In this document: positions 1 through 64,000 of the stretch, piece by piece
Layout: every line of letters starts with the position of its first letter
Numbering within the stretch: position 1 is the stretch's first letter
Assembly (NCBI GenBank): GCA_947495915.1
Contig: CANMAW010000004.1
Location: 186,001 to 250,000 of the forward strand
Origin: Maribacter algarum (ex Lu et al. 2025) (nom. illeg.)
GTDB taxonomy: Bacteria > Bacteroidota > Bacteroidia > Flavobacteriales > Flavobacteriaceae
Direction of reading: 5' to 3'
DNA: 64,000 nucleotides
Program-made: the position numbers and the translations under genes
The notes under the pieces: model-generated
Database searches by the model: none
What the model was told of the DNA's origin: nothing
What the model saw: only the letters and a program-made list of their open reading frames with translations

Positions 1-867
1 TTTATCAATAACCTTAACCCCAGAAGCCTTTTTGGTATTCGGGTCATAGATTACTTCTGCAACAATTGAATCGGGCCTTAAAGTTAAGTTACCGGTTCGT
101 TCAGCTGCTGGAAGCGTTGAAGAATTACTACTAAAATAACCTCCAAATGGGCAACCGCGGGCGCATCTGTTTCTAAACTGACATTTTGTTCTTCCTTCAA
201 ATGGCTTATCTCCTGTAATATGAGCTACCCGACCCGAAGTTACAACGCGACCATCAAAATTTTTAGCCACTTCATTTTTGAAATGCTCTTCTACACAATT
301 TAAATCCATTTTAGGCAAAAATTGACCGTCAGGTAATTGTGATAATCCAAGTTTTTCACCAGAAACACCGATATAAGTTTCAACTTTGTCATACCATGGG
401 GCAATATCTTTATAGCGTACTGGCCAATCAACTCCATGGCCGTCAAGTTTATTTGCCTCAAAATCAAGCTGACTCCAACGATAACTTTGTCGTCCCCATG
501 TAATTGAGCGTCCACCAACATGATAACCACGCATCCAATTGAAGGGTTTGGTTTCATTATACGGATGTTCTAAATCATTAACAAACCACTTATACGAATC
601 GGCAGATCGCCCTTTTCTGGTACGACTCTGTTTTGGCCTTTTAGCTTTTTCTTTTAATGAAATTTCGGTACCATGAGGAAAATCCCAATCATCCATATGG
701 GCCGTTTTATAATCCTTTATATGTTCAACCATTGGCCCCCTTTCTAGAACCAAAGTTTTAAGTCCATTTTCGCAAAGCTCTTTGGCCGCCCAGCCACCAG
801 TTATTCCCGTACCAACAACTATCGCATCATAGGTGTCTTGTTCTTCATTAAAATAAAATTTACTCAT
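1..867 (-). CDS. GMC-family FAD oxidoreductase (C-terminal part outside window)
   Basis: The reading frame is open from ATG at 867 to the left edge (289 codons), so only the N-terminal half is seen. The start reads MSKFYFNEEQDTYDAIVVGT and continues into a glycine-rich FAD/ADP-binding loop (GTGITGG). Further on are GMC-typical segments (GYHVGGRSITWGRQSYRW, then a CRNRCARGCPFGG cysteine cluster). The family oxidises sugars or sugar alcohols with a bound FAD, often with a small partner subunit that would lie beyond the edge. No clear signal peptide is seen. It lies 63 bp downstream of two sulfatase genes on the same strand, which suggests a sugar substrate released from the same glycan. The substrate cannot be read from sequence. 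Confidence 0.85.
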   Translation of the reverse strand, partial: MSKFYFNEEQDTYDAIVVGTGITGGWAAKELCENGLKTLVLERGPMVEHIKDYKTAHMDDWDFPHGTEISLKEKAKRPKQSRTRKGRSADSYKWFVNDLEHPYNETKPFNWMRGYHVGGRSITWGRQSYRWSQLDFEANKLDGHGVDWPVRYKDIAPWYDKVETYIGVSGEKLGLSQLPDGQFLPKMDLNCVEEHFKNEVAKNFDGRVVTSGRVAHITGDKPFEGRTKCQFRNRCARGCPFGGYFSSNSSTLPAAERTGNLTLRPDSIVAEVIYDPNTKKASGVKVIDK

Positions 868-930
868 GTATTGTTCGTATTATATGAAACGCTAACATTT
901 TAATGTTTTTGTATAGAATTACTTTCACCT

Positions 931-2484
931 TTACTTTAATTCTAGTTGTTGCACTTCAAAAGTTTCAGTACCTCGTATAGCTTCATACGCTGCAATTAAT
1001 TCTTTCAGCTTATCTGGATTCGTTTTAGCAACATTATGCTGCTGTTCAATATCATCTTTCAAATTATACAATTGATATTCTGAATCATTCGCCAGTTCTA
1101 TATTTACTTGATTATTGATAGCAGGCCCCTTGTATGGAGGAATCATAGCCCAATCACCTTTTCTAAATGCTGTTCTAGAGGTTGCCTCAATTACCATTTC
1201 CTTTCTGCCTGCTACGGTTTTACCTAAGAACAAATCTAAAAGCTCTTGGCTATCAATGGTACTTTCATCACTACCAGTTAATGCAGCTAGTGAAGCAAAT
1301 AAATCAATCTGCGATACCATCTCATCAGAAACACCCGGATTGATTTTGCCTTTCCAGTAAGTAAAAAATGGTACTCTTGTACCTGCTTCGAACAAGCTAT
1401 ACTTACCACCTCGTAAGGCACCTGCCGGTTTGTGATTTCCTAACTTTTCTTCAGAATCATCATAATAACCGTCATTAACAACCGGACCATTATCACTTGA
1501 GAATACAATGAGTGTATTTTCTAGTAATCCTTCTGACTCTAGAGTTTCAATAAATTCACCGATGACCCAATCAGCTTCGACAATAACATCTCCTCTGGGG
1601 CCCATACCTGAAGTACCTACAAAACGGGCGTGTGGTGTACGCGGAACATGGGGTTGCTGCAACGCATAATACAAGAAAAATGGTTCATTTTTATGTTGCT
1701 TTACATAGTTCTGAGCATCTGCTAAAAAGTAGTCTGCCATATCTTCATCAACCCATTTAGCAGCTTTACCGCCTTTCATAAAACCAATTCGCGGTATTCC
1801 GTTGACAATACTATTGTTATGACCATGATGCCATTTCATTTTTAAAAGCTCTGGGTTTTCTAAACCTGTTGGTTCGCCTTCAAAATTCTCTTTATAATTT
1901 ACCTCAATCGGATCATTTGGATCTAAATTTACCACATGCCCATCTTCAATATAAACTGTAGGAACTCTATCTTGAGTTGCTGCCAAAATATGACTATAGT
2001 CGAACCCTACCTCATTTGGCCCTGGTGCAATTCGTTGATTCCAATTTACATTGCCATTACCTAAGCCTAAATGCCACTTGCCAACAATACCGGTATGGTA
2101 CCCTTGCTTCTTCAACATTTTTGGAATTGTAGGCTGTGCAACATCAATAATTAAAGGCGCGGTACCTGGTAGTATTTTTGCACTTTCATTACGCCATGGG
2201 TATAGCCCTGTCAATAATGCATATCTACTCGGTGTACACGTTGCTGAAGTGGCATAACCATTAGTAAACCGCATACCTCCATTAGCTAACTTATCTAAGT
2301 TTGGTGTTTTCAATTCGGTTGCGCCGTAAGCCCCCAACTCGCCGTAACCTAAATCGTCAGCATAGATGATAACGATATTAGGTTTTTCAACACTTACAGC
2401 GTTTTTCGTATTTTTTTGTTCTTCTTTACAGGATACAAATAAAATTAAAAGACTTATTGCAAAAAGGGTTAATCTCTTTCTCAT
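931..2484 (-). CDS. S1-family sulfatase, lipoprotein
   Basis: Exported type I sulfatase (517 aa) that should remove sulfate esters from an algal glycan. The N-terminus is a lipoprotein signal with the lipobox cysteine at residue 19 (LFVSC). The first metal-binding pair is in YADDLGYGE (about 41-49). The formylglycine motif CTPSR starts at Cys83 and is followed by YALLTG. A later metal segment reads FSSDNGP. Cys83 needs conversion to formylglycine by a maturase, and none is encoded in the window. It starts 4 bp after the upstream sulfatase gene, so the two are probably co-transcribed. The length is normal for the family. Sulfate position and glycan specificity are not inferable. Confidence 0.93.
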   Translation of the reverse strand: MRKRLTLFAISLLILFVSCKEEQKNTKNAVSVEKPNIVIIYADDLGYGELGAYGATELKTPNLDKLANGGMRFTNGYATSATCTPSRYALLTGLYPWRNESAKILPGTAPLIIDVAQPTIPKMLKKQGYHTGIVGKWHLGLGNGNVNWNQRIAPGPNEVGFDYSHILAATQDRVPTVYIEDGHVVNLDPNDPIEVNYKENFEGEPTGLENPELLKMKWHHGHNNSIVNGIPRIGFMKGGKAAKWVDEDMADYFLADAQNYVKQHKNEPFFLYYALQQPHVPRTPHARFVGTSGMGPRGDVIVEADWVIGEFIETLESEGLLENTLIVFSSDNGPVVNDGYYDDSEEKLGNHKPAGALRGGKYSLFEAGTRVPFFTYWKGKINPGVSDEMVSQIDLFASLAALTGSDESTIDSQELLDLFLGKTVAGRKEMVIEATSRTAFRKGDWAMIPPYKGPAINNQVNIELANDSEYQLYNLKDDIEQQHNVAKTNPDKLKELIAAYEAIRGTETFEVQQLELK

Positions 2485-2488
2485 ATTC

Positions 2489-4015
2489 CTAATTTTTGGT
2501 TTTATTTAGTTCTTTATGTTCTTTGGATAACTTTTGAAAACCAATTTCTACACCCGATAACATATCTTGATACATTGCTGGTTTTTCAGTTTTCACCCAT
2601 TCTAACAAATCTACCGCACTGGCATGAACGGGGTTATATACGTCACTAACGGGCGTCATCAATCCATCATAATAAATGGTTTTGTCTCGCAACGATTCAA
2701 GTATTGATATATATTGATCTTGGTTCGCCAAATTATTTAATTCAAACGGATCTTCTTCTATATTATAAAGTTCTTCTAGTGGTTTTGAATCTGAAAAAAA
2801 CTGCTGTTGTTCTTCAGTGAGTTTTCCTTCTTTTTTTAATGTTCGCATTATATGTACTGCAGGTCTGTAGAATTCTAAGTATGCTTGACCAGCCTCCCAC
2901 GGAATTTCAGGTTTATCATTTCTAATATATTTCCATTTTCCATCGGTAACTGCTCTAGATTTTTCTTCAATTTCATCCCATAAATCACGAGCTGCATATA
3001 CTTCTTTTCTATTAAAATTTTCAGATAAAACAGATGTCGAAGTCATATATTTAGGAGTATTAACTCCTGCTAAATCTAAAATTGTAGCGGTTATATCAGT
3101 TGCACTAACGACATCATCTCTTACTTGATTTGGTTTAATTTCTTTGGGCCATTTCATCAAGAAGGGAATTCGCAACCCTGGGTCATGTAAATATCCTTTT
3201 CCTTTTAAATTGCATCGACCATTGTCACCAATAAATATGACCACGGTATTATCAGCCAATCCTTTTTCTTCTAATTCTTTAAACAACATACCCACTTCAT
3301 CATCCATATACTCCATAGTATCTAAATACTTCGCCCAATCTAATCGAACTGTTGGGTGATCAGCATAATAGGGTGGTAATTCTACATTATCAGGATTTAC
3401 CGGATGTTGTGATTGTTCACGAATCTCATTCCACCAATCACCTCTATGGGTCACGTTAAGTTGAATTTGAGCAAAAAACGGAGTATCTGCAGGGTTAATA
3501 GAATCGAATTTATCAAACAGACCAAATTTATCTTTTCCATTCCATTCGCCAACAGGTTGATGTTTAAAGTTTACATCGGTCTTTCTTCCTTTACCACGTA
3601 CTGAATGGTGCCCTAAGATAGTGGTATACCCTGCATCTCTTAAATGTTTAGTGAAGGGTAAATAAGGAGAAGATAAAACCTCATCTCTATTACTTCTGTG
3701 ATTGTGTGTATTGGTCTTTACTTGATGAACTCCTACCATCATTGCAGATCGGCTTGGTGAACAAATAGGATTAGTAACATAAGCATTTGTAAACTTAATT
3801 CCATCTTTCGCCATCTGATCTAAATTTGGAGTTTTAACAGCTTTCATGCCGTAACACGCCAAGTCGAGACTAATATCTTCAGCCATTAGCCAAATAATAT
3901 TAGGTCGTTTTTCAATTTGATCTTTTACTGTTGATTCTTGCTTACAATTGGTAAAAATTAAAAAACTTATCAGAAATAATGAATTGCAAAATACTTGTTT
4001 TGAACTAGCTTTCAT
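2489..4015 (-). CDS. S1-family sulfatase, lipoprotein
   Basis: Exported sulfatase of 508 aa with a lipoprotein signal (lipobox Cys24, FTNC). The metal-binding start is LMAEDISLDLACYG and the formylglycine motif is CSPSR with Cys85, followed by SAMMVG. A second metal segment is FIGDNGR. The overall pattern (AED...ACYG, then CSPSRSAMM) resembles heparan-N-sulfatase-like S1 enzymes and differs from its neighbour downstream. It lies 4 bp upstream of that neighbour. It is the intact relative of the internally deleted sulfatase at 19999-20622, which shares the same N-terminal pattern. Substrate is unknown; a sulfated galactan is a guess from the island. Confidence 0.93.
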   Translation of the reverse strand: MKASSKQVFCNSLFLISFLIFTNCKQESTVKDQIEKRPNIIWLMAEDISLDLACYGMKAVKTPNLDQMAKDGIKFTNAYVTNPICSPSRSAMMVGVHQVKTNTHNHRSNRDEVLSSPYLPFTKHLRDAGYTTILGHHSVRGKGRKTDVNFKHQPVGEWNGKDKFGLFDKFDSINPADTPFFAQIQLNVTHRGDWWNEIREQSQHPVNPDNVELPPYYADHPTVRLDWAKYLDTMEYMDDEVGMLFKELEEKGLADNTVVIFIGDNGRCNLKGKGYLHDPGLRIPFLMKWPKEIKPNQVRDDVVSATDITATILDLAGVNTPKYMTSTSVLSENFNRKEVYAARDLWDEIEEKSRAVTDGKWKYIRNDKPEIPWEAGQAYLEFYRPAVHIMRTLKKEGKLTEEQQQFFSDSKPLEELYNIEEDPFELNNLANQDQYISILESLRDKTIYYDGLMTPVSDVYNPVHASAVDLLEWVKTEKPAMYQDMLSGVEIGFQKLSKEHKELNKTKN

Positions 4016-4158
4016 TTTGGCATAATATTAATACAGACTAAATACTTGAAGTAGCAATTTAAATAATTGTTGAGCGCAATCAAATTAAAATGATCTCGTA
4101 GTCAAACGAACTACCTTTTCATTCTTCATAATAAACCATTTGTTGCCTTAACGAAGAG

Positions 4159-5298
4159 TTATGTCAGAATTTGGGACGAAAATTTACGAATTACATCTTC
4201 GTCAACCTCAATTCCTAAACCTGGCTTTTGAGGAATGTTTATGAACCCATCAATCATCTCTATTGAAGGGTTGGTTAGTGATTCTCGTATTTGATTTTCA
4301 GTACGGTCAAATTCGATATACATATTTGGGGGAGTCATTCGACCAGGCAAAGGTTCAAGATTAGATATAAAATGTAAAGCAGCATGAAAAGCAATTCCGG
4401 TACCCCAAACATGCGGAATAATTTCAACTCCTTTAGTATTTGCTAGAGTAGCTATTCTTTTAGCCTCACTCAATCCGCCAGCTCCGCAGATATCAACTTG
4501 AAGAATATCTACACAATCGTTTTCTAATAAAGTTTGAAAACCATATCTTAAATATTCACATTCTCCACCAGCTATCGGTATGGTTGTTTTTGTTCGCAAC
4601 TCTTTATAATGATGATAATATTCTGGAGAAACCGGTTCTTCAAACCAACCAATATCAAAATGCTCAACTGCTCTTGATAATTCAGTTGCTTCGCGCAAAG
4701 AATACGCATGATTAGAATCTATCATTAACTTGATATCCGTTCCGATTGCCTGTCTAATTGCCTTTACTAAGGCAATATCTTGCGAGATTGACAAGCCGAC
4801 TTTCATTTTAATAGCTTTAAAACCTTGTCTTACATATAGTTTAGCTTCTTCAACTAACTTTTCCGCAAGGTTTTCAGACTCTGAAAAATACAAACCGGTT
4901 GCATAAGGAACTACTTTTTTTCTATGCTGCCCTCCCATTAAAATACTAATTGGTAAGTTTAAAATTTTTCCTTTTAAATCCCACAAGGCAACATCGACAG
5001 CACTAATTGAGGCTGCTAAAACCCCACGCCTTGCAAAATCTAAAGTCTTACGGTACATATTGTACCAAAGCGTTTCATTTTCTAATGGGTTTTGATCAAT
5101 CAAAAGAGGTCTTATTAAGTTTACCCCTTCCTTTATAATATCTGCTGGCCCATAACCTTCGCCCCATCCAATCAAACCAGTATCAGTAGTTATTTTTACA
5201 ATACATATACGTCGTTCTGAATATGACCATTGCGAAAAATAAAAAGTTTCTTTTAATTGGTTTGATAAAACAAAAGTTTCAACTTTAGTAATCTTCAT
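4159..5298 (-). CDS. Enolase-superfamily enzyme, galactarolactone-cycloisomerase-like
   Basis: Cytoplasmic enzyme of 379 aa in the mandelate racemase/muconate lactonising group. Residues for the family chemistry are visible: KMK (Lys164, Lys166), metal ligands Asp194, Glu220 and Glu246, and the Asp269/His296 general-acid/base dyad in PHVWGTG. From memory, the stretch VDILQ-D-CG-GG-SE...IATLA and PHVWGTG closely matches D-galactarolactone cycloisomerase of Agrobacterium, and the length fits. Such enzymes abstract a proton alpha to a carboxylate to open lactones or dehydrate sugar acids. It therefore fits downstream of the several sugar-oxidising enzymes in the island. The exact sugar acid is an inference; sugar-acid dehydratase is the main alternative. 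Confidence 0.85.
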   Translation of the reverse strand: MKITKVETFVLSNQLKETFYFSQWSYSERRICIVKITTDTGLIGWGEGYGPADIIKEGVNLIRPLLIDQNPLENETLWYNMYRKTLDFARRGVLAASISAVDVALWDLKGKILNLPISILMGGQHRKKVVPYATGLYFSESENLAEKLVEEAKLYVRQGFKAIKMKVGLSISQDIALVKAIRQAIGTDIKLMIDSNHAYSLREATELSRAVEHFDIGWFEEPVSPEYYHHYKELRTKTTIPIAGGECEYLRYGFQTLLENDCVDILQVDICGAGGLSEAKRIATLANTKGVEIIPHVWGTGIAFHAALHFISNLEPLPGRMTPPNMYIEFDRTENQIRESLTNPSIEMIDGFINIPQKPGLGIEVDEDVIRKFSSQILT

Positions 5299-5429
5299 AA
5301 GCTTTATAAAGTTTAATAAATAATAATAAAAAGTACGATTTAAAATGGAACTCGAAAATCACAAAATATTGTTTTCAAATGTTTAACAATCAAACTCTAA
5401 ACCCGTTAAAAAGAAGAGTTCATTAAATT

Positions 5430-6317
5430 TCAAGAAACTTCTTTTAAATTAAATTTTCTAAACGTACTATAGCTATTACGATAATTGCTAGGTGAAATAC
5501 CATTTACACTTTTAAAAGCACGATTGAAATTTGTTAAGGAAGAGAAACCTACATCAAAACAAATTTGCTTAATAGACGTCTCTCCATTAATCAAAAACTG
5601 ACTGGCTCTACTTATTCTTATCTCATTCAAAAAAGAAGAAAATGTTCTATTGGTTCTCGTTTTAAAAAATCTACAAAAGGCAGGTGGTGTCATTACTGCA
5701 ATTTTAGAAATTTCGTTTAAAGTAATATTAGTAGCGTAATTAACTGAAATATAATTAATTACCTTATATAACCGATTCTCACCCTTTATCTGCTTAGGCA
5801 AACTGAAATTTGGGCTCGAAAGCACTTGATAAGCTTCGCATTTCACCAACCTACGCAAGATTTTTAAAAGAAGAATTAACTTTTCAGAAGATTCAGCTTT
5901 AACAAGATTAAGCATATCTGTATGAACTGCTCGTTGTGTTTCTTTCGGAAAGTATAAACCTTGATTGGCTTTTTTCAACAATGCCTTCACATGTATCAAT
6001 TCTGGCATTGCAAATAAATCAACTGAACCAAACATTCTGGTAAATTTTACAACAACAAAATCAGTCATTTCTTCATCAGTAGACTCAGAAGCATTACGCC
6101 ATAAGTGAGGCAGCCACTGACCAACAAGTACCAGTTCACCAGCTTGAAAATTAGAAATATTATCTCCTACAACTCGCATGCCGTGTCCTTTTATAAAATA
6201 AATAAGTTCAAACTCTTGATGAAAATGCCAATTGCCACCAGTATGGGGCCTATGAACTCTTTTTGCATAAATAGAGCTCATGGTAAACTGTTCTGATGTC
6301 TTGAACTGAAGTTTCAT
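5430..6317 (-). CDS. AraC-family transcriptional regulator (cupin plus HTH)
   Basis: 295-aa regulator with an N-terminal cupin sensor domain (HFHQEFELIYFIKGHG, then AGELVLVG...LPHLW) and a C-terminal double helix-turn-helix (about 190-285) ending in the AraC signature around CFDVGFSSLTNFNRAFK. It sits downstream of the P450/ferredoxin/dehydrogenase operon on the same strand, 79 bp past the esterase gene. It resembles the AraC gene at 11201-12037 at the other end of that operon: the cupin part shares HFH...EL, the AGELVL motif and LPH-W. The likely ligand is a sugar or sugar acid, by family and context only. Confidence 0.92.
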   Translation of the reverse strand: MKLQFKTSEQFTMSSIYAKRVHRPHTGGNWHFHQEFELIYFIKGHGMRVVGDNISNFQAGELVLVGQWLPHLWRNASESTDEEMTDFVVVKFTRMFGSVDLFAMPELIHVKALLKKANQGLYFPKETQRAVHTDMLNLVKAESSEKLILLLKILRRLVKCEAYQVLSSPNFSLPKQIKGENRLYKVINYISVNYATNITLNEISKIAVMTPPAFCRFFKTRTNRTFSSFLNEIRISRASQFLINGETSIKQICFDVGFSSLTNFNRAFKSVNGISPSNYRNSYSTFRKFNLKEVS

Positions 6318-6396
6318 TTTTTAGTTTTAATATCTCATCATCAAATACCATCTGCAATTGAGTCTGGTATTGTATATAATTATAGTTAATGACTTC

Positions 6397-7182
6397 TCAT
6401 TTTTCTGCAAAAAAAAGCAGCGTTTTTTTTATATGTTTTTGCCAATAAGACCAATCATGACCACCGGAATATTCTTTATACACATGTTGCACTTTCAATC
6501 GAACTAACGCAGAATGTAGTGCTCTGTTTTGTGTAATCAATTCATCATCTGTACCACAATCAAACCGTATTTTAGGATGACCACCATACTTTTCTAGAGC
6601 TCCTAATACCGAATTTTCTCGAATATCATCTTGTTCGTAATTTTCGATTGCCTCTTCAACAAATAATCGCATTTGATCAATTTCAGTTATCGAAGAATGC
6701 GCGGCTATGGCTTTAAATTTATCTGCATGTTTAAGACCCAATCTTAGGGCTCCAAATCCTCCCATCGAAAGACCAGCAATAAACAAATTACTACTGATGC
6801 TGACTGCTGAAATGTTTTCTCTTACTGCGTTAGGTACATCATGAACAATCCAATTTTCAAAATTTTTTTGATTGTGCGATAGATAGCCCGAACCATCACC
6901 CCATAGGCCATCAGATGGCATTGCTATTATCATGGGTAAAATTTTACCCTGCTCAATCATTTGCATGGCTGTGCGATGAACCCCCGCCTTCTGCGACCAA
7001 ACCCAGGCACTTCCATAAACACCATGCAGTAAAATTACCAATGGTAAATTTTCTGCATTTTCAATTGGTGGTACAAAAACACAAATATCTCCCCTCCCCT
7101 TTAAATTCTCAGATTTAACAGTAATGAACCTAAGGTGATCACTTTCGAATTTTGGGTCTGATATTTCTGTAGTTCTAAACAA
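6397..7182 (-). CDS. Alpha/beta-hydrolase esterase (esterase D / S-formylglutathione-hydrolase-like)
   Basis: 261-aa cytoplasmic esterase. The nucleophile elbow GLSMGG places the catalytic Ser at 139; DCGTDD (about 208-213) and GGHDW (His242) complete a plausible triad, and LLHGVYGS forms the oxyanion loop. The only good start is TTG at 7182, since no ATG occurs in the first 70 codons; it lies 6 bp after the dehydrogenase stop, behind an A-rich stretch. As the last gene of the P450 operon it could hydrolyse the S-formyl thiol ester made when a dehydrogenase oxidises formaldehyde. A carbohydrate acetyl/feruloyl esterase of family CE1 is the alternative, but no export signal is visible. Confidence 0.8.
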   Translation of the reverse strand: MFRTTEISDPKFESDHLRFITVKSENLKGRGDICVFVPPIENAENLPLVILLHGVYGSAWVWSQKAGVHRTAMQMIEQGKILPMIIAMPSDGLWGDGSGYLSHNQKNFENWIVHDVPNAVRENISAVSISSNLFIAGLSMGGFGALRLGLKHADKFKAIAAHSSITEIDQMRLFVEEAIENYEQDDIRENSVLGALEKYGGHPKIRFDCGTDDELITQNRALHSALVRLKVQHVYKEYSGGHDWSYWQKHIKKTLLFFAEK

Positions 7183-7188
7183 TTTTTT

Positions 7189-8307
7189 TTAATCAAATAA
7201 AATTACACCTTTTGCATTTTTTCCAGATAACATATCTTCAAAAGCCTGATGCAAATGGTTTAAATCGTATGTTTTGGTGATCATTTCTTCCAATTTCATC
7301 GCACCCGACTGATAATGATCTACAATTTTAGGAAAATCTTTGTCGGGGTTGCAACCTCCATATAGGGGGTTGATATACACTTTATCCCATTCAAACAAAT
7401 TCATATCAACCACAATTTCTTGCTCTATACCACTTACTTGTACTGCCGTGCCCGCATTACGTATCATTGCTAATGGTGCTACTCCTAATTCAGGAACCGC
7501 AGTACACTCAAAGGCAAAATCGGCTCCACGATTGTCAGTCATTTTCTTTACTTTTTCAGCTACGTGCAATAGTCCTTTATCATTTTTATCTGCCAATATG
7601 GTATGAGTTGCACCAAACTGTGTAGCCATTTCTAATCGACCCGCATTGATATCAATTGCTATTATTTGAGTAGCAGCACTAATCTTGGCACCTTGAATTA
7701 CACTTAACCCAACTCCGCCAGTACCCAGAACAACCACAGAACTTCCAGGTGTTACTTTAGCCGAATTTACAACAGACCCATAACCTGTCATTACACCACA
7801 ACTAATAATACTTGCAGCTGCAAAAGACATATTAGCATTTGGGTTTTTTACTACTGCTGATGCTTTAACCAACGTATATTCTGACAAAGTACCAATATTA
7901 AAAGAACGTTCAATAGGTTTTGCTTTATAGGTAGTTCCTTCTAAATGAGCATGACCTTCAGTGTAGCCGTTGGCACCAGCTACTACGGGAGAATTGTTTT
8001 CACAAATGTGCTCATTGCCATGTTTACACTGAAAACACTTTCTACACGGGGTAGCCCAATTTAAAATTACCGAATCGCCAACGACTACATGTGTAACCCC
8101 TGAACCAATTGCGGCAACAATTCCTGAACCTTCGTGCCCCATTACAATAGGTTTGCCCCAAGTTAAAGAATCATAATCAGTATGACAGAGACCTGCTGCC
8201 TTTATCTTTACTAAAACCTCATCAGTCTTTGGCTCAGCCACTTCTACTGAATCGATTACAAAAGTACCATCACCCTTCGCAATAGCACTTTTTGATTTTA
8301 TGCGCAT
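7189..8307 (-). CDS. Zinc-dependent alcohol dehydrogenase, class III-like
   Basis: 372-aa medium-chain dehydrogenase. Catalytic zinc ligands are Cys41 (CHTD), His58/Glu59 (GHEGSG) and a later Cys (SCGVMTGYG). The structural zinc cysteines are Cys88, Cys91, Cys94 and Cys102. The NAD-binding loop is GTGGVGLS. The pattern CHTD...GHEG...CGV-TG is that of class III alcohol / thiol-dependent formaldehyde dehydrogenases. It sits 6 bp after the ferredoxin-reductase gene in the P450 operon, where oxidative demethylation would release formaldehyde. Removing formaldehyde or another aldehyde is therefore the likely role. Related dehydrogenases are known from P450 demethylation loci of marine flavobacteria. 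The cofactor thiol is unknown. Confidence 0.88.
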   Translation of the reverse strand: MRIKSKSAIAKGDGTFVIDSVEVAEPKTDEVLVKIKAAGLCHTDYDSLTWGKPIVMGHEGSGIVAAIGSGVTHVVVGDSVILNWATPCRKCFQCKHGNEHICENNSPVVAGANGYTEGHAHLEGTTYKAKPIERSFNIGTLSEYTLVKASAVVKNPNANMSFAAASIISCGVMTGYGSVVNSAKVTPGSSVVVLGTGGVGLSVIQGAKISAATQIIAIDINAGRLEMATQFGATHTILADKNDKGLLHVAEKVKKMTDNRGADFAFECTAVPELGVAPLAMIRNAGTAVQVSGIEQEIVVDMNLFEWDKVYINPLYGGCNPDKDFPKIVDHYQSGAMKLEEMITKTYDLNHLHQAFEDMLSGKNAKGVILFD

Positions 8308-8313
8308 ACCCTT

Positions 8314-9567
8314 TCAATTATTTAGTTCTACTTGTATAAAATTTGCGGGCTTAAAAGCCATTGACGTGTCTGCTAATTTTGTTTTATTTAATTCTTGATT
8401 TGATTTTATAAACTTGGTTCCAAAAACATAGGCTTTAGCATTGTTTATGGCATCAACCGCAAGCAATTGATTTCCTTTAAAATACCAAATTGAAAAGCAA
8501 GGTTGCTCCTTTTCTTCTGTTCGAACTACAATATTATCATATCCTGTTGACAAGCCTACAATTTGCAACTTCACAGAATACTGATCAGACCAAAACCATG
8601 GAATAGCGTCGTAAACCACTTCTTTTCCTGTAATCGCAGCAGCAGCAATTTTAGCTTGATCTACTGCATTTTGTACTGATTCTAAACGTACATATTGCTT
8701 ATAATGTGAATTGTAGTGATAGGTACAATCACCAATTGCATAGATATCTTTATTACTTGTTTGGGTGCTAGGGTCGACTTTAATTCCGTTTTCAATAACC
8801 AGTTCAGCCTTTTTTACTAATTCAGTATTTACATGAATACCAACACCAATAATGATTACGTCTGCGGGAAATACCGTTCCATCATCGCAAACAACATCAT
8901 TATTTAAAGTTATGGAAATAACATTCTTTTTAGTTAAAACTGCTACTCCATTCTCTTGATGTAGATCATGAAAAAAAGTAGACATTTCAGGTGCAGTTAT
9001 ACGCCCTAAAATTCGCTCTTCACGTTCTAAGATTGTTACTTCGGCACCTACCTTTTTTAACGAGGCGGCTATCTCTAAACCAATATAACCACCGCCAATC
9101 ACCACTACTTTTTGATTCGGCTGATTTTTTAAAACACTTCGAATTTCTTCAACATCTGCTGCTGTTCGCAATGAAAATACATTCTTAGCGGTATTTAGGC
9201 CTTTGATAGGTGGAATAATTGGCCGCGCACCTGTCGCTAAAACTAATTTATCGTAATGCTGTTGCTTACCGTTTTCAAGAAGTATGCTTTTCTCGATTGA
9301 GTTGATCGCCGTAACTTTCATTCCTAAATTCAGCACAATATCCTCTCGCTCGTAGCTTTCTTTTGACTTTAACGGACTCGTACTAACCTCATTATTATCA
9401 GTTAAATATGTTTTCGACAACGGAGGTCGATGATAGGGCAACTCTGGGTCAGTATCAAAAAGGAAAATTTGACCTTTCCACCCTTCTTGGCGTAAAGAAA
9501 AAGCAAGATTGACTCCGGCATGACTGGCCCCTACCACTACACATATAAATTCGTTTTCAGACTTCAC
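8314..9567 (-). CDS. FAD-dependent ferredoxin reductase (putidaredoxin-reductase type)
   Basis: 417-aa flavoprotein that should pass electrons from NAD(P)H to the ferredoxin encoded immediately upstream. Two Rossmann motifs are visible: an N-terminal FAD site (VVGASHAGVNLA) and an internal NAD(P)H site (VVIGGGYIGLEIAASL), with the FAD-closing AIGDC segment near residue 305. The start codon is GTG at 9567, 8 bp after the ferredoxin stop. The C-terminal domain matches rubredoxin/putidaredoxin reductases in layout. Its position between ferredoxin and alcohol dehydrogenase makes it the reductase of a three-component class I P450 system. Confidence 0.92.
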   Translation of the reverse strand: MKSENEFICVVVGASHAGVNLAFSLRQEGWKGQIFLFDTDPELPYHRPPLSKTYLTDNNEVSTSPLKSKESYEREDIVLNLGMKVTAINSIEKSILLENGKQQHYDKLVLATGARPIIPPIKGLNTAKNVFSLRTAADVEEIRSVLKNQPNQKVVVIGGGYIGLEIAASLKKVGAEVTILEREERILGRITAPEMSTFFHDLHQENGVAVLTKKNVISITLNNDVVCDDGTVFPADVIIIGVGIHVNTELVKKAELVIENGIKVDPSTQTSNKDIYAIGDCTYHYNSHYKQYVRLESVQNAVDQAKIAAAAITGKEVVYDAIPWFWSDQYSVKLQIVGLSTGYDNIVVRTEEKEQPCFSIWYFKGNQLLAVDAINNAKAYVFGTKFIKSNQELNKTKLADTSMAFKPANFIQVELNN

Positions 9568-9575
9568 GATTTTGA

Positions 9576-9884
9576 TTATTTGGCAACTTTTAAAACTACT
9601 CCATCAATCGAATCACTAATTTCAATTTGACAACATAAGCGGCTGTATTCATCTGCATTATCATCAAGCTCAAGCATATCGGTTTCTATTTCACTTGCTG
9701 CACCCGTTTTTAACATATCTTCAGGGCGAACATGTACGTGGCAAGTTGCACACGAACATACTCCACCACAGTTTCCATCTATTCCTTTTACATTATGTTC
9801 AACTGCGAGTTCCATAACTGAACCAGTGGTACCTTCTAGTACTATTTTTTCTTCATCACTTGTTATAAATGTAATTTTTACCAT
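9576..9884 (-). CDS. [2Fe-2S] ferredoxin, adrenodoxin type
   Basis: 102-aa ferredoxin. The cluster ligands follow the adrenodoxin pattern C-x5-C-x2-C (Cys39, Cys45, Cys48) with the fourth at Cys85 in the LCCQI segment. Extra cysteines at 43 and 84 are non-canonical positions. Acidic residues around 69-79 (DMLELDDNADE) form the usual partner-binding patch. It lies 5 bp downstream of the P450 gene and 8 bp upstream of the reductase gene, so the electron path reductase, ferredoxin, P450 is encoded in one run. No export signal, so it acts in the cytoplasm. Confidence 0.95.
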   Translation of the reverse strand: MVKITFITSDEEKIVLEGTTGSVMELAVEHNVKGIDGNCGGVCSCATCHVHVRPEDMLKTGAASEIETDMLELDDNADEYSRLCCQIEISDSIDGVVLKVAK

Positions 9885-9889
9885 TTGAT

Positions 9890-11053
9890 TTATTTTGTTA
9901 GTGGATTTAGTTTTGCATATAAAAAGTCGTAACCGACTTTGCGCTGAAAATCTTGAAGATCTTCTATATTTTCTTTAAAGTCAAATACTTCAATGCTGGC
10001 TACCTTTTCTGCAAGGGTGCTTAAAAGTATTCTCATGATTTGTCGTGCGTGGGTGGCTCCTAAACAATTGTGATGACTAAAACCAAAACCAACATGCGGA
10101 TTCACTTTACGATCAATGATGATTTCATTCGGATTTTCAAATACGGCCGAATCTCGATTGGCAGAAGCCCAACAAAGAGATACACGACTATCTGCCTTCA
10201 TAGCATGCTCGCACACCTGTGTATCTTCAGTCACTATGCGACCCATTTGGGTAAGTGGAGAAAAATAGCGAATCATTTCTTCCACAGCTTTTCCTATTAT
10301 TTCAGGTTCTTTACGAAATCTTTCTAAAGAATCTTGATGTTCTGCCAAATAGGCAATAGCATTGGTAATCGCATTAATTACGGTATCGCGACCTCCCGCA
10401 AAAGTTAAAACCATCACACCTTTTACCTCTTCTTTTGTTAGTTTTTTTCCATGAACTTCTGAAGCCAATAGCATAGAATACAAATCTTCACCAGGGGTTC
10501 GAATTGCTTTTTCTATTTGTACATCAATATAATCATATAGAATATTGGCCTTGTCTGCATCTAAATCAGAATCTTCGCTTCTAAAAACATGAGTGCCCCA
10601 CGAAATCCATGTTTCTGCCTCTTCAAAAGGTATATTCAAAAGCAAGGTTAAGGCTCGAGATTGCAATACCAAAGCAAAATCATTAATTATTTCTACTGAA
10701 TCTTTTTCAAGGGTAGCATCAACTAAACTAGTAATTTGCTGATTCAATTCTGCTGTATAATCTTCTTGTAGCGGCCTTTTAAACCAAGGCTCCACAAGAG
10801 CGCGATATAATCCATGAATTGGTGGATCAAGCTCGAACGGAATTTGGCGTGTTTTTCTAATATTTACCTCGGAGGGTATTACAATACGACCAGGAATAGC
10901 CGCTGATTGAAACGTCTTATAATCATGTGCTGTTTTACGAACATCTTTATGTCTAAGCAACATCTTTACTGGATCATTCTGATCATTCAAATATCCGATA
11001 CCACTTGCTTCACGTGCCTTTTCAAATGGATCTGGAAGTTCACTGTTTTGCAT
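9890..11053 (-). CDS. Cytochrome P450, candidate O-methyl-sugar demethylase
   Basis: 387-aa soluble bacterial P450. The I-helix reads AGGRDT (219-224), the ExxR pair is Glu259/Arg262 and the haem-thiolate Cys330 lies in GFGFSHHNCLGA. In that loop the usual Gly four residues into the FxxGxxxCxG motif is Ser. It is first in an operon with ferredoxin, reductase, dehydrogenase and esterase. P450s of this type in marine flavobacteria (CYP236A of Zobellia and Formosa) oxidatively remove the methyl group of 6-O-methyl-D-galactose from porphyran, giving galactose and formaldehyde. The sulfatase/GH97 setting supports a methylated galactan substrate. Family membership is clear; the substrate is inferred. 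Confidence 0.88.
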   Translation of the reverse strand: MQNSELPDPFEKAREASGIGYLNDQNDPVKMLLRHKDVRKTAHDYKTFQSAAIPGRIVIPSEVNIRKTRQIPFELDPPIHGLYRALVEPWFKRPLQEDYTAELNQQITSLVDATLEKDSVEIINDFALVLQSRALTLLLNIPFEEAETWISWGTHVFRSEDSDLDADKANILYDYIDVQIEKAIRTPGEDLYSMLLASEVHGKKLTKEEVKGVMVLTFAGGRDTVINAITNAIAYLAEHQDSLERFRKEPEIIGKAVEEMIRYFSPLTQMGRIVTEDTQVCEHAMKADSRVSLCWASANRDSAVFENPNEIIIDRKVNPHVGFGFSHHNCLGATHARQIMRILLSTLAEKVASIEVFDFKENIEDLQDFQRKVGYDFLYAKLNPLTK

Positions 11054-11133
11054 ATCATTTTAATTTTACTGCCGTGTTTTTCTTGATACCTAACAAAAAT
11101 CAATAAAATCAAAAGAACATTAGTAGTCAATTT

Positions 11134-11160
11134 AGTACAATTTATTAACTATTCTGTACT
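11134..11160. promoter_or_regulatory. Inverted repeat in the P450/AraC divergent promoter region
   Basis: AGTACA (11134-11139) and TGTACT (11155-11160) form a perfect 6-bp inverted repeat separated by 15 bp. They lie in the 147-bp gap between the divergently transcribed P450 operon and the AraC gene at 11201. The spacing would put the half-sites two helical turns apart, as for a dimeric regulator such as the adjacent AraC protein. Short repeats occur by chance in AT-rich DNA, so this is weak evidence. Confidence 0.3.
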
Positions 11161-11200
11161 GAAATTATATATTTTTATTGATAATTAGATACAATACAGA

Positions 11201-12037
11201 ATGAAACCAATTTTAGAGCCGATACTATTAGGTCAAGATAAAAGTATTTTATGTTTTAATTATGAAGCTGCTCATTTCGAAACTCCCTGGCATTTTCATC
11301 CGCAACATGAGTTGACTTACATAGAAGAGAGTGTTGGCACCAAATTGATTGGAGATTATGTCGGTCCGTATGAAGCTGGCGAATTGGTCTTACTTCGGTC
11401 TAATTTACCGCATTGTTGGAAGAACAATGCTCAAACCTATCAGAAATCTAAATCGATTGTTATTCAATGGAATCGGGGTGTATTTCCAAAAGTACCTGAA
11501 TTAGAACTAATCTTCAGTTTATTACGAAAAGCAGACAAGGGTTTGCTATTTAATAAAGAGCAAACCAAAGAGCTATTACCTCTAATACAAATATTACCAA
11601 CTTTAAAATCACATGAGCTGTACGTTCAATTACTTCAACTACTTTCTAAACTTGCACAATGCCAGTTTCAATCTTTATCAGAGTTGAGTTTTAGAGATGA
11701 TATACCAACTATTCATGGTACACGTATGTTACAAGTTCATGAATTTGTACAGCAACACTTTCAGCGTAAAGTGTATTTAAAAGAAGTAGCAGATCTCGTC
11801 AAAATGTCAGAACAATCATTTTCACGTTTTTTTAAAAAAATGATGGGGCGTTCTTTTTTTACCTTTCTTAATGAATACCGTGTAAATATGGCCGTAAGAA
11901 TGTTGTTAGATTCTGATAAATCTGTATCACAAGTTGGATATGACTGTGGTTACGAATCTTTACCTTTCTTCTATAAACAATTTAATAAATACCTAGGATG
12001 TACGCCTTTAAACCATCAAAAAAAGTACAAAAAATAG
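11201..12037 (+). CDS. AraC-family transcriptional regulator, divergent from P450 operon
   Basis: 278-aa regulator and one of only two plus-strand genes in the first 53 kb. The N-terminal cupin domain contains HFHPQHELTYIEE and AGELVLL...LPHCW; the C-terminal AraC double HTH covers about 180-275, with FSRFFKKMMGRSFFTFLNEYR-type helices and a CGYESLPFFYKQF signature. It is transcribed away from the P450 gene with a shared 147-bp intergenic region, the usual arrangement for a local activator. It is a paralogue of the AraC gene at 5430-6317. The ligand is unknown. Confidence 0.92.
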   Translation: MKPILEPILLGQDKSILCFNYEAAHFETPWHFHPQHELTYIEESVGTKLIGDYVGPYEAGELVLLRSNLPHCWKNNAQTYQKSKSIVIQWNRGVFPKVPELELIFSLLRKADKGLLFNKEQTKELLPLIQILPTLKSHELYVQLLQLLSKLAQCQFQSLSELSFRDDIPTIHGTRMLQVHEFVQQHFQRKVYLKEVADLVKMSEQSFSRFFKKMMGRSFFTFLNEYRVNMAVRMLLDSDKSVSQVGYDCGYESLPFFYKQFNKYLGCTPLNHQKKYKK

Positions 12038-12052
12038 CCTCAAACAAAGAAA

Positions 12053-13171
12053 CTAAAGTCGTGCTTTATTTTTTGACATATAAACACTAAGTCGTTTTTT
12101 AACGTCTTCGGTTTGTTCTTTACTTTTCATAAACCAAAAAGCTCTTCTTGATATCAGAAAATTATCATTATTTAAAAGTTGCATTATCTGATTTAATTGA
12201 TTCACTGTTAATTGTTGATAATCAAAGATTTCTAAAAGAATATTGATTTCTTGATATGAAGTAACAGAGGAAATATTGGACAAGTAAACCTCATAATCTT
12301 GAGCACTACCTTCTTTATTTGTTCCTAATAACGAATTCAAATAAAGCATTCTATATTCCGGTTGAACATTTTGATAAAAATTTCCGATCAATTCAAAATA
12401 CAAACTATCTGGTGCTTGCTCTAAGTAATTTATAATTCGCTTATTAATTTCTTTGGTAGCATGTGGTGAATACTTCATTAACAACTCAATAAACTCTACA
12501 TCAAATAGTTTACGGTTTGCCAACTCATTGATAGCATATATTTTATAACGCTCAGCATCAGCATTTAAATTTTCAAGTATTTGTCTTTTATTTAGCTTAT
12601 CACCAGAAACTCTTTTGATTTCTTGTACGATTTCACCATTGGCCCAATGCCATAGTGTAAAGCACGTCCAGGCCCCACCGACAACTGTTTCGCCTGTTGC
12701 TAATACGACTTCCGTTGCCCCAGAAATAGCATCAACTTGACTTTCTCCTATAACTCGTTCATGAGTTATTTCGTAATAAGAAATATCTTTATATGGCGAA
12801 CTACTATCTTTTAAAATTTGATGCAATAATTTATAATCGGTTTCTGTGAAAGGTTCACCTTCTCCTTTTTCCAATTGAATATGGTCTTCTAATTCATAAC
12901 GCAAATATTCACCATAGGTATTCCAAAATAGTTTTACAGGAACGATCTTACAAAGGTGATCTACACAAATAACAGATGCTACTTCTAAAAAATACTCTGA
13001 AGAATCTTTAGTGATTATCTTTTCTTTTAAAATAAAACTAGTCTCATCTTCCTTTTCAAAAGCAGGATGATTCACCACTACTTTGTGCTCAACAATATCT
13101 TCTTGTTTTAGTGTAAAAAAGGACACCAAAACAACAAAAAACAATATATATTTAGCACCTACTAATAACAC
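12053..13171 (-). CDS. Exported protein with SGAT flavinylation-like motif, partner of FAD oxidoreductase
   Basis: 372 aa, no recognised family. Residues 5-22 form a hydrophobic signal or anchor. A Cys pair (Cys69, Cys74; C-x4-C) is followed by a tryptophan/GEY segment and then VDAISGAT (Thr153). This matches the (S/T)GAT motif in which FMN is covalently linked to Thr in NqrC/RnfG-type proteins. The C-terminal half (about 195-372) is alpha-helical and repeat-like. Start is GTG at 13171, overlapping the stop of the FAD oxidoreductase gene by 10 bp, so translation is probably coupled. A paralogue of the same length at 22673-23791 keeps the Cys pair and the GAT motif and also follows an FAD oxidoreductase. 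Flavinylation is an inference. Confidence 0.75.
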   Translation of the reverse strand: MLLVGAKYILFFVVLVSFFTLKQEDIVEHKVVVNHPAFEKEDETSFILKEKIITKDSSEYFLEVASVICVDHLCKIVPVKLFWNTYGEYLRYELEDHIQLEKGEGEPFTETDYKLLHQILKDSSSPYKDISYYEITHERVIGESQVDAISGATEVVLATGETVVGGAWTCFTLWHWANGEIVQEIKRVSGDKLNKRQILENLNADAERYKIYAINELANRKLFDVEFIELLMKYSPHATKEINKRIINYLEQAPDSLYFELIGNFYQNVQPEYRMLYLNSLLGTNKEGSAQDYEVYLSNISSVTSYQEINILLEIFDYQQLTVNQLNQIMQLLNNDNFLISRRAFWFMKSKEQTEDVKKRLSVYMSKNKARL

Positions 13172-15081
13172 CTAATTTCAAATAGTTTTACATTTTTAGC
13201 TCCATACGTTTCTAACAAGTTCACTCGAACCGCGGTGGTCTTAATTTCTTCAAAACTAAATTTAACTAACCTAGTTCTATTAGTTTCTATATCCCCCATT
13301 TTTACCCAAGCTCCTTCTATACGGGCTTCTAAACTAAGTGATTTTAATAATTCAATTGGTACTCCGTTACCATACAATTCGTCATTTCTGCTATCTTTTC
13401 GCATCATGATATTGCGTTTGACATTTGTATCACATTTGATTTCAACGGCTGAAATTAATGTTGGATAATTCCACTCTAATTGAATATTCGCTTCTAGTCC
13501 GTCAGATTGCCAATGGTTGATATTTCCGTCGATATCTCGTGAAATTCCATTAGTTAGAAATTTTACATCACCCGAACTGGTGCTAGAAGCAAAAATTAAA
13601 TCTGCCTTCATAGCTAAATCGTTAGGATCATTTGCTGGTCTTTTCGGAATAAACACATCATCTCTTAACAATTGTTCTTGTAATTCATTGATATGGTGCT
13701 GAGCGATTTCTCTGGGCAAAACATTTTTCTTATTACAAAGGCTTGCCGCTGTGCCCACTGCTTGACCTTGTAATGCACATGTAGCCATTATTCGACTAGA
13801 CGAAAGAGCGATATGCGTTTGACTTACATTTCTACCTGCAAACATTAAATTTCTAATATTTTTTGAATACAAACTACGAAACGGAAATTGATAAACCTCT
13901 TCAAAATGATGGTGAAAATAACTAGGCGGCTCTGATATATTTTCAATTCCACCAGGGTTATGCTCATCTAAAGACCAACCTCCGTATGCTACAGCATCAT
14001 CAAAATGTTTGTGTTCTGTCATATCTTTCTCAGAAACAATATAGTCACCTATAAAGCGTCGAGATTCTCTTCTACCTGGTAACGATCCGACCCACTCAAG
14101 AGCTAAATTCTCTGCCTCTGGGAATTTTCCCGAATTTTTGATGTAATCCCAAACACCATGCATATATGCCATTAGTTTATGTCGATTCAACTCGTAATCG
14201 GCAATTATATCGTCATCGCTGCCTACTTCAATCCACCATATCCCATCTTGAAAACCATTAAATTTTCGTTTAGGACTCGCCCCTTCATGAGTATATTTTA
14301 TAGCATAAGAAGGGGGCGAATATTTCATAGGCCTCCCCATGTCTTTTGACTCCATTATCAAGGTTGCCCCCATCTGCCAACCATCAGGTTCATCAGGGGC
14401 ATAGCTTTCATTAAACTCTGCCTTACCTTCTCTTCCGGTTCGATATTCGGCCCCAGCTGTCGCAGCTAATAAACCATCTCCTGAGCAGTCAATAAAAATA
14501 GGTGCGTTTATGGTATACATGGTTTCGGTTGTAGCCTGCCAACACAATGCAGATTTGATTTTATCTTCGTCCATTACGGCCTCCATAGCATGCGTATTCA
14601 ACATTAAGGTAATATTAGGCTCACGCACAATAAAATCATAAAGAACATGATCGAATACAGGATAAGATTCTTGTTCGTTTTCAAACCTGTTATGCAGTAA
14701 AATTTCTTCAATAATACCTGTTTCTCGCTCCGCCTTTCCTTTGATATTATTTACACCGTTAAGGTGAACATGCATTTCACTTGAAGCATTGCCCCCTAAA
14801 ACAGGCCTATCTTGAACTAGAACCGTTTTAGAACCATTTCTTGCTGCTGCAACTGCAGCGCACATACCCGCAGCACCACCACCAATAACAGCGACATCAT
14901 AATCACGTGTCTTTTTTCGGTTGGCAATACCTGTTTTACCAGTACCTAAATGATACCATTTATCATCTTTCTTATTATAAACTACATCTTGAGTACTGGC
15001 GCATGAACTGGCAGCTAAAGGTAAAGCACCTGTCGCGATAATGCCTTTTGCCGTATTTTTGAAAAAATTTCTTCTTTTCAT
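13162..15081 (-). CDS. Tat-exported FAD-dependent oxidoreductase with discoidin-like C-terminus
   Basis: 639 aa. The N-terminus has a twin-arginine signal (KRRNFFK) with a possible lipobox ending at Cys27, so the folded flavoprotein is exported. FAD binding is shown by VIGGGAAGMCAA (65-76) and the block DRPVLGGNASSE (91-102), typical of the FAD_oxidored group (PF12831-like). The last ~110 residues (WQSDG..., VRVNLLETYGAKNVKLFEI) look like an F5/8-type discoidin beta-sandwich, often carbohydrate binding. It is followed with 10-bp overlap by the SGAT protein. The substrate is probably a sugar or glycan, by context only. Confidence 0.85.
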   Translation of the reverse strand: MKRRNFFKNTAKGIIATGALPLAASSCASTQDVVYNKKDDKWYHLGTGKTGIANRKKTRDYDVAVIGGGAAGMCAAVAAARNGSKTVLVQDRPVLGGNASSEMHVHLNGVNNIKGKAERETGIIEEILLHNRFENEQESYPVFDHVLYDFIVREPNITLMLNTHAMEAVMDEDKIKSALCWQATTETMYTINAPIFIDCSGDGLLAATAGAEYRTGREGKAEFNESYAPDEPDGWQMGATLIMESKDMGRPMKYSPPSYAIKYTHEGASPKRKFNGFQDGIWWIEVGSDDDIIADYELNRHKLMAYMHGVWDYIKNSGKFPEAENLALEWVGSLPGRRESRRFIGDYIVSEKDMTEHKHFDDAVAYGGWSLDEHNPGGIENISEPPSYFHHHFEEVYQFPFRSLYSKNIRNLMFAGRNVSQTHIALSSSRIMATCALQGQAVGTAASLCNKKNVLPREIAQHHINELQEQLLRDDVFIPKRPANDPNDLAMKADLIFASSTSSGDVKFLTNGISRDIDGNINHWQSDGLEANIQLEWNYPTLISAVEIKCDTNVKRNIMMRKDSRNDELYGNGVPIELLKSLSLEARIEGAWVKMGDIETNRTRLVKFSFEEIKTTAVRVNLLETYGAKNVKLFEIRCY

Positions 15082-15186
15082 GATTTTAGTTTTACAACTA
15101 CAACATTGTTTGCGTTCATTTTTTTTAATGGAAACTTATTTTATACATTCTATGTCGTACACTAAATCTTAAAAATAAAACGAAAA

Positions 15187-16761
15187 TTATTTCTTTGGGG
15201 CTAAAGACAATTGTACTTCTTCGATGGTCATGTTTTTTGTTTCTTTTAAGTAAATAAACAAAATAACCAAGCCAACAGTAACGGTACCTGCATAAAACAG
15301 AAGGGTTGTACTAATTCCTAAGTTTTCTAATTGCCATGGAAAAAACGTTTGAACGAAAGAGCTCGTTAAACTGGTAATCAACGTAAAAAATGGAATTGCG
15401 ATGCCTCTATTTGAAATTGGAAATATCTCGGAAAAAAGCACCCACATAACAGGACCGATAGTGGACTGAAAAGCTGCAATAAAACTAAGAATACCAATAA
15501 GAATTAATAAGCCATTAAGGGTAGCTGCCTTCTGCATCAACTCGCTAGAATGCTTTTTAGCTTCAGATTCACCTAATTGTTCAATTAAAGCATTTTTAAA
15601 CTCAATATCACTACTGAAAGATTCGCCTACTATTGTATTAAGTCGCTCAACATCTGGCACTTTTTTAAGCTCGGTAATATTCTCTTTTGAAATGGTGTAG
15701 GTAGCAGTTGAAAAGCCGTAATAACAAATACTTAAACTCAAAATAATCCAAATCATACCTCCTATGATCATGGGTCTCCTACCAATTCGATCAACAACCA
15801 ACAAGCCAAGAATGGTAAAAACTACACTGATAACGCCCAACCAGATCGATTGCGCGAAAGCTGCATCGGTACCCAAACCTAATTGTTCAAAAACAGTTGG
15901 GGCATAAAAAAGTATGGCGTTAATCCCGGTTGCTTGCTGAGCGATTGCTAGGGTAAGCGCGATAATAAAAATTACACGCATCGACTTTCCAAAAATTTCT
16001 TTGAGTTGTGCTAAAGAAGAGGTATTTGATCCGGCATTGGCTATTGCCTGTTGCATCTGTTGAATTTGAGCAGTAACTTCCTTTTCTGAAAGCACCTTTC
16101 GCATTGTATTTTTTGCTTCCTCTAATTTGTTCTGTAACGCCAACCACATAGGACTTCTAGGAACAAAAAACAACAGTATAAACCATAAGAGTGCAAACAC
16201 TATTTCAGAGCCCAACATCCACCTCCAGGTTTCCGTATCCAAATGAATGGCATTCACCCATTTCGCACCAGAATTAGCTAAATTTTGAATTAGGTAGTTT
16301 ATAAAGTAGGCTGCGGATAGCCCCACCACTATATTAATTTGAATCATGCTCACCAGTTTACCTCGCCATTTTGGAGGAGCTATTTCTCCAATATACATTG
16401 AAGCCATTGATATGGAACTAAATGCCAATCCCCCTAAAAAACGAGATGCTACAAGAACGACATAATTAGGTGCTAAAGCAGATCCTATTGCAGAAATTAG
16501 ATAAAACGCTGCGGAAATTTGTAAGGCTCTTTTACGACCCAATTTATTACAAGCATACCCAACAAATAATAGCGCAAGCAAAACGCCCCAAGCTGATGCT
16601 CCCACAGCAAAACCTAACTCTATTTCAGTAAGACTAAACTCTTCTGTAATATAACTTACTGCCCCCGATATAAGAGCGGCATCAATGCCAAAGACGAACC
16701 CTCCCATTGCCACAATCGTAGCATAAGTAAAGGCATTTTTTCTATAGGTCGATTCTTGCAT
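15187..16761 (-). CDS. MFS sugar porter (sugar/proton symporter type)
   Basis: 524-aa inner-membrane transporter with 12 predicted helices. Sugar-porter signatures are visible: GRKRAL after helix 2, RFLGGLAFSS, PPKWRGKL and PRSPMWLA in the first half; DRIGRRP and the final KETKNMTIEE (PETKG-like) in the second. A loop of about 65 residues (roughly 350-415) before helix 10 is longer than usual. It should import a monosaccharide from the periplasm. No SusC/SusD pair is present, so this is the only visible sugar importer of the island. Confidence 0.93.
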   Translation of the reverse strand: MQESTYRKNAFTYATIVAMGGFVFGIDAALISGAVSYITEEFSLTEIELGFAVGASAWGVLLALLFVGYACNKLGRKRALQISAAFYLISAIGSALAPNYVVLVASRFLGGLAFSSISMASMYIGEIAPPKWRGKLVSMIQINIVVGLSAAYFINYLIQNLANSGAKWVNAIHLDTETWRWMLGSEIVFALLWFILLFFVPRSPMWLALQNKLEEAKNTMRKVLSEKEVTAQIQQMQQAIANAGSNTSSLAQLKEIFGKSMRVIFIIALTLAIAQQATGINAILFYAPTVFEQLGLGTDAAFAQSIWLGVISVVFTILGLLVVDRIGRRPMIIGGMIWIILSLSICYYGFSTATYTISKENITELKKVPDVERLNTIVGESFSSDIEFKNALIEQLGESEAKKHSSELMQKAATLNGLLILIGILSFIAAFQSTIGPVMWVLFSEIFPISNRGIAIPFFTLITSLTSSFVQTFFPWQLENLGISTTLLFYAGTVTVGLVILFIYLKETKNMTIEEVQLSLAPKK

Positions 16762-16934
16762 ATTTATGTTTTACTATATTGAATTTATCGCAACTTATAC
16801 AATCATTTTTTTGTTTTTACGTACTAATACTTTCAAAAATAGAATGAACGACGTGGTTATTGGCTGCATAATTTATCGTATTTCAGCACTATTCTAACAT
16901 AATGATAGTAAAGGTGAGCATATTACAACCTGTA

Positions 16935-18719
16935 CTATTTAATACTTAAATCAGTGATATAAGTGTAATACACACCAAACACCTGTTCTTCTTGTATAAA
17001 CTCGTTAACCAAAAAAGTTTTTCCTTTTTCTAGAAATACCTTAAATGTCACTTCTTCATTATTAGGTTCTATCGCTTTCTCCATTATTTGATTCGCTATT
17101 TGAATTCGAACTTTTGAAGGAGAAATTGTTTTATATACAAACCAATTTTTAGGGTTTTTATCTGGAATACCAATAATAGGTCCTGAATTTTCTTTTGGCC
17201 ATCGTCTACATGCTATTTTATACCATCCTTCTTTTTCAACTTGAAGCGCGTGCTTATTATTTTTATTGATTTTACCTGCTGCAACTTGTTCACTCTTCCA
17301 AATAGGTAGGTCATCACCTATGGCATGTTGAATGGTTAATTTAATTTCTTTTTGATTTGGATTTCCTATAATTGTTGTTGGAAACTGTGTGTATTCTGCA
17401 TTTAGTTTTGACTTTTTAAGAAACTCTTGATTATTTTTCAAAAGTAGTTGCACCACTTCTGGATGTTCTTTTGCTACATTGTTGAGTTGCATTCGATCCT
17501 TTTCAATATCATACAACTCATTACCATTCACCAATCGCCAATCTTTCATAACAATTGCAGTATTAGAAATATCAAAAGGTGCACGCCAATCTTGCCGACT
17601 ATGCACAAAAATAGAGCGTTCTTCAAGTTGATCAGATTTTCTCAACAGTACGTTAGAAAGATCTATACCATCTAATTTCATATTATCAGAAACAGGCAAA
17701 TTGCATAGTCCTGCCAATGTAGGAAGCAGATCAACATGAGCTGTTACTGCATCAACATCCCATCCGCCTTTAATATTTCCTTCTTTCCAGCGCATAAAGA
17801 AAGGTACACGATGCCCACCGTCAGTTCTATCATTCTTCTTTCCTCGAAAACCGTGATTATATCCAATTTTTCCATCCTTACTAATACCGCTAGATGTTCC
17901 ATTATCAGTCATAAAAATGAGAATGGTATTATGGGCTAGCTTATGTTTTTTAAGAAACTTTTCTAGCTTGCCAAAATTCTCATCAATGTTTGTAATCATT
18001 CCATAGAACTCTGGATTTACTATTTCCTTACCCTTCAAATGTTGGTATGGTTGCGCATATTTTTCATCAACATAAAACGGGCTATGTGGTGCGTTGGTTG
18101 GCAAATAAATAAAGAAAGGACCATCTTTGGCTTCTTCTATAAAGTTAATGGCCTGTTCGAACCAAACATCTGTACAATAACCCTCAAATTGTTTTGGTTT
18201 GTTATTTACGTAGTAAATATCGTTAAAGTAATTATTACCCCAGTAATCTGACAATTCACCTACCCCACCTGCCTTATGATGAACAGCAACATCAAAACCT
18301 AAATCTGTAGGTCGAACTGGGTAGTTATCACCCAAATGCCATTTACCAAAAATACCTGTTTTATAGCCGCTTTTCTGAAATAGCTGCGCCATAGTAACTG
18401 CCCCTTCAGATAAAGCATCACGACCTTTGTACGTTGCCCAAGCCCCATTATTAATTGGGTAACGACCTGTCATAATAGCCGCTCTTGTAGGTGTACATAC
18501 AGGGTTTACATGAAAATCAGTTAACCGAACAGCTTGCTTATAGAACTTATCGATATTGGGGGTTTGTATATATGGGTTACCATGCGCACCAATCTCACCT
18601 ATTCCCTGATCATCGGTTAAAACTAAAATAACGTTGGGACGTTCTGCTTTTTGCGATATTCCTAGAAATGTAAACGAAAGAAAAAATAAAATTATGCTAG
18701 TTTTAATCACAGTCTTCAT
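16935..18719 (-). CDS. S1-family sulfatase, secreted
   Basis: 594 aa with a Sec signal peptide (hydrophobic 7-21, cleavage near SQK). Metal ligands begin in LVLTDDQGIGEIG; the formylglycine motif CTPTR has Cys75 and is followed by AAIMTGRYP; a second metal segment is FMTDNGT. The C-terminal ~130 residues after the catalytic fold form an extra domain with beta-rich character, making the protein longer than its neighbours. It needs formylglycine maturation. It probably desulfates an oligosaccharide in the periplasm. Confidence 0.93.
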   Translation of the reverse strand: MKTVIKTSIILFFLSFTFLGISQKAERPNVILVLTDDQGIGEIGAHGNPYIQTPNIDKFYKQAVRLTDFHVNPVCTPTRAAIMTGRYPINNGAWATYKGRDALSEGAVTMAQLFQKSGYKTGIFGKWHLGDNYPVRPTDLGFDVAVHHKAGGVGELSDYWGNNYFNDIYYVNNKPKQFEGYCTDVWFEQAINFIEEAKDGPFFIYLPTNAPHSPFYVDEKYAQPYQHLKGKEIVNPEFYGMITNIDENFGKLEKFLKKHKLAHNTILIFMTDNGTSSGISKDGKIGYNHGFRGKKNDRTDGGHRVPFFMRWKEGNIKGGWDVDAVTAHVDLLPTLAGLCNLPVSDNMKLDGIDLSNVLLRKSDQLEERSIFVHSRQDWRAPFDISNTAIVMKDWRLVNGNELYDIEKDRMQLNNVAKEHPEVVQLLLKNNQEFLKKSKLNAEYTQFPTTIIGNPNQKEIKLTIQHAIGDDLPIWKSEQVAAGKINKNNKHALQVEKEGWYKIACRRWPKENSGPIIGIPDKNPKNWFVYKTISPSKVRIQIANQIMEKAIEPNNEEVTFKVFLEKGKTFLVNEFIQEEQVFGVYYTYITDLSIK

Positions 18720-18843
18720 CCTTTTAAAAATTTCCTAATCATTTGTTTTTAATTTAACGGGGCAAGTTGAGCGGCACTTTGAAATGCTTGCGCAGCACTT
18801 TTTATACTTTATAAAGCTTTCACTTATGCTAAGTAAAAAAAGG

Positions 18844-19959
18844 TTAATTTTTTGAAATAACTAATGGTATCTGCATGTTGAACGAATCTCGTGCACCCTG
18901 AGCATTTAAAGTATCAGCAGCACACAATAGCGCAATAGGCTCTCCATTTTCAATAAAAACCTGTGGGCGCTCTAAATGCAGAAATTGCTGTTTTCTACCA
19001 TTTTCCCATGTAATTATACGATCTGAAATTTCAAAATTTTTAGCAGGCTCCCAGTCAAAACCATCTTGAGATTCGTAATGTACCAATGAAAATAATCGTT
19101 GGTTATTTATATGTTTGATACGTTTTACAATCGCACGATATTTACCATCTTGATACCAAATGTATGGGTCTTCTGCAGGAAAGCGCTCTCCTTCAACTGT
19201 AAAAATAGGTTTATCATATTTTTTAAATGGTCCGGTTGGGCTATCTGAGGTTGCAACCATATGTACTACGGGGCCACCATTAGGTGCAGGAAATTTTTTT
19301 CCGACCGCTTTGTAAACCATCAAGTACCCTCCATCTGGCCTTCTACAAAAAGACGGATTAGAAGTCATTAGTGCATCATGCGCAAGACTATCAGTACTAA
19401 TATCTAAAACGGGTTTCTTAAACCGTTTCCATGGTCCATCAGGGTGCTCTGCTACCGCTACCCCTATGCGTTGGTTGTTTCTATGATTCCAATTCAATTT
19501 CTCCTTTCCCGGCACACTCGTTACTACTGCATTACCCGTATTTCCCATGTAATATAAATAGTATTTTCCATCAAATTTATACACCGTAGGATTGTGTGTA
19601 CACCAACCATCCCAATCTTCTTTTTTTGTTCGATTTAAAGCAATATTCTTGAACTCAAAAGGGCCAAAAGGACTTTCGGAGACCGCATGGGCAATTTCTG
19701 AATCGGTTACCCAGGCCCAACCCAACTTTTTTGGCCAACGTGAGTAATACATATGATAAAGACCATCTTCACCTTTTACCATTGAACCACCCCATATACT
19801 TAAACTGTCATTTCTGAATACAGATTTAGTAGCTACTTTTCCAAACTCTATCTTGTAATCGACAGTTTTCTTTTCGGTAGTCATTTTTTGTTTTTCTTGT
19901 TTACAAGATATCAGAAAGACAATTCCAAAAAAAATTGATACCAGCTTTACAATGTTCAT
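18844..19959 (-). CDS. Five-bladed beta-propeller glycosidase-like lipoprotein (GH43/GH117-like)
   Basis: 371 aa with a lipoprotein signal (LISC, Cys19). Repeated blade signatures of family-43/62/117-type propellers occur: GLYHMYYSRW, GKYYLYYMGN, GGYLMVYKA, GKYRAIVKR, each followed by SPTGPF- or HPDGPW-type turns. Acidic residues at the blade starts could be catalytic (EDPYIWYQDG, about 250-260; DWDGWCTHNPT). It is likely to cleave a terminal sugar from a sulfated or anhydro-galactose-containing oligosaccharide. The CAZy family cannot be fixed without a profile search. It lies between an intact and a damaged sulfatase gene. Confidence 0.72.
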   Translation of the reverse strand: MNIVKLVSIFFGIVFLISCKQEKQKMTTEKKTVDYKIEFGKVATKSVFRNDSLSIWGGSMVKGEDGLYHMYYSRWPKKLGWAWVTDSEIAHAVSESPFGPFEFKNIALNRTKKEDWDGWCTHNPTVYKFDGKYYLYYMGNTGNAVVTSVPGKEKLNWNHRNNQRIGVAVAEHPDGPWKRFKKPVLDISTDSLAHDALMTSNPSFCRRPDGGYLMVYKAVGKKFPAPNGGPVVHMVATSDSPTGPFKKYDKPIFTVEGERFPAEDPYIWYQDGKYRAIVKRIKHINNQRLFSLVHYESQDGFDWEPAKNFEISDRIITWENGRKQQFLHLERPQVFIENGEPIALLCAADTLNAQGARDSFNMQIPLVISKN

Positions 19960-19998
19960 TTTTATTCAATATTATTTATTAAAAGGATGTGTTAACTT

Positions 19999-20622
19999 TT
20001 AGTCAGTTTTTCGAAATACCCATGGTTTCCATGATTCGTAACGCACTTTCCATTCATCTAAAGTTCGAGTAGGATATTTAGAAGATAAACCTCCCTCACG
20101 AAACTCCTGAGAAATTCCTGCATCATTGATAGACTTTCGCCATTTGTTTAATTCCATAATGAGCGCTTTCTTCCTGTCTTTCCAATCAGTGCCCATAAAA
20201 CCAAGATCTGCTTCAAAGTTGCAATCAGTTTTTCCAGATTTTATCAAGGCTTTATAATAATCTGCTTCTTGAAGTAACAAGGGCATAGGTTTTATTCCAT
20301 ACGGTAATGGTTTTTTTTCTTCATTTTTAAGTCGGTGTTGTTCGGCTCCAATATAATTTTGATGAAATCCAGTCATCATTGCAGACCGCGAAGGAGAACA
20401 CACAGGACTTGTACAAAAGGCATTCGTATAACGTATGCCTTCAGACGCCAATTTATCGGTAAATGGATTGTTTATTCCTTTAGTGCCGTAGCAACTTAAA
20501 TCAGTACTCCAATCTTTAAGCATTAACCATACAATATTGGGTCGTACGTTTTGTTCTTGTGCCAACACAGGTTTTACCATCAAGACTACAATAGTCATAA
20601 ATAAAATACAAGTTCTACTCAT
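19999..20622 (-). pseudogene. Internally deleted S1 sulfatase
   Basis: Only 207 aa, against about 500 for the family. Residues 1-143 match a sulfatase N-terminus: signal peptide, PNIVWLM, CYGTKG, and CSPSRSAMMTG with Cys75. From about 150 the sequence jumps to a sulfatase-like C-terminal tail (LIMELNKWRKSINDAG... PWVF). The central region with the second metal-binding and sulfate-binding residues is missing. Position 36 is Lys where intact relatives have an acidic metal ligand (LMLKDW here, LMAEDI at 2489-4015). The frame is open, so this is an in-frame deletion, not a frameshift. The start codon overlaps the GH97 stop in a TAATG. It is almost certainly inactive as a sulfatase. Confidence 0.75.
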
Positions 20623-22574
20623 TATTCAATTTTGACAAAGTGAAATACAGCACCACCATTTTCAGCTAAATTTATCTTGATTTCCGAGGATTTAGAAACT
20701 TCTAAAGATTCTTTTTTAAAAGGAGTTGCAGTATGCCATTGTCTAAGATTCGCCTCCTTATTTAGTCCCTTTAAATCAATAGGTTTTGCATTAGAGTCAT
20801 CTAAAAAAACTTCGGCGTTATAAAAACCATTTTCAAGAAAGTTGACATCGATTGATATTTCTTTTTCTTTTCCACTACTTAAAATACCCATATACCAATT
20901 AGTACCTTTTCTTCTTGCTATTATCGCCAATTCACCAATCTTGCTTTGAGGAAGCACAAGAGTTTCATCCCACACGGTTGGCACCTCTTTGATAAATTTC
21001 AGGGCGGGTGCTACTGATTTATTATTTAAGAGGAATTGAGTGTTTTCTGCTATACAATTAAAGGGTGAATAGAATGTTACCAAAGTACCTAATTGATGCG
21101 CCCAAGTGGTTTCTCCTGGTTCAGTAAAACCAATAGGTGTATAATCAGCGTGCCCTGTGACATATCTAGTAAATGGAAGTGCGGCGTTGTGTGAGGCAGG
21201 TAACGGACCCTCTTTCATATGGTTTACTTCTAAACCCCTAATACCTTCTCGTGTAACCTCATTGGGGTACGTTCTATATTCTCCAGAACTCTGATTGCAT
21301 CCATGAAAATTCACCATCAATTGGCGTTCAGCTGATTTTCTTAATACCGCTTCATTAAAATCAATTATCGATTTCGTCTGCCCATTCATAAAATCAACTT
21401 TTATACCTAGTGCTCCTGTTTCTTTTACACTATCTAAAAACTTTTCCATGACTGCATAGTCATTTATCGGGTTATTGATTTCTTTAGAATGCTTCCACAC
21501 GAAAATTCCAATTTGTTTAGCTTTAGCATACGCACTCAATTCACTAATTTTCCCCCATTTGCCTTCCCATTTTTCCCAGCCTTCATCAATCATACTGTAT
21601 TGAAAATTAAGGGAGCTGGCATCATCAATCATGGCCATTTCCTCATCAAAATCTACATGTTTACCTGACCACCAATGCCAAACAGATTTTCCCGGTTTTA
21701 TCCAACTTCTATCTTTGAAAAGCGTTTCACTAGGCGCCGGGTTTAAAGAAGAAACCATTGTATTATTGACCAGTGCATTCAAATTTTCTGCAAAAAGAAC
21801 GCATCTCCAGGGGGTTAAAACATTACCGGTTATTTCAAACCCTAATTTACCTTCAGTAAAATTAGCCTGAAACGTATTATTTGCTATAGCTTCAAGTCTC
21901 ATACCACTATAGTTGTAAAGTGCTGCTTCTGCTAAAAGTAAAAATTCACCGCTTGGTAATTCACAGGTTAGCGTCAAGCCTTGTACTGGCCCCATTTTTG
22001 AAACATTAAGCATCTCAGAAATATCTGCCGAACGCCATTCGCCTGCATGAGATTTAAGTTTCCAATCGCTATCACGTTCAAAGTACCAAACTTTAGATTT
22101 CGGAGGTATATGAAATGTACTCAACTCAGATATAACCTTTTGAATTCCATCGCTTTCAACAAAATAGCGATATGCCACACCTTCATCAGAAATTTGAAAA
22201 TGAAGTTGCCATTGAAATCCGTCTGATTCTGAAACTTCATAAATGAATTCTTCCGCTTTATAAGAAGCTTTATTTTTTATTCCGAATACAGAATAACTAA
22301 AATCCAACTTATTTGATTTAAGTAGTTTAATTTTACTATTTACCCCCAGCGTTTTATCATTCAAAACAATTCCTAAAAAAGAGGTGTCAAGAACCATTTG
22401 ATTATCTCTTTCAATTTTAAATGCCAGTTTCTGCTGATTCGTTTGAAACAATGCGACCTCGGTGTTATTCACCTTCATATATAATACCTTGTGACCACTA
22501 TCGATATCGGTACATCTATTCAAGAAAAACACAAGCAAAGACAAACCAAATAAAATGAACGTAAACTTCTTCAA
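20622..22574 (-). CDS. GH97 glycosidase, retaining type (alpha-galactosidase-like)
   Basis: 650 aa, lipoprotein-like signal (hydrophobic 4-18, LNRC). The N-terminal beta-sandwich, catalytic barrel and C-terminal beta domain of GH97 are recognisable (WHWWSGKHVDF, FVWKHSKE, GIKVDFMNG, TREGIRGLE). Asp394 in KVDF is at the place of the retaining nucleophile and Glu449 lies 55 residues later, the same spacing I recall for Asp415/Glu470 of the retaining alpha-galactosidase BtGal97b. This points to alpha-galactosidase activity rather than the inverting SusB type. The start is TTG at 22574; the nearby ATG is out of frame. Confidence 0.88.
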   Translation of the reverse strand: MKKFTFILFGLSLLVFFLNRCTDIDSGHKVLYMKVNNTEVALFQTNQQKLAFKIERDNQMVLDTSFLGIVLNDKTLGVNSKIKLLKSNKLDFSYSVFGIKNKASYKAEEFIYEVSESDGFQWQLHFQISDEGVAYRYFVESDGIQKVISELSTFHIPPKSKVWYFERDSDWKLKSHAGEWRSADISEMLNVSKMGPVQGLTLTCELPSGEFLLLAEAALYNYSGMRLEAIANNTFQANFTEGKLGFEITGNVLTPWRCVLFAENLNALVNNTMVSSLNPAPSETLFKDRSWIKPGKSVWHWWSGKHVDFDEEMAMIDDASSLNFQYSMIDEGWEKWEGKWGKISELSAYAKAKQIGIFVWKHSKEINNPINDYAVMEKFLDSVKETGALGIKVDFMNGQTKSIIDFNEAVLRKSAERQLMVNFHGCNQSSGEYRTYPNEVTREGIRGLEVNHMKEGPLPASHNAALPFTRYVTGHADYTPIGFTEPGETTWAHQLGTLVTFYSPFNCIAENTQFLLNNKSVAPALKFIKEVPTVWDETLVLPQSKIGELAIIARRKGTNWYMGILSSGKEKEISIDVNFLENGFYNAEVFLDDSNAKPIDLKGLNKEANLRQWHTATPFKKESLEVSKSSEIKINLAENGGAVFHFVKIE

Positions 22575-22618
22575 ATCATATCTCTTTACAATTACAACAA
22601 ACTCACAAACAACACATT

Positions 22619-22656
22619 AGACTAATAAAGCACTTTAACTAAAAGGTAATTAGTCT
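22619..22656. other. Stem-loop between 372-aa gene and GH97 gene
   Basis: AGACTAAT (22619-22626) and ATTAGTCT (22649-22656) form a perfect 8-bp stem with an inner AAAG/CTTT pairing. It lies in the 98-bp gap between the SGAT-protein stop and the GH97 start. No T-tract follows on the minus strand, so it is not a classical terminator. It may be an mRNA processing or attenuation element, or chance. Confidence 0.35.
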
Positions 22657-22672
22657 TAAATTAAAAAGTTAT

Positions 22673-23791
22673 TCAATAAGCATTTTCTTCCAAAAACTCT
22701 CTTGCTATGTAGGCGTAGGTTTCACTATCAGAAGATGAAAATGCTTCAAGGTTTCTTTTAACTTCAAAGCCAATTTTTTCATTCTTTTTTAAATGACCTA
22801 AGAATTTCTTTAACTGATTGCTACTCATGGATTTCAACTTAGACGATAATACCATAGTTACAAAACTTGGAGCTTCATCTAAGAAATTGATTAATGTACT
22901 TTTGCTACCACTATCAATAATATCATAGGCCTCCCAAAATGGTTTTTGCAATGTTGGGGTATCTTTGTATTTTGATGTTATTCGTTTGGCTATTATACTT
23001 CGAACCAGAGGCGTGCTAGTTTTAAATACTTCTACAATTTGTTTATAATGCTCTTGGTATTGAGAATCTTCAATTTTTTCAAGTGCAAAGAGTTGATAAT
23101 CATCGTTGATACTATATAACATATCTCTGATCATATAATCATCTAAAACCGACAGAGAATTATGCTTTAGTTGTTCGCGAATATCACTATGAACTATTTT
23201 CCAAACGGTGTAACATGAATACAATGCCCCAGAAACGATAGCTTCTTTAACCCTTGCAATTGTTGCTCCTGCAACAGCATCAACTCCATTTACGCTTCTC
23301 AATTTTGGCTTTTCAACCAATTGATTAATACTTCGCCTTCCTAATATAGATTTATCATCAGCTAATAGGGTATGTAATTTTTGATAGTCTTGAACCTCAA
23401 ATTCATCGTGATCGTGTTTGGTCAGCGGCATTTCAGGAAACCGATCAAAACCTGCATACTCACCTAAAAGTGTCCAGTATAACCGAATATTCATCAATTT
23501 ACACTCGCCATCGGCACAAACGGGAGTATTAATATTTGCTGTATATAAAACTGGTTTCTGATTTTCGCCAATTAACGCCAGAACCGGCTGCTTACCAATG
23601 GAATCAACTTCAATATAAAAACTTGTTTTTTTGGGAATTAAACGACTACCTTCTTTCCATTTCAATACATAAAATTCTGGTGCCTTATCTAATACCTCAA
23701 ACGACGAAAAAAACGAAGCATCATGTTCAAAATTCTTTCCTGTATTTAGGAAGAGTACGAGTAATATAATGATTGGAAATAGATACTTCAT
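22673..23791 (-). CDS. Exported protein with AGAT flavinylation-like motif, partner of FAD oxidoreductase
   Basis: 372 aa, paralogue of 12053-13171. The N-terminus is a signal or anchor (about 4-17). Conserved features are the Cys92/Cys97 pair (C-x4-C followed by Lys), a W-x3-GEY segment, DY-KLH, and VDAVAGAT with Thr177 in the position used for covalent FMN in NqrC/RnfG-type domains. A conserved Cys193 lies about 16 residues after it. The remainder is helical. It starts 9 bp after the stop of the FAD oxidoreductase gene at 23801-25594, repeating the pairing seen at 12-15 kb. Function unassigned; an electron-transfer flavoprotein is my inference. Confidence 0.75.
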   Translation of the reverse strand: MKYLFPIIILLVLFLNTGKNFEHDASFFSSFEVLDKAPEFYVLKWKEGSRLIPKKTSFYIEVDSIGKQPVLALIGENQKPVLYTANINTPVCADGECKLMNIRLYWTLLGEYAGFDRFPEMPLTKHDHDEFEVQDYQKLHTLLADDKSILGRRSINQLVEKPKLRSVNGVDAVAGATIARVKEAIVSGALYSCYTVWKIVHSDIREQLKHNSLSVLDDYMIRDMLYSINDDYQLFALEKIEDSQYQEHYKQIVEVFKTSTPLVRSIIAKRITSKYKDTPTLQKPFWEAYDIIDSGSKSTLINFLDEAPSFVTMVLSSKLKSMSSNQLKKFLGHLKKNEKIGFEVKRNLEAFSSSDSETYAYIAREFLEENAY

Positions 23792-23800
23792 CTGGTTAAA

Positions 23801-25594
23801 TTACTTTTTTATCTCTGGAATTTTTTCAAACTTTTGATCTTCAATTAGCGCTAAATACTCCTTCAAATAGCCAGTATAAACCTCTCTAGGATTAACGTCG
23901 TACTTTTTACAAATTACCGCTGCTATACCCACTGCTGCACCCATTTGACCTGTTGTTAACATCACCCGAGGCCCTCCTAACCCAGCATGAGAGCAACTAA
24001 AGTTTCGACCGGCCATGAACAAATTAGAAATATTTTTAGAATACAAACTACGGTATGGAATGTAGTATTGCGGTGTTTTATAAAACAAGGCCTCTGAAAT
24101 AAAATCAGGATTGTTTTCGTCTTCTAATATAGTTTGATAATGTATATCTACATCTCTGGTTTCGGTAACAACCCCATCAGCAAATTTTGTACCCTCCTTA
24201 GCATCATTAAAGGTAAAAATATAATCACCCACAAGTCTTCTAGATTCACGTTTACCAACTAAAGAAGAAACCCATTCGAGTTTTACATTTGCATTTGCAG
24301 TATCTTTTTTTGCATTTGAAAAAGAACCATAAATAGCTCTTAGCATATGGTCACGAATTTCTTCTGCATCATCAATTTGATTGTAATCAGGGTTACTAAA
24401 TTCCCATTGCCATTCGCCTGCAACCTTGGCATAATCTCGTGCAACTGGCATTGCCCAAGGCACTTCTGGAAAAAGCACTTCTTTGTTTATTTCTTTAGAG
24501 CCCCATAAAACAGAGGAGCCCATAACTGCATTATCAGCTTCTTTCGGACTCCATAGTTCTCCATGCTCTTCCCAATCTTCACCATATGTTTCTGCGCTCT
24601 CTCTACCATATGAAAACTCTGCACCGGCCCAAAACCCAATCCATCCGTCACCTGTTGCATCAACAAATCTAGGAGCTTCAAAGCGAATTCGATTTCCCGT
24701 TGCGGTCTGTCTTGCATCAACATACTGAATTTCATTGTTTATTGCTTTGGCATCATAAGCTCTATGATTTAAAAACAAATCAATATTTTCATAACTCTTC
24801 ACATTGGTATCACGCTTTTTCTGATCTAATTTGGCATCTGCACTACCATTAGGGTAATGTTCTGTATCAATTTTTCTAAGAATACGTTCAAAATTACCGT
24901 AGATACCTAGGGTATGTACTCGTATTTCTTCGCTTGCATTTCCTCCGAGTACTGGTCGATCATGTATTAATGCGACTTCAAGCCCTTGTTCTGCTGCTGC
25001 TATAGCGGTCGCACAACCGGCTAACCCCCCACCCACAACTACAAGGTCGTAGCCTTTCGAAATGTTAGGTGCATTAGGTTCAGCTTTTATTTTTTTCCTC
25101 CACTCCGCTAACTTTTTAGAAGAGGTTGGAGGTTCAACTTCAGATGTAGAGAAGTATATGGCGTCTATTCGACCATCAAATCCTGTTAAGTCTACCAATT
25201 CTAAGTCTATTTCCTTTTCAGTTATTTGAATCTTATCTACATATTCCCAACCCCAACCTGAACGTAAACCCAGTATTTTAGCAATACGCTGATTATTAAT
25301 TACTAATTGAAATCGCCCAGGAGCTTCCCAGTTTCCTGGCACCCAATTTTTTGTTCTTACCCAAACATGATAGTTACCAGTTGATTCAAAATTCACTTTG
25401 GTTGTAGCATTTTTTACCGGTACACCAATACCATGAGCCAACAAATAAGGTGAGCCCATTTGTTGTTCAAACTGAGGATCAATAACCCAACCTCCAGGAT
25501 TATCGAAACTTTCCGCTTCAATTAAAATGTCTTGGGCAAAATTGCTTTGTATAATTAAAACAAAGATTACTAAAAGTCTCATTGTATTTTTCAT
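23801..25594 (-). CDS. Secreted FAD-dependent oxidoreductase with N-terminal beta-sandwich
   Basis: 597 aa with a Sec signal (residues 1-20, ending in NFAQ). Residues ~22-150 resemble a carbohydrate-binding-type beta-sandwich (IEAESFDNPGGWVID, GNYHVWVRTKNW, DLTGFDGRIDAIYFS). The FAD domain starts at 183 with VVVGGGLAGCATA and contains DRPVLGGNASEE (212-223), nearly the same block as the FAD enzyme at 13162-15081. Sec-type export of an FAD enzyme is notable because its relative uses a Tat signal. It is followed 9 bp later by the AGAT protein. Predicted role: periplasmic oxidation of a sugar or oligosaccharide. Confidence 0.83.
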   Translation of the reverse strand: MKNTMRLLVIFVLIIQSNFAQDILIEAESFDNPGGWVIDPQFEQQMGSPYLLAHGIGVPVKNATTKVNFESTGNYHVWVRTKNWVPGNWEAPGRFQLVINNQRIAKILGLRSGWGWEYVDKIQITEKEIDLELVDLTGFDGRIDAIYFSTSEVEPPTSSKKLAEWRKKIKAEPNAPNISKGYDLVVVGGGLAGCATAIAAAEQGLEVALIHDRPVLGGNASEEIRVHTLGIYGNFERILRKIDTEHYPNGSADAKLDQKKRDTNVKSYENIDLFLNHRAYDAKAINNEIQYVDARQTATGNRIRFEAPRFVDATGDGWIGFWAGAEFSYGRESAETYGEDWEEHGELWSPKEADNAVMGSSVLWGSKEINKEVLFPEVPWAMPVARDYAKVAGEWQWEFSNPDYNQIDDAEEIRDHMLRAIYGSFSNAKKDTANANVKLEWVSSLVGKRESRRLVGDYIFTFNDAKEGTKFADGVVTETRDVDIHYQTILEDENNPDFISEALFYKTPQYYIPYRSLYSKNISNLFMAGRNFSCSHAGLGGPRVMLTTGQMGAAVGIAAVICKKYDVNPREVYTGYLKEYLALIEDQKFEKIPEIKK

Positions 25595-25601
25595 TCGCTA
25601 T

Positions 25602-27293
25602 TTAATCATTCCAATGTTCGTCAATAACCTTTTGAATGTGCGGATAGTTAGCATCCGTTTCATTCAAATCTTCACGCATCTGAATCAATTGCTTTTTTAA
25701 CTCTGCAATAGTTTCTTTATAGGCAGGATCAGTATAAGCGTTATTCATTTCTTTTGGATCTTTTGTTAGATCGTAAAATTCCCAAGCGGGAGGTGTGTCA
25801 TGTGTAAAATCATTACCCCAACTTGCCTTATTCCATTCAGCATCAGGATCTTTTGTGTCGACCCAATATTTGCCGTAGTAAAAAATCAACTTGTATTTTT
25901 TAGATCGAATTCCGAAATGAGCAGGATTTTGGTGTTTATGTGCCAAATGCATCCAGTATCGATAATAAGTTGCTTGTTGCCAATCTTCTGGTTCTTCACC
26001 TGTTTCTAAAATAGATTTGAAGCTTTTTCCTTGCATATAATCAGGAGTTGTTCCTCCTGCTAATTCAATCATAGTTGGTGCAAAATCAGTGTTATTTATT
26101 ATGGCATCAGTTCTAATACCTGCTTCGATTTTTTCCGGGTAACGCACGAAAAAAGGCATACGCATCGATTCATCATACATCCAACGTTTATCAATATAAT
26201 CATGCTCGCCTAACATAAAACCTTGATCTCCAGTATAAACTATAATCGTATTATCTAATAAATCTTCTTCTTTCAAATAATCTAAAAGACGCTTGATATT
26301 GTCATCAACACCTTTCACACATCTCAAATATTTCTTCAGATAATCTTGATATAGATTACTAGTATACTCTTTTTCAGCAGCATTCATTTTCCATTTTACC
26401 AATTCATCAGGTTTAATACTAGAGGCTTCACGATATTTTTTATAAACTGTACTGTCGTTCCAATTTATATTCATTGCTTGATTACGAATCAAATTTCGAT
26501 GTGATACCGAAGAACCAATAACCCGTGTTAAAGAATCATTTTTACCTCTTACCGCCTCTGAACCATGATTACCAATCTCATACAAACTTTCGGGTTCAGG
26601 AATAAAAGTATCAGCTAAATAATCTTCATATCGTGGGGCATATTCAAAATCATCGTGAGGTGCTTTGAAGTGATGCATTAAGAAAAACGGTTCGTTCGGA
26701 TCTCGTTTGTTTTTCAAGTAGTCTAAAGTAGCATCCATAATCATGTCTGAAGAATGCCCAGTAGTTTTAACCACATTTTCAGGCCATGGTTGTTCACCTT
26801 GTACTCTGAACACTGGATTAAAGTACTTGCCTTGACCTGGTAATACTTGATAATAATCAAATGCAGCAGGTTCATGGTGTAAATGCCATTTACCTACTAT
26901 AGCAGTTTGATAACCTAGCTTTTTCATTTCTATCGGCAAGTATTGATTTTCAGGTGCAATTGCACCTTCTAAATCAAGCACACCGCTTGTTTGCGCGCGT
27001 TGCCCTGTAATAATCGCAGCTCTACTAGGCACGCAAATAGCATTGTTTACAAAAGCATTTTCAAAAATAATACCTTCTTTTGCTAAGGCATCTAAATTTG
27101 GAGTAGGATTTAATGCTGCCAAACGGCTACCGTAAATACCAAAACCTTGTGTGGTATGATCATCAGACATGATGTAAATGATATTAGGTTTTTTAACAAC
27201 TTTTTCTTCCTCTTTTTCATCGCAAGAAATTAGTGTAACAAAAGCTAAAACTAAAGCAAACCATACTTGGTTTAGATGTTTGGCATTTTTCAT
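25602..27293 (-). CDS. S1-family sulfatase, lipoprotein
   Basis: 563 aa with a lipoprotein signal (LISC, Cys24). Metal ligands begin in IMSDDHTTQGFGIYG; the formylglycine motif CVPSR has Cys87 and is followed by AAIITGQRA. The late metal segment is YTGDQGFMLGEHD, and the C-terminal half keeps KRWMYDESMRMPF, all typical of choline-sulfatase/iduronate-sulfatase-like S1 enzymes active on glycans. It lies 7 bp upstream of the FAD oxidoreductase gene, so desulfation and oxidation enzymes are probably co-transcribed. Confidence 0.93.
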   Translation of the reverse strand: MKNAKHLNQVWFALVLAFVTLISCDEKEEEKVVKKPNIIYIMSDDHTTQGFGIYGSRLAALNPTPNLDALAKEGIIFENAFVNNAICVPSRAAIITGQRAQTSGVLDLEGAIAPENQYLPIEMKKLGYQTAIVGKWHLHHEPAAFDYYQVLPGQGKYFNPVFRVQGEQPWPENVVKTTGHSSDMIMDATLDYLKNKRDPNEPFFLMHHFKAPHDDFEYAPRYEDYLADTFIPEPESLYEIGNHGSEAVRGKNDSLTRVIGSSVSHRNLIRNQAMNINWNDSTVYKKYREASSIKPDELVKWKMNAAEKEYTSNLYQDYLKKYLRCVKGVDDNIKRLLDYLKEEDLLDNTIIVYTGDQGFMLGEHDYIDKRWMYDESMRMPFFVRYPEKIEAGIRTDAIINNTDFAPTMIELAGGTTPDYMQGKSFKSILETGEEPEDWQQATYYRYWMHLAHKHQNPAHFGIRSKKYKLIFYYGKYWVDTKDPDAEWNKASWGNDFTHDTPPAWEFYDLTKDPKEMNNAYTDPAYKETIAELKKQLIQMREDLNETDANYPHIQKVIDEHWND

Positions 27294-27434
27294 ATATTCT
27301 GTATACTTGAACTTTTTCTGAATAACTAGAAAATTTTTATGTGTTCTAAATATAAGAAATGAAAACTGCAGTATTGGGTAAATTGGCTAGACATGATATG
27401 GACAAGACCATTTGTTATACAGTTTTATGTCTAC

Positions 27435-27469
27435 AAAAAAACCAACCCCTAAAATGGAATTGGCTTTTT
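27435..27469 (-). terminator. Intrinsic terminator downstream of isomerase gene
   Basis: Read on the minus strand, AAAAAGCCAA pairs with TTGGTTTTTT around a 14-nt loop with one mismatch, and the second arm runs into a T-tract. It lies 25 bp past the stop of the sugar isomerase-like gene at 27494, so that gene appears to end its own transcript. Confidence 0.6.
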
Positions 27470-27493
27470 ACTATTTGGCTAAGCAATTTGATA

Positions 27494-28354
27494 TTACTTA
27501 AAACCGAATTTCTTTAATGCTTTATGGCTAATCACAATAACATCTAGCGGCTGTTCTTCCCAACTGTTATCTTGCTCAACCATATAATATTTCATACCTG
27601 ACTTCTTTTTATGTTTCAGTATTCGAGCAAAATCTATACTACCTGTTCCAACTGGAGCAAATTTGCCTTCTTTATCCATATCTTTTACATGCCAACTTTT
27701 GAAACGTTTTGGATACTTTTCAAAATACGCAACCGGATCAGCTCCGGCTTTAGTCACCCAAAACAAATCCATTTGAAAATTCACATATTTCGGATCAGTG
27801 TTCTCCAATAAATAATCAATGATGACTACCCCATCAGCATCTTTCATAAACTCAAAATCATGATTATGATAAAGTAACTGAAGTCCGTATTCATCTGCCT
27901 TCTTACCAAGAGTAGTCAAAATATTTGCCAAATTTTCTGCACCACCAGTCATACTCATGGTATTTGTTTCATTATCATATTTGAAAAGACCCATGGGAGG
28001 TATTGGCACTACGAAATATTTAAAACCTGCGGCTTTAGCACTTGCCATTTCTTTATCAGCATTTTCAAGTGTAACGGAACTTTGATGAGTACTAATAGCA
28101 TTTAAACCGAGTTCTTTGGTCAAATTTTTGAAATTTTCTGGCGTCATATCATAGTACTTACCATCTTTATAACCCGCAGCTTCAATATTTAAATACCCTG
28201 TTTCTGCTACAGCTTGTAAAGTAGCTCTAGTATTAGTTGCCATATCATCACGTACGGTATACAAAGCTAATCCTCCATAAGAATCTTGCGCTTTCATGTT
28301 TTCTATCCCCATAAAAAGTAAAATTACTAGTACAATTTTGTACATTTTCTTCAT
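27494..28354 (-). CDS. Secreted sugar phosphate isomerase/epimerase-like TIM-barrel protein
   Basis: 286 aa with a signal peptide (hydrophobic 7-20, cleavage near MKAQD). The xylose-isomerase-like/AP-endonuclease-2 barrel is recognisable from LALYTVRDDM, YLNIEAAGY, LGLNAISTHQ, LLYHNHDFEF, NFQMDLFWV, SWHVKDMD and MVEQD, which supply the Glu/His/Asp metal ligands. Similar exported proteins occur in glycan islands of Bacteroidetes, usually with unknown activity, and some act on 3-keto sugars. That would fit a setting rich in FAD sugar oxidases, but is inference. Confidence 0.8.
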   Translation of the reverse strand: MKKMYKIVLVILLFMGIENMKAQDSYGGLALYTVRDDMATNTRATLQAVAETGYLNIEAAGYKDGKYYDMTPENFKNLTKELGLNAISTHQSSVTLENADKEMASAKAAGFKYFVVPIPPMGLFKYDNETNTMSMTGGAENLANILTTLGKKADEYGLQLLYHNHDFEFMKDADGVVIIDYLLENTDPKYVNFQMDLFWVTKAGADPVAYFEKYPKRFKSWHVKDMDKEGKFAPVGTGSIDFARILKHKKKSGMKYYMVEQDNSWEEQPLDVIVISHKALKKFGFK

Positions 28355-28448
28355 GACTTATCAATTTTAATTATTTGTTGATTATCGAATATAATGTTAA
28401 TCACACAATTCGCTATAATTTATTGGAATTATTCTATTAATCAAAAAT

Positions 28449-30236
28449 TTAGGAAGTGTACAATTTTTTTACCAACGCTTCACGATTTTTTAATACCACA
28501 CGTTGATTTACCGAACCTTTATCAGTAAGCTCCCCTAAGGTCATTGACAAGGGTTTCTCTGCAATTACGTATTTTTTAATATAGGTAGAACTGCCGCTAG
28601 AGGTTTTATTGAAGTTGTGTAACCACTCATCTAAGAAACCTCTCTTTTCTTGAATTAAATTTGTGTTTTGTGATTTTATAGACTTTCCGAAAAGGCTATT
28701 ACAAGCCTGTTCATTTAAAAATAAAATAGCAGCAATATAATCTTCATTCATACCGGTAACAACGATATCTTGAATAACCGGTGCTCCTAACTGAAGTGCT
28801 TTAGAGCGTATCACTCCTACATTAACCCAAGTGCCAGTTGCTAATTTAAAATCTTCCGTGATTCGACCATCAAATACCAAACCTTTGTCGGGTTGTTGAT
28901 TATCTAAAAAACGTACCGCGTCGCCTGTTAAGAAATAGCCTTCAGAATCAAACGCAATTTTATTAGCGTCACTATCTTTCCAGTAGCCTTTGGTGAGATT
29001 TGGAGCCTTATAGCCTGCTTGAAATTTGTCTCCATTGGGTACTAATTTCATATCCATTCCAGCAACGGGTATTCCTAATAAACCAGAGAATCCTCCTGAC
29101 CAATTTGCGAACATTGCAGAAGGGCCTGATTCTGTACTACCAAAACCTGAAATTACAGGTATTTTATATCCTGTGGTTTCTAATGAAAGTGCTTCAAGTT
29201 TTTCCCAAATTGGCTGGGCCAGGCTTGCACCGGCATAAAACATCATTTTAAGATTTTTAAAAAACTTTTGACGCAATATCTTATCATTTTCAAGGTACGG
29301 AATCAACATTTCAAATCCCTTTGGAACATTAAAATATGAGGTAGGAGAAATTTCATGTAGATTCTCAATTGTTTTGAGAATATCAACACTATTAGGTTTA
29401 CCCTTGTCAATAAAAAAACTGCCGCCATGATACAGCGCCAATCCTAAATTATGATTACCTCCAAAAGTATGATTCCACGGCAACCAATCGATGAATACTG
29501 GTGCCTCTTGCTGCATAAACGGAAACATTTGACTGATTTGCTGCAAATTGGCACACCACATTTCATGATGATTTATTACTCCCTTCGGCAAACCTGTAGA
29601 ACCTGAAGTGAACAAAATTTTGGCGTTAGTATCACCAGTTACCTTTTCAGCAACTGATTTCATTTTTATACTGATGGAAGTTTCAAGCAGTTCTTTAAAA
29701 TGGGTGTTAACACTTTTATCAGCTGTTATAATTATGACATCTGGCAGTAGTTTACGGCACAAAGCTAACGCCCGACTATAAGTATTTGAACTTTGTGCAA
29801 ACACAATCTTAGGTTTCAATAATTGTAAACAGTGCTTCAATTTGGCTAAATCATCAGAAACCAAAGAATATGCAGGAGAAATGGGGCTATAAACCACACC
29901 AACATGCAGAGCAGCTAATGCCAATAAAGCATGTTCAATACTATTCTCAGAAAGAATAACAATGACATCATCTTTATTGAAATCAAAACTGGTTAGATAA
30001 GACGCAACAGCCTTAGTTTGCATCCAAGCTTGCTCATAACTGAGTGCTTTCCATTGCCCTTTTTCTTTTGAGGCCAACAATGTTTTTTCAGGTTGATGTT
30101 CAGACCAAAATGCCAATTTATCTGTAATTTTTACAGGATACTTAGCTAATTTTTGTTGATTATAATAATGTAACGTACCATCTTGTTCTTGCTTTACATA
30201 GGTCTTCGTAGGTCCAAAATCAACTTTCTTATACAT
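28449..30236 (-). CDS. AMP-forming acyl-CoA synthetase, feruloyl-CoA-synthase-like
   Basis: 595-aa ANL-superfamily adenylating enzyme. The P-loop-like motif is LFTSGSTGLPKGV, followed by WLPWNHTFGGNHNLG, the SGFGSTESGP adenine motif and YFLTGDAVRF. The layout (WNHTFG and a long C-terminal linker with few conserved catalytic-lysine signatures) recalls feruloyl-CoA synthases. It activates a carboxylic acid with ATP and CoA in the cytoplasm. It stands alone between the glycan island and the nitrate reductase genes, with no clear functional link to either. Confidence 0.85.
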   Translation of the reverse strand: MYKKVDFGPTKTYVKQEQDGTLHYYNQQKLAKYPVKITDKLAFWSEHQPEKTLLASKEKGQWKALSYEQAWMQTKAVASYLTSFDFNKDDVIVILSENSIEHALLALAALHVGVVYSPISPAYSLVSDDLAKLKHCLQLLKPKIVFAQSSNTYSRALALCRKLLPDVIIITADKSVNTHFKELLETSISIKMKSVAEKVTGDTNAKILFTSGSTGLPKGVINHHEMWCANLQQISQMFPFMQQEAPVFIDWLPWNHTFGGNHNLGLALYHGGSFFIDKGKPNSVDILKTIENLHEISPTSYFNVPKGFEMLIPYLENDKILRQKFFKNLKMMFYAGASLAQPIWEKLEALSLETTGYKIPVISGFGSTESGPSAMFANWSGGFSGLLGIPVAGMDMKLVPNGDKFQAGYKAPNLTKGYWKDSDANKIAFDSEGYFLTGDAVRFLDNQQPDKGLVFDGRITEDFKLATGTWVNVGVIRSKALQLGAPVIQDIVVTGMNEDYIAAILFLNEQACNSLFGKSIKSQNTNLIQEKRGFLDEWLHNFNKTSSGSSTYIKKYVIAEKPLSMTLGELTDKGSVNQRVVLKNREALVKKLYTS

Positions 30237-30351
30237 GTATAGGAATCTCTGCTTCTTTCAACTTTAATTTTAAGTTGTAAAAGTAACATTCCTTAGAAGT
30301 ATTTATTAATTATTTCTTAAGAACTATTGTATTTGTTAACAGATACAATGT

Positions 30352-31797
30352 TTATGAAGTCTCGTTCACAGCCAATTTTACTTTTGTAAAATTACTCTTC
30401 GGTGCATCACAAACAGAACACGTATAAGTTTCTGGCAAATTTTCAAACTTGGTACCTTCTGCTACCTGGGCTTTAGAATCTCCATAATTTTTATCATACA
30501 CGGTAAAACAAGATTGGCATTGATATACTTCTTTCTTTTCTTTTGTGTCTGATTTTTCAACTTTTTCATCAGGTTTTTTAATAGTACCTAATTGTTTAAA
30601 ATACTTCTTACTCAACTCCATAAGTAAGCCTGGTAACTCAATTTTATCTACATCATTGGCGTAGGCGCTATATTTCTGGGTATTGGGGTCGAAGTTTTCA
30701 AAATGAATTACATTGTAAGTAGGCCGTACTTCAAAATCTTTCACTATAGCTGGAGCTCCGTTACGCTCAATAATCACTGATGCAAAATGAGAGCGCTTAC
30801 CAACATCATTACTAATACCAAAGGTGAGGCCATAAGTACTAATATCATTTTGATCAAAGCTTCGTACCAAAAACTTTTTCAAATCTAAAGCATCAGTATC
30901 ATCTACGGGCACATGCCAGTTCATTTCCAATTGTGAATGACGCACATTGATTCCCCATTGTCCTAAAAAGCGTTCTAACTCTAAACGACTAGTCTTTTTA
31001 ATTCCTTTAACGATGAACGATTTCCAAGGTGTAATACAAATTTTACCGATACTATTATCTAAACAAAAACCACAGAATTCCTTTAAAAAATCAAGGTCAT
31101 ATTTATTATTACGCCAATACAAGCCTAACCAAAACTGATCAATTCCCATTCGATTCATTCCTTCGTAATACGGAAAAGTGGTGTAATCAATTTTTAACTC
31201 TTTTTCTACAGCCTTGTTATTAGTATCTAGCTTCTTACTAAGAACAAAAAAAAGCTCATCTACATCTTGTATATCTTCATGTATTTCTTCAATTGCTTTT
31301 GAAATCTTGTGAATATCCCAACTATAGATTAAAACAGGATAAAATGCAGCTTTTTTCCAATGTGGGAGCTTTAAATTTAAATACCAATAATCTTCACTTT
31401 CAGAAGCAACAAAGTTTAAATCTCCACTAAAAATAGGAACCAATCGCTGTTTAGGATCGGTAATATTTATCTTAAGTTTTGGCTTAAAATCAAAATCTTC
31501 TAATATATATAAGTATGTAGAACCTTTCAACCAATAGGTCATATCAAAAATGTCAGCTGAAACATAACTACAAACAATGTTCTGATAACTACGGTCGGCT
31601 ATAATTTCAGTATTGAACTTTGATATATTCTCTAATTGTTTCTCATCTGCTGCATTTATTGGAAAAAGTAAATCTTGACGCGATCCAAAATGAACTTCGG
31701 TTAAACCTGTAGTTTCGAGCATTGAAATAATATCTTTCAACTCCCCTGGTGAAGTAACTCCTCCAGGTATCATGATGCGATGTAAGTCGTCGTTCAT
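30352..31797 (-). CDS. Nitrite/sulfite-reductase-like protein fused to a C-terminal rubredoxin
   Basis: 481 aa. The N-terminal part (RIMIPGGVTSPGELKDI...GLTEVHFGSRQDLLF) has the look of the ferredoxin-like half-domain of nitrite/sulfite reductases, and a second such half lies near 320-390. The siroheme/4Fe-4S C-x5-C...C-x3-C motif is absent. Residues 425-475 form a rubredoxin with C427-x2-C430 and C460-x2-C463. It is 53 bp downstream of the nitrate reductase gene on the same strand. It probably serves as an electron-carrying partner of nitrate reductase, not as a reductase itself; this role is inferred. Confidence 0.78.
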   Translation of the reverse strand: MNDDLHRIMIPGGVTSPGELKDIISMLETTGLTEVHFGSRQDLLFPINAADEKQLENISKFNTEIIADRSYQNIVCSYVSADIFDMTYWLKGSTYLYILEDFDFKPKLKINITDPKQRLVPIFSGDLNFVASESEDYWYLNLKLPHWKKAAFYPVLIYSWDIHKISKAIEEIHEDIQDVDELFFVLSKKLDTNNKAVEKELKIDYTTFPYYEGMNRMGIDQFWLGLYWRNNKYDLDFLKEFCGFCLDNSIGKICITPWKSFIVKGIKKTSRLELERFLGQWGINVRHSQLEMNWHVPVDDTDALDLKKFLVRSFDQNDISTYGLTFGISNDVGKRSHFASVIIERNGAPAIVKDFEVRPTYNVIHFENFDPNTQKYSAYANDVDKIELPGLLMELSKKYFKQLGTIKKPDEKVEKSDTKEKKEVYQCQSCFTVYDKNYGDSKAQVAEGTKFENLPETYTCSVCDAPKSNFTKVKLAVNETS

Positions 31798-31850
31798 ATC
31801 AAATAGTACGTTAATGATTATTCCTTTTTAAAGATTATTTTAGTGTATTA

Positions 31851-34800
31851 TTAATTCAGAGTCAACTGTTTATGCATCAAAGCCTTCACTTCTGGTTTAC
31901 AACTTCCGCAGCCTAAGCCAGCCCCTGTTTCAGCACAAAGTTTGTTGAAATTATCACAACCACTGGCAATGACATCTAGAACATTACCCTCACCTACTTG
32001 GCTACATGAGCAGATCAACTTTCCTTTTAACGGAACTGTATTTGAGGCACCTCGTAACAACTCATTTCGCTTTTCAGACAATTCAATTTCTTCTTCAATC
32101 AAGCGTTTGAACTCAGCAAATTCATTTTTATCACCCATCAAAATAGCTCCTTTCAGGGTATCATCTTTTACAATACACTTCTTGTAAAATCGCTGGCTAA
32201 CATCCATTAAAATAATTTCCTCATAGCTACTATCGCCTTTGGGAGCATTGACCATACCGATACTGCATAAATCAAGATTCTCAAATTTTAGGATATTCAT
32301 TAAAACAGAACCATTATATATACTACTGTAATCACCTAAAATATAATTGGCTGCAATATCAGCTTGTTGTTCTGCGGCAGAGGTGATCCCGAAAAGAGCA
32401 TTATTAAACTCTGCAATTTCACCCATAGCAAATATATAAGGGTTATTAGTTTGTAAATAAGAGTTTACGATAACCCCTCGTCTTGTCTCAAGATTCGATT
32501 GTTTTGCCAATTCAATATTTGGTCTTGTGCCAATGGCATAAACAATGGCATTACATTGAATGGTTCTACCGGTTTTAAGACTAACGAGTAATGAATTTGC
32601 TTGATCTTTTTTCTCAAATACTGTACTTACTTCATTATCGAAGTAAATATTAATTCCACGCTCTATTACATCTTCCGCAAGCAAACGACTCGCTATGGTA
32701 TCTAATTGCCTTTCCATTAAGCGAGGTGCGCGCTGCACAATACTAATATTGATATTAATTTTCTTTAACGCAGCCGCCAATTCTAATCCTAACAACCCGC
32801 CACCAACAATAACCACATGCTGATCTTCAGCAGGCAAACCTGTTTCTTGTAAATATTTTTTTAACTTATCAGCATCTCCCCTTTCTCGCATTGTAAAACG
32901 ACCTGGCACATCCATCTTTACTTCGCTTGGCACAAAAGCCCGACTACCAGTAGCCATTACTAAAATATCATACGAATGATTGTTTCCATCAGTATCGGTA
33001 ACCACTTTTTGAACTTCATCAATATCAACAATTCCGATACCAGGGTGTAGAATTACGTGTAACTTTTTTAATTCCCCTTTTTTTAGTTTTTCTAAAGATT
33101 CCCAAGACAATTCATCGCTAACATATTCTGGCAGCAATACCCGATTGTAAAATGGATCTTTCTCTTTCGAAAAAACATGCAACTCATCTTTTTGGTTCTT
33201 ATCTCGATAAGATTGTATAAAACGATATGCAGCTGCCCCAGCACCAATAACAATTACTTTTTGTTGTGGTTTCACAAATTTCTCTACTTGAACAGCACAA
33301 TACTTAAAATCAGGTTCTTTAGAAACAGGATCAACAATATCATTGGTAATGTTATTTGCACGGCCATAGTCATTATTCAACACCTTACCCCAATGCATCG
33401 GCAGAAAAACTACCCCATCACGTATTTCGTTGGTCACATTTACCTTTACCTGTACCTCACCTCTTCGGCTTTTAATTACTGCAATATCACCATCTTTTAA
33501 TTTCCTTAAATAAGCATCTACTTTATTAATTTCTAAAAAAGGCTGCGGAATATGAGTTAACAATCTTTTTACCTTACCAGTTTTGGTACGCGTATGCCAT
33601 TGGTCGCGCACTCTACCTGTATTTAAAATTAATGGGAAATCTACATTTGTTTCTTCGGAATTATTATACAGTGAGCTAGGAACATTAAAATGTGCTTTTT
33701 TATCAATTGTTAGGAAACTTTTATCTGTAAAAAGTCGTGGGGTACCCGGATGTGTAGCATGAGGTACCGGCCATTGAAAGCTTCCTTCATTCTTCAATCG
33801 CTCATAATTAAGACCCGATATATCAATACTTGTGCCTTTTGATAAAAGACAGTGTTCCTCATATACCTCACTTGCGCTGTTATAATCAAAACCTTCAAAA
33901 CCTATGGCTTGTGCAAATCGCCATAGTATTTCTGCATCAGGTAAAGCTTCTCCTGGCGGATCAATTACCTTTGGCAGGTAACTAATTCTACGTTCAGAAT
34001 TCGTCATGGTACCTTCCTTTTCTAACCATCCTGCAGCTGGCAGTAGTAAATCTGCAAATTTTGTGGTTTCAGAATGATGTGAAATATCTTGAACGACTAC
34101 AAAAGCGGCATTGTTCAAGGCACGTTCAACCTTGCGTACATTGGGCATGCTTACTGCCGGATTGGTGCAAATAATCCAAATAGCTTTTAATTTTCCACTT
34201 TCTAGAGCGTCGAACATTTCCGTGGCAGTGTACCCAGGTTTTTCCTGTATTTCTTTACCTCCCCAAAAATCAGATACTTCTTTTCTATGAACAGGGTTTC
34301 CTAAATCTTTATGAACCGCGAGCAGATTTGCCATCCCTCCTACTTCACGACCTCCCATAGCATTGGGCTGCCCAGTAAGTGAAAAGGGCCCACAACCGGG
34401 TTTTCCGATTTGGCCTGTTAAAAGTGATATATTTAAAAGCGATACATTTTTAGACACTCCAATAACGCTCTGGTTGAGTCCCATCGTCCACATGCTCAAA
34501 AACTTACTAGCTTCACCAATATATTGTGCTGCTTTACGTATTTCTGAAGCAGGTATTCCGCATCTTTCAGCTGCTTGGCGAATTGAAAGTGAAAAAGCCA
34601 TTTCTTTTACGGCCTCAAAGTTTACCGTATGTTTACGAATGAAACTCTTGTCAATTTTTCGTTTATCAATTAACCATCGTGCAATGGCATTAAATAAAAT
34701 AACGTCGGTTCCTGGTAGTATTTGCAGGTGCAAATCGGCTGCCGCTGCAGTCTGTGTTTTTCGAGGATCAACGACAATAACTCTTACTTCAGGATTATCT

Positions 34801-35378
34801 GCTTTGCGTTGTTCAAGGCGTCGATACAGAATAGGATGACACCAAGCAGGATTTGCTCCAGCAATTAAAAAGGTATCTGCCAGTTCAATATCTTCATAAG
34901 AAATCGGCACAGAGTCTTCGCCCAATGTTTTTTTATAACCGACAACCGCAGAACTCATACACAAGCGTGAATTGGTATCAATATTATTTGATCCGATAAA
35001 GCCTTTTATAATTTTATTTGCGAGGTAGTATTCTTCAGTTAAACATTGTCCGGACACATAAAAACCTACACTATCAGGTCCATGTTTATTGATGATACTT
35101 TTAAAAACAGCAGCAGCACGCTCAAAAGCAGTGTCCCAAGTAACCTTTTGTAAGGGGTGGTTTCTGCTCCAGCGCATTGTTGGATGCAAAATTCGATCTG
35201 TGGTGTCTTGCGCCACATAGTTCAAATTTCTTCCCTTCGAACATAACATTCCCTTGTTTGCAGGGTAATCAGGATCACCATCCACAGAAATAGTTCCTTT
35301 AGAATCTACATCCACCAAAATACCACAGCCTACACCACAATACGAGCATATCGTCTTCTCTGTTTTCTTTTTTTGCAT
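31851..35378 (-). CDS. nasA: Assimilatory nitrate reductase, molybdopterin-FAD-BFD fusion
   Basis: About 1175 aa, reducing nitrate to nitrite in the cytoplasm. The N-terminus has the [4Fe-4S] motif C-x2-C-x3-C...C (CSYCGVGC, then LCSKG). The bis-MGD molybdopterin domains follow to about residue 700 (YVSGQCLTEEYY, SRLCMSSAVVGYK, PGCGPFSLTGQPNAMGGREVGG). From about 710 comes a NirB-like FAD/NAD(P)H reductase (VIVIGAGAAAYR; VVIVGGGLLGLELA), then a BFD-type [2Fe-2S] domain (CSCSQVG...GCGSCKP). Oxidoreductase and catalytic subunits are thus one chain. I chose ATG at 35378 over the TTG two codons upstream. A palindromic operator lies at 35430-35445. Confidence 0.93.
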   Translation of the reverse strand: MQKKKTEKTICSYCGVGCGILVDVDSKGTISVDGDPDYPANKGMLCSKGRNLNYVAQDTTDRILHPTMRWSRNHPLQKVTWDTAFERAAAVFKSIINKHGPDSVGFYVSGQCLTEEYYLANKIIKGFIGSNNIDTNSRLCMSSAVVGYKKTLGEDSVPISYEDIELADTFLIAGANPAWCHPILYRRLEQRKADNPEVRVIVVDPRKTQTAAAADLHLQILPGTDVILFNAIARWLIDKRKIDKSFIRKHTVNFEAVKEMAFSLSIRQAAERCGIPASEIRKAAQYIGEASKFLSMWTMGLNQSVIGVSKNVSLLNISLLTGQIGKPGCGPFSLTGQPNAMGGREVGGMANLLAVHKDLGNPVHRKEVSDFWGGKEIQEKPGYTATEMFDALESGKLKAIWIICTNPAVSMPNVRKVERALNNAAFVVVQDISHHSETTKFADLLLPAAGWLEKEGTMTNSERRISYLPKVIDPPGEALPDAEILWRFAQAIGFEGFDYNSASEVYEEHCLLSKGTSIDISGLNYERLKNEGSFQWPVPHATHPGTPRLFTDKSFLTIDKKAHFNVPSSLYNNSEETNVDFPLILNTGRVRDQWHTRTKTGKVKRLLTHIPQPFLEINKVDAYLRKLKDGDIAVIKSRRGEVQVKVNVTNEIRDGVVFLPMHWGKVLNNDYGRANNITNDIVDPVSKEPDFKYCAVQVEKFVKPQQKVIVIGAGAAAYRFIQSYRDKNQKDELHVFSKEKDPFYNRVLLPEYVSDELSWESLEKLKKGELKKLHVILHPGIGIVDIDEVQKVVTDTDGNNHSYDILVMATGSRAFVPSEVKMDVPGRFTMRERGDADKLKKYLQETGLPAEDQHVVIVGGGLLGLELAAALKKININISIVQRAPRLMERQLDTIASRLLAEDVIERGINIYFDNEVSTVFEKKDQANSLLVSLKTGRTIQCNAIVYAIGTRPNIELAKQSNLETRRGVIVNSYLQTNNPYIFAMGEIAEFNNALFGITSAAEQQADIAANYILGDYSSIYNGSVLMNILKFENLDLCSIGMVNAPKGDSSYEEIILMDVSQRFYKKCIVKDDTLKGAILMGDKNEFAEFKRLIEEEIELSEKRNELLRGASNTVPLKGKLICSCSQVGEGNVLDVIASGCDNFNKLCAETGAGLGCGSCKPEVKALMHKQLTLN

Positions 35379-35429
35379 CTTCAATGGATTTGATTTTTAC
35401 CTAAACTACTTAATTGCAAGGTATAAAAA

Positions 35430-35445
35430 TACGTATTAATACGTA
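35430..35445. promoter_or_regulatory. TACGTA-N4-TACGTA operator upstream of nasA
   Basis: Perfect 16-bp palindrome TACGTATTAATACGTA, with its near edge 51 bp before the chosen nasA ATG. It is one of seven sites of this form upstream of nitrogen-metabolism genes in the window. The core ACGTA-N4-TACGT has the 5-4-5 spacing of Crp/Fnr-type operators. A weak -7-like box (TACCTTG, minus strand) lies between the site and the gene. Confidence 0.75.
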
Positions 35446-35576
35446 GTTTTAATTTGATAATAGTAACGGTTTTTTTTAATCGTATTCATAATTATCGCCC
35501 TGAAGTTGTACGATAAATGAAACCAAATGTCATTAAAGTTTATGCAAATGCAACTGTGATCACCTCGCTTGACAGG

Positions 35577-37424
35577 CTAATAGTTTTGTTTTACAAAATC
35601 ATTAAACACTTTTTTATGCAGCTCTAAATCTAAATCTGGTGAAAGTGCAACACGAACAATATAATCTTTATCGCCTTCTTTGGTGGTACCTTGGGTAGAA
35701 GTCGCAGGAATCGTCCAATAGCAGCCTTTTAGTTGTCCGTAACTAACACAGAATTTACTTTCATTCGGAATTTCGGTTATCATCAAATTGATTAATTTCA
35801 AATTCAATGATCTTTTATGAGCCTCCTTTTCTTCAACTGAATTTCCTTTTGTGGGTAGGTCTAAAGAAAAAACAGAAGGTGTAAATCCCTCTTCAGCTAA
35901 AGTTTCGGAAACGAAATTGATTTTAGCAGTTGGTAAAGTTTCTTGAATATAGTTAACATAGTCACGTGTATTCACATAAGCCTCCGCAATTCTCTTATTC
36001 ATTGAAGGTAATTGCGCTGCAAGTATTTCCATTTGCAACGCTGTGGCTTCATTATCACAAAGCTTCAAGTGTTGCGCAATTTTAGGCATCAATGCATTTG
36101 CTTTTTTATTCGCCACGCAATAACCAGCAGTGCAACGCCCGCCACTTGGAAATTTCGATCCACTAGTATATGAAATAGTTCTCACATCAGAAAGAATTTC
36201 ATCGTCTCCTAAAAAATGTAGATTCGGGCAAAAAGTTTGATCTAAAATAAAAACAGGATCAATTGCCTTTTCACCACTAGCTGTAGTTCTAACTGCTGAC
36301 AATGCATTTCTAAGTTGAGCCATATCTGGCACCTCTACCCTCGGGTTGGTGGGAATTTCTGCTATGATATACGGTATTGCATCTTTCTTGGCAAGTTCAT
36401 CTAGAACCGCATCAACACTTTGCACCATATCATTCTCGCCATCAACAAGCAAATCAACCACAGCAACATTAGCCACACTAGCAGCTACCCGTCGCGCTTG
36501 GTCATTGGTGCCCCCATAACAGTTTGGTGGCACAACGAATTTTATAGCCTTACCAGGGTGCTTCTCTTGCGCCTCATGAATAAGGCCCATCATAATAGCA
36601 TATTGCATTGACAGACCACTAGACCCTATAACAGCTGTAGTTGCTGCTTCCGTAATCTGTTGAATACTATCTAATACCATTGCTTTATTTGTCTCAGCAC
36701 TATTTTTTGTGGCAGAAGCTGCTGTTTGACCTAAAGCCTGTTCTAAAGCGATTCGACAATTTTCAGGTGTCATCGCAATACTTTCTCTTCGTCTTACATG
36801 CTGAATTTCAGAAGTATAAGAATTACTATCAGCAGTATTTACCATTAAAGTACTTCCCAAATTGGAATTGGTATTGAGGTAAAAATCAACAGCATCAATA
36901 TGTTCAATTTGCGCAAATCGCTGCACGGATGCTATATAAATTGTACTCCCATTAAATTCAGAAATTTCATTAAGACTGCTTATCTGTTGCGCTTCAAAAT
37001 TATACCCATAAACCTGCTTTAACAGATCTACATTAAAAGCTTCTGGTAACGATGTAGTATATAAAATTCGAGTTGGCACGCCATCCATTGCATTCTTTCT
37101 TAGAATTGCAAGTATAGGCATGGTTTGCGATGAAAAGCTGATTACTGCGTCGGCTTGCATGTTATTTAAACTGGCAATATACCATTCAAGAACACATGAC
37201 AGAGGATGCCCCAAACGAATATAATCATATGCCGTAGGTAAACTATCGAGTGATTTGGTATCGACAATTCCTGTTTGGTACAATTTTTCTAAACGATCTA
37301 AAAATTGAGTTTTAGCCAATCGTTCTTCATATATATCAAGTCGATGCGTGGTTAATGTCAACCAACTTTCAGGCATTTGTTCTAAAACTGCTTTCACAAA
37401 TTGAAGCACATTATTTGCTTGCAT
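35577..37424 (-). CDS. Cys/Met-metabolism PLP-dependent enzyme, long form
   Basis: 615-aa protein of the cystathionine gamma-synthase/O-acetylhomoserine sulfhydrylase fold. The PLP lysine lies in SYTSGSKFPSGGRCTAGY; other landmarks are ILDQTFCPN (PLP-ring Asp) and GSSGLSMQYA (phosphate loop). At about 600 residues it is much longer than the usual 380-430 and carries an N-terminal extension of about 200 residues, a layout I associate with fungal-type cystathionine gamma-synthases. Its reaction is likely gamma-replacement on an activated homoserine or a related thiol reaction. No recognisable SAM or other riboswitch was found upstream (37425-37628). Confidence 0.75.
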   Translation of the reverse strand: MQANNVLQFVKAVLEQMPESWLTLTTHRLDIYEERLAKTQFLDRLEKLYQTGIVDTKSLDSLPTAYDYIRLGHPLSCVLEWYIASLNNMQADAVISFSSQTMPILAILRKNAMDGVPTRILYTTSLPEAFNVDLLKQVYGYNFEAQQISSLNEISEFNGSTIYIASVQRFAQIEHIDAVDFYLNTNSNLGSTLMVNTADSNSYTSEIQHVRRRESIAMTPENCRIALEQALGQTAASATKNSAETNKAMVLDSIQQITEAATTAVIGSSGLSMQYAIMMGLIHEAQEKHPGKAIKFVVPPNCYGGTNDQARRVAASVANVAVVDLLVDGENDMVQSVDAVLDELAKKDAIPYIIAEIPTNPRVEVPDMAQLRNALSAVRTTASGEKAIDPVFILDQTFCPNLHFLGDDEILSDVRTISYTSGSKFPSGGRCTAGYCVANKKANALMPKIAQHLKLCDNEATALQMEILAAQLPSMNKRIAEAYVNTRDYVNYIQETLPTAKINFVSETLAEEGFTPSVFSLDLPTKGNSVEEKEAHKRSLNLKLINLMITEIPNESKFCVSYGQLKGCYWTIPATSTQGTTKEGDKDYIVRVALSPDLDLELHKKVFNDFVKQNY

Positions 37425-37628
37425 ATTTACTTTTTCAATTCAAGTTGCAAGATACATCAATTTGATTTTAACCAGTACTCTATACGTTAGGGTTCGGCAC
37501 TAGTAACAGATAACTAACCGTGTATCAATACGAAACCTGAACTGTTAATTAATCCCTAAATCGTCAACCAAGATTAAACCATTGAATTAAACGACGATCT
37601 TATTAGCAATCGAATTAAAACTAAAACA

Positions 37629-38234
37629 ATGAAAAAATATACTATTATAGCATTAAGCGTTTTCATGTTTACAGCTTTCAGTAGTAACATCACTGCTCAA
37701 ACTAGAAACAAAAAGACAAATACAGAAACAACAAGAACTACGACACGTACCACTACAACACGGACGAAGAGAACAACACCTACTCGAGTTTCAAGAACGA
37801 AAGTAGTTTACAAAAAACCACAGACCAAAGTAGTCGCCGTAAGAAGTTTACCGACCAGTAGACGTACCTTAAAGCATAACGGACAAACGTATCATTATGT
37901 GAATAATAAATTTTACCGTTATAATGGTGGGCGATATTTACCAGTAAAACCAGTTTTAGGCTTGCGCATCAGAACCTTACCCATAGGTTTCAGCACTGTG
38001 GTTTTTAGCAACAGAAACTATTATCTAGCTGACGGTGTTTATTACCATCAAATTAACAGTGAATATGAAGTCGTTGAACCTGAAGTTGGTATGATTGTTT
38101 ATGAACTGCCAGATAATTATGAAAAAGTACAAATTGACGGTTTGCAGCTTTATGAATCGAACAATGTGCTTTACGAAAAAGTGCAAGTAGATGGAACAAG
38201 AGCTTACGAAGTAGTAGGTATCATAGGAGATTAA
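37629..38234 (+). CDS. Small secreted protein, DUF6515-like
   Basis: 201 aa with a signal peptide (1-23, ending NITAQ). A basic Thr/Arg-rich low-complexity segment follows (about 26-66). The rest holds two similar beta-rich units: one with tyrosine repeats (YHYVNNKFYRYNGG, then YYLADGVYYHQ) and a tail repeating YEKVQ(I/V)DG. Similar proteins in Bacteroidetes are annotated DUF6515, with no known function; the name is from memory. The gene stands alone on the plus strand and ends at a strong terminator. Confidence 0.75.
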   Translation: MKKYTIIALSVFMFTAFSSNITAQTRNKKTNTETTRTTTRTTTTRTKRTTPTRVSRTKVVYKKPQTKVVAVRSLPTSRRTLKHNGQTYHYVNNKFYRYNGGRYLPVKPVLGLRIRTLPIGFSTVVFSNRNYYLADGVYYHQINSEYEVVEPEVGMIVYELPDNYEKVQIDGLQLYESNNVLYEKVQVDGTRAYEVVGIIGD

Positions 38235-38268
38235 GCGTTCACTCTGAGACTTTTATTGATGTGTAACG

Positions 38269-38328
38269 AGCGCCCCTCTAAATAAAAATAATATGATGTT
38301 TTAGTTTATAGGGGCGCTTGTTTTTTTT
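38269..38328. terminator. Bidirectional intrinsic terminator between convergent genes
   Basis: AGCGCCCCT (38269-38277) pairs perfectly with AGGGGCGCT (38310-38318) and is followed by eight T (38321-38328) on the plus strand. AT-rich sequence in the loop can extend the pairing. It serves the plus-strand small secreted protein gene. It also lies just past the stop of the minus-strand PL7 gene at 38338. Confidence 0.85.
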
Positions 38329-38337
38329 AGCAGTTCA

Positions 38338-39405
38338 TTATTTTGGCGCCGTAGCTTCACCTACTGTTGCATTTTTAAACCATACCTCGGCATAACAACC
38401 ATTAGCATATTGTTTTTCGATATCACCATCATAAACATCCGAACCTGTAGACCAAACCATATTTGTTTTAGGGTCTTTACCATTGGTTTGATTATATGCT
38501 CCTTGTTTGAAATAATTGATTTCACCAGCATAAGCATTTGGCTTTTCGGTGCCATCTCTTCCTATTGGAACAAACATTTGCCGTGTCTGTTCTGGTAAAT
38601 CTGCTTTAGTAATATAGTCTGATTTTAATAGATTTTTGGTGAACGTTTTGGTCTCATGTCCTTCACTTGAAAAGGTCAAATACATAATACCTTTATATAC
38701 GTTGACTTCGTAGCAGAACTCCTCACCCAATGCAATACCGTCAGTTGGTTCTTCAGGATAGTTGTTTGAATCTGACCCTACAACCGACATGTCATAACCC
38801 CAAACCGCTGATGAAAAATCCCATCTACCAGAATTATCTCCTTCGGGATTAATCTCGTAATTCCAAAAAACAGATCCTTTAGTTTGACCGGGAAACTTTT
38901 TATAGAATATTTTTAAAGGCTCGTTTTCATGACCTTCATCACTATGAATTTGCCCGACAACCACCGAATAGGAAGCAGCAACCCGCGCATCTCCTGATGT
39001 AGAAACATGCATCACTTTTAGCGTTCCTGTAAGCTTGCCGCCTGTTTCTGGAATCCAGTGCTTTTTCTCTCCTAATTCTGTTCTGGTATTGCTTGAAGTT
39101 CTAGATGTAATACCAGAATTTGGGGTTTTATAAACTACCCAATCGGTAGTACCATCGTTCTCTACATAAAAGAAATCCTTTTTCTCGTATCCGATTAAAT
39201 TATCTTCTTTGGTACCATCTCCTAAAAGGATTTTAAATTTATCAAAAAAGGGAATCACATCACTCGGGTAGCTCGCTGTCGTGGTAGTTACTTCTTTTTC
39301 CTCCTCTGTTTTTTTAGATTTCTCACCACAACTGGTTAAAACGAAGGCCAGCAACATTAGGGCTACGGTTGATATACGAACGGATAATGATGTTGATTTT
39401 TTCAT
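38338..39405 (-). CDS. PL7-family alginate lyase, lipoprotein
   Basis: 355 aa from ATG at 39405, with a lipoprotein signal (VLTSC, Cys26). Family 7 landmarks are RTEL (Arg108), QIH (Gln152-His154) and YFKQGAYNQ (298-306), giving the Arg/Gln/His/Tyr catalytic set for beta-elimination of alginate. The usual RTELR block ends in Gly112 here in place of the second Arg. A longer frame from TTG at 39450 would run through the palindrome at 39428-39439 and lacks a better signal, so the shorter start is preferred. It is probably anchored to the cell surface or periplasmic face. No other alginate genes are nearby. Confidence 0.9.
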   Translation of the reverse strand: MKKSTSLSVRISTVALMLLAFVLTSCGEKSKKTEEEKEVTTTTASYPSDVIPFFDKFKILLGDGTKEDNLIGYEKKDFFYVENDGTTDWVVYKTPNSGITSRTSSNTRTELGEKKHWIPETGGKLTGTLKVMHVSTSGDARVAASYSVVVGQIHSDEGHENEPLKIFYKKFPGQTKGSVFWNYEINPEGDNSGRWDFSSAVWGYDMSVVGSDSNNYPEEPTDGIALGEEFCYEVNVYKGIMYLTFSSEGHETKTFTKNLLKSDYITKADLPEQTRQMFVPIGRDGTEKPNAYAGEINYFKQGAYNQTNGKDPKTNMVWSTGSDVYDGDIEKQYANGCYAEVWFKNATVGEATAPK

Positions 39406-39427
39406 AGAATTTAACCTTTGTTTTAAA

Positions 39428-39439
39428 TTGGTTAACCAA
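39428..39439. promoter_or_regulatory. Palindromic operator TTGGTTAACCAA upstream of PL7 gene
   Basis: Perfect 12-bp palindrome 22 bp before the PL7 start. With flanks it reads AAATTGGTTAACCAAAAT. This resembles the operator of GntR/FadR-type uronate regulators such as ExuR/UxuR (consensus around TTGGTATACCAA), which suits an alginate lyase. A -7-like TATTTTG overlaps its gene-distal side, a repressor-type position. No cognate regulator gene lies in the window. Confidence 0.55.
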
Positions 39440-39724
39440 AATACAAACAATTGTTTTATTCTAAGAATTCTATGAATTTAAATAAAAAATAGAACAGATT
39501 TTGTTACGAAAAATCTTTAATTGAAAAAATTGGAATCTTGTTCAAACCATGCTCTTTCGATAAAAAAAATTACCCCTAGCCCATTAGATATACCGTGATA
39601 TAAAAAGATTAATTAGGCGATTATTACACATTAGTTCAAAGGATATCAATAAAATTGAAATAGATATTTCAATCACTTTTAGTCTTTATAACTAAAACTC
39701 AAAATACTTCTTATTACTAAAAAT

Positions 39725-40393
39725 CTACACCAAATTAAACTCTTGCGCTTTTTTTGATAAGTCCATCAAATTTTTGACTTCCATTTTTCGCATCAAATTG
39801 AAGCGGTGGGTTTCTACGGTGCGCTTGCTGTTCTGCAGTTTTTCGGAGATTTGTTGGTTGGTGAGCCCTGATAAGACTAGCTCAAGTACTTGAATTTCTT
39901 TGTTTGTAAGATCAAAAGGTTTGCTGGTTCGGTTTTCCACCTTGGCACTTTCCGTAGATTTGGCTTTCGGATTAAGAAGGTTATTTACTAAGACATTTGA
40001 AATGTCACCACTATAGTATTTTCCTCCGTCACGAACGGCATGTATTGCTTTTATAAATTCGGTTTTACCGGTGTCTTTCAATAAATAACCTTTAGCACCA
40101 GCCGCAACAGATTTTAGAATATATTCCTCTGAATCGTGCATGGAGAGTATAATGCACTTTACATCTGGCTGCATGGCACTTAGCTTTTCAACGGCTTCAA
40201 TGCCCGTCATTTTAGGCATTCGAATGTCAATAACCAAAAGTTCAGGTTTTAAGTCTTGTACAAGCGTTATGGCTTCCTGCCCGTCGGCACCTTCACCAAT
40301 TACTTTCAGGTCTTTTTCACTTTCTAAAAGAGCGCGAATACCATCACGCACTAACGAATGGTCATCTACTAAAACAATACTGGTTTGACTCAA
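39725..40393 (-). CDS. NarL/FixJ-family response regulator
   Basis: 222 aa. The receiver domain has the acidic pair Asp10-Asp11 and phosphoacceptor Asp56 (VIDIRMP); Lys in LLKDTGK completes the set. The C-terminal LuxR-type HTH (about 158-215; LTNKEIQVLELVLSGLTNQQISEKL) binds DNA. The start is TTG at 40393, as no ATG is available. It has no kinase beside it; the NarX/PilJ-type sensor kinase at 56688-58526 is the likely partner. Its own promoter carries the nitrogen-regulon palindrome, and it lies just past the nitrate transporter and porin genes. Nitrate/nitrite control is inferred. Confidence 0.88.
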   Translation of the reverse strand: MSQTSIVLVDDHSLVRDGIRALLESEKDLKVIGEGADGQEAITLVQDLKPELLVIDIRMPKMTGIEAVEKLSAMQPDVKCIILSMHDSEEYILKSVAAGAKGYLLKDTGKTEFIKAIHAVRDGGKYYSGDISNVLVNNLLNPKAKSTESAKVENRTSKPFDLTNKEIQVLELVLSGLTNQQISEKLQNSKRTVETHRFNLMRKMEVKNLMDLSKKAQEFNLV

Positions 40394-40406
40394 AATAAAT
40401 CTAAAA

Positions 40407-40430
40407 TAAGTAGTTATACGTACAAAGATA
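40407..40430 (-). promoter_or_regulatory. Promoter of response regulator gene with TACGTA-N4-TACTTA operator
   Basis: On the minus strand an exact Bacteroidetes -7 box TATCTTTG (40423-40430) is followed at once by TACGTATAACTACTTA (40407-40422). This is a match to the nitrogen-regulon palindrome with one G-to-T change in the second half-site. A TTG lies about 20 bp upstream of the -7 box as a candidate -33 element. The operator would cover the transcription start, a position more typical of repression. Confidence 0.65.
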
Positions 40431-40567
40431 GCTAAGCTAAACTAAAGTATCAAGTCTAACCCCAACCCCTATGTTACAGTTGTTAATTACAATTCTAAAT
40501 TTTAAAAAAAGCTACCACAACCTAAATATGGTTATGATAGCTAATCGAAACAAAGCACTTGATTAAC

Positions 40568-41869
40568 TTATTCCTTTGGTTTTGTATTTAGAAATTTTGG
40601 TTTCATGGTCAATTGTACAAAGGCCCAGTTTTGTGTACTTGCGGCATCAACCTCAGTAATACCTTTCAATTCATACATGCCATCAGCAGCGAACATTTGT
40701 GAGTACCCAACGGCAAGACCGTAACCATTGAACTTTTTTGCAAAAACGATATCGAGTTCTGTACCCAATGATTTTTCACCACTTGCTAATTCTTGCTCTC
40801 CACTGAAGTTCAATACTTTCACTAAAAGACTAGAACCTTTACCTAAATTGAACTTGGCACTCGCATGAATATCAGTTAATCCAACAGAATTGGCATGGTT
40901 ACCTACGTAGAAATAATCCATAAAACCGTTGAACTTATGGTTGGTACCGTAAAGCGGGAAAAATGCTTCCGTTTTATCAGTCGTTGATGCATCATTACCA
41001 CTAATGATTTCTGCACCCAGGCCTAAAGCAACTCCTTTAGAAACCTTATAGCTAAGGTCTAATCCTAATAAATAAGCACCACCGACATCTACGCTATTTT
41101 GACGTTCGCCACTTTGTAAATATCCATTAAAAGCTGCACCAAATGCTCCTTTTTTATAATTCAAGTGTGTACCTAAGGTAAATAAATTACTCACTCCGTC
41201 TGCTACAGCAGGGTCTCCAGTAAAGTTTTGAAATCCATTATTCAATAACAAGGCACTAGCAGAAAATGTTTCCCATTGTTGTTTCAAATACAAGTATTGC
41301 ATGCTTTTGTAAGAGAAAAAGCCCGTAGTATTATATGCAGTACCTACCGATTGAAATCCACCAGGGTTTCCTGTTGTCGCGGTAAAATCTTGATTAAAGG
41401 CAAGCCCTAAATCCATCATAAATTTCCCTTTTTTATACTTCAATAAAGCGGCATCATGACTACGTGCTTGCATAGCCCAATCTACCCCACCCAGTATACG
41501 TTGATCGTCATACACTAGCATTTGTCGCCCCAGTTTAGTAGAAAAACCTTCGCCTAATTTAATATCTGCCCATGCCTGAAAAATTGAAAAAGAGTTGTTG
41601 CTATCTTCTGGTTTAAGCTGGCGATTCTCACCCCAAACCATAACATCTTGCATACTCATATAAAATTTAAAAGACTCAAATTGATATCCGGCATTCAATC
41701 GCAATCGAGAAGCAATTGCAAAACCAGGATCTGCGGCATCAGGTATTAAACTACCAAAACCGTTGCGATATTCTGTACGTGGTTTGAATTCGCCATCGAG
41801 AGTAAATTGTGCAGTAGCAAACTGAATCGATAGGACAAATAGGAATATAAAAATGTGTTGTTTTTTCAT
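40568..41869 (-). CDS. Outer-membrane beta-barrel porin, alginate-export-like, at end of nrt operon
   Basis: 433 aa with a signal peptide (1-20, FATAQ). The whole chain is built of alternating amphipathic strands (DGEFKPRTEYRNG, FKFYMSMQDVMVWGEN, GFSTKLGRQMLVYDDQRIL), like the alginate-export/OprD-like porin family. It follows the NrtD gene by 36 bp. In this setting it should let nitrate or nitrite pass the outer membrane, rather than alginate. The alginate lyase gene just downstream has its own promoter and terminator, so a link to it is less likely. Confidence 0.78.
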   Translation of the reverse strand: MKKQHIFIFLFVLSIQFATAQFTLDGEFKPRTEYRNGFGSLIPDAADPGFAIASRLRLNAGYQFESFKFYMSMQDVMVWGENRQLKPEDSNNSFSIFQAWADIKLGEGFSTKLGRQMLVYDDQRILGGVDWAMQARSHDAALLKYKKGKFMMDLGLAFNQDFTATTGNPGGFQSVGTAYNTTGFFSYKSMQYLYLKQQWETFSASALLLNNGFQNFTGDPAVADGVSNLFTLGTHLNYKKGAFGAAFNGYLQSGERQNSVDVGGAYLLGLDLSYKVSKGVALGLGAEIISGNDASTTDKTEAFFPLYGTNHKFNGFMDYFYVGNHANSVGLTDIHASAKFNLGKGSSLLVKVLNFSGEQELASGEKSLGTELDIVFAKKFNGYGLAVGYSQMFAADGMYELKGITEVDAASTQNWAFVQLTMKPKFLNTKPKE

Positions 41870-41905
41870 GATATAACTGTTTAATATGGAGTTAGTTGTT
41901 CTTGT

Positions 41906-42727
41906 TTAATGTTCTAAAAAGTCAATGAGATGTTTTCTGTACGTGTAGTAATCATCATGTTCGAGTACTGATTTTCTTGTTCGTGGGCGCTCAAAATTAA
42001 TATCAAGAATATCTCCGATTTTTGCGCGTGGGCCACTGGTCATCATCACCACACGATCAGCTAAAAATATAGCCTCATCAACATCGTGCGTGATCATCAC
42101 CGCAGTAATTTTTTCTTTGTTCCAAATTTCAATTAAAATATCTTGAAGTTCCCCTCGAGTTAACGAATCAAGCATTCCAAAAGGTTCATCGAGCAATAAT
42201 ACTTTTGGCTTAATAGCGAATGCTCGTGCAATACCTACCCGTTGTTGCATACCTTGAGAAAGTTCTTGCGCTTTTTTATTAAAAGCACCATCAAGACCTA
42301 CCTTATGCAAGTAGTATTTTGCAATATCCTTTCGTTGTGCTTTCGTCGCATGTGAAAAAACTTGATTTACGCCCAGCAGTACATTGTCTAAAGCGGTCAT
42401 CCATGGCATTAAACTAGGTGATTGAAAGATTACGCCCCTATCAGGACCAGGACCTTTCACCGGATTACCTAGCACAGCAATATTGCCCCCAGAAATAGGA
42501 TTCAAACCTGCAATCATAGAAAGCATAGTAGTTTTACCGCAACCAGAATGCCCAATAATGGTTACAAACTCTTCTTTCATGATCTGAAGATTTAGGTCTT
42601 CAAGAACCACATAATCACCTTTTGGTGTGGGGTACACTTTTTTTAATTTCGATAAATCTAACATCACTTTCGAAGGAAAATGGATGCCATTTTCTGTAAT
42701 ATTCTGATCTGCTGTTGCTATACTCAT
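41906..42727 (-). CDS. nrtD: Nitrate ABC transporter ATP-binding protein (NrtD-like)
   Basis: 273-aa ATPase. Walker A is GHSGCGKTT, the signature is [13 protein letters not shown] and Walker B is [12 protein letters not shown], followed by the H-loop ITHDVDEA. The NrtD/SsuB/TauB group is indicated by [18 protein letters not shown]. It lies 15 bp after a second ATPase gene and 36 bp before the porin gene, completing substrate-binding, permease and two ATPase genes in order. It works at the inner membrane as a heterodimer with the other ATPase. Confidence 0.9.
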
Positions 42728-42742
42728 GGTCTTTTTCTTTAA

Positions 42743-43582
42743 TTAGGCTACAAAACTTTTAGGTGCAATATCTGGTAGGGTATACTCCTCTTTACTTACC
42801 GATTTTCGTTCAGCGCCTATGTCCATTAAATATTCAATGATTGCATTTCTAGTTTTTTTATAACTCGGGTTGTCATTCAAAGCCGTTTTATCTCGCGGCC
42901 TTTCAATGTCAATTTTAAATTCAGGACCCAAAGTTGCATTCGGCCCTGGTTTTAAAGGAATTACCCTATCGGCCATATAAATAGCCTCATCTACATCATT
43001 CGTAATTAACAAGGCAGTTCGCTTGTCTTTACTCCAGATATTCAGTATTTCATCTTGTAGATTCCCCCGTGTTAAGGCATCTAACGCCCCTAATGGCTCA
43101 TCCATAATGATCATTTCTGGGTTCATTGCCAGAGCCCTTGCTACTGCCACACGTTGTCGCATTCCCCCAGATAATTCTTTGGGTCTTTTGTTAATTGCCG
43201 GACTCAAACTTACCATTGCTACATAGTCATCTACACGCTTTTTTAAAGCTGCTTTACTTTCCTTAGGAAAAGCCTCTTTTACCGCCATATATACATTCTG
43301 ACCAACCGTTAACCATGGTAAAAGTGAATAATTCTGAAAAATTACACCGCGATCATGACTTGTATCAACCACGGGCTCTCCTTTAAACAAAACCTCACCA
43401 CTGGTAGGTTTTAATAATCCGTTTATCAAATTCACCAACGTAGTTTTTCCGCTTCCTGTAAAGCCCACAATCGCTACAAATTCACCCTCTTCAATTGATA
43501 AGTTGATATTAGAAAGCACTTCTGTTGCGTGCTCGCCCTCTCCATAGGTTTTATAAATATTATTTAGTTCTAAGTATGCCAT
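42743..43582 (-). CDS. nrtC: Nitrate ABC transporter ATP-binding protein (NrtC-like, no receptor domain)
   Basis: 279-aa ATPase with Walker [10 protein letters not shown], signature [16 protein letters not shown] and Walker [13 protein letters not shown]. The H-loop position reads ITNDVDEA, with Asn in place of the usual His. Cyanobacterial NrtC carries an extra C-terminal NrtA-like domain; this one lacks it. The missing H-loop histidine suggests an asymmetric ATPase pair in which only one site hydrolyses efficiently. It is 32 bp after the permease gene. Confidence 0.9.
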
Positions 43583-43614
43583 GTTTTTGTTTTTCTTTGT
43601 TCGATTCTAATTAC

Positions 43615-44709
43615 TTAATCATTCTTATTGAACGATACCATATTCTGCACCGTCAACATTAATCGATCTAATAAGAAACCAATGATACCAATCACAAACA
43701 TGGCTACGATAATTTTCGCATTTGAATCGTTGGCTCCGTTTTGAAATTCTTCCCAAACAAATAATCCTAAACCTTGACTTTGCGCTAATAATTCGATGGC
43801 AATTAATACCATCCAAGCTACTGAAAGGGTAATACGCAAACCTGTAAAAATTAAGGGTAATGATGAAGGTAAAATCACCTTAAACACTTTTTGAAAAGTT
43901 CCTAGTTTCAAAACTTTTGCTACGTTGATATAATCTTTATCAACCGATGCTACCCCCATGGCTGTATTCACAAGAGTCGCCCACATGGCACATAAGCCAA
44001 CACTGATAAATGAAATCACAAAAGCATTATCAGAGCTATCGCCGATATAAAGTGTCTTCACAATCATGAATACCAACAAGTACCAAACTACCGGAGAAAC
44101 GGGCTTAAAAATTTGAATAAACCAGTTGAATGCACTACGCAAAGACGGACTCAAACCAATTACAATTCCGATAGGTACTGCAATTAAGAGTGCTAGTAAA
44201 AAACCAGCGAAAACTGTTTTTATACTCGTTAAAACAATATCAACAAAAGAAGCCCGGCCCGTGTATATAATGGCATCTTTACCTTGAGCAACCAATTTTG
44301 CATTGGTAGTAGCCATTTTTTCAGCGAATGCCGCTTTATCAGCAGTAATCACTTTATGATCAGCAATTAATGATTGTAAAGACCCCCAAACTTGCGACGG
44401 AGAAGGAAGCGTATTTGGTTGACAACTACTCTCACCAGATTCGATACAAGCGCGTTCTGCATCGGCTGCTTCTTGACCACGTTCTGTTAATGCCTTCTCA
44501 ATTTTATACGAAGCCTCTTTATTATAAAGTGCTTTAGAACCCAAATGCCATAAGCCTAAAAAGAGTAAAATCGATACGATAGTAATACCCGCTTTTTTTA
44601 GAGAATTGAATATATCTCCTTTTTGAATTTTAGGGGTTACTTTGGCTAGCAAAGACTTTATAAAAGCTGTGCTCTGCCCTTCTTTTTTTAATGTGATATC
44701 TTGTTCCAT
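43615..44709 (-). CDS. nrtB: Nitrate ABC transporter permease (NrtB-like)
   Basis: 364-aa inner-membrane permease. TM1 lies at about 38-58. A polar periplasmic segment of about 110 residues follows, then the five-helix transport core (about 160-355) with the EAA-type loop (KVFKVILPSSLPLIFTGLRITLSVAW). The inserted periplasmic segment is longer than in cyanobacterial NrtB. The gene is 37 bp after the binding-protein gene and 32 bp before the first ATPase. Substrate assignment rests on the adjacent NrtA-like receptor and the nitrate reductase genes. Confidence 0.9.
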   Translation of the reverse strand: MEQDITLKKEGQSTAFIKSLLAKVTPKIQKGDIFNSLKKAGITIVSILLFLGLWHLGSKALYNKEASYKIEKALTERGQEAADAERACIESGESSCQPNTLPSPSQVWGSLQSLIADHKVITADKAAFAEKMATTNAKLVAQGKDAIIYTGRASFVDIVLTSIKTVFAGFLLALLIAVPIGIVIGLSPSLRSAFNWFIQIFKPVSPVVWYLLVFMIVKTLYIGDSSDNAFVISFISVGLCAMWATLVNTAMGVASVDKDYINVAKVLKLGTFQKVFKVILPSSLPLIFTGLRITLSVAWMVLIAIELLAQSQGLGLFVWEEFQNGANDSNAKIIVAMFVIGIIGFLLDRLMLTVQNMVSFNKND

Positions 44710-44746
44710 CTTTGTTTTCTTTGTTTCGATTTGTGTACTAAAACTA

Positions 44747-46129
44747 TTAGTCTTTGTTTCCTATGGAGAAGCTATTGATATACCCAATTGGGTCTTTAGC
44801 ATCATAAGAATTTCCATCAATAAAGTCAGTGGTTGCAGCTTTATAACCGTCTGTTGCAGGAATATCTGTAGCAGGAATTTGTCCTTCAGCAACTAATAAA
44901 TCTGCCGCTTTTTTCCAGATGTCTGGTCTGTAAATATCTTTGATGGTTTCGCCGTACCATTCCGCGGTTTTCTTTTCAGGAATTTGACCCCATCTGCGCA
45001 TTTGTGTTAAGAACCAAATACCATCAGAATAGAATGGGTAGGTTGCATTATACTTATAGAATACGTTGAAGTCAGGCATTTCACGCTTGTCACCTTTTTC
45101 AAACTCGAAAGTACCAGTCATTGAATTTGCCAATACTTCTACCGGAGCGCCAACGTATTGAGACATAGAAAGAATCTCAACAGCTTCTTGTCTGTTACTT
45201 GGCTCATCTAACCATTTACCTGCACGAATTAGAGCTTTGGTAACTGCGATTGCCGTATTCGGATTATCGTCAACAAATTTCTTTGTCATTACAAATACTT
45301 TTTCAGGATTGTTTTTCCAGATATCATAATTTGTAGTCACCGGAACACCAATTCCTTTAAATACCGCTTGTTGATTCCATGGCTCACCAACACAGTACCC
45401 GTAGATTGTACCTGACTCTAAAGTAGCTGGCATTTGCGGCGGAGGCGTTACAGACAATAATACTTCAGCATCAATTTGACCTTGAACATTGTCAGCAGTA
45501 TACATACCTGGGTGAATACCAGCAGCAGCTAACCAATAGCGAATTTCATAGTTGTGTGTTGAAACAGGAAATACCATTCCCATTTTGAAAGGCTTACCGC
45601 TATTTTTATATTCAGTAATTACTGGTTTTAAAGCTTCTGCTTTTATAGGATGCACTGGCTTACCTTCTGCATCTTTCGGAACATTTGGTTTCATTTTTGA
45701 CCAAACATCATTAGAAACTGTAATGCCGTTTCCATTTAAATCCATAGAAAAAGGAGTTACCAGTTGCGCTTGTCTACCAAAACCCGCACCTGCTGCAATT
45801 GGTTGACCAGCTAACATATGTGAACCATCTAACTGACCATCAATAACACGATCTAGAACGTTTTTCCAATTCGATTGCGCTTCAACAGAAACGAAAAGTC
45901 CCTCATCTTCAAAAAACCCTTTTTCTTTAGCAATTGCTAAAGGAGCCATATCGGTTAGTTTTATGAAACCAAAAGTTAATTGCGGTTTTTCAATATCTAA
46001 TTGTTTCGTTTTTGAAGCAACTGCTTCCGTAGCAGCTTCGGTTGTCTTTTTTGCATCTTTTCCTCCACATGCCACAATTAGTAGGGCGAATGCTGAAAGC
46101 AAAGAAACTTTTGTAATAATGGTTTTCAT
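44747..46129 (-). CDS. nrtA: Nitrate-binding lipoprotein (NrtA-like)
   Basis: 460 aa with a lipoprotein signal (LLIVACGG, Cys21). The binding fold of the NrtA/CmpA family is recognisable from [28 protein letters not shown] and the segments [15 protein letters not shown] and [12 protein letters not shown]. It should bind nitrate or nitrite in the periplasm and hand it to the NrtBCD complex. It is first in the five-gene run and follows a promoter with two elements of the nitrogen-regulon palindrome. Bicarbonate binding (CmpA) is the structural alternative but does not fit the context. Confidence 0.92.
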
Positions 46130-46152
46130 ATGTATGTGATTTTAATAGTAAC

Positions 46153-46189
46153 TACGTATTTATACTTACTTAAGGCAAATGTATACGTA
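46153..46189 (-). promoter_or_regulatory. nrtA promoter with TACGTA/TACTTA operator
   Basis: An exact -7 box TACATTTG (minus strand; 46176-46183) is flanked by TACGTA upstream (46184-46189). Downstream lies the 16-bp site TACGTATTTATACTTA (46153-46168 as read on plus), identical to the site before nirB at 53059-53074. Two more TACGTA elements occur farther upstream (46305-46310 and 46325-46330). The full site lies around the expected transcription start. Confidence 0.7.
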
Positions 46190-46353
46190 ATTTTCAATCA
46201 GTTTCATGCAATCAATCATGATGAGATAGCTTTTTACTACATGAAAAAAACTGCTATATCACAGGTTTAATTAATAAATAATTGATTATTAGAATATTAC
46301 AAAATACGTACGTTATTAAATTGCTACGTATTTTAATTCACTTTAATGACACC

Positions 46354-47076
46354 TTATTTGGAGTTTTTCTCTAGGTGTTTTATCCATTCAGGTTCAGATA
46401 AACCCAGATACTTTTTATCAGCACCATACGGATCTTCACCTCCATTTAAATACAGCTCAATACGAGCTAGCGAAATAGTGTCTTTTAATTTAGTAGCGAC
46501 CTCATATTTATGGTTTCCATGAAAATCATGGCACTGTATACAGGTAAACCATTGTTCATTAGCAATCAACTCTGTATGAGCAACATCAACTGGGTCATTT
46601 TCAACCTCTAAATCTTGATGGCAATTCACACAGTAATTTATGGCAACCACAGTAACGCGCTCTCCGTTGTGTTCTGAATGGCACGTAATACAGGTGGTGG
46701 CGTCAATTTTTTTAATCACTTCTTTAAACCGGGGTTCTGAAAAACGGTATGAAGGGTGACGGTCATTCGGTCGGTCATGACATTCTAAGCAATTGCGAAC
46801 AGTAACATCTTGGGTACCAAAATCTACACCCTCTTTGCGCATTCCAACGGCATGTTGAATGTTTGATTGCACTTGTTGTGAAAGATTTCCTCTAGCATCT
46901 GAATGACAGGTCACACATGATAGTTCATTATGCCCAATATTCATAGGGCCTGGTGAGATATATTCTTCAGAAGCGTCTAAAGAATAAAAAACAAAAACAG
47001 TAATTCCCACCACTATACCGATGAGTCCGCCTATGGTTTGTCTTTGACGTAAAGGACTAATTTTTAATTTCATCAT
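46354..47076 (-). CDS. Membrane-anchored pentahaem cytochrome c
   Basis: 240 aa with one N-terminal membrane segment (about 15-32) and no cleavage site. Five CxxCH haem-binding motifs are present: CVTCH (54), CLECH (96), CITCH (129), CVNCH (149) and CIQCH (179). Layout resembles NapC/NrfH-type quinol-linked cytochromes in the anchor but has its own spacing and five haems. It is last in a run of globin, haem lipoprotein, cytochrome b and flavin reductase genes, with a 6-bp gap. It should carry electrons on the periplasmic face. The acceptor is not identified. Confidence 0.85.
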   Translation of the reverse strand: MMKLKISPLRQRQTIGGLIGIVVGITVFVFYSLDASEEYISPGPMNIGHNELSCVTCHSDARGNLSQQVQSNIQHAVGMRKEGVDFGTQDVTVRNCLECHDRPNDRHPSYRFSEPRFKEVIKKIDATTCITCHSEHNGERVTVVAINYCVNCHQDLEVENDPVDVAHTELIANEQWFTCIQCHDFHGNHKYEVATKLKDTISLARIELYLNGGEDPYGADKKYLGLSEPEWIKHLEKNSK

Positions 47077-47082
47077 ATTGGA

Positions 47083-48111
47083 TTAAAACGCTATAACCAC
47101 ATTCTCACTAACAGGATAGCTCACACAGGTGAGAATTTGGCCTTTGTCAACTTCAGATTGCTCTAGAAAATGACCCTCTGTCATTTTAATTTCCCCAGAA
47201 ATACAGGAAGCTTTACAAGTAGAACACATACCCGATCGGCACGAATACGGCAGTGCTATATTGTTAGCCATTGCCGCTTGTAAGATGGACTTGTTACCAG
47301 AAACCTTTAATCGATGCGCATCGCCATTCAATTGTATTTCCACATCACTCGTTAGATTCTTATCATCAATAACAACACTCGGGCTTTTAAATAGCTCTAC
47401 CTTAATGTTTTGAGGCGATACTCCGTTAACACTTAGAATGCTTTTTACTGCTTCCATATAACCAAAAGGACCACAAATCATGAACTGCTGATCTTTAAAT
47501 GAAATGTTATGCTTCTCAAACAAACTTTCCACCAAATCATCAGTTATTAAACCCTTGTGATATTGCGCCAATTCAGGACATTCCCCAGAAATCAAATGCT
47601 CTATAAATAAATGCCCTAAATGCTGTTGCACTAATTGAGATAATTGCTCTTTAAAAATTATGGAATCAACATCTTGATTTGCGTAAATCAACAATATTTT
47701 AGAGTCTAATTCTTTTTCAAGTATAGATTTAATAATGGAATAAACTGGAGTTACACCACTACCTCCTGCAAAGAATATATACTGCTTTTTTTCTTTTCGT
47801 TTCGGTACTACGAAAAAGCTACCGGTAGGTTTATCAATTTCTAATTTATCTCCAATTTTAAGCGCATCATGAATGTAATTCGAAACCAAACCATTTTCTA
47901 CTCTTTTAATGGTAACCTCTAAATCTTTATCAGTATACGGACTACTACTAAACGAATATGCCCGTTTATGAATATCGCCTGCTATAGGCACATTTAAAGT
48001 CATAAATTGACCAGGTTTATAGCCAATTTTATTAAAAAAACCTCCATTTTTAAAACAAACAGTAACAGCATTTTTCGTTTCTTTTTTAATGTTTTTGACC
48101 GTCAATTTCAT
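47083..48111 (-). CDS. Flavin/[2Fe-2S] oxidoreductase, PaaE-like
   Basis: 342 aa. The FNR-type FAD/NAD(P)H module (RAYSFSSSP FAD motif; FAGGSGVTPVYSI nucleotide motif; MICGPFGYME) occupies residues 1-230. A C-terminal plant-type ferredoxin follows, with C-x4-C-x2-C (SCRSGMCSTC) and a last Cys in LTCVSYP. Related proteins feed NAD(P)H electrons to oxygenases or, with globins, to NO dioxygenase reactions. It is cytoplasmic, 7 bp downstream of a two-haem cytochrome b gene, and could reduce that cytochrome or the operon's globin. Confidence 0.88.
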   Translation of the reverse strand: MKLTVKNIKKETKNAVTVCFKNGGFFNKIGYKPGQFMTLNVPIAGDIHKRAYSFSSSPYTDKDLEVTIKRVENGLVSNYIHDALKIGDKLEIDKPTGSFFVVPKRKEKKQYIFFAGGSGVTPVYSIIKSILEKELDSKILLIYANQDVDSIIFKEQLSQLVQQHLGHLFIEHLISGECPELAQYHKGLITDDLVESLFEKHNISFKDQQFMICGPFGYMEAVKSILSVNGVSPQNIKVELFKSPSVVIDDKNLTSDVEIQLNGDAHRLKVSGNKSILQAAMANNIALPYSCRSGMCSTCKASCISGEIKMTEGHFLEQSEVDKGQILTCVSYPVSENVVIAF

Positions 48112-48118
48112 GTGTAGT

Positions 48119-48598
48119 TTATTTATAATAAAACACCATTGTTATATGAAAAAACATCATAATGGTTATAATAATTGAGAATGCCACGTGCGCTATCATC
48201 CAACCTTTAAATAGGCCTTCGCTAGTACTTTTGATTACGTCTAAATTAAAATACCCGAGCAAAGCATTTGCAAAAAACAAATAAGAAAGCAAAGCCAAAT
48301 ACCCGTAGCCCATACCGATGCTATGCACATAAAAAAACAAAGGACTTAAAGCTCCCGCCCATTTATGTAATAACGCAATGGTTTGTGCATGCCGGCGATA
48401 CTTTTTGATTACCCTGCTTAGGGTTAGTACCCACTGAAAAGTGATAAAAACCGCCAATGCCAAACCAGACCATCGCTTGTACATTTCTTCCTTCTGCAGG
48501 TTTGAAAGCCATGTCCATTCTAGTTTTAAAAAAAACTGAATAAAAAAAACGATGAGCAGTATGAGGCCGACTATGGTAGATTTTTGGTTGAATTTCAC
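48119..48598 (-). CDS. Four-helix cytochrome b, ferric-reductase-like
   Basis: 159-aa membrane protein with four hydrophobic helices (about 8-24, 42-60, 83-108, 133-157). Two His pairs, His78/His92 and His137/His151, each with 14-residue spacing, sit on two helices. This is the classic arrangement for two stacked b haems across a membrane, as in the ferric-reductase/NOX superfamily. No flavin domain is attached; the flavin reductase is the next gene, 7 bp downstream. Start is GTG at 48598. It would move electrons from the cytoplasm to periplasmic haem c proteins. Confidence 0.75.
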   Translation of the reverse strand: MKFNQKSTIVGLILLIVFFIQFFLKLEWTWLSNLQKEEMYKRWSGLALAVFITFQWVLTLSRVIKKYRRHAQTIALLHKWAGALSPLFFYVHSIGMGYGYLALLSYLFFANALLGYFNLDVIKSTSEGLFKGWMIAHVAFSIIITIMMFFHITMVFYYK

Positions 48599-48652
48599 TG
48601 AATCTTATTTGAAGCTAGATTTATTTATTACACTAAAGGGTTTAAATAGTAT

Positions 48653-49480
48653 TTACTTTCTTGATACTAAAGTCTTCATTGTCTCGTAAGAAGATAATTT
48701 TCTTACGCTATCAAGAAACACCTCTGCAGTAGGCAAATAATTACCTTCTTCTGGCCATTTATCACCAATGGTAGGCTTTTCACTACTTTCGAAAGCCGCT
48801 ATTTCATTTAAATACTCGACATAAATATCTACGGTGCCTTTAGCATATGCATCTAACACATCCATTGTTGCACCATAAGTCAGCGAATCTTTAGGATATT
48901 GCCACGTAGTCGCCCCCATTACATCACCCAAAACCCAATCATCTTTTGCTGTTTGAGAATGTTCATTGTGGCAACTTACACAGGCACCTGCGCTAGCTAA
49001 ATCAGCAAACATGGCGGTATGTAATTGCTGCTCTTCATCATAAAAGAATTGCGGCTCTTGATCTACTTTTATTTTACTAAACAATTCAGCTTGTTGCCCT
49101 TCAAATTTATTGGCATTATTAATAGGAAAATCTGAACCTAAATATAAGCCCAGCGGCACCGGACCTTTAGTTATACTTGTTGCAACGCCTCTTAAAAACA
49201 AAGCTGGTAAGGGCCCTGCCTCCACATCATCTTTTCTCCAGTCTTCATCGAATTTCATTCCTTGTAATTTGCCTTTACCAACGATTGCCTTGGTGTACAA
49301 AGTTCTTGTGACATCATTCTCTTTTGATACCATTTCAAGTACTTCATCAACTGCAAATACATTGGCTTCACCCGCGGCTACACCAGTTTTTTCTTCAGGA
49401 ACTCCTCCACATGAAATCATTATAAAGCTTAGCACTAATATGAGAATGATTAATACTGGGTAATTTTCTATTTTTCGCAT
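48653..49480 (-). CDS. Haem-c lipoprotein with Tll0287-like (DUF3365) domain
   Basis: 275 aa with a lipoprotein signal (MISC, Cys24). The Tll0287-like/DUF3365 fold is suggested by LPALFLRGVATSI, FPINNANKFEG-AELF and the single haem motif CVSCH (167-171). Such domains bind one c-type haem in a PAS-like fold and act in redox sensing or electron transfer. The gene lies 26 bp after the globin gene and 54 bp before the cytochrome b gene, inside the same run. It should face the periplasm. Confidence 0.78.
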   Translation of the reverse strand: MRKIENYPVLIILILVLSFIMISCGGVPEEKTGVAAGEANVFAVDEVLEMVSKENDVTRTLYTKAIVGKGKLQGMKFDEDWRKDDVEAGPLPALFLRGVATSITKGPVPLGLYLGSDFPINNANKFEGQQAELFSKIKVDQEPQFFYDEEQQLHTAMFADLASAGACVSCHNEHSQTAKDDWVLGDVMGATTWQYPKDSLTYGATMDVLDAYAKGTVDIYVEYLNEIAAFESSEKPTIGDKWPEEGNYLPTAEVFLDSVRKLSSYETMKTLVSRK

Positions 49481-49506
49481 AGTTACATATATTTTAAGAT
49501 TAGTGT

Positions 49507-49920
49507 TTAATAAGATGCTTTAATCATAACTGAAGACATGGTACCGTATACATCCGTCCAAGCTTTTTTTACATCAGGAGTAAAATCATCTCCTAGTCCA
49601 GCCTCAAGAGTACTAAGTAAAGCAGCACCAACGGTATCATAGTGAGCGGGTTTAACCTTATATTCTACATGACGCTTGCCTAAGTTTTCGAGTACAGGAA
49701 TCAGCATATCTAAATTATTTAAACTGGCAACTGCACTGGCCAACATGCTCATTAGCTTATTTCCTTGGGTTGCCATTGCTGCGTCACTAGCAGGAAAAAG
49801 CGCTTTTAAGGAAGGGTCGAATTCAAAGAGTTTACTGTAAAAAATTTCAGCAGCTTGCGGAGCAATTGGTTTAACTTTTTCAAAGGACGATTGTACGAGG
49901 TCGATAGTGGTCTGTTCCAT
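49507..49920 (-). CDS. Single-domain bacterial haemoglobin (Vgb/flavohaemoglobin-type globin)
   Basis: 137-aa globin similar to the haem domain of flavohaemoglobins and to Vitreoscilla haemoglobin: IAPQAAEIFYSKLFEFDPSLKALF at the start, then the proximal histidine in LGKRHVEYKVKPAHYDTVG. It lacks its own reductase domain. Functions known for this group are oxygen binding and NO dioxygenation to nitrate. It is first in a run with a flavin reductase that could re-reduce it. A perfect regulon palindrome lies 41-56 bp upstream of the ATG. Confidence 0.92.
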   Translation of the reverse strand: MEQTTIDLVQSSFEKVKPIAPQAAEIFYSKLFEFDPSLKALFPASDAAMATQGNKLMSMLASAVASLNNLDMLIPVLENLGKRHVEYKVKPAHYDTVGAALLSTLEAGLGDDFTPDVKKAWTDVYGTMSSVMIKASY

Positions 49921-49960
49921 ATTTAATTATTCTAGTTTAATTAAAACTTTAATCAAAAAG

Positions 49961-49994
49961 TAAGTACATATACTTACTTTGAGTTACAAATATA
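49961..49994 (-). promoter_or_regulatory. Globin-operon promoter with TAAGTA-N4-TACTTA operator
   Basis: On the minus strand an exact -7 box TATATTTG (49987-49994) is followed 10 bp later by the perfect palindrome TAAGTACATATACTTA (49961-49976). A single TACGTA half-site lies just upstream of the -7 box at 50005-50010. Its changes from the TACGTA form are symmetrical in both arms, which argues for a real dimer-binding site. Location downstream of the -7 box suggests control by repression. Confidence 0.7.
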
Positions 49995-50150
49995 GAATGT
50001 AGACTACGTATGTCTTATGGGATATCACAGTAGATGAAGTTCTTTTTCAGCATATAAAATGCTGCGTAATAACATGTTTAAACATGCAATCAGCTATACT
50101 TACTAAAAAAACTATTGAATTTAAAAATGAAGATATAAACTAACAATTAA

Positions 50151-50906
50151 CTAGCTATCGAGATAGAAATTATGTTCGGAAATCTCTTTGCGAAGCTGTT
50201 CAAGATGCACTATACCAATGCGTTTTCCTTTAGTTGTTATTAGGTTTTCTTTTTTCAGGGCAGAAAAAACTCTGATGACCTGCTCTTCTGTTGTACCCGC
50301 ATAATCAGCATATTCACGTCGACTTAAAATAATAGAAATAAAGCCATTACTGAGTCCAAATTTTCTATTGATATAAAGCAAGGTGTCAATAACACGTTCG
50401 CGAACTGTCATCTGAGAAAGTGATTTTACTTTCGCTTCACTCTTATTTAATTCATTGGCATAAAACAGCATCAAATCATAAGTAAACGTAGGCTCTTTAT
50501 GCAAAACTTCTTGCAAACTTTCTTTAGAGAAATAACACAGGGTACAATCTTCAATAGCAATTGCGCTTATGGTATAGAACTCTTCGGTGCCAAAACCACG
50601 GTGCCCAATAATTTCACCTTCTTTAGCAAAACGAACGATCTGTTCTTTACCATGAAGTCCTGTTCTTAATACCTTTACAACACCTTCAAGCACAAAAAAG
50701 AGCCCGGTAACAGGTGCTCCTTCCATGATAAATTGTTGTCCTTTTTTACAACGTATTTGTTTTCGCTGACTTGCGAAATTCGCTACAATAGCAGAACCTA
50801 CATTTTTATTTATAAGGCAGCGCTTATTTGTACAAATAGCGCATGCGCTATTCAACAAATTCTGATTTGGAGTACTGACATTATATTTATTAGAGGCTGA
50901 AATCAT
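50151..50906 (-). CDS. Crp/Fnr-family regulator with FNR-like cysteines
   Basis: 251 aa from ATG at 50906, chosen over the GTG at 50915 because AGGTGAT stands just upstream. The cyclic-nucleotide-type beta-roll spans about 45-150, the long dimer helix follows, and the winged HTH covers about 175-230 (SRREYADYAGTTEEQVIRVFSALK). Cysteines at 22, 25 and 30 (C-x2-C-x4-C) plus 121/124 lie near the positions of the [4Fe-4S] ligands of E. coli FNR (20, 23, 29, 122). The recognition helix has E-x3-R as in FNR but Ile where FNR has Ser. Likely an oxygen- or NO-responsive regulator of the nitrogen genes and of itself. Confidence 0.87.
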   Translation of the reverse strand: MISASNKYNVSTPNQNLLNSACAICTNKRCLINKNVGSAIVANFASQRKQIRCKKGQQFIMEGAPVTGLFFVLEGVVKVLRTGLHGKEQIVRFAKEGEIIGHRGFGTEEFYTISAIAIEDCTLCYFSKESLQEVLHKEPTFTYDLMLFYANELNKSEAKVKSLSQMTVRERVIDTLLYINRKFGLSNGFISIILSRREYADYAGTTEEQVIRVFSALKKENLITTKGKRIGIVHLEQLRKEISEHNFYLDS

Positions 50907-50915
50907 GTCTATCAC

Positions 50916-51212
50916 CTAATCTTTAGTACCAATTAATACAAATTCTTTTCTAGAATCTAACTCCATGTTCATCAAAATTTTCCATTGTTTACAACACAAC
51001 AAAGCCATTAACACAAACAAGCACTTACTCAAAAATAAAGGCACTTCAACTACTTTTTCAAAATCAAAATACAACTTCATAAAGAAAAGAAATACAACGA
51101 TATTCAAACCAATGTGTATCACCATAGCCTTATGCAAGAATACTTTACCATTTACCCTCATGGAATAAAACATATGTATATCTGCTAATGATTTAAATGC
51201 TATAGCCTTCAT
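50916..51212 (-). CDS. Small two-helix membrane protein, unknown
   Basis: 98 aa, not recognised. Two hydrophobic segments (about 28-48 and 58-75) are separated by a short acidic loop (FDFEKVVEV). The latter segment ends with CLFVLMALLCC, so three cysteines lie in or beside the membrane. A histidine in the HIGLN segment could bind haem but no second conserved ligand is clear. The stop immediately precedes the Crp/Fnr gene's GTG, so the two are in one transcript behind the triple TACGTA cluster. A membrane accessory to the regulator is possible but speculative. Confidence 0.6.
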   Translation of the reverse strand: MKAIAFKSLADIHMFYSMRVNGKVFLHKAMVIHIGLNIVVFLFFMKLYFDFEKVVEVPLFLSKCLFVLMALLCCKQWKILMNMELDSRKEFVLIGTKD

Positions 51213-51236
51213 AACCCTTGAGTTGATCAGCTAAGC

Positions 51237-51271
51237 TACGTATTAATATACGTATTTTTACGTATTAAGTA
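51237..51271 (-). promoter_or_regulatory. Triple TACGTA operator cluster upstream of 98-aa protein/Crp genes
   Basis: Three TACGTA elements at 51237-51242, 51249-51254 and 51259-51264, followed by TAAGTA at 51266-51271. The second and third form a perfect site TACGTATTTTTACGTA (51249-51264). A TACTTTTA -7-like box lies on the far side (minus strand, 51270-51277). This is the densest cluster in the window and stands before the regulator's own transcript, as expected for autoregulation. Confidence 0.72.
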
Positions 51272-51508
51272 AAAGTAATCTTGAAATTCACCCCGATTTA
51301 CGAGGTTCACGAAAGCACTGGTATATAAATTAGGATATCAGAATATAAGCTGCTTGATTTTAAGAATTTCAAAAAAGAGAAGCAATAAGAAATTACCAAA
51401 ACACCTAAATTTTGATTAAACTAATAGAAGCATACGTAGGTCGGTTGCAAAAGCTATATTCGAATATCAATATGTAAAACCTTGTTATTTCAGAACCTTT
51501 CAAATAGC

Positions 51509-51541
51509 AAAAAAGCCCGATGTTAACTTCGAGCTTTTTTT
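51509..51541. terminator. Intrinsic terminator downstream of truncated globin gene
   Basis: AAAAAAGCCCGA and TCGAGCTTTTTT form a 12-bp stem with one G-T-type mismatch and an 8-nt loop, followed by T on either strand. It lies about 60 bp past the stop of the minus-strand truncated globin gene at 51603 and would terminate that transcript. Confidence 0.7.
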
Positions 51542-51602
51542 GAACATCATAAACAAAATAATTAATATAACAATCTTAAAATATCTAAAACTTATCTACC
51601 AT

Positions 51603-51968
51603 TTACGCAGAAACAATATCACCTTTAACACCCCTTGCAATTACAACAACTTCATCTATAAGGTTTTGCGGCACATTCAATTCATCAAGGGCACTTATCA
51701 AATGCGAAATAACGGCCTCAAAATGATCTTCATTAATATTCATTCGTGCATGAACTCTCTTCATACTTTTACCAGTATAACCCATTGGACAGCCAAAGGC
51801 ATAAGCTAAAAATGCCTTCTGTTTTCTAGCCTGGGTTTTAATTCTGGTTTTAGCAAAAAAATGATTAATACTATCATCAGCAAGAACTTTAGAATAAAAA
51901 ATATCTACAGTAGCATCTACTGCATCCATCCCTCCTATTCTTTCAAATAATGTTTCTTCTGACTCCAT
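51603..51968 (-). CDS. Truncated haemoglobin (group I-like)
   Basis: 121 aa. The 2-on-2 globin pattern is seen in LFERIGGMDAVDATVDIFYSKVLADDSINHFF and the proximal histidine region MKRVHARMNINEDHF. The length is typical. Truncated globins bind oxygen or NO and often protect against NO made during nitrate/nitrite reduction. The gene has its own promoter with a perfect palindrome 64-79 bp upstream of the ATG and a terminator downstream, so it is a single-gene unit. It is the second globin within 2.1 kb. Confidence 0.92.
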   Translation of the reverse strand: MESEETLFERIGGMDAVDATVDIFYSKVLADDSINHFFAKTRIKTQARKQKAFLAYAFGCPMGYTGKSMKRVHARMNINEDHFEAVISHLISALDELNVPQNLIDEVVVIARGVKGDIVSA

Positions 51969-52031
51969 TACAATTGCATTAAATTTCGTTTAAAAGGAAC
52001 TTAGTCTTTCCGATTTGAAACTATGAAATTT

Positions 52032-52047
52032 TACGTAGTTCTACGTA
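52032..52047. promoter_or_regulatory. TACGTA-N4-TACGTA operator upstream of truncated globin gene
   Basis: Perfect half-sites: TACGTAGTTCTACGTA, 64 bp before the globin ATG. A TAGTTTC -7-like box (minus strand, about 52017-52024) lies between the site and the gene, so here the site is upstream of the promoter core, unlike at nrtA and the other globin gene. Confidence 0.7.
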
Positions 52048-52210
52048 ATAAAATGCTGATTATTAGAGTGAAAGTATCATTTTTATGAGGATGTCAATTT
52101 TAAGGAATCATAACTAAGAGTACTGAAAAAAAACAAACCTTATTTTATCAAATCTAAATTTCATTATTAAACGAAAACTCTATAATCTAACTTGCAGCAA
52201 CCTTATCTTA

Positions 52211-52978
52211 TTATAAGGAATGTAATACACGTTGCACTTCTTCCTCAAAAAAGAGCGGGTGTTCTGCTACCACATTTCCGATAATTATGATTCCCGGTAC
52301 TGTTTCTTGTATGGAGTTTTTATATTCATGAATACCTTGCAAAGTACCCACCACACAACTCTCATTCTTTAGAGTACCATTCTGTATGACCGCTACAGGT
52401 GTACTCGAGACTCTATATTTACTGACCTCATCAACAATCTGCACCAACTTTCGCACTCCCATTAAAATTACCATCGTTGCAGAAGATTGTGAAGCGTATT
52501 TAAGGTCTTCAGAAAAAGAACCATCGCGTTTGGTTGCCGTCATTACCCAAAAGCTACTGCTAACTCCCCTACGCGTCATTGGTATGCCTTGACTAGCCGG
52601 TACAGCCAACGCACTCGAAATTCCTGGGACAACAGAAACAGGTATGCTGAAAGACTCTACATAGGCTATTTCTTCATGAGCTCGGCCAAAAACAAAGGGA
52701 TCACCACCTTTTAAGCGAACTACATGACCATATTTAAAAGCATTTTTTACAATGAGTTCATTAATATCATTTTGAGAAAAAGAATGTTGATTACAACGCT
52801 TTCCTACGTATATTTTCGGTATAGCCTTATCTATTAAGGATAAAAGCTCAGCACTTACCAAAGCGTCATACAAAATTACATTAGCTTCTTGCAATCTTCT
52901 CATTCCCCTTATTGTAACAAGATCTCCACTTCCCGGGCCAGCGCCCACTAAACTAACTTTAGGTTCATTTTGACTCAT
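52211..52978 (-). CDS. cobA: Uroporphyrinogen-III C-methyltransferase
   Basis: 255 aa from ATG at 52978; an upstream GTG frame adds residues with no conservation. The SUMT signature VSLVGAGPGSGDLVTIRG is at the N-terminus, followed by YVGKRCNQHSFSQ, VVRLKGGDPFVFGRA and PVSVVPGISSALA (SAM-binding elements). It makes precorrin-2 from uroporphyrinogen III with two SAM. With the dehydrogenase/ferrochelatase at 58516-59100 it forms a split siroheme pathway that supplies NirB. It is transcribed divergently from nirB over a shared 126-bp region with the regulon operator. Confidence 0.95.
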   Translation of the reverse strand: MSQNEPKVSLVGAGPGSGDLVTIRGMRRLQEANVILYDALVSAELLSLIDKAIPKIYVGKRCNQHSFSQNDINELIVKNAFKYGHVVRLKGGDPFVFGRAHEEIAYVESFSIPVSVVPGISSALAVPASQGIPMTRRGVSSSFWVMTATKRDGSFSEDLKYASQSSATMVILMGVRKLVQIVDEVSKYRVSSTPVAVIQNGTLKNESCVVGTLQGIHEYKNSIQETVPGIIIIGNVVAEHPLFFEEEVQRVLHSL

Positions 52979-53058
52979 CATCTTTTCAATTTTTGATATT
53001 AAGATTATCAAATCAACAACAAGAGTACGTATTTTTTTTGAAATAATCACTTCAAAAC

Positions 53059-53080
53059 TACGTATTTATACTTATTTTTG
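53059..53080 (+). promoter_or_regulatory. nirB promoter with TACGTA-N4-TACTTA operator
   Basis: TACGTATTTATACTTA (53059-53074) overlaps the start of an exact -7 box TATTTTTG (53073-53080) on the plus strand, 25 bp before the nirB ATG. The 16-mer is identical to that at nrtA. A further TACGTA at 53026-53031 is nearer to the divergent cobA gene, so one region may control both directions. Confidence 0.72.
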
Positions 53081-53104
53081 CTTTGTAGTATTAAATATAA
53101 GCTC

Positions 53105-55609
53105 ATGAAAACTATAGTAGTTGTTGGAAACGGAATGGTAGGGTATAAATTCTGCGAAAAGTTCATCGCTCAAGCAGATCATACAAAATATAAACTCATT
53201 GTTTTCGGTGAAGAGCCGCGTGTAGCTTATGATCGTGTTCATTTAAGTGAATTTTTTGAAGATGGTGATGCGGAGCGTTTAAGCTTAGCTCCTCGTAGTT
53301 GGTATGAAGAAAATAAAATTGACCTCTATACGAATGAAAGAGTATCAGAAATACATAGAGCTTCTAAAACCATTACTACCTCAAATAATCTTAGCTTTCA
53401 TTATGATCATTTAGTGCTTGCTACAGGGTCTGCTCCTTTCGTACCGCCCATTACAGGGGTTGAAAAAAAAGGAGTGTTTGTATATCGCACCATTGAAGAT
53501 TTAGAAGAAACTCTAGCCTATGCCGAAACCGTTAAAGGTGGTAGAGCTGCAATTTTGGGTGGTGGATTATTAGGCCTCGAAGCTGCCAAAGCGGTAATGG
53601 ATATGGGCCTAGAACCACATGTGGTAGAGTTCGCCCCAAAATTAATGCCACGACAGCTTGACAGCAGAAGTAGCAAAGTATTACAGGTGAAGTTAGAGTC
53701 AATGGGCATTAATATACACTTGAGTAAAGCTACCAATCAAATTTTGGGGAATGGTAAAATTACTGGAATGGAATTTGGCGAAGACGATACCCTTGATGTT
53801 GATATGTTAGTCATCTCTGCCGGTATTCGCCCACGCGATGAACTTGGAAAAAGCGCAGGCTTAGAACTAGGTACCCGTGGTGGTATTGTAGTTAACAATA
53901 AGATGGAGACTTCAGATCCTGATATTTTAGCTATCGGAGAGGTTGCGCTTTACAATCAAATGATTTACGGCTTGGTAGCTCCTGGTTATGAAATGGCGCA
54001 GGTAGCTGTAGATCAAATTTTAGGTAAAGAAGAGGTGGTTATGGCTGAAGAAATAGATATGTCAACAAAACTAAAATTAATTGGTGTTGATGTTGCTAGT
54101 TTTGGAATACCTTTTATGCCTGCAGACAAGGGGCATTCCATTATATTCGAAAACAAAACAGAAAGCTTATATAAGCGAATTAATGTTTCTCACGATGGTA
54201 AAAAGTTGTTGGGAGGTATCTTAGTAGGTGATGCCGATGATTACAATATGTTACTGCAGATGTATCAAAACGAGATGCCCCTGCCTGAACAACCAGAGGC
54301 TCTAATTATTGGCAGCCGTGGTGAAGGTGGAAGCTCTTTTGGTAGTGCCATGGATTTACCAGACACTGCTGTAGTATGTTCTTGCGAAGCGGTTACTAAA
54401 GGGGCTATTTGCTGCTCTGTTCTAGAAGATGGCAATGAAAACCTAAAAGCAGTAGCTAAAGCCACTAAAGCTGCTACTGGCTGTGGAGGTTGTAAACCTA
54501 TGGTTTCAGATTTAATTACAGAAAGCCTTAAAACGCTCGGCAAAACGGTCAAAGTTCAGATATGTGAACATTTTGAATATTCACGGCAAGAACTTTTTGA
54601 TTTAGTTAAACTTCGAAACATTAAAGATTATGATGAATTACTAGACACGGTAGGTAAAGGTCATGGTTGTGAAGTCTGTAAACCAGCGGTGGCCGCCATT
54701 TTTGCAAGTATTTATAACGAGACTGCTAATAAACAAGAAACCATACAAGATTCTAATGACCGCTTTCTAGCCAATATTCAGCGCAATGGCACCTATTCTA
54801 TTGTACCACGAGTTGCAGGTGGAGAAATCACCCCGAAACAACTTATGGCTATGGGTAGAATCGCTCAGAAATACGACTTATATACGAAAATCACTGGTGG
54901 TCAACGCATTGACATGTTCGGGGCGAAGTTGCATGAATTACCATTAATATGGGAAGAGTTAATTAATGAAGGTTTTGAAACCGGACAAGCTTATGGCAAG
55001 TCACTTCGTACGGTAAAAAGTTGTGTAGGCTCAACATGGTGCCGCTATGGTATGGATGAGAGTGTGAGTTTTGCAATTGAAATAGAAAATAGATATAAAG
55101 GAATTCGTTCACCGCATAAATTTAAAGGTGGCGTTTCTGGATGTATTCGTGAATGTGCAGAAGCTCGTGGTAAAGATTTCGGATTTATAGCCGTTGAAGG
55201 AGGCTGGAATGTTTATGTTGGTGGCAACGGAGGCGCCAACCCAAAACATGCCATTTTATTAGCCGAAAAAGTAGACAAAGAAACTGCTATTACTTATGTT
55301 GATCGGTTTATTATGTTTTATATAAAAACCGCCCTACCCTTACAACGTACGGCTGCCTGGTTAGACAAATTGGAAGGAGGAATTACCTATTTACAAAATG
55401 TAGTTATCAATGACTCTTTAGGCATTGTAGAAGAACTTGACCAAGAAATGCAAGCTTTAGTAGATAGTTATAAATGTGAATGGAAAGAAGCTGTTGAAAC
55501 ACCAGAAATACGTGAACGATATACACATTTCGTAAACTCTGAAGCCACCGATGATAATATTGAATTTGTAGCCTTAAGAGAGCAAAAAATGCCCAAAGAG
55601 TGGGTTTAA
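53105..55609 (+). CDS. nirB: NAD(P)H-dependent assimilatory nitrite reductase, large subunit
   Basis: 834 aa from ATG at 53105; the TTG at 53078 lies inside the -7 box and is rejected. Order of domains: FAD (VVVGNGMVGYKF), NAD(P)H (AILGGGLLGLEAA), two BFD-type [2Fe-2S] segments (CSCEAV...GCGGCKP and a GHGCEVCKP segment), then the nitrite/sulfite reductase halves. Siroheme/[4Fe-4S] ligands are C-x5-C (CVGSTWC) and C-x3-C (CIREC). It reduces nitrite to ammonium with six electrons in the cytoplasm. nirD follows 54 bp downstream. Confidence 0.96.
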   Translation: MKTIVVVGNGMVGYKFCEKFIAQADHTKYKLIVFGEEPRVAYDRVHLSEFFEDGDAERLSLAPRSWYEENKIDLYTNERVSEIHRASKTITTSNNLSFHYDHLVLATGSAPFVPPITGVEKKGVFVYRTIEDLEETLAYAETVKGGRAAILGGGLLGLEAAKAVMDMGLEPHVVEFAPKLMPRQLDSRSSKVLQVKLESMGINIHLSKATNQILGNGKITGMEFGEDDTLDVDMLVISAGIRPRDELGKSAGLELGTRGGIVVNNKMETSDPDILAIGEVALYNQMIYGLVAPGYEMAQVAVDQILGKEEVVMAEEIDMSTKLKLIGVDVASFGIPFMPADKGHSIIFENKTESLYKRINVSHDGKKLLGGILVGDADDYNMLLQMYQNEMPLPEQPEALIIGSRGEGGSSFGSAMDLPDTAVVCSCEAVTKGAICCSVLEDGNENLKAVAKATKAATGCGGCKPMVSDLITESLKTLGKTVKVQICEHFEYSRQELFDLVKLRNIKDYDELLDTVGKGHGCEVCKPAVAAIFASIYNETANKQETIQDSNDRFLANIQRNGTYSIVPRVAGGEITPKQLMAMGRIAQKYDLYTKITGGQRIDMFGAKLHELPLIWEELINEGFETGQAYGKSLRTVKSCVGSTWCRYGMDESVSFAIEIENRYKGIRSPHKFKGGVSGCIRECAEARGKDFGFIAVEGGWNVYVGGNGGANPKHAILLAEKVDKETAITYVDRFIMFYIKTALPLQRTAAWLDKLEGGITYLQNVVINDSLGIVEELDQEMQALVDSYKCEWKEAVETPEIRERYTHFVNSEATDDNIEFVALREQKMPKEWV

Positions 55610-55663
55610 ATTTTCGTCACTTAAAATTCTTGCAAAACGAAAATAAAAACTAAAAAACTTAAA

Positions 55664-56044
55664 ATGACAACACTACCTATAAACATGTATGAAACTGTTA
55701 GTGAAGATGCCGTCAAAGTATGGTTTAAAGCTGCTTCAGTTTCAAAATTTCCAAAAAATGGAGGCGCTTGTATTAAATATAAAAACCTACAAATCGCCAT
55801 ATTCAATTTTACCAGAGAGGGTAATTGGTACGCCTGTCAAAATCTGTGTCCACATAAAATGGAGATGGTATTGTCTCGTGGAATGATCGGCGAAGAAAAC
55901 ATGGAAGCTAAAGTTGCTTGTCCGTTGCATAAAAATAATTTCTCTTTAAAAACAGGAAAGCATTTGAATGGAGATTTAGATTCGATTGCCACCTATCCTA
56001 TTAAAATCGAAGATGGCTTTGTATATGTAGGCTTTTCCGACTAG
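55664..56044 (+). CDS. nirD: Nitrite reductase small subunit, Rieske type
   Basis: 126 aa. A Rieske fold with complete ligands: C-x-H in LCPHKM and C-x2-H in ACPLHKNNF, whereas many NirD proteins have lost them, so a [2Fe-2S] cluster is likely present. The end (YPIKIEDGFVYVG) is typical of the family. It partners NirB in nitrite reduction. It lies between nirB and the DUF4202 gene on the plus strand. Confidence 0.93.
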   Translation: MTTLPINMYETVSEDAVKVWFKAASVSKFPKNGGACIKYKNLQIAIFNFTREGNWYACQNLCPHKMEMVLSRGMIGEENMEAKVACPLHKNNFSLKTGKHLNGDLDSIATYPIKIEDGFVYVGFSD

Positions 56045-56065
56045 TTTTGGCTAAAAGAAAAACAT

Positions 56066-56656
56066 ATGCCAACATCTGATAAATTGCAAAGCGCTTTTGA
56101 ACTTTTTGATGCAGCCAATCAAAAAGACCCGAATACCGAGACTTTTGAAGGAAAAGTATTTGCCAAAGAACTACTATATGCACAGCGCATGACGGCACAA
56201 TTGAATGCATTTGCACCAGAAGCATCAGAGGCCTTACAATTAACCGCCCGTTGTCAACATATTTGTCGTTGGGAAATAGCTCGCGAATCATATGACATGA
56301 ATAGAGAGGGGTATCTACGCTGGCGTCAGGCATTAAAGAAGTTTCATGCCCAGAAAGCTGAAGGAATATTAGAAGAAGTTGGATATTCAACCGAATTAAT
56401 TAATACGGTGAAATTCTTATTAGAAAAAAAACAACTCAAGAAAAATGAAGAAACTCAAACTTTAGAAGACGTAGTTTGTTTGGTGTTTTTAGAACACTAT
56501 TTTGCACCTTTTGCGGCCAAACATCCCGAAGATAAAACCATAGATATTCTTCAAAAAACATGGCGCAAAATGTCAGAGAAAGGGCATGAAGCCGCTTTAA
56601 AGCTACCACTTTCTCAAAACTCACTTCGATTAGTTTCGAAAGCTATTAGTAGCTGA
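56066..56656 (+). CDS. DUF4202 family protein
   Basis: 196-aa soluble helical protein. The pattern FELFDAANQKDPN... ELLYAQRMTAQL, then LTARCQHICRWEIARESY and FLEHYFAPFA, fits DUF4202 as I recall it; conserved His/Asp/Glu/Arg residues (ARCQHICRW, EHYF) suggest a small HD-like or metal-binding helical domain. No activity is known. It begins 22 bp after nirD, and such genes are often found beside nitrite reductase, so a role in nitrite assimilation is likely. No membrane or export signal. Confidence 0.78.
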   Translation: MPTSDKLQSAFELFDAANQKDPNTETFEGKVFAKELLYAQRMTAQLNAFAPEASEALQLTARCQHICRWEIARESYDMNREGYLRWRQALKKFHAQKAEGILEEVGYSTELINTVKFLLEKKQLKKNEETQTLEDVVCLVFLEHYFAPFAAKHPEDKTIDILQKTWRKMSEKGHEAALKLPLSQNSLRLVSKAISS

Positions 56657-56687
56657 TAGATTACTTTTGTAAAAAGAAATTGACTTT

Positions 56688-58526
56688 ATGACGGAAAGCA
56701 AACATCAAAAACCACTTGATACGACCATGTTTCTTCGTATTCGTAAGTGGTATTTGGTTGCTTTAGCGGCTATTGCTATCACCGTTATTGTTGCCCAAGT
56801 TCTAATTCAAACACACCTAAACTCTCAACTTAAAGATTCTCGTGTCATTAATGTCGCTGGGCGCCAACGAGCTTTTAGTCAAAAATTGGTAAAAGAGGTA
56901 TTGTTACTTAAGGAAGCTAGTTCTGATCTAAAGAAGCAAGAAATTATCTTTGAAATTGAGCAAACCTTAGCCGTTTGGAAATCATCTCATCGAGGACTGC
57001 AATCAGGTGATACGGGTATTGATGTTCCCGCAGAAAACGATACTGAAATATTGCAGTTATTTAAAAATATTGATGTACACCATCATGCGATGATTGTAGC
57101 AATTGAAGATGTTCTTTCTCAGAATGAAAACTCACAAAATTTTGAAGTTCAGATAGAAGTGCTGTTAAACAATGAACGTGATTTTTTGAGATTGATGGAT
57201 GATATTGTGAATAAATATGATAGCCGAAGTAAAACTCAACTTCAGAATCTTAAAAAGAAAGAATACTGGTTGTTGGGCTTTGCTTTATTAATCTTATTTC
57301 TTGAGATTCAATTGATATTCAGACCACTATCAGTTCAGATACAAAAAACGATCTCGAAATTAATACAGAGTCAAACAGAGTCAGATGCAACTGCCTTTAG
57401 GATAGAGACACTGCTTACAGAAAAAGAAAAGTCTTTAAAAGAATTACAAGAGCTAAATTTTGTCATTGATAATGCAGCGCTTTTTGCAAGTGCTCGAAAA
57501 GACGGAAGCATTGTTTTTATTAGTAAAAAGTTCTTAAGCCTTTTAGGCATTAAAGAACAAGCATTGAGTAAACCTTTGTCTGAAATTTTAACCACTGACG
57601 AAGGGCAACAACAGTATTTAAAAGAAGTACTTAAAAGCAATCTCAAAAAATCGATAAGAAAAGAAGAAATTCAAATTACCACAATAAGCCAAGAGCATGT
57701 TTGGCTAGATATTTCGATTATTCCGATGCATCAAGCTAGCCGAGAACAAAGTATTTTGATATTATGTTCAGATATTACAGAACGTAAACAAAATGCCCTT
57801 AAAGTTGAACAGTTGACCAAAGAGAACTTTGAGGAACGTATGTTGCAAAAGAAAATTCAAGCTAGTCAGATTGTTGAAGGACAAGAAGAGGAACGTAAAC
57901 GTATTGCTAAAGATATACATGATGGCATTGGTCAAATGCTAACCGCTTTACGTTTTAACATTGAATCTATTGATTTAGCGGACATAGAAAAAACAGGAGA
58001 AAAAATTTCTTATTTAAAAGACCTTACTGCAGATCTTATCAAAGGGGTTCGAACAGCTACCTTTAATTTAACACCTCCCGAGCTTAGCGACCACGGTATC
58101 TTACCTGCTCTACATAAAATGACCGTTGAACTTTCTAAACTTACAGGTAAAACTATTTTGTTTGAAAATAAGACGGAATCAAATATTAGATTTGACTCTT
58201 TAGCAGAAACAAATATCTATCGGGTGGTACAAGAAGCCGTAAATAATGCAATTAAATATGCACAAGCCAATTACATTTTGGTTGCTATTAATTTCAAAGA
58301 TGATATACTTAGTATTGTTATTGACGATGACGGTAAAGGCTTTGATAGTTCTATTTTAAATAAAGTACCGAAAAATAATAGCGAAGGTGGTATGGGCTTA
58401 TTTTTTATGAAAGAGCGCATAAGCTATATCAACGGTCGCCTATTTATTAATTCAGAAATTGGCAAAGGCACTCGTGTTACCATTAATTACAAAACTGAAA
58501 AAAAACTTGAACTATATGGAACGTAA
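56688..58526 (+). CDS. Membrane sensor histidine kinase with PilJ/NarX-type sensor domain
   Basis: 612 aa. TM1 at about 22-42 and TM2 at about 193-212 enclose a periplasmic helical domain that begins with INVAGRQRAFSQKL (54-67), the P-box-like motif of PilJ/NarX nitrate sensors. A PAS domain follows (about 255-365), then HisKA_3 with the phospho-His411 in KDIHDGIGQM and an HATPase domain (NNAIKYA, DDDGKGFD, GGMGLFFMKERI). It should sense nitrate or nitrite and phosphorylate a NarL-type regulator. The only one in the window is 39725-40393. It is inside the nir operon. Confidence 0.9.
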   Translation: MTESKHQKPLDTTMFLRIRKWYLVALAAIAITVIVAQVLIQTHLNSQLKDSRVINVAGRQRAFSQKLVKEVLLLKEASSDLKKQEIIFEIEQTLAVWKSSHRGLQSGDTGIDVPAENDTEILQLFKNIDVHHHAMIVAIEDVLSQNENSQNFEVQIEVLLNNERDFLRLMDDIVNKYDSRSKTQLQNLKKKEYWLLGFALLILFLEIQLIFRPLSVQIQKTISKLIQSQTESDATAFRIETLLTEKEKSLKELQELNFVIDNAALFASARKDGSIVFISKKFLSLLGIKEQALSKPLSEILTTDEGQQQYLKEVLKSNLKKSIRKEEIQITTISQEHVWLDISIIPMHQASREQSILILCSDITERKQNALKVEQLTKENFEERMLQKKIQASQIVEGQEEERKRIAKDIHDGIGQMLTALRFNIESIDLADIEKTGEKISYLKDLTADLIKGVRTATFNLTPPELSDHGILPALHKMTVELSKLTGKTILFENKTESNIRFDSLAETNIYRVVQEAVNNAIKYAQANYILVAINFKDDILSIVIDDDGKGFDSSILNKVPKNNSEGGMGLFFMKERISYINGRLFINSEIGKGTRVTINYKTEKKLELYGT

Positions 58527-59100
58527 TGAATTATATCCCGTTTTTCTAAAAGTTTCACAACTGAATATCTTAATTGTAGGCGGTGGTCATGTGGCAGAAG
58601 AAAAATTAACATTTCTCTTGAAATCGAGTCCGAACGCGAAAGTTGAAATGGTTTCTCCAATGTATCGTGAAGGTACGATAGCACTTGCTAAAAATCATAA
58701 TGTGACTATGCATCAGGCTCCCTATGACTCTAATTTCTTAATTGGGGCACACATGGTTATAGCCACTACTGATCACATTTCGGTAAACGAACAGGTCTAT
58801 CATGATTGTCGAACTAGAAACATCTTGGTAAACGTTGCCGACAACCCGCCTTACTGTGATTTTTACATGGGTGGTATTGTTACCAAAGGAAATGTAAAAG
58901 TTGCAATATCTACTAATGGAAAGTCACCTACAACGGCCAAAAGATTACGCCAATTTTTTGAAGATATTATACCCGACAATATTGATGATTTAGTTAAAAA
59001 TCTCAACGAGTTCAGAAAAACAATAAAAGGTGATTTTGAAGAAAAAGTTGAGACTCTAAATGAGTTTACAAAAGGATTAGTTGAAAAAAAACATAAATAA
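58516..59100 (+). CDS. Precorrin-2 dehydrogenase / sirohydrochlorin ferrochelatase (Met8/CysG N-domain type)
   Basis: 194 aa from ATG at 58516; the longer TTG frame at 58459 is deep in the kinase gene and unconserved. MERNELYPVFLKVSQLNILIVGGGHVAEEKL shows the substrate segment and NAD-binding loop of the family; VADNPPYCDFYMGGIV and ISTNGKSPTTAKRLR are the catalytic and helical parts. It oxidises precorrin-2 and may insert iron to make siroheme for NirB. It overlaps the kinase gene by 11 bp and pairs with the separate cobA. Confidence 0.93.
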   Translation: MERNELYPVFLKVSQLNILIVGGGHVAEEKLTFLLKSSPNAKVEMVSPMYREGTIALAKNHNVTMHQAPYDSNFLIGAHMVIATTDHISVNEQVYHDCRTRNILVNVADNPPYCDFYMGGIVTKGNVKVAISTNGKSPTTAKRLRQFFEDIIPDNIDDLVKNLNEFRKTIKGDFEEKVETLNEFTKGLVEKKHK

Positions 59101-59468
59101 TGAAGATACGAATTAGGGGAAATTCCATACGATATCGATTAACTAAATCTGAAGTTGATACTTTTTGCGACACAGGTTATATTGAAGAAACAACCAATAT
59201 CGGTAATACAATATTTAAATACGCCTTAAAAGCGAAAGAGGGAGTTGATACTATTGATGCGGAATATAAAGACAATACCATCATATTATATTTAGACTAT
59301 CACCAAAGTAAAAACTGGAATAAATCTAGTCAAGTTGGTTTTGATCATAAATTAAAAAAAACTGATACTCCTATTTTGAATCTTTTAATTGAAAAAGACT
59401 TCGTATGTATGGATGAAACCACTGAAGATCAATCAGATAATTACCCCAACCCTAAAGCAATAGTATAG
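59100..59468 (+). CDS. Conserved-looking small protein at end of nir operon, unknown
   Basis: 122 aa, soluble. The start is MKIRIRGNSIRYRLTKSEVDTF, a basic beta-strand/helix segment, then alternating strands (TIDAEYKDNTIILYLDY) and an acidic tail with a CMDETTEDQ segment. I do not recognise a characterised family. Its ATG overlaps the stop of the siroheme gene (TAATG), so it is translationally coupled and probably works in siroheme or nitrite metabolism. No metal-binding motif is obvious. Confidence 0.65.
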   Translation: MKIRIRGNSIRYRLTKSEVDTFCDTGYIEETTNIGNTIFKYALKAKEGVDTIDAEYKDNTIILYLDYHQSKNWNKSSQVGFDHKLKKTDTPILNLLIEKDFVCMDETTEDQSDNYPNPKAIV

Positions 59469-59487
59469 TATAGCAAATCAATCATAA

Positions 59488-60573
59488 TTAAATCGAAATA
59501 CGAGTTGTAGATAATTGCGAATTGCTTTCAAATAATTCTTCATTTCTTAATTTAGCCTGGCTTTTTAAACGGCCAAACAACTGCATATTAAAGAATCTAT
59601 GGTACTTGAATTTCTTTTTAAAAACATAAGCTGCAGTATCGCTTTTCATGATTTTTACACTTCCATGAATTACTTCAAAAGGAATTTTATAAAAATTACT
59701 GACACCAATATCAACTATTCTAGAAGTCATTTTTGCAATAGAACTCTTCGATGATTCAGCATTTACCGAAATTTTGCTAATAAGATCATGCGAAGAAGTT
59801 TCAATGTTTTTGACTAGGGTGTCGAAGTGTTTTAGATCATAAGAATCATCTGCATCTAAAAATCCGACATATTCTAATTGCTCTGACCTTAATAAATGTT
59901 GAACGCCTTTTCTAATTGCTTCAGATCTATCTACCTTTTGTTTATAATTAAGTACAGTTATACTTGCCGAGTTACGGTCTCTTAATCTTCGTAACTCTCT
60001 GAGAGTATTATCGGTACTGGCGTCATTAACAAAACACAATTGGTACCCTAGATTTCTAATTGCAAAAGTTTGTAGCTCATTTCTAAGGATAGCATTTTCA
60101 GAATTATTACAATACACCACAATACCAATAGCCCTTTTCTTAATAATTTGTTTCTCACGAATGATCTGCTTTTGATTTAATTGATATTCTAAATCACCAA
60201 GAATTTCTTTAATTCGATCTGCTAACTCATTTAAACTTATTGGTTTTTCAAGATATTTATTAATTCCTAAATTGTAATTCTGGGCAATAATTGATTGATT
60301 GGTATTACCAGACATAACCAGAATAGGGGTATCTCTTTTCATAAAAGTACGAATGTATTTGACAACCTCAGTGCCGGTACATGCGACTAATTCGGTACCT
60401 GACATTTCAGGCATATTCATATCTAGAACAACTAAATCAGGTTGAAAACTATTGTATTTGTAAACACCTTCTTCAACAGAATTTGCAGTTTGTACAATAT
60501 ATCCAAACGCTGTTAATCGTTTTTTCACAGCTAATACAATTAGCTTCTGATCATCAATTACTAAAATCTTCAT
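59488..60573 (-). CDS. Response regulator receiver fused to a family 2 glycosyltransferase-like domain
   Basis: 361 aa from ATG at 60573 (an upstream GTG adds seven residues). Residues 1-125 are a receiver: ILVIDDQKL, phosphoacceptor Asp in VVLDMNMPEMSG, Lys in YLEKPI. After a helical linker (about 125-145), residues ~148-300 show GT2 features: FVNDASTDNTLRELRRL, YKQKVDRSEAIRKGVQ and GFLDADDSYD (DxD-like). This is a rare fusion: phosphorylation may switch a transferase, or the GT domain may be a binding module. Convergent with the nir operon with a 19-bp gap. Confidence 0.82.
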   Translation of the reverse strand: MKILVIDDQKLIVLAVKKRLTAFGYIVQTANSVEEGVYKYNSFQPDLVVLDMNMPEMSGTELVACTGTEVVKYIRTFMKRDTPILVMSGNTNQSIIAQNYNLGINKYLEKPISLNELADRIKEILGDLEYQLNQKQIIREKQIIKKRAIGIVVYCNNSENAILRNELQTFAIRNLGYQLCFVNDASTDNTLRELRRLRDRNSASITVLNYKQKVDRSEAIRKGVQHLLRSEQLEYVGFLDADDSYDLKHFDTLVKNIETSSHDLISKISVNAESSKSSIAKMTSRIVDIGVSNFYKIPFEVIHGSVKIMKSDTAAYVFKKKFKYHRFFNMQLFGRLKSQAKLRNEELFESNSQLSTTRISI

Positions 60574-60774
60574 AAAAATGTATTTGCTATACACTAAAAA
60601 TTTGGTCGTGTATAATAGTTGATTTCACCACAAAATTAAATGATCATCAAACATCTATAGACCGTCGATTGCCCACTAGCAATTAACTATCGATGAACGG
60701 TAAATTGTTTTCGATTGTCAAAACACTTCAACAAATACAATAATAACCTATTTATTGTGTTATATTTTCTTACA

Positions 60775-63700
60775 ATGAAACCGACCAAAAAAACGAATAC
60801 TTTATTGATTCTCGCCCTTATCGTTGGCTTAGCATTTCATGGCTCAGCGATATTTTTTACGCTTGAATACACCTACGATGCATTAATACATTTGTTCTTC
60901 GCAGATCATTATGCTGATAGTTGGTTTGACCCATGGGAATATCGATGGTACACAGGTTTCACTGTACAATCATATCCCCCATTAGTACATCAAGTAATTG
61001 GAATACTTTCCTATATCGGAGGGCTTAAATTCGGAATGTATACCGTTGCTCTAATTGCGATTGTACTATTTATTACCGGAGCCTATCGTTATACTTTACT
61101 AATGACAGGCAGTCGAAGAATTGCTGGCTACGGGGCTGTACTTGCGGTCTTTTCATCAACATTCGTAGAAACTTTGCACATATTTGGACAATTACCCAGC
61201 GTATCTGCCCTGTCTATTCTTCTACATTCTATGACTGAAATTTACCTGTGGATTAAAACTGGTAAAACTAGATACTTTGTAACCTCAGTATCAATGCTTG
61301 CTGTTACCGTTACATCACATCATGTTACTCCGCTTTTCGGAATGGTCTTTTTTATTGCACCATTAATTGGTATGGCAGTAATGGATGCTTCAAGAGAGAA
61401 AGTAGATTCTTACAAAGCACTTTCATTTAAAATATTCTGGTCAACGACACTACAACACTTTTGGCGAATCGCTAAATTTGGTTTTACCGCAATCTTCTTA
61501 TTAGTATTCTGTATTTTTCCATATTGGTATAATTCTAAAAGAAATCCTATTACACAGGTGGCAATACCACATGGTTCAAGAGACAACTTTTTAGAAGTGA
61601 CTTCTTCGGGCTTAGTATTTTTTGTTATTCCTTGGGGTATATTTCTATTTGTACTACCCTATTTCTTTTACCGCTATTATAGCAAACGCTATGTTTTCTT
61701 TGGTTTATCATTTACCTTATTAACCATATTAGGAACTGGAGGCTCTACCCCTGTTCCTTTAATGATGCTGGGTGAAACAGCCTTTAATATTCTAACTTTA
61801 GATAGGTTTACTTTATGGGCAACTATAATGGCTTTACCCATTTTTGCCGAGTTTGCTTACCGAATGGTTGAAGGAGATTTAAAAACCCTTGTACAAAAGA
61901 AATTTGGAGCTGTTTATCATCGTGTTTTAGGTGGCCTTATAGCTGGTGGTATGTTATTTATGGTTTTGTTTACCATGACTTTAGGCTATTTTAGACCCTC
62001 GCAACCTGCCAAAATAAAAATGCTTCCCATCGTAAACTTCCTTGGGGCCGATTCACATGATGCTTGGCGTTATTTACCCTTAGGTTTTGGTGATCAAATG
62101 GCCTGGTTATCGGCACAAACTAATGCCATGACTGTAGATGGTAATTACCATTCTGCACGAAGATTACCCGAACTTACTACAAGGGCTATTGAACGTATTG
62201 AAAACTCGAAATTTAGGGGTGTTGAAGGTATTGGATCTTTACAACAATTTTTAACGGTACCAGAAAAATACAACCTGAAATACATTTTTTCAAACGATAA
62301 ATTCTATGATCCAATACTATATTATTGTGGTTGGCAACGATTACAGCAATTAGAAAATGGAATTATGGTGTGGGAAAAACTCAATGTGGCCCCCATACCA
62401 CAAATAATGCCCAAGCAAGACGTGCCAGCCATTATGAAAATAATGTGGGGCATCATACCACTATCGACAGTACTTATTGCCTTTTTCATTAATATTCAAA
62501 TGATATGGGTACGTCTGCTAAAATCAAAAAAAACAGAAGTACATTCCTTTCGAAAACTGGAGTTACCTTATAATAAATTTCCATCGAAACTATTAATATT
62601 TTCACATTGGTGGGCCTTAATAGTGCTCATCTGTTTAGGATACGGTATTTACCTGTTTTATGTCAAAAATGTAGCTCAACTTTCGCCCAACAACGTGGTA
62701 GAATCATATTACGATGCACTCGATTTTAAAGAATTTTCTAGAGCCCATTCTTATCTAGACCCTGCGAGTGACATTGATATTGCGCAATATATGCTTGAAG
62801 TTTCGGTAACCGATGGTATTTTGAGTTCCTATGCAAAAATGGATTCTTTAGGGGTTGAAATATATGATGTAACAGAAAATAGCGCAAAGGCAAAAGTAGC
62901 AACGAGATGGATTACTCCCTTAGAAAACATCTTTTCAAGTGACTATCACGAACTGGTAAAAGTTGATAACAAGTGGTATATCAAACCCTCAAAATTTGAT
63001 AATGATATCCCTCCAGATCAGCTGTTTACCGCCAATGGTACCACGTTTTATAATCATGGCCGAAGAAAAATAACAACCCAAGAAACCTATCATGAAGATG
63101 TTTTAAAACAACCTGTTTTAGAAATTCTATCCGCTAAATTGGTAAAGTATAAGGGGCAATACAGCATTATAGGCGAATTGCAAAATGTAGATAATACCCC
63201 TGCAGATATTGTCATCAAGGCTACCTTATATAATGATGCAAATAAAGAGTTGGCCAATTATAATGCGAAACACCACATAAAGCATAAACTCATGCCTAAA
63301 GAGACCACTACATTCAAAATTAACTTTGAAGGTATAGCCTGGTCATCAACAAAAGATACCTTACCCCCAACTTTTGACCCCGATCAATTTACACCAGTAA
63401 GTTTTGAAGAACAACCTACAAAATTTAATATTCAATCTGCAGGAAACACTGCCAATACTGATCTATATAAACATGTGGCCTTACAAGACTTAACCTACAG
63501 TGATCAAGGTTTCAATGGGGTTCTTTTTAATTCAGGTGTTCAAGAAGTTACCATACCTCAACTTATTATTTCTTACTACGATGACAATAATGAATTGCTT
63601 TGGGTAGATCACAAATTCGTAGCTGAGGGGGTTCGAATACAACGAAAACAATTCTTTAATTACAAACCTCTTGAGCTTGACAGCTTAGAAATTATCAGTA

Positions 63701-63870
63701 GTAGTTTGAAAAATTGTTTTGTAAACGGTTTACCTAACCAAGCTATTGCCGACAAAATTTTCCCAAATAGAAAATTGATTCATGGTAGGCAACAAACGCA
63801 ACCATTTAAAGGCAAGGGATTTGACTATTTAAAATTTGAAATAAACAGCTATATCGGTAACCCCAAATAA
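60775..63870 (+). CDS. Large GT-C-like multi-pass membrane protein with extracytoplasmic C-terminus
   Basis: 1031 aa from ATG at 60775; the TTG at 60715 adds an unconserved stretch. The first ~430 residues carry about ten membrane helices. An acidic first loop reads YTYDALIHLFFADHYADSWF, like GT-C glycosyltransferases or PTPS-related membrane proteins. Two further helices occur near 565-585 and 630-650, and the last ~370 residues are soluble, with a SnoaL-like segment (NVVESYYDALDFKEF) and beta-sandwich repeats. It may build or export a surface polysaccharide with the REC-GT2 protein next door, but substrate and reaction are unknown. Confidence 0.7.
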   Translation: MKPTKKTNTLLILALIVGLAFHGSAIFFTLEYTYDALIHLFFADHYADSWFDPWEYRWYTGFTVQSYPPLVHQVIGILSYIGGLKFGMYTVALIAIVLFITGAYRYTLLMTGSRRIAGYGAVLAVFSSTFVETLHIFGQLPSVSALSILLHSMTEIYLWIKTGKTRYFVTSVSMLAVTVTSHHVTPLFGMVFFIAPLIGMAVMDASREKVDSYKALSFKIFWSTTLQHFWRIAKFGFTAIFLLVFCIFPYWYNSKRNPITQVAIPHGSRDNFLEVTSSGLVFFVIPWGIFLFVLPYFFYRYYSKRYVFFGLSFTLLTILGTGGSTPVPLMMLGETAFNILTLDRFTLWATIMALPIFAEFAYRMVEGDLKTLVQKKFGAVYHRVLGGLIAGGMLFMVLFTMTLGYFRPSQPAKIKMLPIVNFLGADSHDAWRYLPLGFGDQMAWLSAQTNAMTVDGNYHSARRLPELTTRAIERIENSKFRGVEGIGSLQQFLTVPEKYNLKYIFSNDKFYDPILYYCGWQRLQQLENGIMVWEKLNVAPIPQIMPKQDVPAIMKIMWGIIPLSTVLIAFFINIQMIWVRLLKSKKTEVHSFRKLELPYNKFPSKLLIFSHWWALIVLICLGYGIYLFYVKNVAQLSPNNVVESYYDALDFKEFSRAHSYLDPASDIDIAQYMLEVSVTDGILSSYAKMDSLGVEIYDVTENSAKAKVATRWITPLENIFSSDYHELVKVDNKWYIKPSKFDNDIPPDQLFTANGTTFYNHGRRKITTQETYHEDVLKQPVLEILSAKLVKYKGQYSIIGELQNVDNTPADIVIKATLYNDANKELANYNAKHHIKHKLMPKETTTFKINFEGIAWSSTKDTLPPTFDPDQFTPVSFEEQPTKFNIQSAGNTANTDLYKHVALQDLTYSDQGFNGVLFNSGVQEVTIPQLIISYYDDNNELLWVDHKFVAEGVRIQRKQFFNYKPLELDSLEIISSSLKNCFVNGLPNQAIADKIFPNRKLIHGRQQTQPFKGKGFDYLKFEINSYIGNPK

Positions 63871-63871
63871 T

Positions 63872-64000
63872 ATGCGTAGTGTAGCCGTAATCATATGTAG
63901 CCTAATTTTTATTTGTTGTTCTTCGAAAAAAGAAGAATCGCAAAAACTTAAGCGAATACCTAATGCGTCACTTGTTTCAAAAAAAACCAATTATATAGCT
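63872..64000 (+). CDS. Lipoprotein, N-terminus only (cut by right edge)
   Basis: ATG at 63872, one base after the GT-C-like gene stop; 43 codons are open to the window edge. The product starts MRSVAVIICSLIFICCSSKK, a lipoprotein signal with adjacent cysteines in the lipobox region. The rest is too short to classify. The tight spacing makes it part of the same transcript as the membrane protein. Confidence 0.7.
   Translation, partial: MRSVAVIICSLIFICCSSKKEESQKLKRIPNASLVSKKTNYIA

Follow-up and report, generated by a model that had tools for sequence, protein, structure and literature searches.

The 64-kb window (the whole stretch of DNA analyzed) contains repeated copies of a 16-bp palindrome, TA(C/A)GTA-N4-TAC(G/T)TA, upstream of genes for nitrogen use; the locus raises the question of which protein binds these copies, and with what effect on transcription. 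A preliminary description of this DNA placed seven sites here, and all seven match TAMGTA-N4-TACKTA exactly at the positions it gave. In the list below, fractions are the loci, among relatives and the window together, with a site no more than 250 bp upstream of the gene.

35430-35445: putative nasA operator, TACGTATTAATACGTA, a full 16-bp palindrome; exact match; 24/42 nasA loci
40407-40422: putative operator just 5' of the response regulator gene, autoregulation probable; exact match; 25/53 response regulator loci
46153-46168: putative nrtA operator; exact match; 51/51 nrtA loci
49961-49976: putative operator of the globin operon; exact match; 10/13 globin loci
51249-51264: putative operator of the 98-aa and Crp/FNR-type genes; exact match; 1/1 loci for the 98-aa gene (the window itself), 2/44 Crp loci
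52032-52047: palindrome at the truncated globin (trHb) gene, the least supported, with an unconserved GTTC centre; 1/8 trHb loci (the window itself)
53059-53074: putative nirB/cobA intergenic operator, overlapping the predicted nirB -7 box; exact match; 117/117 nirB loci and 65/65 cobA loci (region common with nirB)

Further details of the preliminary description were confirmed as well: the arms are perfectly palindromic in four sites (35430, 49961, 51249, and 52032), the nrtA and nirB 16-mers are identical, and the one close match reported elsewhere, at 16818-16833, is the sole one-mismatch match in the window. With up to two mismatches allowed, the window yields 25 matches, as compared with a shuffle mean of 11.62 (sd 3.05; none of 100 shuffles reached 25). 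Across the whole genome (4,174,141 bases in 35 contigs), the pattern occurs exactly nine times and the reversed pattern three times; seven of these nine sites fall within 17.6 kb of window sequence (binomial chance approximately 9e-16), and the remaining two (L001 and L002) are inside ORFs. Chance as the origin of the palindromes is rejected on the basis of the shuffles, the reversed-pattern control, the genomic clustering, and the promoters of relatives.

The scan of the genome and its relatives suggested at the outset, run here as a pattern scan, found the site enriched upstream of nitrogen genes; conservation across the target promoters is uneven, extending from every nirB, cobA, and nrtA locus down to two of the Crp loci, and the reversed-pattern control returned 0 at nirB and nrtA loci. 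The 117/117 count for nirB comes from a survey of 120 relative loci that partly overlap (L012 and L061, for example, represent one contig, judged by its length), and its members are not all independent; the survey omitted genes with <260 bp of upstream DNA or an unaligned N-terminus (start beyond residue 25), as well as matches of <40% identity for ten named multi-copy queries. This conservation in orthologous promoters, together with the few matches elsewhere in the genome, supports the original proposal of an operator and regulon. Some relatives do carry TACGTA palindromes in terminator-like hairpins with T runs (L088, at nrtA -198; L104, at -200), as would be expected if the palindromes were RNA hairpins or terminators and not DNA operators. 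However, start codons follow the conserved sites at short distance, the nirB site overlaps the predicted -7 box and so would fall outside the nirB transcript, and no longer stem is kept beyond the 16-mer. On promoter position and the absent extended stem, we reject the hairpin reading as extremely improbable.

The genes that bear on the identity of the binder are as follows.

31851-35384, minus strand: nasA with a fused NirB-like NAD(P)H-reductase region, putative target (family-profile search)
39725-40393, minus strand: narRR, NarL/FixJ-type response regulator, proposed binder (Response_reg and GerE domains)
44747-46129, minus strand: nrtA, putative target (family-profile search), with ntrB-like 43615-44709 and the ATP-binding 42743-43582 and 41906-42727 after it
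49507-49920, minus strand: globin, putative target (family-profile search)
50151-50906, minus strand: Crp/FNR-type regulator, probable target (family profile, orthologue distribution, sites before crp)
52211-53050, minus strand: cobA (uroporphyrinogen-III methyltransferase), sharing the nirB site (above cut-off)
53105-55609, plus strand: nirB, putative target (NCBIfam NirB above cut-off)
55664-56044, plus strand: nirD, after nirB (NCBIfam NirD above cut-off)
56688-58526, plus strand: narHK, NarX/NarQ-like nitrate sensor kinase (PilJ, PAS, HisKA_3, HATPase)

The preliminary description read the core ACGTA-N4-TACGT as an FNR-like operator bound by the Crp/FNR-type protein encoded at 50151-50906. 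The 5-4-5 spacing behind this comparison stands, in that the palindrome is readable with a 4-bp spacing. The same 16-mer is also an inverted repeat in the NarL/FixJ-type 7-2-7 frame, with the 16-bp length of the FixJ site. Though crp lies in the cluster in an operon with a site, and Crp orthologues carry an FNR-like cysteine set (N-terminal CxxCx3-6C in 46/47), 10 of the 42 genomes with a nirB site yielded no orthologue at E 1e-40 (G009, G018, G166, G137, G161, G171, G130, G148, G035, and G029); these 10 do contain remoter members of the Crp family as candidates (17 in G009, 13 in G018). Conversely, a Crp relative is encoded near nirB in L140, L142, and L144, which lack both an orthologous response regulator and a site, and in L150, L161, and L166 crp itself is directly preceded by a site. 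The FNR half-site TTGAT is absent from the window's seven sites. Binding by the Crp/FNR-type protein is therefore very unlikely, and it was rejected because no orthologue was found at that threshold in these 10 genomes with the site, and no site in three loci with a Crp relative; the protein is instead a probable target.

The narHK-narRR pair has a distribution that follows the site. Of 149 family genomes, the same 42 encode the kinase (E up to 6.2e-89), the regulator (E up to 1.5e-64), and NirB, and an exact site is found upstream of nirB in 42/42 of these (40 relatives, G174, and the window). A phylum sample adds 19 NirB genomes. Ten have the pair and yield nine exact sites, with G349 showing a two-mismatch site and six TACGTA in 250 bp; the nine without an orthologous pair have 0 exact sites, a best match of 2 to 4 mismatches, and no TACGTA in 250 bp at nirB. 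In total, 61 nirB genomes divide into 52 with the pair (51 with an exact site) and nine in which the orthologous pair is absent (0 exact), a count outside which G050 and one additional locus set stand. G050, from another family, has six sites as compared with 0 for the control and was afterwards found to have a response regulator orthologue; its congener G036 has 0 sites, and no such orthologue was found there. In two of the nine site-less genomes (G360 and G418), nirB does have a kinase and a regulator as neighbours, both diverged; the best match in G360, at two mismatches, is no worse than that of G349 except for the absent TACGTA.

In the window, narHK contains, at Pfam E 0.001, only PilJ (2.8e-13), PAS, HisKA_3, and HATPase models, with no HAMP or GAF domain at that threshold; it also contains VINVAGRQRAFSQ, which we take to be a P-box-like sequence, and of the 131 kinase ORFs in the surveyed loci, at least 92 contain a GRQR box. 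The nitrate genes nirBD, nasA, and nrtABC lie in the neighbourhood of the pair, and narRR has its own upstream site (40407-40422). We consider it highly probable that the palindrome is the operator of a Bacteroidetes-type narHK-narRR system with a regulon including nitrate-use genes. Judging from its family, narHK would sense nitrate or nitrite via its PilJ/NarX-like domain, and a narRR dimer would bind TA(C/A)GTA-N4-TAC(G/T)TA with one LuxR-type HTH per half-site. The predicted regulon comprises nirBD-narHK, cobA, nasA, nrtABC, narRR, globin, and the Crp/FNR-type gene and, in relatives, also narK and perhaps moeA.

The half-sites of the window's seven sites are ACGTA or AAGTA; in the 7-2-7 frame, G occupies position 4 in all seven, and of 762 half-sites overall, 538 have T at heptamer position 7. 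E. coli NarL, the best solved relative of narRR, recognizes the heptamer TACYYMT, which the window's sites do not match. All 61 response regulator orthologues compared (>44% identity, >200 aa) share RTxExHRFN, and the corresponding helix in the FixJ structure 1x3u is RTVEVHRANVMAKM. FixJ sites quoted in PMC4999443 are GTAMGTAG (SELEX) and TAAGTAATTTCCCTTA (fixK), the latter fitting our consensus at 10/12 positions. Base 3 of the half-site is C in 126/162 cases with helix E-T-H versus 67/204 with E-V-H, a difference that locus GC does not explain, though the comparison is phylogenetically confounded, counts some genomes twice, and leaves helix and half-site counts uncollapsed. Base 3 thus varies with one helix residue in what may be a specificity code (T or V versus C or A). 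Co-occurrence, helix similarity, and this covariation suggest that narRR would combine NarL's 16-bp frame with FixJ-like base specificity.

In the family sample, NirB, kinase, and regulator are never found apart, so that co-occurrence by itself cannot single out narRR; linkage accounts for part of the pattern, and another co-inherited transcription factor might bind the site, with narRR tied to the nir genes by linkage only. This is nonetheless improbable given the FixJ-like narRR helix and the fit to the FixJ site, the covariation of base 3 with that helix, the site at narRR itself, and the absence of TACGTA where the regulator helix has diverged (G360 and G418).

Counting against the narRR reading, the pattern is also overrepresented in some genomes in which no narRR was found (pattern/control counts of 8/0 in G033, 9/1 in G034, 6/2 in G020, 7/3 in G012, and 5/3 in G016). 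These mostly have other centres, such as GAAC, GGTC, and ACGT. Among the copies examined (loci L170-L185), several flank the 3' end of, or are close to, a different NarL/FixJ-type regulator, one with the helix RT(V/I)EKH, and others are upstream of unrelated genes or inside ORFs. Copies with other centres may represent a sister operator class. G003 has narRR, yet shows five sites versus five for the control. The window's trHb 16-mer recurs in G016, G020, and G033, and its centre is of the same kind as in the copies from genomes without detected narRR.

The -7 consensus is given as TAnnTTTG at -12 to -5 in the available part of PMC9723704, and the promoter of nirB contains the following element.

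53073-53080, plus strand: predicted nirB -7 element, TATTTTTG (promoter comparison and TAnnTTTG consensus)

With identical contexts collapsed, the TA of the predicted -7 box falls within the nirB site in 104/108 distinct promoter contexts. At nrtA (28/46) and globin (9/9), the site is preceded by a -7-like box. Predicted site positions are -26 to -11 at nirB and approximately -35 to -20 at narRR; for nrtA and globin, the site would coincide with the start or lie just beyond it. As the sites lie on the predicted -7 box, in the core promoter, or just past the start, we favour, at somewhat better than even probability, repression lifted by nitrate: narRR would block RNA polymerase without nitrate and dissociate from the site with nitrate. 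Should nitrate increase phosphorylation in the way it does in E. coli, and should binding require the phosphorylated form, repression would make no physiological sense; either the signal would be inverted or the regulator would activate. Activation by the same binder, with phosphorylated NarRR acting on nitrate from an unusual core-promoter position and compensating for a missing -33 element, is possible but less likely. It would fit the rarity of TTG at the expected -33 position (3/104 nirB and 1/28 nrtA promoters), the capacity of nitrate-responsive E. coli NarL to activate (available text of PMC7419079), and an upstream shift of the nirB site by ~12 bp, close to one helical turn, in L024, L028, L031, and L037. 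However, a -7 TA within the nirB site and a -7-like box upstream of the sites at nrtA and globin are unsuited to a classical activator. A bolder extension of repression, rather less likely than not, is derepression by a nitrate-sensing NarX-like system: the regulator would occupy the -7 box or a position just beyond the start, at an operator fused to the sigma-A promoter, and would leave with nitrate owing to inverted output of the HAMP-less kinase. Its control of a cysteine-bearing FNR-type gene would yield, for nitrate assimilation in Bacteroidota, a cascade resembling FixLJ-FixK.

The available text of PMC8199190 lists as open the roles of nitrate-sensing kinases across organisms and signal transfer by the GAF-less Bacteroidetes kinases. 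Being present upstream of nirB in 51/52 genomes with the pair, the operator supplies a list of targets to test, a promoter for reporters, and a possible specificity code, and it may allow nitrate regulons to be read from sequence alone, as for G050.

Among the closest known systems is narHK/narRR itself, already named as Bacteroidetes two-component genes, with examples including Joostella marina (PMC8199190, in its available text). It shares with the window the NarX-like sensor domain, PAS, no HAMP or GAF found, and a pair beside nitrate genes; the difference is that this review, in the same text, names the genes without giving an operator or regulon. A literature search found no description of the operator. 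The term "undescribed" in the preliminary description thus holds for the operator and not for the gene pair: operator and regulon look new. FNR/CRP-type operators (FNR, DNR, HcpR) resemble the palindrome in its 4-bp spacing, but have another half-site, and conservation of the site does not depend on the Crp-type protein. E. coli NarXL/NarQP shares the PilJ-type nitrate kinase, the NarL-type regulator, and 16-bp inverted heptamers (7-2-7), whereas the half-site here is TA(C/A)GTA, not TACYYMT, and takes a core-promoter position; the window proteins did not reach the NCBIfam cut-offs for NarL, NarP, NarX, or NarQ. Rhizobial FixLJ-FixK shares the RTVExHRxN helix, a Crp/Fnr-family gene among its targets, a 16-bp fixK site that begins TAAGTA and ends CTTA, and a SELEX half-site containing TAMGTA; it differs in its second half-site (CCCTTA in fixK, TAC(G/T)TA here) and in its heme O2 sensor, where the system described here has a nitrate-type sensor domain and targets nitrate assimilation.

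All seven 16-mers listed in the preliminary description (at nasA, the response regulator gene narRR, nrtA, the globin gene, the 98-aa/Crp genes, the truncated globin gene trHb, and nirB/cobA) lie where it placed them and match TAMGTA-N4-TACKTA exactly; as it also stated, the arms are perfectly palindromic in four of them, and the same 16-mer stands at nrtA and nirB. A genome-wide scan with this pattern returned nine exact matches in 4,174,141 bases, as compared with three for the reversed-pattern control; seven of the nine fall in the window cluster (probability of at least seven of nine falling in the cluster span by chance ~9e-16), and the remaining two (loci L001 and L002) are within ORFs. 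Genes in and beside the cluster include the following:

31851-35384, nasA fused to a NirB-like NAD(P)H-reductase region in a single 1177-aa ORF
39725-40393, NarL/FixJ-type response regulator (narRR)
40568-41869, alginate-export-like outer-membrane protein, after the nrt genes
43615-44709, ntrB-like nrt gene (p43615)
50151-50906, Crp/FNR-type protein
56066-56656, DUF4202 gene, between nirD and the kinase gene
56688-58526, NarX/NarQ-like histidine kinase (narHK) with PilJ, PAS, HisKA_3, and HATPase domains
59488-60594, family-2 glycosyltransferase fused to a receiver domain

Further members are the other nrt transporter genes, globin, truncated globin, cobA, nirB, and nirD. The kinase's GRQR box is similar to the one in nitrate sensors of the NarX type, and we take it to resemble the NarX P-box. 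The cysteines of the Crp/FNR-type protein form an FNR-like set: 46 of 47 orthologues have CxxCx3-6C near the N-terminus, and 43 of 47 have a later Cys by a loose pattern. This suggests an Fe-S sensor of O2 or NO. The alginate-export-like protein recurs in the clusters of some relatives and is a candidate nitrate porin.

Conservation was assessed in 40 loci around kinase orthologues and 80 more (Maribacter, Zobellia, Arenibacter, Cellulophaga, Muricauda, and others). In the first set, every nirB start (40/40) has a site within 150 bp upstream. Across the testable cases of the 120 loci and the window, counting sites within 250 bp upstream of the gene start, the conservation in orthologous promoters that the preliminary description had named as a test is complete for nirB (117/117), cobA (65/65, in a region common with nirB), and nrtA (51/51), and uneven elsewhere: globin 10/13, nasA 24/42, narRR 25/53, trHb 1/8, and the Crp gene 2/44. 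Within the same distance, presumed operon-internal genes have no site (nirD 0/120; DUF4202, whose relative was counted 119 times, 0/119; narHK 0/119; p43615 0/47). With the third base free, 360 sites occur in 2.41 Mb, against 2 for the reversed control. At two loci (L088, L104), TACGTA palindromes ~200 bp upstream of nrtA form part of terminator-like hairpins that have T runs; such palindromes give rise to false positives.

Site occurrence tracks the response regulator rather than the Crp/FNR-type protein, which had been proposed as the binder of an FNR-like operator. Among 149 genomes of the family (orthologue limits: kinase E up to 6.2e-89, regulator E up to 1.5e-64), kinase, regulator, and NirB co-occur in the same 42; weaker matches in 5 and 3 other genomes come from kinase domains or paralogous regulators. 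All 42 carry the site upstream of nirB (40 loci, genome G174 as locus L149, and the window); a Crp orthologue (E up to 6.0e-79) is found in 32. A sample of 296 genomes of the phylum contained NirB in 22, of which 19 were new. Ten of these 19 carry the orthologous pair; nine have the exact site, and in the tenth (G349) the site has two mismatches and the 250 bp contain six TACGTA hexamers. In the nine without the pair, exact and one-mismatch sites are absent, the best match having 2 to 4 mismatches, and the 250 bp upstream of nirB contain no TACGTA. In two of them (G360, G418), the kinase and regulator encoded next to nirB have diverged, and the recognition helices are altered (RTVDNHRANMM; NTVANQRASII); G360 carries the 2-mismatch match. 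A Crp relative is encoded close to nirB in three of these nine (L140, L142, L144). Taken together, these distributions place the site with the regulator rather than with the Crp protein.

Outside these counts, G050, from another family, has the regulator orthologue, 6 sites (control 0), and a site 33 bp before nirB; in its congener G036 the orthologue was not found, and there are 0 sites. Within the window's own genus, two genomes with the regulator contain 5 sites each (control 5 in G003, 1 in G008), and two without it contain 3 each (control 2 in G002, 5 in G004).

Counting against binding by the narRR product, several copies of the pattern occur in five genomes where narRR was not found (G033, G034, G020, G016, G012). 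Their centres are mostly different, such as GAAC, GGTC, or ACGT; several are near another NarL/FixJ-type regulator with the helix RT(V/I)EKH, and others are by unrelated genes. At L179, L183, L184, L187, L188, and L189, TACGTA-N4-TACGTA palindromes adjoin the 3' end of that regulator and possibly represent a sister operator class. The window's trHb site, which is not conserved, resembles these copies in its centre, making its membership in the regulon doubtful.

The flavobacterial -7 box is given as TAnnTTTG at -12 to -5 in the accessible portion of PMC9723704. In 104 of 108 distinct nirB promoter contexts, the TA that ends the palindrome also opens a TAnn(T/A)TTG box, so the site is predicted to span ~-26 to -11. 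By the same reasoning, the narRR site would lie near -35 to -20 (box start 22-25 bases after site start in 16/25), the nrtA site would begin near +4 (box start 14-16 bases before the site in 28/46), and the globin site near +7 or -2 (box start 18 bases before the site in six of nine contexts, 10 in three). These predicted positions suit a repressor and weigh against the alternative that the regulator activates. In favor of activation, hardly any promoter has a TTG -33 element (3 in 104 for nirB, 1/28 for nrtA), the site is ~12 bp further upstream in four nirB promoters (L024, L028, L031, L037), and E. coli NarL, as described in the available part of PMC7419079, responds to nitrate by phosphorylation and is able to activate. 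We lean toward repression as the probable sign of control.

Some of the remaining sites, read forward, gave 14 site-strand combinations at 13 loci; in 10 the gene that follows encodes an MFS protein of 463-478 aa, and in one each it encodes a 493-aa MFS protein or an alginate-export-like protein, or is narRR or cobA. Two MFS proteins scanned (400 residues each) scored 307.6 and 170.8 bits for the NarK family, under the cut-off of 311.7. In 20 stretches away from the kinase locus, from five genomes, sites precede crp, globin, and nrtA (L150, L161, L166), MFS genes (L155, L160), moeA (L164), glutamine synthetase (L152), and, for site 3026 of L158, a PilJ-only protein (275 aa, two GKQRMLSQ boxes) that may bind nitrate on its own. 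Others are within ORFs (L156, L159, L168) or beside unrelated genes and, as the reversed control yields 2 to 6 per genome in the same five genomes, single regulon cases are weak. L167 and L169 carry three copies of TACGTAACCTTACGTA or two of TACGTAACGTTACGTA, with similar flanking sequences; these probably belong to a family of intergenic repeats.

Kinases of this type have already been grouped as a Bacteroidetes class without HAMP and GAF domains, and the genes labelled narHK and narRR, in the portion of PMC8199190 available. Our search of open-licence papers found no operator for these genes, and within that literature the operator is undescribed, as first proposed. Among solved structures, E. 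coli NarL is the closest to the regulator over its full length. When only the HTH region is compared, EsrB and SsrB come first and FixJ third. RTxExHRFN is conserved in all 61 regulator orthologues compared. Half-site base 3 is C in 126/162 cases with helix E-T-H versus 67/204 with E-V-H, an association not explained by locus GC, though two clades make up most of this sample and some genomes enter it twice, and we therefore treat the covariation as supporting evidence only. The recognition helix of FixJ is RTVEVHRANVMAKM and that of the window regulator RTVETHRFNLMRKM. According to the accessible text of PMC4999443, the SELEX motif of FixJ is GTAMGTAG and the 16-bp fixK site is TAAGTAATTTCCCTTA; of 12 positions compared, this fixK site agrees with our consensus at 10. 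The E. coli NarL target, inverted heptamers spaced by two bases (PMC7419079, in part), has a 16-bp frame in common with the present site. Judged from sequence, the finding is a putative NarL/FixJ-type operator with a nitrate regulon, differing from known operators of this type in its unusual predicted position in the core promoter.
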